Assembly (NCBI GenBank): GCA_021734045.1
Contig: JAIPJR010000045.1
Location: 1-24,389 of the forward strand
DNA length: 24,389 nucleotides
Source of the DNA: Fidelibacterota bacterium
Lineage (GTDB): Bacteria > Fidelibacterota > UBA8477
Reading direction: 5' to 3'
In this document: positions 1-24,389 of the stretch, in pieces
Position numbering within the stretch: position 1 is the first letter of the stretch
How the letters are laid out: every line of letters starts with the position of its first letter
Notes under the pieces: model-generated
Seen by the model: the letters and a program-made list of their open reading frames with translations, nothing else
Told to the model about the DNA's origin: nothing
Databases searched by the model: none
Made by a program: the position numbers and the translations under genes

Positions 1-81
1 CATTAGTTTGTCACATCCAAACATGCTGATTACCATTAAAATTACGAAAAGCACGGGAAAAAATCTCTTTCGTTGAAACAC
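1..81 (-). CDS. Partial lipoprotein, N-terminal 27 codons only
   Basis: The gene runs off the left edge of the window, so only the signal peptide is visible. It starts with GTG at 81, preceded by a GGAG Shine-Dalgarno (complement of 89-92) 7 bases away. The translated start is a basic patch (QRKR), a hydrophobic stretch of about 13 residues, then M-F-G-C with Cys at residue 23, which fits a lipobox. It begins 38 bases after the malG stop on the same strand, so it is probably the third gene of the transporter operon. Its mature function cannot be read. By position it could be a further glucan-binding or hydrolytic lipoprotein, but that is a guess. Confidence 0.6.
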   Translation of the reverse strand, partial: MFQRKRFFPVLFVILMVISMFGCDKLM

Positions 82-119
82 AGGTATTCTCCAAATCGAA
101 GGTTTATTGAGCAAGATTC

Positions 120-953
120 TTACCCTTTCACCGACCCCAGGGTCAATCCGCCTACCAGATAGCGGGTGAGAAATAGAAACAGGGCCACCGCCGGGATTGA
201 AACCACCAGTGCACTGGCAGCATACAGTCCCCATTCGGTGGTCATATTGGCCTGGAAATTTTTAATCCCCACTGGCAGGGTGAACATATTCTCATACTGC
301 AACACCTGCGCAGCGACAATGTACTCTGTCCAGGCCGCCATGAATGAAAACAGCGCCGTGATAACCAGAGCGGGGGTGGCTATGGGCAAAATCACCTTGT
401 AGAACGCACCAAACCGGCTGGCTCCGTCAATCCGTGCCGCTTCTTCCAGGCTATAGGGAATCGTGTCATAGTATCCCTTCATCTGCCAGATGCAAAAAGG
501 CAGTGCCGTGGACGTGTAAATCACGATAAGACCCAGGTAGGTATTGATGAGGTGAAGTTTGGCCAGCATGATGAATAGCGGCAAAAGCAGCATGGTGGCC
601 GGGAACATCTGCGTTACCAGCAGGCTCATGAGACTGGCTTCCCGGCCGGGAAATTTATAGCGTGAAATGGCATAGCCGGCAGTGGAGGCTAATGCCACCC
701 CGGTGAGCATCACCACCCCGGTGACCAAGATAGAATTCCACATCCAGCGCAGGAATGAATGTTCAGTGAATAATTTGATGTAATTGTCAAAGGTCCAATT
801 CTCCGGAATAATGGCCAGACTTTCATTGAGCAGATTATCACCAGGACGGATGGAGATGGAAATGACCCTTAGGATGGGGTAAATAGACCAGGTTAAAAAC
901 ACGATCAGAATCGCATAAATCACGATGTACTGGAGGACACTGGTTCGTTTCAT
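120..953 (-). CDS. malG: MalG-like sugar ABC transporter permease
   Basis: A 277-residue inner-membrane permease of the binding-protein-dependent sugar importer family (MalG/CUT1 type), which would form the translocation pore with the MalF half. About six membrane segments are visible. The cytoplasmic EAA loop that docks the ATPase is clear at about residues 160-180 (EEAARIDGASRFGAFYKVILP). The reading frame is open upstream to 1187, but ATG at 953 is chosen because a perfect AGGAGG (complement of 963-968) lies 9 bases before it and because the extension overlaps the upstream gene and looks unnatural. The stop is TAA. It follows the MalE-MalF fusion by 13 bases. No MalK-type ATPase lies in the window, so the ATPase must be encoded elsewhere or shared. 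The sugar specificity is inferred from the amylase neighbours. Confidence 0.9.
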   Translation of the reverse strand: MKRTSVLQYIVIYAILIVFLTWSIYPILRVISISIRPGDNLLNESLAIIPENWTFDNYIKLFTEHSFLRWMWNSILVTGVVMLTGVALASTAGYAISRYKFPGREASLMSLLVTQMFPATMLLLPLFIMLAKLHLINTYLGLIVIYTSTALPFCIWQMKGYYDTIPYSLEEAARIDGASRFGAFYKVILPIATPALVITALFSFMAAWTEYIVAAQVLQYENMFTLPVGIKNFQANMTTEWGLYAASALVVSIPAVALFLFLTRYLVGGLTLGSVKG

Positions 954-962
954 AAGCAATAC

Positions 963-968
963 CCTCCT
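963..968 (-). promoter_or_regulatory. Shine-Dalgarno of malG overlapping the upstream stop codon
   Basis: AGGAGG on the minus strand, 9 bases before the malG ATG at 953. It overlaps the TAG stop (967-969) of the MalE-MalF fusion gene. This arrangement suggests coupled translation of the two permease halves and settles the malG start. Confidence 0.8.
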
Positions 969-3276
969 AATACGCCGTGCGGGTCGCCCCGCTGCGCTGC
1001 ATGAATTTAATGGAAAAGGCTGCCAGCATGAGGAAAATGACAAAACTGAATGCCGCCGCGTAACCATAACGATACAGATTGAATGCCGCCCGGTACACAA
1101 AGCTGACCAAAATATGGGTCTGATCACCCGGTTGCCCACCATTTGAAACCAGCCATACCACATTGATGTTGTTGAATGTCCACACAATTCCCAATGTAAT
1201 GGCTGGTAGCATCACCGGTTTTAACAATGGCAGGGTAATTTTTTTAAACTGCTGCCAACTGCTGGCGCCATCAATCTCCGCTGCTTCGTAGAGCTCTCGG
1301 GGAATGGCCTGCAATCCCCCCAGCGCAATGACCATCATAAACGGAATGCCCAGCCAGATATTGGTGATAATGGTGGCTAAAAAGGCATTGGTGGCGTCGG
1401 TGAGCCAGGGAATCGGCTGCATTCCAAACAGGTTTCGCAAAATCAGGTTAATGGCGCCGGAATCGGTGTTGAACATCCCCCGCCAGGTAAGGGCTGTGAT
1501 ATAACTGGGCACCGCCCAGGGCAATACCAGAATTACCCGCATGATACCCTTCCCCCACAGCGGCCGATTCAATAGCAGAGCCAGGAATACACCTACGGTC
1601 ACGTGCACCACCACGTTGGATAGCGTCCACACGATCGTGCGCCAGAGAAAATGATAAAAATTGGGATCGGTAAAGACTTTTCCGTATTGGCCAAACCCGA
1701 TTATCCGCCAGGAATTCACCGTGGTCATACCCATGTTGGAGAGGGAGATGACCAAATTATAGCCGAATGGAAATACCACCACCGCAAAAAGGAAAACGGC
1801 TGCCGGTAGAACCATCCACACGGCGAAACGGGCATTGCGGGTGGTACCACTTTCCGGATTTTTGAGCAAGGGTTTGATGAAACCGCTCACCAGTTTGTAC
1901 AGCGCCCAAATCGCCAGCAGAATACCCAGCGCGTACACCAGCGCCACCATAATGCTGTTCCAGATCGTGGACTCTTCCTGTCCTTCATAAAGTTCGCCGA
2001 TTTTCTGGACCGCTAATTTCTGCATGTACGCGGCACCCTCTTCCGGGGTCATATTACCGCCCAGAACATTCTGATAAGCGGGTCGCATGGCATCCCAGAT
2101 GGCGCGCATTTCGGGTCCAATGGGCATTGCCCGTCCCAATTCCACCTGGCGAATTGAGGTGGAAATAACCGGGTCATCCTGCACTTCAGGTAAATTTCTC
2201 ACGGAAAACCGGGTGGGAATAATGGACGTCCGTCGGGCGAAGTCCAATTGGGCAGCCGGGCTGGTGAGGAATTCGATGAGCTTCACCGACTCCGCCAATA
2301 GCGTATCATCCAGGTAAGGGTTCAGCCAGTACCCCTTGGTAGCTACCATGGGCGCCGGGTATTTACCGGTCACAGCATTCACCGGCAGAACCGCCAGGCC
2401 AAATTCCACATCCGGGGATTCCATGTATTTAGCCCAGGCCCAGGCACCATTGATCAACATCGCAGCTCGCCCGGTATTGAATTTTGAATCGGCGATATCA
2501 TAATCACACTCACGGGGGATGATTTTGTATTTGTCCCGCAAATCCACCACAAACTGGAACGCTTTTACCGCCGCGTCATTGTCCAGGGTCGGATTGCCAT
2601 CCGCATCCATAATCCAGCCACCGAAGGAACTGTAAAATGGTACGAAGAAAAAAGGCTCGGTGTAATTCCACACCAAACCGTACTGATCGGTTACGCCGTC
2701 ACCGTCAATGTCCAGGGTCAGTTTTTGCCCGAATTCAATTAATTCATCCAGCGTTTGGGGCGCCCGGTCCAGCCCAACCTCCTGAAACAATCGCTTGTTC
2801 CACACCAAGGCCAGATGATTACCCAGTTCGTCCCCGATTTGATACAGATGACCGTTGTAATTCGTCAGGCCGTTGGGATCAAAGTCGCTGAGAAAAGTGG
2901 CGTCGAATAGGGTTTCAAGGGGTTTGATAATCTGCATCTCGTCCAGCGCGCCGGTAAAATCACTGGGGCCGTATAAAATCTCGGGACCACCGCCGGTGAA
3001 TGCTGCCGCCGCCTGGTAGCCCATCCGCAGCTCTTCATTCTCCTTGTAGAGTAATTGAATCTCCACACCAGGATTTTCCTGCTCGTACTGATTGACGAGA
3101 TCCTGGAGTACGGCGCGACTGGGAGCAGGACGCTGGTGCCAGAGATGGATGGTTAAGGGCTCCTCCGCCGCCAGGGTAACGGAAAAATATCCCAGTATGC
3201 CAAGGGCAAGAATCCGGCGAATCAGTCCGCACCACATTGGTCTTAATCCCCTGCCATTCGCCGCGCATTTTTTCAT
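967..3276 (-). CDS. MalE-MalF fusion: solute-binding protein joined to sugar ABC permease
   Basis: A single 769-residue protein. A basic signal peptide (about residues 1-37, ending near TLAAEE) is followed by an extracellular solute-binding domain of the maltose/CUT1 type (about 38-432). A connecting membrane helix follows (about 438-465), then a MalF-like permease with about six helices (about 483-769) and the EAA loop EAAEIDGASSWQQFKKITLP at about 664-683. The topology is coherent: the binding domain is periplasmic and the extra helix returns the chain to the cytoplasm. ATG at 3276 has GGGGA upstream (complement of 3282-3290 region). The frame stays open through both domains with no stop. 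These two proteins are normally separate in the maltose family, so the fusion is unusual. The likely substrates, given the neighbours, are malto-oligosaccharides. Confidence 0.9.
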   Translation of the reverse strand: MKKCAANGRGLRPMWCGLIRRILALGILGYFSVTLAAEEPLTIHLWHQRPAPSRAVLQDLVNQYEQENPGVEIQLLYKENEELRMGYQAAAAFTGGGPEILYGPSDFTGALDEMQIIKPLETLFDATFLSDFDPNGLTNYNGHLYQIGDELGNHLALVWNKRLFQEVGLDRAPQTLDELIEFGQKLTLDIDGDGVTDQYGLVWNYTEPFFFVPFYSSFGGWIMDADGNPTLDNDAAVKAFQFVVDLRDKYKIIPRECDYDIADSKFNTGRAAMLINGAWAWAKYMESPDVEFGLAVLPVNAVTGKYPAPMVATKGYWLNPYLDDTLLAESVKLIEFLTSPAAQLDFARRTSIIPTRFSVRNLPEVQDDPVISTSIRQVELGRAMPIGPEMRAIWDAMRPAYQNVLGGNMTPEEGAAYMQKLAVQKIGELYEGQEESTIWNSIMVALVYALGILLAIWALYKLVSGFIKPLLKNPESGTTRNARFAVWMVLPAAVFLFAVVVFPFGYNLVISLSNMGMTTVNSWRIIGFGQYGKVFTDPNFYHFLWRTIVWTLSNVVVHVTVGVFLALLLNRPLWGKGIMRVILVLPWAVPSYITALTWRGMFNTDSGAINLILRNLFGMQPIPWLTDATNAFLATIITNIWLGIPFMMVIALGGLQAIPRELYEAAEIDGASSWQQFKKITLPLLKPVMLPAITLGIVWTFNNINVVWLVSNGGQPGDQTHILVSFVYRAAFNLYRYGYAAAFSFVIFLMLAAFSIKFMQRSGATRTAY

Positions 3277-3638
3277 CACATGTCCCCTGTAAAAAGTGGC
3301 CCGTCCTGTGAGTGGCAACGCTTGATATTATGATTTGCCACTGCGAATAAACCATCAAAAAATGTCAGTTGATAAATATACTTTTTCCCAGGTAGCATCC
3401 AACGATCAAGCGGAAGAATTTCATGCCCCATCAGAGGTTCCGCTGTTCGAATCATTGCCCGATAAAAATCTTATTTACAAAGGTCTCCAGCCAGCCGGAT
3501 AGCATGATAATCACAGATATTTGCGTGGTGAAATCCTGCAATATTTTTAAATTTACACACCCATTATATGAATCTGAAATGAACATCTTTTTTTACCACA
3601 TTTTTCACACCACCTTTCATGACAAACCGGGAGATATC
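3277..3638. promoter_or_regulatory. Divergent control region between transporter operon and secreted amylase
   Basis: These 362 bases hold no convincing gene. The amylase frame is open upstream to an ATG at 3423, but that extension has no signal peptide and no ribosome site. A weak sigma70-like promoter for the transporter can be read on the minus strand: TATATT (3375-3380) and TTGGAT (3397-3402), spacer 16. No promoter for the amylase was convincing. Two inverted copies of CGCTTGAT lie at 3319-3326 and 3405-3412 and may be regulator half-sites. Confidence 0.4.
3375..3402 (-). promoter_or_regulatory. Candidate promoter of the malEF-malG operon
   Basis: On the minus strand TTGGAT, a 16-base spacer and TATATT (5 of 6 to the sigma70 -10 consensus). 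It would give a leader of roughly 90 bases before the ATG at 3276. The -35 match is poor, and FCB bacteria often use a different -10/-33 consensus, so this is tentative. Confidence 0.25.
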
Positions 3639-6600
3639 ATGACTACCCTAAAAACCAATTTAAGCTTGTTTTTCGCCATCTGTTTGATGGGTCTGAATGC
3701 CGGACTTTATGGACAAACCGTGCCCATCACATTTCACTTCGATCCGCCAGTGGACAATTTTGAGGTGGTGCGGTTGGTGGGCAGCTTCAATGGCTGGAAC
3801 AATGCGGATAATAATCTTGCAATGACAGATACCGATGGTGACGGCGTTTTCATCCTAACCACACCACTGGCAATGGGCGTTGACCACAATTATAAGTTCG
3901 TTCTGGACGCAGATTGGGGTCAATCATTCACCGATCCGGATAATCCCCGGGTGAATGTGGCCGACAACAACAACTCCATCATCACCGTTACCGACCCCAA
4001 TATCACCTACCTCCTGCCCCGGGGCATTACCAGCGCCGGAGACCAGTACGTGGATATCTCCGACACAGGCGAACCGTTGCGGGCAGTGATTGATTTTACC
4101 GCGGGAAATCCCATCGATTTGTCGGAGATGGTATTGACCTATGATGATGTAACCATTGATAACCCGGGGCAATATTTTGACGAAGCCACCCATGAATTGT
4201 ATTACGAGTTACCTGAAACGCCCACAATCGATGAACACACCATCTCGCTCACCGTCTCCTCGGCTATTGATACGATTACCAAAACAGCCACCTACCGCTA
4301 CGATCCCAGTATGGTGGTTTACCATGTCCCCACCGATTTTTATTTCGATACCCACAACGCCCGGAATCCCTTCTTCACGGTGGATATCAATGCCGTTTCG
4401 GTCATGGGTCCCTTCAACAACTGGAACAATCAATTCAATCCTATGCAGGATATGAATTTTGACGGCGTGTGGGAAACCACTGTCCCGCTGGAACCCCACG
4501 GGTGGCAATACAAATTCCAGGTGAACGGGAGTCTGTGGGTGAACGACAATGACAACCCGCATTTCAATCCCGATAATGCGGATAACAACTGGATCGAAGT
4601 GATCGTGGATTCCCTGCCTGGCATAAAGTTACTAAGCCCCATGGAGAATCAGGTTTTTGTGAATGACGAGTCGCTGCCCGAATCCATTAACCTGGAGGCT
4701 CTCTTGCGTCCGGGCGTGCTTGGCGAGGGTGTGAATGAAGCTTCCCTTGAAGTGACACTGAATGGAAATGTGCTTACCCATGCTTATGACGCGGAAACCG
4801 GTCAGGTCAGTGCCATTGCGCTGAACATGGAATCCGGCGTAAATACCCTGACGGTTAGCTTTGCCAATGGTTTGGGAGAAAGCGTTTCCCAGACTTACAC
4901 TGTGGGCTTGTTCGATCCCAATACCGGCTTTCACGCTGTGGACGGTATTGCTGATGTTCAATACACGCCACCGTCAGGCATGACAGTGGACGAATTGGAC
5001 ATCCGTGGGTTCCACCTGGCAGCTATAGGCACGAATCATGACTCGCTTTTGTTCACGATTAACATGGCAGAAATCGGTGACCGCACACGCCTGGGACTTC
5101 TGATTACCAATCCGGTTTCTGATCTGGTTGAAGATTCACTGGGATTGGATTTGGAGCTGCCGGACTGGGATACGGAAGGCATTTTCACCATTCTGGCTGA
5201 TCCCAACAGTTCATTATTCAACGCGGAGCGGGAAAATCGCTTTCAGGAGCGGCGCGATCCGGTGACTTATGGCAATTACAGCGTGAGTACGGATGCGGCG
5301 GCATTAAGTGAAAACACCTTCGAGTTTGTTCTGCCGCTGGCCTATCTGGATAGTTTATTGGGCGGGTGGAATCAGCAGCGTACCTTCATGCTCTTCTCCT
5401 ACGCGGTGAGCGCGGACGGAAGCGGTCAAGGTACTGAAATTACCGCAGAGCAGGGTGGAATCGATGGTCCTGAAGAGGCGGATATTTATGATGCCGCATT
5501 TATCCGCAGCAGTTTCTGGCAAAACCGGATTTTATCCAACTTCATCCCAGCCGGATCTGCCCATGGTCCGCGCCTGACGGCTCTGGATGGTATCGGGCGA
5601 GGACAGGCAATTCTCACCGCCACGGATGTTTCCGACAGTCTCGCCACATTCGGACCGGTCATCACCTTCCTCACACCGGCGGTCAGCTATTGGTACAATT
5701 CTGTGGACATCGCCTGGACTGTGAGTGATAGTCTCACCACCAGTGCCACGGTTATTTTTAATGGCGCCGAACATGAGGTGCTTGCTGAAAATGGCGTATT
5801 CACCTACCCGGCCTCACTGGAAGAGGGCGAAAATACCGTTGTGGTACGTGCAGTGGGAAGTAATGGATTTTTAACCACCTCCACCCCGCAGTTCTATACC
5901 TATGTGGTAAACCATAACCCCAGTGTGTTCATCACCGCCGAGACCAATGGCCGCGTCATGACACTCACGGCAAACGGTTTTTCGCCGGACTCCCTCAATC
6001 TCAGTTACCTATGGTGGGGTGATCCGGATAATCCGGCACCTATCAGTATTTTACCCTTCAGCTACACCTCCATCACCCGGACCATTCCCGACGCCAATGG
6101 GGAGTATTTTTTCAATGTCCGTGCTAAGGATAGTGAAAACCGTACCGCTGAAGCGCGCTTCCTCATCACGGCAACCGACAGTGGTATCACTGCCGCTGGT
6201 ATAAATGATCACGCTGCCTGGATTGACACGGCGGTTTTTTATGAAATCTATCCCCGCTCCTTTTCAGAGCAGGGTGGATTTTCTGGTATTCAGGCGCGGA
6301 TTCCTGATATGGTTGATCTGGGAATTAATGCGGTGTGGCTCATGCCCATTTTTGACGGACCCACAACGCACGGATATGAAATTACGGATTATTACGCATT
6401 TGAGCAGGATTATGGTAACGCGGCTGAGTTTGAAAATTTAGTGACTGAACTTCACGACAATGGCATTCGCATCATTCTGGATTTTGTGGTGAACCATACC
6501 GCCATTGGACATCGGTTTATGCAGAATGTTTTCGAATACCACGAATATTCACCCTGGGCGGAGTGGTACATTTGGGAGGGTCAGCCGGGGAATTCAAGTT

Positions 6601-7832
6601 ATGAGTACTTCTTCGACTGGGCTTCACTGCCCAATCTCAACCATGTGAATCCTGATGTAAGGAAGTACTTCATTGATGTGGCCAAATACTGGGTGGAAAA
6701 TTTTGATATTGACGGCTACCGCTGTGATGTGGCCTGGGGTGTAGAAGAGCGCACGCCCCTGTTCTGGCCCGAATGGCGCCAAGCACTGAAAAATATCAAG
6801 CCGGAAGTGTTTCTGGAGGCGGAAGCCTCTTCCGCTCAAACGGTTTATTACGACCAGCGGTTTGACGCCGCCAATGACTGGGAACTGCGCAATCGTATTT
6901 TAGAAGCGATCCAGGGCACCAACACCATCGGCGCCATGGATGCTGAGTTGCGCCGGGACTATCCCAGCCACGCTCGACCGTTCCGATTTCTGGAAAATCA
7001 TGACGAATCCCGTATGGCAGCCGCGTATGACACGGAGCGCTCCAAGCTGGCACACACCATTATTTTCATGGCCAATGGCGTCCCGCTCATCTACTCCGGT
7101 GGTGAAGTTGGGGAACTCACTGGCCGGGGTCTGATTGACTGGAGCGATCCTGGTGGTGTTCGTCCTTACTTCAAGCGATTGGTTCAGATTCGGAAATCAT
7201 TTTTGAGCAATGACCTGGCAATGAGCCGCATTTCCAACAGTGATATGTCTGATATCTACAGCTTTGCCTCCAGGCATGATGGAAATACGCTGGTAACGGT
7301 GGCGAATTTCCGCTCCACTGATGCCACGGACCTCACTGTAGATTTGTCGGGATTTGCATTTGAAGGTGACGGCCCCTATTACCTCTCTGACCTCATGAGT
7401 GGTGAAGTCATCACCGTTCCCGGTGATGCAGCGGATGCGGTCAACATCCCGCTGAATGGTTATGAAGCACGGGTTTTCTACTACAACGCTCATATTGTGA
7501 ATATTGCCGAAATTCCAGATGAGGGTCATGGGATTAAGGAATTTGAACTCCGGCAGAATTACCCCAATCCATTCAATCCGGCAACCACCATTCGCTATAG
7601 CCTGCCAACACCTGCAGAGGTTACCCTCACTATTTATGATATTACCGGTCGGGAAGTAACTCGCCTGGTGCGTGCATCACAGGGGAGCGGTAACTATCAA
7701 ATTATGTGGAACGGTCAGGACCGGTATCAGAACCAGGTAGCATCCGGTATTTATTTTTACCGGTTTATGGCTCGTGACGCGGCAGGCAGCATCGTAGCAC
7801 AGGAAACCCGACGAATGTTATTGGTGAAGTAA
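3639..7832 (+). CDS. Secreted multi-domain GH13 amylase with two CBM48-like modules and T9SS sorting domain
   Basis: This 1397-residue protein should hydrolyse alpha-1,4-glucans outside the cell. ATG at 3639 follows GGGAG and opens a clear signal peptide ending near LYGQ. In order: CBM48/E-set module (about 22-115, GSFNGWN), Ig-like segment (135-225), second CBM48-like module (230-325, GPFNNWN), Ig-like (328-425), DOMON/glucodextranase-C-like region (430-670), two more Ig/PKD-like domains (671-850), GH13 barrel (857-1285) and a C-terminal T9SS type A domain (1300-1397, RQNYPNPFNPATT). The GH13 motifs are intact: DFVVNHT near 947-953, nucleophile D1030 in GYRCDVAWG, acid/base E1062 in LEAEAS, and D1122 in ENHDESR. 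The DOMON-like assignment is less certain than the rest. It diverges from the transporter operon, so co-induction is likely. The exact GH13 subfamily (amylase, neopullulanase) is not resolved. Confidence 0.92.
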   Translation: MTTLKTNLSLFFAICLMGLNAGLYGQTVPITFHFDPPVDNFEVVRLVGSFNGWNNADNNLAMTDTDGDGVFILTTPLAMGVDHNYKFVLDADWGQSFTDPDNPRVNVADNNNSIITVTDPNITYLLPRGITSAGDQYVDISDTGEPLRAVIDFTAGNPIDLSEMVLTYDDVTIDNPGQYFDEATHELYYELPETPTIDEHTISLTVSSAIDTITKTATYRYDPSMVVYHVPTDFYFDTHNARNPFFTVDINAVSVMGPFNNWNNQFNPMQDMNFDGVWETTVPLEPHGWQYKFQVNGSLWVNDNDNPHFNPDNADNNWIEVIVDSLPGIKLLSPMENQVFVNDESLPESINLEALLRPGVLGEGVNEASLEVTLNGNVLTHAYDAETGQVSAIALNMESGVNTLTVSFANGLGESVSQTYTVGLFDPNTGFHAVDGIADVQYTPPSGMTVDELDIRGFHLAAIGTNHDSLLFTINMAEIGDRTRLGLLITNPVSDLVEDSLGLDLELPDWDTEGIFTILADPNSSLFNAERENRFQERRDPVTYGNYSVSTDAAALSENTFEFVLPLAYLDSLLGGWNQQRTFMLFSYAVSADGSGQGTEITAEQGGIDGPEEADIYDAAFIRSSFWQNRILSNFIPAGSAHGPRLTALDGIGRGQAILTATDVSDSLATFGPVITFLTPAVSYWYNSVDIAWTVSDSLTTSATVIFNGAEHEVLAENGVFTYPASLEEGENTVVVRAVGSNGFLTTSTPQFYTYVVNHNPSVFITAETNGRVMTLTANGFSPDSLNLSYLWWGDPDNPAPISILPFSYTSITRTIPDANGEYFFNVRAKDSENRTAEARFLITATDSGITAAGINDHAAWIDTAVFYEIYPRSFSEQGGFSGIQARIPDMVDLGINAVWLMPIFDGPTTHGYEITDYYAFEQDYGNAAEFENLVTELHDNGIRIILDFVVNHTAIGHRFMQNVFEYHEYSPWAEWYIWEGQPGNSSYEYFFDWASLPNLNHVNPDVRKYFIDVAKYWVENFDIDGYRCDVAWGVEERTPLFWPEWRQALKNIKPEVFLEAEASSAQTVYYDQRFDAANDWELRNRILEAIQGTNTIGAMDAELRRDYPSHARPFRFLENHDESRMAAAYDTERSKLAHTIIFMANGVPLIYSGGEVGELTGRGLIDWSDPGGVRPYFKRLVQIRKSFLSNDLAMSRISNSDMSDIYSFASRHDGNTLVTVANFRSTDATDLTVDLSGFAFEGDGPYYLSDLMSGEVITVPGDAADAVNIPLNGYEARVFYYNAHIVNIAEIPDEGHGIKEFELRQNYPNPFNPATTIRYSLPTPAEVTLTIYDITGREVTRLVRASQGSGNYQIMWNGQDRYQNQVASGIYFYRFMARDAAGSIVAQETRRMLLVK

Positions 7833-7857
7833 ACTTGTGAAAATTTGATGCGAATCA

Positions 7858-7884
7858 GGAGCGGATTGTAGCCAGGACCGCTCC
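7858..7884. terminator. Hairpin between convergent genes, possible bidirectional terminator
   Basis: GGAGCGG (7858-7864) and CCGCTCC (7878-7884) form a perfect 7-bp stem with a 13-base loop, in the gap between the converging amylase and esterase genes. The trailing T run is short on both strands, so an intrinsic terminator is plausible but not certain. Confidence 0.45.
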
Positions 7885-7939
7885 CGCTTTAATCTGAAAA
7901 TTTACCGGAAATCGTGATGCGTATTCTGAGGGGAAAAAT

Positions 7940-9205
7940 TTATTCGGGTGCGATTCCGGTCATTTCCACCGGCCAGAAAAGGGTGAGCGCTTCATCCAGG
8001 TGAGCGCGCCAGGCGCCCCACGAATGGCCCTCGTACCAAATTTTATTCACATACGCCACATTCCGATCATCCAACAGCTCTACCAGGGATTGGGTGGCCT
8101 GATAAATGGCGGGCTCGTAGGTACCGCTGTCCAGGTAAATTTTTGTCTGAATTTCAATTGCCGATGCATACTGATTGACGATATCGCCAAACCAGATTGC
8201 GGGTGAGAAAGCGCCGCAATTTCCAAACACATCCGGGCGTTGAATACTAAATAGTAGTGAGGTTAAGCCGCCCAGTGAGACACCAATAGTCGCGCGATGC
8301 GCCGGACCTTCTTTCACCCGATACCGCTCTTCAATCCAGGGCACCAATTCATTGCAGAACATGTCCAAGTACGCATAACTGTAGGAATAATCCTGATTTC
8401 GATCGTTAGGGTCAACGAAAACACCGATGATGGGTTGTATTTCCTGGTAATGAATTAAATAATCAAGTGTGTTTTGGGCATAAGCTAAATCAAGCCATTC
8501 ACCGCCGTCGTGAAAAAAGGCAACCGGAAAGGAATCACCAGAAGCCGTGTAACCGGGCGGCAAATACATCCGAATATCATGGGTCGCACCATTTGAATCT
8601 GTAAAATTGTCCTGGGAAACCGAACCGTGGGGAATCTCGTACGATTGAATTTCCGGTGGCTGGATATAATGGGACATGGCCAGTTCAGAATTAGGACCGA
8701 AACCACCGGCGCACGTATTGGGATTTAGCGGGTCCAAAATCCACTGACCGCCATCCAGAACAAATTTGTAATCCAACCGGGCGGTCGGTTCGAAAGTTTC
8801 CATCCGATAATACAAATTCGTACCCGAAAGTTGTGTAAAGTCATGATTGGCCGGATCCCAGCCATTGAAATCACCGGCCACAGCCACATTTGAAACAGAT
8901 GAGGAGCGATACAGAAAAAACGCCCGCGTGGAATCTTCCACATAGGGAATCCCTGTGGTGGCCTGCGCCCAGGTCATGAAAGAATCCACCAATGCTGATT
9001 TTTCAGCGGGGGTTTCTGCCGTATAAACCTGGGTGACAAAATCGTTGAAGGAGAGAAAACCCACCCGCTGCTGCTGTCCCTTTACCAGATCATCCACTTT
9101 ATCATCCGATGGTTGTGAGAAACCGGAAAATGTTGGCAACTGACATGAAGTCATGAATAGGCTGATCAACGCTGAGGTGAAAATTTTCATTGTCCTGGAA
9201 GGCAT
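7940..9205 (-). CDS. CBM48-containing esterase lipoprotein (Fes/CE1-like alpha/beta hydrolase)
   Basis: A 421-residue predicted lipoprotein. Residues 1-21 form a lipoprotein signal ending L-F-M-T-S-C (Cys21). A helical stretch follows, then a CBM48/AMPK-type glycogen-binding-like module (about 90-177, AGDFNGWDP, YKFVLDGGQW) and an esterase domain (about 210-412) like enterochelin esterase or carbohydrate esterase family 1. The nucleophile elbow is GVSLGG with Ser310. Asp359 (YLDSGTYE) and His394 (YEGHSW) fit the rest of the triad. ATG at 9205 is chosen because GGAG lies 6 bases upstream; ATG at 9190 is also possible, and the TTG at 9289 is rejected. The family removes ester groups, but the substrate here is unknown. 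The CBM and the neighbours point to an acyl or aryl ester on, or packed with, an alpha-glucan. It lies just beyond a strong terminator of the upstream operon. Confidence 0.85.
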   Translation of the reverse strand: MPSRTMKIFTSALISLFMTSCQLPTFSGFSQPSDDKVDDLVKGQQQRVGFLSFNDFVTQVYTAETPAEKSALVDSFMTWAQATTGIPYVEDSTRAFFLYRSSSVSNVAVAGDFNGWDPANHDFTQLSGTNLYYRMETFEPTARLDYKFVLDGGQWILDPLNPNTCAGGFGPNSELAMSHYIQPPEIQSYEIPHGSVSQDNFTDSNGATHDIRMYLPPGYTASGDSFPVAFFHDGGEWLDLAYAQNTLDYLIHYQEIQPIIGVFVDPNDRNQDYSYSYAYLDMFCNELVPWIEERYRVKEGPAHRATIGVSLGGLTSLLFSIQRPDVFGNCGAFSPAIWFGDIVNQYASAIEIQTKIYLDSGTYEPAIYQATQSLVELLDDRNVAYVNKIWYEGHSWGAWRAHLDEALTLFWPVEMTGIAPE

Positions 9206-9211
9206 CATCGT

Positions 9212-9215
9212 CTCC
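9212..9215 (-). promoter_or_regulatory. Shine-Dalgarno deciding the esterase start
   Basis: GGAG on the minus strand, 6 bases before the ATG at 9205. The alternative ATG at 9190 has AGGA only 2 bases away, which is too close to work well. Confidence 0.5.
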
Positions 9216-9239
9216 GGAGGATAAGTTAATTTGGCCTGG

Positions 9240-9272
9240 AAAAAAAGAGGGTGGTTACCGTAACCACCCTCT
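9240..9272 (-). terminator. Strong rho-independent terminator after the CBM protein gene
   Basis: On the minus strand a perfect 12-bp stem (AGAGGGTGGTTA with its complement TAACCACCCTCT) and 3-base loop is followed directly by a run of seven T. It sits 43 bases after the stop of the three-module CBM gene and about 35 bases before the esterase start, so it ends or attenuates the receptor operon. Confidence 0.92.
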
Positions 9273-9314
9273 CTTATTTCAATAATCAATGTCGTCTGTT
9301 AAGACGCACAAAAA

Positions 9315-10820
9315 TTACTTCATCAGGATCATCTTATTGGTCATAACATTGTTACCGGCTTCGAGGCGGTAGATGTACAGACCACTGTTGACCTTTTCAC
9401 CCTTGTTGTTGGTGGCATCCCACTGTACGCGGTAGTTACCGGCATTACGGTAGGTATTCACCAGGGTTTTCACTTCCTGACCCAATACATTGTAAACCGT
9501 CAATTTCACCTGATCAGCCACAGGCATGCTGAAGTTGATCATGGTAGTGGGGTTAAACGGATTGGGATAGTTCTGGCTCAGGGTGTACTCGGTGGGCATA
9601 CCCGGCATTTCCTCTACAGCCAGCGGAGCGCAGAGCTGCGGGAAGGGCAGGTTCTCATCCGTGTTATTATCGCCAAAGCAATCTTCCGGTGCATTGAACA
9701 CATCAGATGTATCGGCAATAATCACGTGACGATCGTTCCCAAAGCCGGCTTCATTATCCAATGAATTAATACCGTATTTGTAGGTCTGATCTTTGGCTTG
9801 ACCGGCGGTGAAGGTGTATGCATATGTGTATTTAAGACCATCATCGTCGGTTTGGGTCAGAGCCCATTCACCTTCACAGGTGAGGTCATTGCCCCAATCC
9901 CACCACTGACCCAGAAGGCCATTGATGGTGACCCCATTCACTTCATCCCAACTTGCAATACCATCGGACCCGGTCTGGGTATCGATGAGCGTGTCGCCAT
10001 TGTCAAGCGCACGCCAGGCTGAAGAGATGTCCACATGGAAATTCACCGTCACATCCTGGGTGATGATGTCATCGGGTGTGATATTGGCAAAGTATTCCAC
10101 GGGCTGAAGAATCTCACCGTAGCCATTGCTATCGGTATCCTCTTCTTCACCTGTGGGTGTCCAGGACCGGTTAGGTGAGCTTTCCCAGACGGCTGCATCC
10201 GGATCACCACCGGTGAGAATGACAAACTTATACTCCACGGCTGAACCCACGGGCATGTTATCAAACTGGTTGATGATGATGTACACATTACTCTGACCGG
10301 GATCCAGGGTCATTTCCACAGCGCCACCCCAGCCACCGTACTGAGAAGGTGCACCACGGACCACCACGATGTCGCCGCTGTCCGGATTGAAATTGCCATT
10401 CAGCAACTGAATGGACATATCCACCTGCAGCAGAACTTCCACATTGACTGCAGGAGCAGGCTCCTGGCGATTGTACCAGTCGGCAGGAATGACATTGTCG
10501 CCTTCCACCACATCATAGGTACGATTGGGGTCGCCTTCTGCGGTTGCCCAATCACCATTGATGCGGAATTTGTACTCAATGGTACCAACGGCAACACTGT
10601 CAACTGTGAGCGAATAAATCGAATCACCGTCGGCATCGGTGAAGAAATCGCTACCACCCCAGCCATTCAGGCTGCCAGCCACATCCACAGAGTCAGTAGC
10701 CGGGTCAAAATTACCCAGCTCCATCTGGTAGCCCATATTGACATTAAATGTCACCGTGGCTCCAAATGTCATTCCGACACCCAGTGTCAGAATCGTTAAA
10801 ACGCGTAACAACTTTTTCAT
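9315..10820 (-). CDS. Secreted three-module glucan-binding-like protein with T9SS sorting domain
   Basis: A 501-residue non-enzymatic secreted protein. The signal peptide ends at about residue 21 (TFGA). Three beta-sandwich modules follow: about 22-115 (AGSLNGWGG, EYKFRINGDW), 126-235 (EYKFVIL, ESSPNRSW) and 258-380 (GLLGQWWDWGNDL, YKYGIN). They resemble CBM20/CBM48 or SusE/F-type starch-binding modules. Residues 412-501 are a T9SS type A domain with QNYPNPFNPTT. No catalytic motifs are visible. ATG at 10820 has AGGAG 5 bases upstream. It is the last gene of the TonB receptor operon, 32 bases after the PorV-like gene, and is followed by a strong terminator. By analogy it would hold starch at the surface, as SusE/SusF do, although here export would be by T9SS rather than as a lipoprotein. 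The third module is clearly divergent and its ligand is uncertain. Confidence 0.87.
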   Translation of the reverse strand: MKKLLRVLTILTLGVGMTFGATVTFNVNMGYQMELGNFDPATDSVDVAGSLNGWGGSDFFTDADGDSIYSLTVDSVAVGTIEYKFRINGDWATAEGDPNRTYDVVEGDNVIPADWYNRQEPAPAVNVEVLLQVDMSIQLLNGNFNPDSGDIVVVRGAPSQYGGWGGAVEMTLDPGQSNVYIIINQFDNMPVGSAVEYKFVILTGGDPDAAVWESSPNRSWTPTGEEEDTDSNGYGEILQPVEYFANITPDDIITQDVTVNFHVDISSAWRALDNGDTLIDTQTGSDGIASWDEVNGVTINGLLGQWWDWGNDLTCEGEWALTQTDDDGLKYTYAYTFTAGQAKDQTYKYGINSLDNEAGFGNDRHVIIADTSDVFNAPEDCFGDNNTDENLPFPQLCAPLAVEEMPGMPTEYTLSQNYPNPFNPTTMINFSMPVADQVKLTVYNVLGQEVKTLVNTYRNAGNYRVQWDATNNKGEKVNSGLYIYRLEAGNNVMTNKMILMK

Positions 10821-10852
10821 AGTTGCTCCTTTCAGGTGTTGATTCTCTTTCC

Positions 10853-11860
10853 TTAAAAGACCATGGCGATGCTGAAATTCTGAATATCAGTCAATCGACC
10901 AAAGACCTCATAACCATAGTCTGCCCTAAATCGGATGCCACCCAGTGGCACATCCAAGCCAGCTCCCATGGTTAAACCTTCTTCTGAATCCTCTAAAAAC
11001 AAATTTTTATATCCGGCGCGCAGTGCAAATTGGTTGAACAATTGCAGTTCACCACCCACATTGAGGCTTTCATAATTGTTGTTGGGATGAATCGCGTCCA
11101 CAGCCAATCTTAAATTCAGACCTGGTGACTGGATAACATCCATGGCAATCCCGGCCCGGAAAATCATAGGAAGATTGAATTTGTCAGTCTTCAGCGTAGA
11201 GACAATTTTGCTGTTATTCCCGTACAGATCCGGCGCGATGTCATAGAAATGGTCCAAGTCATTCCCGGTCATTTGCATGGGTGTACCAAAATTAGCGATG
11301 CTCATCCCAATCGTCAATCCGTGCATGCCGGTGTGGTATAAGGTTCCCAAATCCAGTGCTACCGAGGTCGCTTGCTCATGCCAAATACGCTGTTGAATAT
11401 ATTTCATGGTACCACCGATAAAAAACCGGTCGGTCATGGCGCGGGCGATTGTCACACCTACCGCTAAATCCATAGCCGAGAAGGTCAATCCGGTGCCATC
11501 CGGTTTCTCGATAGTGGTATGTATCATGTCACCATAATCCAGCACGGTAGTGGATATACCCAAGACACCAATTCCAGGCATCTGAAACACGCCGGCTAAA
11601 AAATCAAAGCGGGTATTTACCAGATAGCTGCTATGGACAAAGAGAGCTTCATTTCCCATTAAACTGGCTGCTGCACCGGGATTCCAGAAGAGTGCGGTTG
11701 CATCGTTGGCGCTGGCCACATAAGCACCACCCATTCCCAGGGAGCGTCCACCCACTTCAATACCCAGAAACTGTGCCGCTTTGGTACCTACCATTGACTG
11801 GGCTGTAATCACCAACGGTAACAATCCCAGCAGTACGATTTGTGTAAAAATGCGTTTCAT
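10853..11860 (-). CDS. PorV/PorQ-family outer membrane beta-barrel protein
   Basis: A 335-residue protein with a signal peptide (about 1-20, ending VITAQ), the family hallmark GGRSLGMGGAYVASANDATALFWNPG near the start, alternating amphipathic strands throughout and a terminal phenylalanine (SIAMVF), all typical of a FadL-like outer membrane barrel of the PorV/PorQ group. PorV is the T9SS shuttle that binds cargo sorting domains and carries them to the attachment complex. This copy sits between two T9SS-cargo-like genes, 7 bases after the stop of the 1320-residue protein, so it may serve this locus. The ATG at 11860 lacks a clear Shine-Dalgarno, and translation is probably coupled to the upstream gene. 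Whether it is the cell's general PorV or a dedicated paralogue cannot be told from here. Confidence 0.83.
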   Translation of the reverse strand: MKRIFTQIVLLGLLPLVITAQSMVGTKAAQFLGIEVGGRSLGMGGAYVASANDATALFWNPGAAASLMGNEALFVHSSYLVNTRFDFLAGVFQMPGIGVLGISTTVLDYGDMIHTTIEKPDGTGLTFSAMDLAVGVTIARAMTDRFFIGGTMKYIQQRIWHEQATSVALDLGTLYHTGMHGLTIGMSIANFGTPMQMTGNDLDHFYDIAPDLYGNNSKIVSTLKTDKFNLPMIFRAGIAMDVIQSPGLNLRLAVDAIHPNNNYESLNVGGELQLFNQFALRAGYKNLFLEDSEEGLTMGAGLDVPLGGIRFRADYGYEVFGRLTDIQNFSIAMVF

Positions 11861-11866
11861 AGGATG

Positions 11867-14800
11867 CTACTTAATAATTGCGAATTTACCGGTTGCTTCA
11901 CCCAACGGACCCGCGTCAATATGGTACAGATAAACCCCAAATGACACATCCAGCCCTTCCTTCGTGCGGAGATTCCAGGAGACAGAGCCATCAAAAATAC
12001 TCCCATCCTGCGAGAGGGTCTGGAGATGATCTCCGCGAATCGTATAAATCCGTACCTCTGCTTCAGCCGGCAGATGAATGAAATCAATCCGCCGTTCACC
12101 TCGTCCAGATGTAAATCGATTGGTGGGTTCCCAACTGGCAGCGGCAACATAGGGATTCGGGACAACCCGTACCCGGTCCTGCCAGCCACTGGCATCGGCG
12201 GTATTGAGCTTCGCGCCCAGCGTTTCATAATAAAACACATCCCGATTCGTAAAGGGCTTGCGGGTAACCAGTCGCAAGGTATCACCACCGGCCAATTCTT
12301 CAATATCCGTGTACAGCGTATCCTGGGGCAGAATGGTAATAGTGTCACCATATTCCAACTTGAGCGTCCAGGTGATGAATCGCTCAGAATCGGATGACGT
12401 GGAGATAAAATAGATGATTTCGTCACGGGCCGTACCGCCAACCGCTTTGTAGCCGGGATTCTCCAGCTCTTCACCAGTCGTATTATCAAAAACCCGGAAA
12501 TTAATGGGTGTGGCGAACAGGCGTGCTGAAAAACCAGCACTCCAGGCACTGGAATTCTGCACGATACTGTCGTAGAACACCACCTCATAATCGTGAGGAA
12601 TTTTACGCTTTTTCGGGTTGAAGAGCGGGTCCACAGCCAAACTCATTCCGGGCAAATCTTCCGGTGCCCGATTGCTGGTGAAAGCATCCTGATTGGGGTC
12701 AATCCGCCAGGTATTGCCAAAAATATAACGCACACCATCCACCACCGGCGTTTCCGGCCGGATGTCCGGATAGCGAAAACCGTAATTGTCGCGGAGATTG
12801 GTATAGTTTGAATTGGTAGCGTAAAAGTAACTGCTGTTATGTACCAGTGTGTCAATGCTGTCGTCATTATTTAATCGTAACACGGAATATTGGGAAGTCA
12901 CGGCCTGCATCTCATCCGGATCCTTCATGTCCAGTTTGGGTTCGCCGGAATCGGGCGTGCCATTCCCTTCGGATCCATCCGAATCTGGTCCGGGATAATA
13001 TCCCAGAAAATAGGTCGCGTTGCCGTGCTTCCGGTAAACCGGATCGCCAATATTTTGCGCCCAGAGGCCATCAGTACCCGTGTCGTGCACAATGGTATCT
13101 CCGTCCGCCAGGTCGAATTCGCCATCATCATTGGCATCGTAGTAAGCAACCCAATCGCTGTCGTTGTCCAGCCAGTCGTTACTCATATCAAGGAAATGCA
13201 TTTCATACCGGGCAGCGTCCTTGACGGCATATTCATCTAAAAAGTAAAGTTCCAGAATCCCGTTACCATCGCCCTCCAGATGCTGAACACTCCCTGCAAT
13301 GGGCGGCTGGTAGCCCGGCACCCGGGCATTGGGTGTGACCTGTACCGTATTCTGATCGAAAGTGAGCACGTCATTCAGTTCCAAAATGGTTTTGGTGCAT
13401 TCGGCGGGGTATATATTCTTTTCCACATCCCCGTGATCGTAGGAAACCACTGCGTAAAAATAACGCTGGCCATTGACCACATTGGTATCGGTCCAGGAGT
13501 GCTTTAAACCGGTTTCCTTCCCCAGGTAGAATGCGGCACCGCTCACCCGGTCCATGTCTCCCTGGAAAAAGCCTTCAATCCCGTCAATTTTATCAAATTG
13601 CGCCACCGGTTCATAAAAAACGGGATTCCCGAAGCCATCGGTTATGGTGTTGGCTTCATTAAAACCAAAATCGGTGGCTTTGTAGATTTTATAACCTTCA
13701 AAATCGTATCCGGAAACCGGGTCGTAGCTGAATTCAGCGCCATCTTCCCAATACAGGGTTACGCGGCCATCTCCCGGCACTACCCGCACCATGGGCTTGT
13801 CCGGTGGACGCGAAAAGTTGTAGTTATTGTCATAAATCTGCTGAATCGTGATTTTGTTGTTGAGGATGTCATCGAAATCCTCACCAAACACCAGCCCCAC
13901 GGAAAAACGCTCGGTCTGTTTCGCCTGTAACGGGAAGTAACCAGCGCCGTAAATGAAGTCACCATCAACCGGATTGGTCTCAATGTCACTGTTTACATTA
14001 ATGGATGGTTCCAAACGATCCCACAGTTGCGCATCATTGCTCATGCGAACGGCACCTGGCGGTGTAAAGTACACAAAGCTGGTAAGCCCGATTTGATCTG
14101 ATTCATCAATATCGGTCTTATCCACATGCGGTTCACCCGGCAGGCCGGTATCCACCATTTCGCCGTTGGGACCAGTGGGCTGAAATCCGGAAGTTGGTAA
14201 GCCATCACCTTCACCCAAATCGCCCGTCCCGGCAACACCATCAATTCCCACGTCATCGGTGATGGGATCCCAGTCACCGTCATTATCGATACCATCACCC
14301 CGGTCTTCATCCAGCATCAAATCGGTGGTTCCCAGACCATTGATGTAGTCCACATACTGAAATGCGGGTAACGGCTGCAGCGGTGGTACCCGGCTGATAC
14401 GGTTCAGATAATGGTTCAGTGTATCTTCATCAATGATCCCGTCCAGGTCATCATCCAACAGATTACCCACAATTTCCCTAAGGCGTGTTTCGCCCGGAAT
14501 AACCTGCACGACCCGCCCTTGCGTAACGATTTCGTTGGTATCACTGTCCAGTGTAACAACTGTGCGGGTAAATGTATTGGGATCAATGGTCACGACCTGG
14601 TCATTGGCCTGATAAATCTTCGTACCAAACGAAGCGGCTGTAAAATAGGGTGCACTCCCACCGGCTTCATGATTATCGCCGTCGTTGTCAATACCATCCT
14701 TGGAATTTCCAGGTGATTCCAGAAAGGCATAGCCGGCATATCCCACCGGACCATCGAAACAGGGGCTGTGAGATGGGGGCGCGTCGTAAGAATAGGTAAT

Positions 14801-15829
14801 ATCATTTTCCGAATCAAAATACGCCAGGTCGTCATTGGAGTCTCCACAACGACCGCCGGCCAATGTACCCACCATCATACCAAAGGCTGCTTTGTTGTAA
14901 TCGGTCGTACCCCGGTTTTTTACATCGTATAACCAAAAAATAGCATCCTCTGCCAAAAAATGTGCCCACTGCAGACCACGAACGGAGGATTCCAGACCCA
15001 TGCCAAACATTAATGAGTTGACGGAGTCGGGCTTAAAGACCAACTGAGAGGACTTATTGCCCGGTATTCGGTAGTTAAATTCAATATCGTTGTTATCGTC
15101 CATAACGAAGAAGGATTCCTGGTCGGCATTTTTCACATTTTTACCAAAATAGCCATTCCAGGCACCGGGCCAACCCGGGTCATCCAATGAGTTCATTTTA
15201 TCCGGCCAATAGGTTGGCCAGGAATCGGGTAAACCATCATCATCACCTGAGGAGGGAAGTCCGTCCGGACCATCATTGTCCAGATCGGTGGACATTGCCA
15301 CCAGATTTGTATCGGCGTTAGCATATCCGGGGATCGGCTGAAAAGTCCAAGTATTTCCACCAGCGCTTGGGCCGTCCGTCCAGCCGCGCGGACCGTCACT
15401 GGTACCAACCGAACGAATGATACTATAAACCCTGGCACGGTAACGGAATGTATCGCTGTCCACCACAATGGGAACGGGAATGGTTTCCAAAAGGTCAAAT
15501 CTTGAGAATTGTTTGTTATTCCGATCAACCAGCGTGTCCTGAGCCGTATTGAAAAATTTGAATGTATCGATCCACGCCTGGGTTGCTTCCACGCCGAGTA
15601 AAGGACTCACATCGCCGATGTACATATTCCCGGAACCAATGGGCCATTCCCCTTCCGGACCATCACCCAAAGTACCGGCCACCAAACCATCGTTAAAGAA
15701 CACGGTTCGGATTTTATTGCCGGAATGGGTACCCTGCTTCCGGAACGTGGGATCTCCGAACGGTTGAGCCAGGATAGAGCTACCGATTAATGTCAGTAGA
15801 ATGAATAGCATAATCCGGTTGCGCAGCAT
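11867..15829 (-). CDS. Large secreted Asp-rich protein with FnIII-like domain and T9SS/FlgD-type C-terminal domain
   Basis: A 1320-residue protein of unknown function. ATG at 15829 follows GGGGAG and opens a signal peptide (about 1-21, ILAQ). The N-terminal half has no family I can name for certain. It contains several calcium-type Asp/Asn-rich loops, such as DGIDNDGDN (about 383), DDDLDGIIDED (about 463) and GDGIDNDGDWD (about 515). A fibronectin type III-like region lies at about 676-803 (GRVTLYWED, YKIYKATD, YFYAVVSYD). The C-terminus (about 1215-1320) starts VVPNPYVAAASWEP and ends with a FlgD/T9SS-like fold (SFGVYLYHIDA). It starts one base after the receptor stop, so the two are translationally coupled. 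That pairing suggests a surface partner of the receptor, filling the place SusD has in Bacteroides, but no SusD-like sequence is seen. Confidence 0.8.
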   Translation of the reverse strand: MLRNRIMLFILLTLIGSSILAQPFGDPTFRKQGTHSGNKIRTVFFNDGLVAGTLGDGPEGEWPIGSGNMYIGDVSPLLGVEATQAWIDTFKFFNTAQDTLVDRNNKQFSRFDLLETIPVPIVVDSDTFRYRARVYSIIRSVGTSDGPRGWTDGPSAGGNTWTFQPIPGYANADTNLVAMSTDLDNDGPDGLPSSGDDDGLPDSWPTYWPDKMNSLDDPGWPGAWNGYFGKNVKNADQESFFVMDDNNDIEFNYRIPGNKSSQLVFKPDSVNSLMFGMGLESSVRGLQWAHFLAEDAIFWLYDVKNRGTTDYNKAAFGMMVGTLAGGRCGDSNDDLAYFDSENDITYSYDAPPSHSPCFDGPVGYAGYAFLESPGNSKDGIDNDGDNHEAGGSAPYFTAASFGTKIYQANDQVVTIDPNTFTRTVVTLDSDTNEIVTQGRVVQVIPGETRLREIVGNLLDDDLDGIIDEDTLNHYLNRISRVPPLQPLPAFQYVDYINGLGTTDLMLDEDRGDGIDNDGDWDPITDDVGIDGVAGTGDLGEGDGLPTSGFQPTGPNGEMVDTGLPGEPHVDKTDIDESDQIGLTSFVYFTPPGAVRMSNDAQLWDRLEPSINVNSDIETNPVDGDFIYGAGYFPLQAKQTERFSVGLVFGEDFDDILNNKITIQQIYDNNYNFSRPPDKPMVRVVPGDGRVTLYWEDGAEFSYDPVSGYDFEGYKIYKATDFGFNEANTITDGFGNPVFYEPVAQFDKIDGIEGFFQGDMDRVSGAAFYLGKETGLKHSWTDTNVVNGQRYFYAVVSYDHGDVEKNIYPAECTKTILELNDVLTFDQNTVQVTPNARVPGYQPPIAGSVQHLEGDGNGILELYFLDEYAVKDAARYEMHFLDMSNDWLDNDSDWVAYYDANDDGEFDLADGDTIVHDTGTDGLWAQNIGDPVYRKHGNATYFLGYYPGPDSDGSEGNGTPDSGEPKLDMKDPDEMQAVTSQYSVLRLNNDDSIDTLVHNSSYFYATNSNYTNLRDNYGFRYPDIRPETPVVDGVRYIFGNTWRIDPNQDAFTSNRAPEDLPGMSLAVDPLFNPKKRKIPHDYEVVFYDSIVQNSSAWSAGFSARLFATPINFRVFDNTTGEELENPGYKAVGGTARDEIIYFISTSSDSERFITWTLKLEYGDTITILPQDTLYTDIEELAGGDTLRLVTRKPFTNRDVFYYETLGAKLNTADASGWQDRVRVVPNPYVAAASWEPTNRFTSGRGERRIDFIHLPAEAEVRIYTIRGDHLQTLSQDGSIFDGSVSWNLRTKEGLDVSFGVYLYHIDAGPLGEATGKFAIIK

Positions 15830-15830
15830 A

Positions 15831-18800
15831 TCAATTGCTCCCCAGGGAAAATCCGATCGTAACACGCCGGGGTTCACCATACCAAGTGGGATGGGTGAAG
15901 TAAGTATCAAGTGAATTAATCGCTTCAATGGCATTATTGTCCACTGCCCGGTCCTGAGCCAATGTATATTCTGCCGTACCTGTATCGCCATAAACCCCAT
16001 ATTCATTCAGGATGTCCAGGAGATTGTCCGCTTTCACATAAAAACTGAAGTTTTGGCCCATCAGTGTAAAATTATGATAATATTTCATGTCCAGTAAAAT
16101 CGTGCCGGGTTTGGTTCCTGAATTGGGTATGGCGGTCCCTAAATTCCCCTGCTCATCACTGGGTGTGTATGGCAACCCACTTCCCAGTTGACCGCTCAGG
16201 CTCACGCCCCAGTTAGCCAGTTCTCCAACCGTAGTGGTGAAGTTCAAACTGTGGCGCTGATCCCAATCCAGCCGGAGAAAATGAACCTCCGGTTCCGAGC
16301 CACCCTGCAGCGCACGGAAAGCGGCCTGCGGATCAGAGGTGTTCCCTTCGGCTATCTGAAAGGTATAATCAATATTGGCGCTCCACATATCGCTGTGGCG
16401 TTTTTCCAACGCCAGCGTCACACCGCGGGCATTGGCATAATCCAGATTGATATACTGAACATACTTGCGTTTATCGTAGGTCTCCCAAACCTTATTAGCA
16501 CTCACCAATTGCCGGATATCCCGGTAGTACACACTCAGGTCAATTCCAATGTCATCGGTTAATTGCTGCTGCAGACCGATCTCATAACTGACGGTCTTTT
16601 GAGGCTCAAGGTCAGCGTTGCCCACCAGACTGTTGATACCGGTGCCACTGGCTAAGCGATATTCCGGATTATTGAACATGTCTTCGTAATTGGGAATTTG
16701 AAAAAAGTGACCGTAGGAGATGTGAATGACGCCCTGATCAGAAATGGGGTAACCAATGCCTATACGCGGACTGAACTGTGCTTTGGGTTTGGCGTCTCTA
16801 TACCAAAATGCTTCCCGTTCTTCGAATGTGAATTCGTTATCCGGTATCTTTTCAGATGAATCGTACTTACCATCACCATCCAGATCGGAATAGCTTTCAC
16901 CAGCGTCACGGAAACCGTTTTCATTGTCATCAACAAAGGGCTCCGGATCATCGATGTGCCCGTCACCATCTTTATCCCGGTACCGGTGATCCGGCCGAAT
17001 GGGGCTGTAAATATCCGGATCCCGCATGTCAGTCGGAACATGGAAATTGGAATTAAAATAATCGTACCGCAACCCAGCGTTAAGTATCAGGCTGGAAAAC
17101 TCCAGTTTGGTCTGGGCATAGGCGGATAACTCCTGAGGTTCTACCTGAAGGATATACCCGATAGTATCACCGGTCTGTACATCAAAGCCTACCAATCGTC
17201 GATAAATATTATTCAAACGTGCCTGAACACCCGTTTTCAATTCGGCTACCTGGGTCAGTTGATTGGTGTAATCACCTTTGATAACCTGCGAAATAGTCCG
17301 GCGATTAAACCAGCTATTCTGAATCCCACCCGTGATGAAACTATAGAGCTGCTGGGTGCCCAGGACATTAATCAAATCAAGTGTCCCGTCTCCATCCAGG
17401 TCTGCGTACTTTTTGGTATCCTCAGGATTTTTATACTTGTATTCCAACCACTCATATTCTACCCGCGAATAACCCAGTGAATAAAAGCTGGACTGAGACA
17501 ACTGATGATTCACGCCGACCGTATAACTCCCACCAGTTTTATAACGATCCTGGAGTCCATCCGGATTTAATTGAAAGAACTCATCCCAATTTTGCTGCCA
17601 GGAGTTGTCGCGGAGAATATTGAAGTTTACAGATAATGTGGGCGTCACGCGGTAGGTGAATTTGGTGTGGAAAGAGGTCTTGGAATAAGGATTCATGGAA
17701 ACATAGGCGGAATCACCGGTCCCGAGACGATAGCCACTGTTTTTAAATGTTCGCAATGAATCCAATTCCAGCGGTGCGTAGCCAATCTCACCGGTATTCA
17801 GATTCAAACCCTTCACCCACCAACGGCCATCCACTCCCAGGCCAGAACGTGGATCAATGGTAGAGTAAAAGGTATCATCAATCTCGAATTGGCGAACCCC
17901 CTGGAGATGACCGTCAACGGCAAAATAGCGGGCTGTGGTGAAAAAGGAGAATTTATCCCTGATGATGGGACCTGACAAACTCGCCTGCAGGTTGCGTTGG
18001 GCGGTAGGTTTCAGGTCATCAATATTCCGGAAAATCCCCGTATGCGTAGAAACATGGTCACCCATATAACCTGAAAGGTTGTAGCTCCACTTATCGCTAC
18101 CGTCTTTCGTCACAATATTCACGACACCGGACATGGCCTGACCATATTCAGCGTTAAATGCACCGGTAATGAACTGCAATTCCTGAATGGATGTATTCTC
18201 AATATCAACGGCCATATTCCCATTGTAGGGATCGGTGACCGGAATGCCGTCCACCATATAAAGGGTCTCACCGGAACGGCCGCCACGAACATGACCGGCA
18301 ACCATTCCTGCCTGCATATCCAGTACTTCATTAAAAGTCTCAACCGGCATAGCTTTTATCTGGTCAGCAGAAACATGTTTTGCGCTGGAGGTCAGATCTT
18401 TTTCCACCATGGGACGCTCGGCGGTGACGGTCACCACCTCTCCGGATTCCAGGATTTCGCTGACCATCTCGATATTCACTTCGGTTGTCAGATCCACCGA
18501 GACCAAAACATCACTAACCCGGGTACTTTTATACCCAATCATGCTGGCAATCACAGAATATTTGCCCGGTGGTACACCGGTAATGGTATAGCTCCCATCA
18601 ATATTGGTCGCTGCACCCAAATACCCGCTGCTTTCAACCACCACGTTACAGCCAATCAGGGGTTCCCCTGTTTCAATGTCACTCACCAGGCCGGCAATTT
18701 TCCCAGTAGTTCCAGCCTGAAGATTTGATATTGAAATCCCCAGCAGCAGAGCCAACCAGGTTCCGAGTCCTGCATGGCGCATTCGTCGCACTTTTCGCAG

Positions 18801-18833
18801 TGGATTTTTACACATAGCCAAGAGCAACTCCAT
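15831..18833 (-). CDS. TonB-dependent receptor with carboxypeptidase-regulatory-like N-terminal domain
   Basis: A 1000-residue outer membrane receptor for energy-dependent uptake, probably of glucan oligosaccharides. The signal peptide ends near residue 40 (LQAG). A CarboxypepD_reg-like domain (about 44-125, ATNIDGSYTITGVPPGKY) comes next, then a TonB-box-like stretch (EVVTVTAERP, about 132-141), the plug (150-245, VDGIPVTDPYNG and AEYGQAMSGVVNIVTK) and a long barrel ending TIGFSLGSN. An insertion of Ca-binding-type loops (DKDGDGHIDD, DLDGDGKYD) lies at about 618-660, presumably in an outer loop. The start is uncertain: ATG at 18833 lacks a Shine-Dalgarno, while ATG at 18815 (GGAG 12 bases upstream) and 18782 also give good signal peptides. 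It is the first gene of the operon. The architecture is SusC-like, but the substrate is inferred from the neighbours. Confidence 0.9.
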   Translation of the reverse strand: MELLLAMCKNPLRKVRRMRHAGLGTWLALLLGISISNLQAGTTGKIAGLVSDIETGEPLIGCNVVVESSGYLGAATNIDGSYTITGVPPGKYSVIASMIGYKSTRVSDVLVSVDLTTEVNIEMVSEILESGEVVTVTAERPMVEKDLTSSAKHVSADQIKAMPVETFNEVLDMQAGMVAGHVRGGRSGETLYMVDGIPVTDPYNGNMAVDIENTSIQELQFITGAFNAEYGQAMSGVVNIVTKDGSDKWSYNLSGYMGDHVSTHTGIFRNIDDLKPTAQRNLQASLSGPIIRDKFSFFTTARYFAVDGHLQGVRQFEIDDTFYSTIDPRSGLGVDGRWWVKGLNLNTGEIGYAPLELDSLRTFKNSGYRLGTGDSAYVSMNPYSKTSFHTKFTYRVTPTLSVNFNILRDNSWQQNWDEFFQLNPDGLQDRYKTGGSYTVGVNHQLSQSSFYSLGYSRVEYEWLEYKYKNPEDTKKYADLDGDGTLDLINVLGTQQLYSFITGGIQNSWFNRRTISQVIKGDYTNQLTQVAELKTGVQARLNNIYRRLVGFDVQTGDTIGYILQVEPQELSAYAQTKLEFSSLILNAGLRYDYFNSNFHVPTDMRDPDIYSPIRPDHRYRDKDGDGHIDDPEPFVDDNENGFRDAGESYSDLDGDGKYDSSEKIPDNEFTFEEREAFWYRDAKPKAQFSPRIGIGYPISDQGVIHISYGHFFQIPNYEDMFNNPEYRLASGTGINSLVGNADLEPQKTVSYEIGLQQQLTDDIGIDLSVYYRDIRQLVSANKVWETYDKRKYVQYINLDYANARGVTLALEKRHSDMWSANIDYTFQIAEGNTSDPQAAFRALQGGSEPEVHFLRLDWDQRHSLNFTTTVGELANWGVSLSGQLGSGLPYTPSDEQGNLGTAIPNSGTKPGTILLDMKYYHNFTLMGQNFSFYVKADNLLDILNEYGVYGDTGTAEYTLAQDRAVDNNAIEAINSLDTYFTHPTWYGEPRRVTIGFSLGSN

Positions 18834-18835
18834 TA

Positions 18836-18911
18836 TGAGTTACGCATGAAACAATTATTGTACCAAACCTTGTCACTTCAGATTGCATAGTAACCCTGTT
18901 GTGAGTTACGC
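18836..18911. repeat. Direct repeat TGAGTTACGC, two copies 66 bases apart
   Basis: Exact copies at 18836-18845 and 18902-18911 upstream of the TonB receptor. The spacing of 66 bases is close to six helical turns, so both would lie on one face of the DNA. Could be regulator sites or a chance repeat. Confidence 0.5.
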
Positions 18912-18913
18912 TT

Positions 18914-18953
18914 GCGAAGAAATTAAATCTTCGCTTTACTAATTTCAAGCGAA
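18914..18953. promoter_or_regulatory. Overlapping, mutually exclusive hairpins upstream of the TonB receptor
   Basis: GCGAAGA (18914-18920) can pair with TCTTCGC (18928-18934). The overlapping TTCGCTT (18930-18936) can pair instead with AAGCGAA (18947-18953). A third pair, GAAATTA (18919-18925) with TAATTTC (18940-18946), lies across both. Only one set can form at a time. No T run follows, so this is not a simple terminator. Confidence 0.45.
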
Positions 18954-19065
18954 ATCTGCTGCCTGGCTGATACGCTGATGCTGACGCGAAGTAGGACCTC
19001 ACACCCTGCTGCCTGCTTTGCCAAAAAATCACGCCCCGGAACCCTATCCCACGTATATTTTCCCC

Positions 19066-20784
19066 ATGCTGATCGTGACGCATCGATTATTAAGACGACT
19101 TCTGCCAATGTTCGGCCTTGTGATGTGGATCAGTAACTGTTCGCAATCCGAGCCCCAATCACCCGAAATGCTGGCCAGCGTGGGAACTCGCACCATCACC
19201 ATTTCAGATTTTCAACGCACCTACCTGCCAATTCTGCTTTACACAAATGAAAGGGATAACGACGAGACACGTGAACGGGTCCTGAACGATCTGCTGGGGA
19301 TAAAAATTCTCGCACAATCCGCCGAATCCATCGCACTGGATACTATTTCAGATATTGAGAAGTGGGTAGAACCCGTTCGACGAAATGCCCTGCTGCGCAA
19401 AATGTACACCCATGAAATTTCAGAGAAGATTCCCGCACCTTCTGAGGCAGCAATACGCCAAGGCTTCCGGCGAGCAAACGAAACCCGGCTTGTACGCCAT
19501 TTATTTGTACAAGACCAGGCCAGAGCAGAAAGGTTGTACAACGCCATTCAGAATGGTGAAACGGATTTTTATGTCGCAGCAGAACAGGTTTTCCAAGATT
19601 CCCTACTACGTGCCAACGGTGGTGAATTAGGCTGGATTCGATTCGGTGAGCTGGATGCGGTTTTAGAGGATACCATCTATGCCTTAGAACCTGGTCAAAT
19701 CTCCCGGCCGACCCGGAGTTCTTACGGCTGGCATTTGGTGATGGTGGACGGGATTCAGCGGAATAAAATGCTTACCGAAAGTGATTACTTGCTACTCAAG
19801 CCAAGGATTAAACGCATCATCGAGAAACGGCAAACCTTTCTGCGCTCACGAGAATTCATTAATGATTTCATGCAGCAAATAAACCTCTCTTTTAATGAGG
19901 AAATCGCACCGCAAGTAATCCGGATATTGGCTGCTCGAATCGTCGCATTTGGGGATAACGCGGCTAATGACGAACTCACCAACATCAGCCAGCGGGAAAT
20001 TGGTGTCCTTCAAAACGATTTAACCCCCTACCTGGAAGAAGAATTGTTGCGCTACCAGAATGAAATTTGGACAGTGGCTGATCTGGTGGCACGAATGCCT
20101 TATATCAACACGCGTCTGATGTTCCAAAACCTGCAAACCGCGATTGCCTATCTGGTGCGGGATGAGGTGCTCCTCAACCAGGCGCATGAACGGGGGTTTG
20201 GCGATGATCCGGACGTCCAGGCTGAAGTTCAAGATCGCCGGGATCAGGTTCTGGCCCAACTTTTTATACAAGCACGGTGGGATTCTCTCCACATCACACC
20301 CGGCACGTTGCGGAAATACTACCAGGACACTTGGCCCGTACGCTACGCAGGTCCAGATAGCCTATATATGGAGGGCATACGGTTCACCAGTCGTGAAGCA
20401 GCTGACGAAGCGTTACATCACTTGGATTCCGGCATGTCCTTCAGCCGGCTGGTCACGGATATTAAAGCAGGAAAGTTTCAGGATTTTGGCTGGCAGGTGC
20501 AATATGCCACCCACTATCCGGTGCTATATAATCAACTTCTACATGAAACCCTATTTACAGTCAAAGGACCGATTCATACGCAGGGAGCGTGGTGGCTGGT
20601 TCAGGCTACCTCCCGCCATCGATATCCATTACCATATAAAAATGTGCGACATCAAGTAGAGAGCGATTACCGGGCTGAGCAGTGGCGCATTTTTCGCCTG
20701 AAATTAGTTGACGAAAATCAGAGCAGATATGATGTGACCATTCATTTTGATCGATTACAGTCACTAACAGAATTGGCCCGGTAA
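19066..20784 (+). CDS. Parvulin-type peptidyl-prolyl isomerase lipoprotein (SurA/PrsA-like)
   Basis: A 572-residue predicted periplasmic lipoprotein chaperone. From ATG at 19066 there is a basic, hydrophobic signal ending W-I-S-N-C with Cys25; Asn before the Cys is unusual. A SurA-like N-terminal helical region follows, then a parvulin rotamase domain (about 140-231, VRHLFVQD, GGELGWIRFGELD, SRPTRSSYGWHLVMVDG) and a second, poorer rotamase-like domain (about 430-520, FQDFGWQV, WWLVQATSR). Proteins of this type fold outer membrane barrels and secreted proteins. No clear Shine-Dalgarno is seen, and ATG at 19018 or 19108 could be the start. It diverges from the TonB receptor operon, which suggests help in folding that barrel or the secreted cargo. 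Its stop lies 2 bases from the stop of the converging amylase gene. Confidence 0.83.
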   Translation: MLIVTHRLLRRLLPMFGLVMWISNCSQSEPQSPEMLASVGTRTITISDFQRTYLPILLYTNERDNDETRERVLNDLLGIKILAQSAESIALDTISDIEKWVEPVRRNALLRKMYTHEISEKIPAPSEAAIRQGFRRANETRLVRHLFVQDQARAERLYNAIQNGETDFYVAAEQVFQDSLLRANGGELGWIRFGELDAVLEDTIYALEPGQISRPTRSSYGWHLVMVDGIQRNKMLTESDYLLLKPRIKRIIEKRQTFLRSREFINDFMQQINLSFNEEIAPQVIRILAARIVAFGDNAANDELTNISQREIGVLQNDLTPYLEEELLRYQNEIWTVADLVARMPYINTRLMFQNLQTAIAYLVRDEVLLNQAHERGFGDDPDVQAEVQDRRDQVLAQLFIQARWDSLHITPGTLRKYYQDTWPVRYAGPDSLYMEGIRFTSREAADEALHHLDSGMSFSRLVTDIKAGKFQDFGWQVQYATHYPVLYNQLLHETLFTVKGPIHTQGAWWLVQATSRHRYPLPYKNVRHQVESDYRAEQWRIFRLKLVDENQSRYDVTIHFDRLQSLTELAR

Positions 20785-20786
20785 AC

Positions 20787-22622
20787 TTACCTAATCGTCA
20801 CGAGACTATTCCTGCCACCATAGGGATCGATTTCCGAATCCTGTGCCAATGGATCCGCCACCCATTCCTGACCATACAGAACAAATTTATACCGGTATGT
20901 TCCCCGCCTCAGCGGCACCGTCATGATTAAGGTATCATTACGGGTGATTACCGGGAATTCCCGTGGTTGCCAATTGGTGAAATCACCTGCAATTGCCCAC
21001 TGATTTGCCGTTAAATCGCCTATAAACTTGAATTCATACCGCTGGTAATCACCCGTCAATCGGTCGGTGAAAGTTGCCCATGGGTCCGTTGATTTTAACT
21101 GCACCGTGACAGGCCAGACACCCGCACTGTATGGCTCTATTCTGATACCAATGGCGTCGGAACTCGCGGATATGTCAACACCGCCATAGGTTGGTGCTCC
21201 CCAGGATTGAATCGAATAGCGGGTCGTAGATTTCGGAAGATATAGCGCCTCGGGTGTAGCGGCATTGTTTAGGATGACCAGGAACTGTGTATCTTTATAG
21301 CTACGGAGGTATGCATAAATGCCCCAGTCCTTATAGAGCTCGAAAAATTCACCTCGGGAAAATGCCGGATAGCGCCGGCGAAGCTGGATGAGGTCACGCG
21401 CCTGTTGGTACATCTGCTGTTGGGCTGGTGTGAATTGCGTTGGCATCATGCGCCGGTTCACATAATCCTGAGGTTCGCCCGTCTCAAGATTGGTAAGTGG
21501 TCCACCTTCCAGTCCAATCTCCGTACCATAATACAACACCGGAATCCCGGGCGTGGTTAGCAGGTAGGTCAAGGCCAGATGTAATTTTTCAGCTGCATAA
21601 CTGTCAATTCCCACCGTGAATCGAGCTACATCATGATTATCCACCAGCGTTACCATGGGATGTCCCTGGTATATCCGATCTGATTGCTGCCGGAATCGGG
21701 AGAGGTCGGCCATACTCCCACCCTGGGCAAATGTATTTTTAATGGTATAATAGCCGGGAATATCAAACAGCGCATCAAATCCCAGCTCCAGATAGGGCGC
21801 AACCCGCTCCGGTTCACCCCAGAATACCTCCCCTAACAGGAAAAAATCATTCTCGGTATAGTGATGAACATCAGCATTGAATTTTCGCCAGAAAGGTTTC
21901 TCGATATGTTTCACCGCATCCAGTCGAAAGCCATCCGCTCCAGTGCGATCAATCCAATACTTTGACATGTCAATGAGATATTCGGTGACCTCAGGGTTTT
22001 CCTGATTCAGATCCGGCATCCCGTGCAGGGCGCCACGCTCAATCTGCTCCTGGTCAAACCAATTTTTAATCCGATAAAATGCCCCATTACTGTCGCGATG
22101 AAACCAATCCTGCCGGTCACGATCCGTCACCCAGGGATGGTCCGCTGCTGTTTGGTTGAATACCATATCAAAAATGATTTTAATGCCACGCGCATGTGCC
22201 TTTTCCACCAGTTCAACCAGATCCGCTTCGGTTCCAAAATGCTCATCCACCGCATAAAAATTCACCGGGTGATATCCGTGATAGGGCCACCACCCTACGA
22301 AATCCTTATCGGAATTATCGAAAAAAGGTGTTAACCATAACGCCGTAACACACAGTGAATCCAAATAATCCAATTTCTGAATCATTCCCCGCAGATCGCC
22401 GCCCTGATAGGTTTTCAATGCCCGGGGGTTGGATCCATCGTATACCACATGGCTGGCCGGTTGATTTCCGGCATCGTTTGTGGGGTCACCGTTGTGAAAC
22501 CGGTCGATAAGCGCAAAATAGATGATTTCATCTTGCCAGCCAGTCGCTTCTGGTTCAACCCGGCATCCTATCAAGACTGCAATGAGAAGTGCCAGACTGA
22601 TTAGCCGGCCCCTGAATGTCAT
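20787..22622 (-). CDS. GH13 amylase lipoprotein with C-terminal CBM48-like module
   Basis: A 611-residue lipoprotein (signal to Cys20, lipobox L-I-G-C) carrying a GH13 alpha-amylase-type barrel (about 28-505) and a C-terminal CBM48/AMPK-type module (about 525-611, AGDFTNWQP, YKFVLYGQEW). The catalytic residues are present: nucleophile D235 (GFRLDAVKH), acid/base E265 (LLGEVF) and D331 (LVDNHDVAR). Region I reads FDMVFNQT, with Gln157 where His is usual. It should cut alpha-1,4-linked oligosaccharides at the periplasmic or outer face of a membrane. Its ATG overlaps the glgA stop (ATGA), so it is translationally coupled to glycogen synthase. The barrel resembles cyclomaltodextrinase or maltogenic-type amylases, but the subfamily is not resolved. 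Confidence 0.92.
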   Translation of the reverse strand: MTFRGRLISLALLIAVLIGCRVEPEATGWQDEIIYFALIDRFHNGDPTNDAGNQPASHVVYDGSNPRALKTYQGGDLRGMIQKLDYLDSLCVTALWLTPFFDNSDKDFVGWWPYHGYHPVNFYAVDEHFGTEADLVELVEKAHARGIKIIFDMVFNQTAADHPWVTDRDRQDWFHRDSNGAFYRIKNWFDQEQIERGALHGMPDLNQENPEVTEYLIDMSKYWIDRTGADGFRLDAVKHIEKPFWRKFNADVHHYTENDFFLLGEVFWGEPERVAPYLELGFDALFDIPGYYTIKNTFAQGGSMADLSRFRQQSDRIYQGHPMVTLVDNHDVARFTVGIDSYAAEKLHLALTYLLTTPGIPVLYYGTEIGLEGGPLTNLETGEPQDYVNRRMMPTQFTPAQQQMYQQARDLIQLRRRYPAFSRGEFFELYKDWGIYAYLRSYKDTQFLVILNNAATPEALYLPKSTTRYSIQSWGAPTYGGVDISASSDAIGIRIEPYSAGVWPVTVQLKSTDPWATFTDRLTGDYQRYEFKFIGDLTANQWAIAGDFTNWQPREFPVITRNDTLIMTVPLRRGTYRYKFVLYGQEWVADPLAQDSEIDPYGGRNSLVTIR

Positions 22623-24091
22623 TTCATCAGCTCTTGGTAAATTTCCATATACGCCCGGGCCGAGCGCTCCCAGCTAAAATCCTGCGACATGGCATTGTGC
22701 ATCAAAGTATGCCAGGCTGGTTTGTCCCGGAAAACCTGCAAAGCCTGATTGATGGCCTGTAATAACGCAAACGGAGAGTAGAATTGAAAATTAAAACCGG
22801 TACCGCACGCTCCATTCCAGGCCTGAACCGTATCAGCCAACCCACCCGTTTGACGGACAATTGGAATAGTGCCGTACCGTAAACTGTAAATCTGGTTCAG
22901 CCCACAAGCTTCGTACTTACTGGGCATGAGAAACATATCGGCACCCGCTTCGATCAAGTGAGATAATGCCGCATCATAGCCCTGATGATACGCCACCTTC
23001 TCCGGGTACCGCTCAGCCCATTGACGGAACAAATCCTCGAACCGCGTTTCTCCGGAGCCCAGAATGGTCCACTGCAGCGGCATCGTCATGAGTTCCTCTT
23101 CCAGCGGTATGAGTAACTCAAAGCCCTTCGAATCCACCAATCTAGAAATAATACCGACTAAGGCATGTCCGGGGAGGTCGGGTAAACCGCTCCTGGCCAG
23201 GAGAGCTGCACGATTCGTCTGCTTCCCTGCCGTATTTTCAGCAGAGAAATGCGCCGGAATGAGCGGATCCTGCTCCGGACTCCACACCTGATAATCCACA
23301 CCATTTAATATTCCCTGAAGCGGCATTTTCAAGCTTCGTAATACCCCATCCAGGCCAAAACTAATCTCCGGTGAAGCCAACAGTTCACTTGCGTAACTTG
23401 GGCTTACCGTCGTCACCCGGTCAGCGTGGATAATCCCGCCTTTTAAGAAATTGGTTTGCCCGTGAAATTCCAGCGGCCCGCCGGGATAAAATGCCGCCCA
23501 TCCCAAACCGGTGAGGTTGAGAATATCCGGAGAATAACGCCCCTGATATCCGATATTGTGAATGGTCAGGACCGTTTTGGGTGGATTTTTCACCGCCTCT
23601 GTTTTCAGGTACACTGGTAGCAGGGCAGTATGGTGGTCATTCACGTGGAGGATATGGAAGTGGGTTCGCCGCACCATCGCCAGTATCACTTTTTGGAAGA
23701 AAATGTAGCGTTCGCCATTATCCCAAAAGGGGAACCCGTGTTCGTCCTCATAAATACCGGAACGCGCAAAATATTCCGCTGACTCAACAAACCAAATTGT
23801 AACGCTCCCTACGGCTGCACTCAGGATTTTGAAAGAACGCTCCCGATACTCCCCCAGTGAGACTGTTCCCTGAGCAATAATTTTCAACGAATCGGGCAGA
23901 TCACGGCGATTAATCGAGCCATAAAGTGGGGTGATGACCGTTACTTCGGCACCCAATCCAGTAAGAGCAGCCGGTAAAGCCTGGCTCACATCCGCTAGAC
24001 CGCCAACCTTGGAAAATGGCGCAGACTCAGTCGTACAAAAAAGTATCTGCAAAGATGTTTCCGGTGACTTAGAAGGGGGTTTTCTGGGCAT
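22619..24091 (-). CDS. glgA: Glycogen (starch) synthase, GT5 family
   Basis: A 490-residue cytoplasmic GT5 glycosyltransferase that adds glucose from ADP-glucose to the non-reducing ends of alpha-1,4-glucan. The length is normal for GlgA. The N-terminal ADP-glucose motif K-V-G-G-L is at 28-32, TIHNIGYQG at about 176-184, and the phosphate-contacting R317 and K322 sit in ISRLVDSKG. E394 lies in the C-terminal motif PSKYEACGLNQIYSLRYGTI, where Ala replaces the common Pro of EPCGL. ATG at 24091 is the only good start, although no Shine-Dalgarno is close (GAGGA lies about 18 bases away). It is the first gene of an operon with the GH13 lipoprotein. No glgC (ADP-glucose pyrophosphorylase) is in the window. 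Confidence 0.95.
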   Translation of the reverse strand: MPRKPPSKSPETSLQILFCTTESAPFSKVGGLADVSQALPAALTGLGAEVTVITPLYGSINRRDLPDSLKIIAQGTVSLGEYRERSFKILSAAVGSVTIWFVESAEYFARSGIYEDEHGFPFWDNGERYIFFQKVILAMVRRTHFHILHVNDHHTALLPVYLKTEAVKNPPKTVLTIHNIGYQGRYSPDILNLTGLGWAAFYPGGPLEFHGQTNFLKGGIIHADRVTTVSPSYASELLASPEISFGLDGVLRSLKMPLQGILNGVDYQVWSPEQDPLIPAHFSAENTAGKQTNRAALLARSGLPDLPGHALVGIISRLVDSKGFELLIPLEEELMTMPLQWTILGSGETRFEDLFRQWAERYPEKVAYHQGYDAALSHLIEAGADMFLMPSKYEACGLNQIYSLRYGTIPIVRQTGGLADTVQAWNGACGTGFNFQFYSPFALLQAINQALQVFRDKPAWHTLMHNAMSQDFSWERSARAYMEIYQELMK

Positions 24092-24250
24092 TGTATAAGT
24101 CTTTTTACTTCCTCTGTTTTTATCAAGACTACCCGAATTCTACGGATAAGGCAAGGGAATTCATGTATTCAGACCCACTCATCCTACACCATAAACAAGG
24201 TGATTTATCTACCAGATTGAATCTAAAAAATGGAAAAATTATGCTGTATC
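24092..24250. promoter_or_regulatory. glgA upstream region
   Basis: AT-rich leader between glgA and the putative IS end. It holds a promoter candidate described separately. No gene is visible. Confidence 0.5.
24126..24154 (-). promoter_or_regulatory. Candidate promoter of glgA
   Basis: On the minus strand TTGCCT (complement of 24149-24154), a 17-base spacer and TAGTCT (complement of 24126-24131). It would start a transcript about 28 bases before the ATG. The matches to the sigma70 consensus are moderate (4 of 6 and 3 of 6). Confidence 0.35.
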
Positions 24251-24256
24251 TGTCAG

Positions 24257-24301
24257 GGGGCAGTCAAAATAGGCCAGTAAGGGGCAGTTGAAAACAGGCC
24301 A
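24257..24301 (+). repeat. Imperfect tandem repeats at the IS left end
   Basis: Copy 1 at 24257-24276 and copy 2 at 24281-24301. They share GGGGCAGT, AAA and AGGCCA and differ in between; the pitch is 24 bases. Probable transposase (IstA) binding sites. Confidence 0.7.
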
Positions 24302-24355
24302 CCTCTAGAGAGAAAAACCTTTAGGTTCTCCGAATAAAAAAAGGGAGCCAAAGAG

Positions 24356-24389
24356 ATGGGAAATACTCTAAAGATGGACAAACAAGACC
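24356..24389 (+). CDS. Partial IstA-like transposase, first 11 codons
   Basis: ATG at 24356 with GGGAG about 8 bases upstream reads MGNTLKMDKQD and then leaves the window. The start resembles IS21 transposase (IstA) N-termini, and it sits just inside a repeat-bearing IS end. Eleven residues alone cannot prove the family, so the call leans on the flanking repeats. Confidence 0.45.
   Translation, partial: MGNTLKMDKQD

Follow-up and report, generated by a model that had tools for sequence, protein, structure and literature searches.

We find that three genes of the window, encoding a TonB-dependent receptor, a 1320-residue secreted protein (here called BIG) and an outer-membrane barrel of the PorV/PorQ family, form one gene unit that is co-inherited, reused at several places, and found beside different hydrolases, mostly in genomes that lack SusD. 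The window, which is the whole stretch of DNA analysed here, spans the full length of one contig (C9, 24389 bases) in a Neomarinimicrobiota genome (2.54 Mb, 92% complete). With moderate confidence, we favour a reading in which it encodes an alpha-glucan uptake system built on this general receptor-BIG-barrel module, with BIG serving as a T9SS-delivered, barrel-anchored partner of the receptor. The features of the window are as follows.

120-959, minus strand: MalG-like permease (malG), assigned by family searches.
967-3276, minus strand: MalE-MalF fusion, a solute-binding protein joined to a permease, with one EAA motif at residue 664.
3639-7832, plus strand: GH13 amylase of 1397 aa (counted from its likely start), with X25/CBM48-type modules in addition to a T9SS sorting domain.
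7940-9289, minus strand: CE1/esterase-D-like enzyme, a putative lipoprotein (PF00756, 3.8e-29), conserved at the locus in relatives.
9238-9272, minus strand: terminator-like hairpin of the strong intrinsic type (12-bp stem and T-run), 3' of the binder gene.
9315-10820, minus strand: CBM20 starch-binding protein with a T9SS type A sorting domain (CBM_20 8e-10, Por_Secre_tail 3e-7, TIGR04183 above cut-off).
10853-11860, minus strand: PorV/PorQ-family outer-membrane barrel (PorV_fam), 335 aa, a dedicated paralogue (NF033709, 188 bits, cut-off 90).
11867-15829, minus strand: BIG, 1320-aa protein with a Sec signal, without a family match and described from predicted structures.
11870-12199, minus strand: C-terminal domain of BIG (residues ~1211-1320), of PorZ/PorU type by fold and profile comparison.
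15831-18833, minus strand: TonB-dependent receptor, 1000 aa, with CarboxypepD_reg, plug and barrel, assigned by family searches.
19018-20784, plus strand: PpiC/SurA-type peptidyl-prolyl isomerase; many of the best 80 loci described below have a homologue close to the trio.
20787-22622, minus strand: GH13 enzyme with a lipobox (LIGC) and a C-terminal AMPK1_CBM-type module, from sequence and family searches.
22619-24091, minus strand: glgA glycogen synthase, overlapping the GH13 gene by 4 bases.

The genes named in a first-pass annotation of this DNA (amylase, binder, barrel, 1320-aa protein, receptor, importer and glgA) were all found in their places. The amylase probably starts at 3639, downstream of a ribosome-binding-like site. 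Intergenic gaps of only 1, 6 and 32 bases separate the receptor, BIG, barrel and binder genes, and the terminator-like hairpin follows the binder, so that these four genes probably constitute one transcription unit, with the hairpin as its probable end. Rfam and tRNA scans of the window gave no matches, and a search for an operator shared between its transcription units found none.

The same genome carries the full trio at five places, on C9 and on contigs C18, C36, C8 and C39; on these last four a relative of BIG is flanked by a PorV-family gene and by a TonB receptor related to that of the window; a sixth BIG-like gene lies on C54, where no trio was called. A scan of public genomes with an alignment of six BIG sequences returned at least 584 stretches, at least 537 of them encoding a relative, and the best 80 of these relative-encoding loci span at least eight FCB lineages (Neomarinimicrobiota, Ignavibacteria/Melioribacteraceae, KSB1, Calditrichota, Cloacimonadota, WOR-3/Stahlbacteria, Fermentibacteria and Gemmatimonadota). 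Wherever these 80 loci included enough sequence to tell, BIG was paired with an upstream TonB gene (76/76) and with a PorV gene (65/65), so that the co-occurrence of receptor, 1320-residue homologue and PorV-like gene, to which the first-pass annotation had tied its proposal, holds in every testable locus. Median gaps within the trio are 11 and 12 bases. The order is TonB-PorV-BIG in seven loci, and PorV lies downstream of BIG elsewhere. Trees of the three proteins are correlated (r = 0.85, 0.81 and 0.75), the pattern that joint inheritance as a cassette would give, although physical linkage alone explains the correlation. Apparent exceptions were rejected: L032, L036 and L091 are gene-calling artefacts, and in L062, L075, L093, L040 and L076 a second, weak BIG match had been picked while the trio genes actually stand side by side.

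Reuse of the trio by loci for other sugars, which the first-pass annotation had proposed as a test, is evident from neighbours of the GH94, GH66, GH2, GH26 and GH130 families, which in the wider loci occur along with GH13, CBM20, a glucoamylase-type enzyme and rhamnosidase-like domains, as well as LacI regulators, SSF symporters, PpiC isomerases and many T9SS-domain proteins. The range of the trio is nevertheless far broader than starch, alpha-glucans or sugars. On C8 the genes that follow it encode a T9SS subtilase and an Immune-inhibitor-A-like protein, and this copy therefore does not resemble a sugar locus. Each of the two relatives with genomes of ~1 Mb that we looked at retains just one trio, and no sugar enzyme adjoins it; their BIG is remote and, in L116, recognised chiefly by its C-terminal part. 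Because one copy adjoins T9SS proteases and the ~1-Mb relatives lack an adjacent sugar enzyme, we regard the trio as a general outer-membrane module and not as a PUL type as such. The earlier proposal of an undescribed PUL type in deep FCB lineages thus holds for a conserved, reused trio, but not for one specific to alpha-glucans or to sugars. Literature searches limited to open-licence papers found no prior description of the trio.

SusD is normally encoded adjacent to its SusC. No match to PF07980, the SusD family, was found anywhere in the window's genome (92% complete), while a positive-control genome was matched, and SusD is likewise absent from the listed genomes of the window's genus and order. 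A susD gene just beyond the window, which the first-pass annotation had named as fatal to its proposal, can therefore be dismissed, the window being a whole contig of a genome in which PF07980 has no match. Across the phylum, SusD occurs in 36 of 149 genomes, and BIG, scored from the best candidates per genome only, in 143 of 149, representing all 64 genera (121 genomes at E <= 1e-100, and 22 with weaker or partial matches). SusD was present in 7 of the 39 distinct trio-bearing genomes of the wider set, and BIG in 59 of the 118 genomes of the phylum to which L101 belongs. It could be argued that a divergent SusD, encoded elsewhere and escaping PF07980, serves the window's receptor, which would make the locus an ordinary Sus variant: family models overlook highly diverged proteins, the genome stands at 92% completeness, and SusD does occur within the phylum. 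We give this very little credence, as the family is missing from the genome with the control working, the neighbour of the receptor, where SusD would usually be found, is BIG with its beta-rich model, and the receptor has no SusC/RagA-family match. Specifically, the receptor matched other TonB receptor models of NCBIfam but none for SusC/RagA, and its one RagA match in PDB (phmmer, E 3e-5) is restricted to residues 46-246. A 2013 paper annotated the starch operon of Melioribacter roseus with SusC, SusD and SusE (PMC3534657); a MAG labelled M. roseus gave no PF07980 match, and the "SusD" and "SusE" labels therefore merit a check.

The locus shares with the Sus/SusCD PULs of Bacteroidota a TonB receptor with a dedicated extracellular partner (as proposed here), a surface amylase, a starch binder (CBM20), and hydrolases within the locus (GH13 twice), and differs from them in lacking a SusD beside the receptor, in a receptor outside the SusC/RagA family, and in an ABC importer within the locus; it works like a SusCD locus, yet is not a member. 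Furthermore, SusD is lipid-anchored, whereas the proposed partner BIG is a non-lipoprotein of T9SS type with its own barrel. The earlier claim that T9SS-exported proteins stand here in place of SusG/E/F-type lipoproteins is upheld for the amylase and the binder, both of which carry T9SS sorting domains that predict their export, but not for the second GH13 enzyme (20787-22622), which has a lipobox and may thus be a lipoprotein amylase of the SusG kind.

Placing BIG in a known family was rejected, as it had no match in Pfam, NCBIfam or a single-sequence PDB search, the SusD family being unmatched as well. Its N-terminus is signal-peptide-like and lacks a lipobox. In the predicted structures, a supersandwich-like N domain with inserts is followed by FN3, by C-terminal beta domains and by a T9SS C-terminal domain. 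The model of residues 21-1215 (pLDDT 82.4, pTM 0.69) is beta-rich; its first part resembles the supersandwich of dextran dextrinase (Z 20.0, rmsd 3.1, 256 aa, 7% identity) and that of GH94 phosphorylases (Z 16-18), and its next part resembles FN3 domains (Z about 9). As judged from this model, the supersandwich match is a shared fold that says nothing for sugar binding; trios that adjoin proteases or stand alone in ~1-Mb genomes further suggest that sugar binding is no requirement for BIG. An identity with SusD, which has a helical TPR-type fold, is unlikely in view of the beta-rich model and of the absence of SusD from the listed fold matches, which comprise Foldseek's highest-ranked chains only. 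Foldseek alone returned mainly FN3 chains, and comparison with viral proteins gave long, low-TM alignments to FN3 and tail-like proteins; both were uninformative.

The C-terminal domain of BIG ends the model of residues 806-1320 (pLDDT 76.8), where its closest fold by VIA-align is PorZ (5m11; Z 11.6, rmsd 2.3, 93 aa, 27% identity), followed by PorU (6za2; Z 8.5, rmsd 3.1, 89 aa, 21% identity), with other T9SS domains lower in the list. TIGR04183 itself was unmatched by the domain, and hhalign aligned it with T9SS type A CTDs (95.9%, E 6.2e-9). When its profile was compared with all PDB sequences, PorZ and PorU were the best two matches besides four designed proteins, at E 0.06-0.08, below significance; the four, all designed beta-propellers at the top of the list, were discarded as a repeat artefact of about 3 bits per repeat. 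Cleaved T9SS cargo has an unstructured linker before its CTD (PMC5121618), whereas the junction into this domain of BIG is modelled confidently (mean pLDDT 80-96 per block).

PorZ of Porphyromonas gingivalis is exported via the T9SS with its CTD intact and is kept on the cell surface (PMC5121618), where PorQ anchors PorZ and PorV anchors PorU (PMC5562754). The window's barrel belongs to the PorV/PorQ family by its NF033709 score, and against the specific models it scores higher for PorQ (97 bits) than for PorV (48 bits), each under its own cut-off. The genome also has a separate PorV-like gene (C48) and a separate PorQ-like gene (C107), and it encodes the T9SS translocon, SprA being present in frame (TIGR04189, 774 bits). 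A further precedent comes from type B CTD cargo, for which a cognate PorP/SprF barrel acts as shuttle and anchor (PMC9143113, PMC12618676). From these two precedents, the barrel scores and the separate PorV-like and PorQ-like genes, we propose that BIG is held at the surface by its own barrel as the partner of the TonB receptor; the fold and profile matches suggest a non-covalent anchoring to this PorQ/V-like barrel through a retained PorZ/PorU-like domain.

Like the PorU-PorV and PorZ-PorQ pairs, the trio would combine a T9SS-exported protein that retains its C-terminal domain with a PorV/PorQ-family barrel, and two paralogous BIGs have Reg_prop propeller repeats before the domain, much as propellers precede that of PorZ. 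Unlike those pairs, it includes a TonB receptor, and a genome holds several copies of it, located apart from the remaining PorV-like and PorQ-like genes. Type B cargo genes also adjoin their own FadL-family barrel (PorP/SprF; PMC9143113, PMC12618676), but the trio differs in its type A-like CTD, in the PorV/PorQ family of its barrel and in its TonB receptor. There is a fair chance that the trio is a distinct class of import complex.

The receptor might instead have an Oar-like export role, aiding the export or assembly of BIG or of adjacent T9SS cargo. Oar of Myxococcus xanthus is required for secretion of the protease PopC (PMC6434023), the window's receptor has an N-terminal CarboxypepD_reg domain, and T9SS cargo genes often adjoin the trio. 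Against this, the genome has SprA along with separate PorV-like and PorQ-like genes, BIG is equipped with a T9SS domain and a barrel of its own, and the glycan hydrolases and sugar importers beside the trio are what import predicts; we consider an export role improbable.

In the import reading that we favour, BIG would pass through Sec and then the T9SS while keeping its PorZ/PorU-like C-terminal domain, which would bind it to its PorQ/V-like barrel, the barrel replacing the lipid anchor of SusD. The T9SS amylase would cut the glucan and the CBM20 binder would hold maltodextrins, to be captured by the anchored BIG (supersandwich and FN3) sitting above the TonB receptor. TonB-driven import through the receptor would be followed by trimming by the lipoprotein GH13, and MalEF-MalG, together with an ATPase whose gene lies elsewhere, would carry the sugars over the inner membrane. 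The export of BIG, its retention on the surface, its contact with and capping of the receptor, and its binding of substrate are all inferred. Of the earlier claim that a large secreted protein replaces SusD, the co-inherited trio and the lack of a susD match in the genome are supported, and that BIG acts in place of SusD is what we infer.

Another account would make BIG a T9SS-delivered surface binding or adhesion protein that is merely co-regulated with a lidless receptor and never contacts it. FN3 and Ig-like domains are usual in adhesins, many TonB receptors function without a lid, and the seven loci ordered TonB-PorV-BIG part the receptor from BIG. Yet the strict TonB-BIG pairing, kept in all testable loci, in the paralogues and in single-trio ~1-Mb genomes, exceeds what a co-regulated substrate binder needs, and at the window's locus that role is already taken by the CBM20 protein; we hold this account to be rather unlikely.

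Around the trio, the alpha-glucan locus is itself conserved. Two loci from other genera of the same order (L118 and L119) are collinear on a single strand (TonB-BIG-PorV-CBM20-esterase-MalEF-MalG-GH13), relative to which the amylase is inverted in the window; together with the recurrence of the trio and the presence of BIG throughout the phylum, they rule out the lack of gene-set conservation that the first-pass annotation had set as its other refuting outcome. The predicted MalE-MalF fusion was confirmed and is common to the genus and order (~70% identity within the order); the two are also fused in families f14, f15 and f26 (47-51% identity) and split elsewhere. MalE, MalF and MalG are homologous to components of the MalEFGK2 maltose importer, from which the window differs in the fusion and in the absence of a malK or other ABC ATPase gene from contig C9. 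By contrast, glgA, counted as part of the system in the first-pass annotation, lies near the trio in none of the best 80 related loci and is therefore incidental. The closest named relative among the matches listed is a Candidatus Neomarinimicrobiota genome (L025), whose BIG is 94% identical.

SusCD complexes explain glycan feeding in Bacteroidetes. Deep FCB phyla such as Neomarinimicrobiota are mostly without SusD, and the TonB-BIG-PorV module would account for their uptake of large substrates. It would also assign a function to the additional PorV/PorQ paralogues of these genomes and would link the secretion of proteins (T9SS) with the import of nutrients (TonB) within a single machine. Recurring in many deep relatives of Bacteroidetes, usually without SusD, it may represent an alternative build of surface nutrient-import machines, and the trio offers a simple genomic marker with which uptake loci can be found and classed by their adjacent enzymes.

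A promoter scan of the window returned 39 sites against 28 expected, from which we draw no conclusion. The PpiC-type chaperone gene (19018-20784, plus strand) is an addition to the gene list of the first-pass annotation.

Adjoining the trio of TonB receptor, large secreted protein (BIG) and PorV-like barrel, the window encodes a further gene:

19018-20784, PpiC/SurA-type isomerase

Searching 80 related loci (the best 80 of at least 537 stretches encoding BIG relatives) with phmmer, we found 29 ORFs similar to this isomerase, with isomerase-like ORFs at E < 1e-15 in 21 of the 80 loci. This recurrence of homologues in trio loci suggests a putative chaperone that would assemble their large outer-membrane proteins.

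Two Neomarinimicrobiota genomes of ~1 Mb each retain a single TonB-BIG-PorV trio (loci L116 and L117), with no sugar enzyme adjoining the trio at either locus. At both, one gene lies between the trio and an apparent purA.

Two other contigs of the window's genome (G000) carry the following:

C59 (locus L120), 1111-6267, TonB gene and PorV gene around a small ORF, no BIG between
C48 (locus L121), 7277-11539, PorV-like gene outside trios, then a gene related to that for the T9SS-dependent M6-like inactivated metalloprotease

L120 is perhaps a broken trio; judged by eye, the small ORF in BIG's place resembles a REP-associated transposase. On contig C36 (L018), a complete trio is immediately followed by the start of a second TonB gene, and trios may therefore be arranged in tandem. 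BIG genes are paired ~9 kb apart in several relatives.

Two features of the window lie towards its ends:

967-3276 (-), MalE-MalF fusion, single open frame
24300-24389, short GGGGCAGT-type repeats, contig end

The window's genus and order, as well as families f14, f15 and f26 of its phylum, have MalE and MalF in a single continuous frame; outside these groups the two are encoded by split genes. The repeats look like a mobile-element edge, a possible reason for the contig ending at this point.
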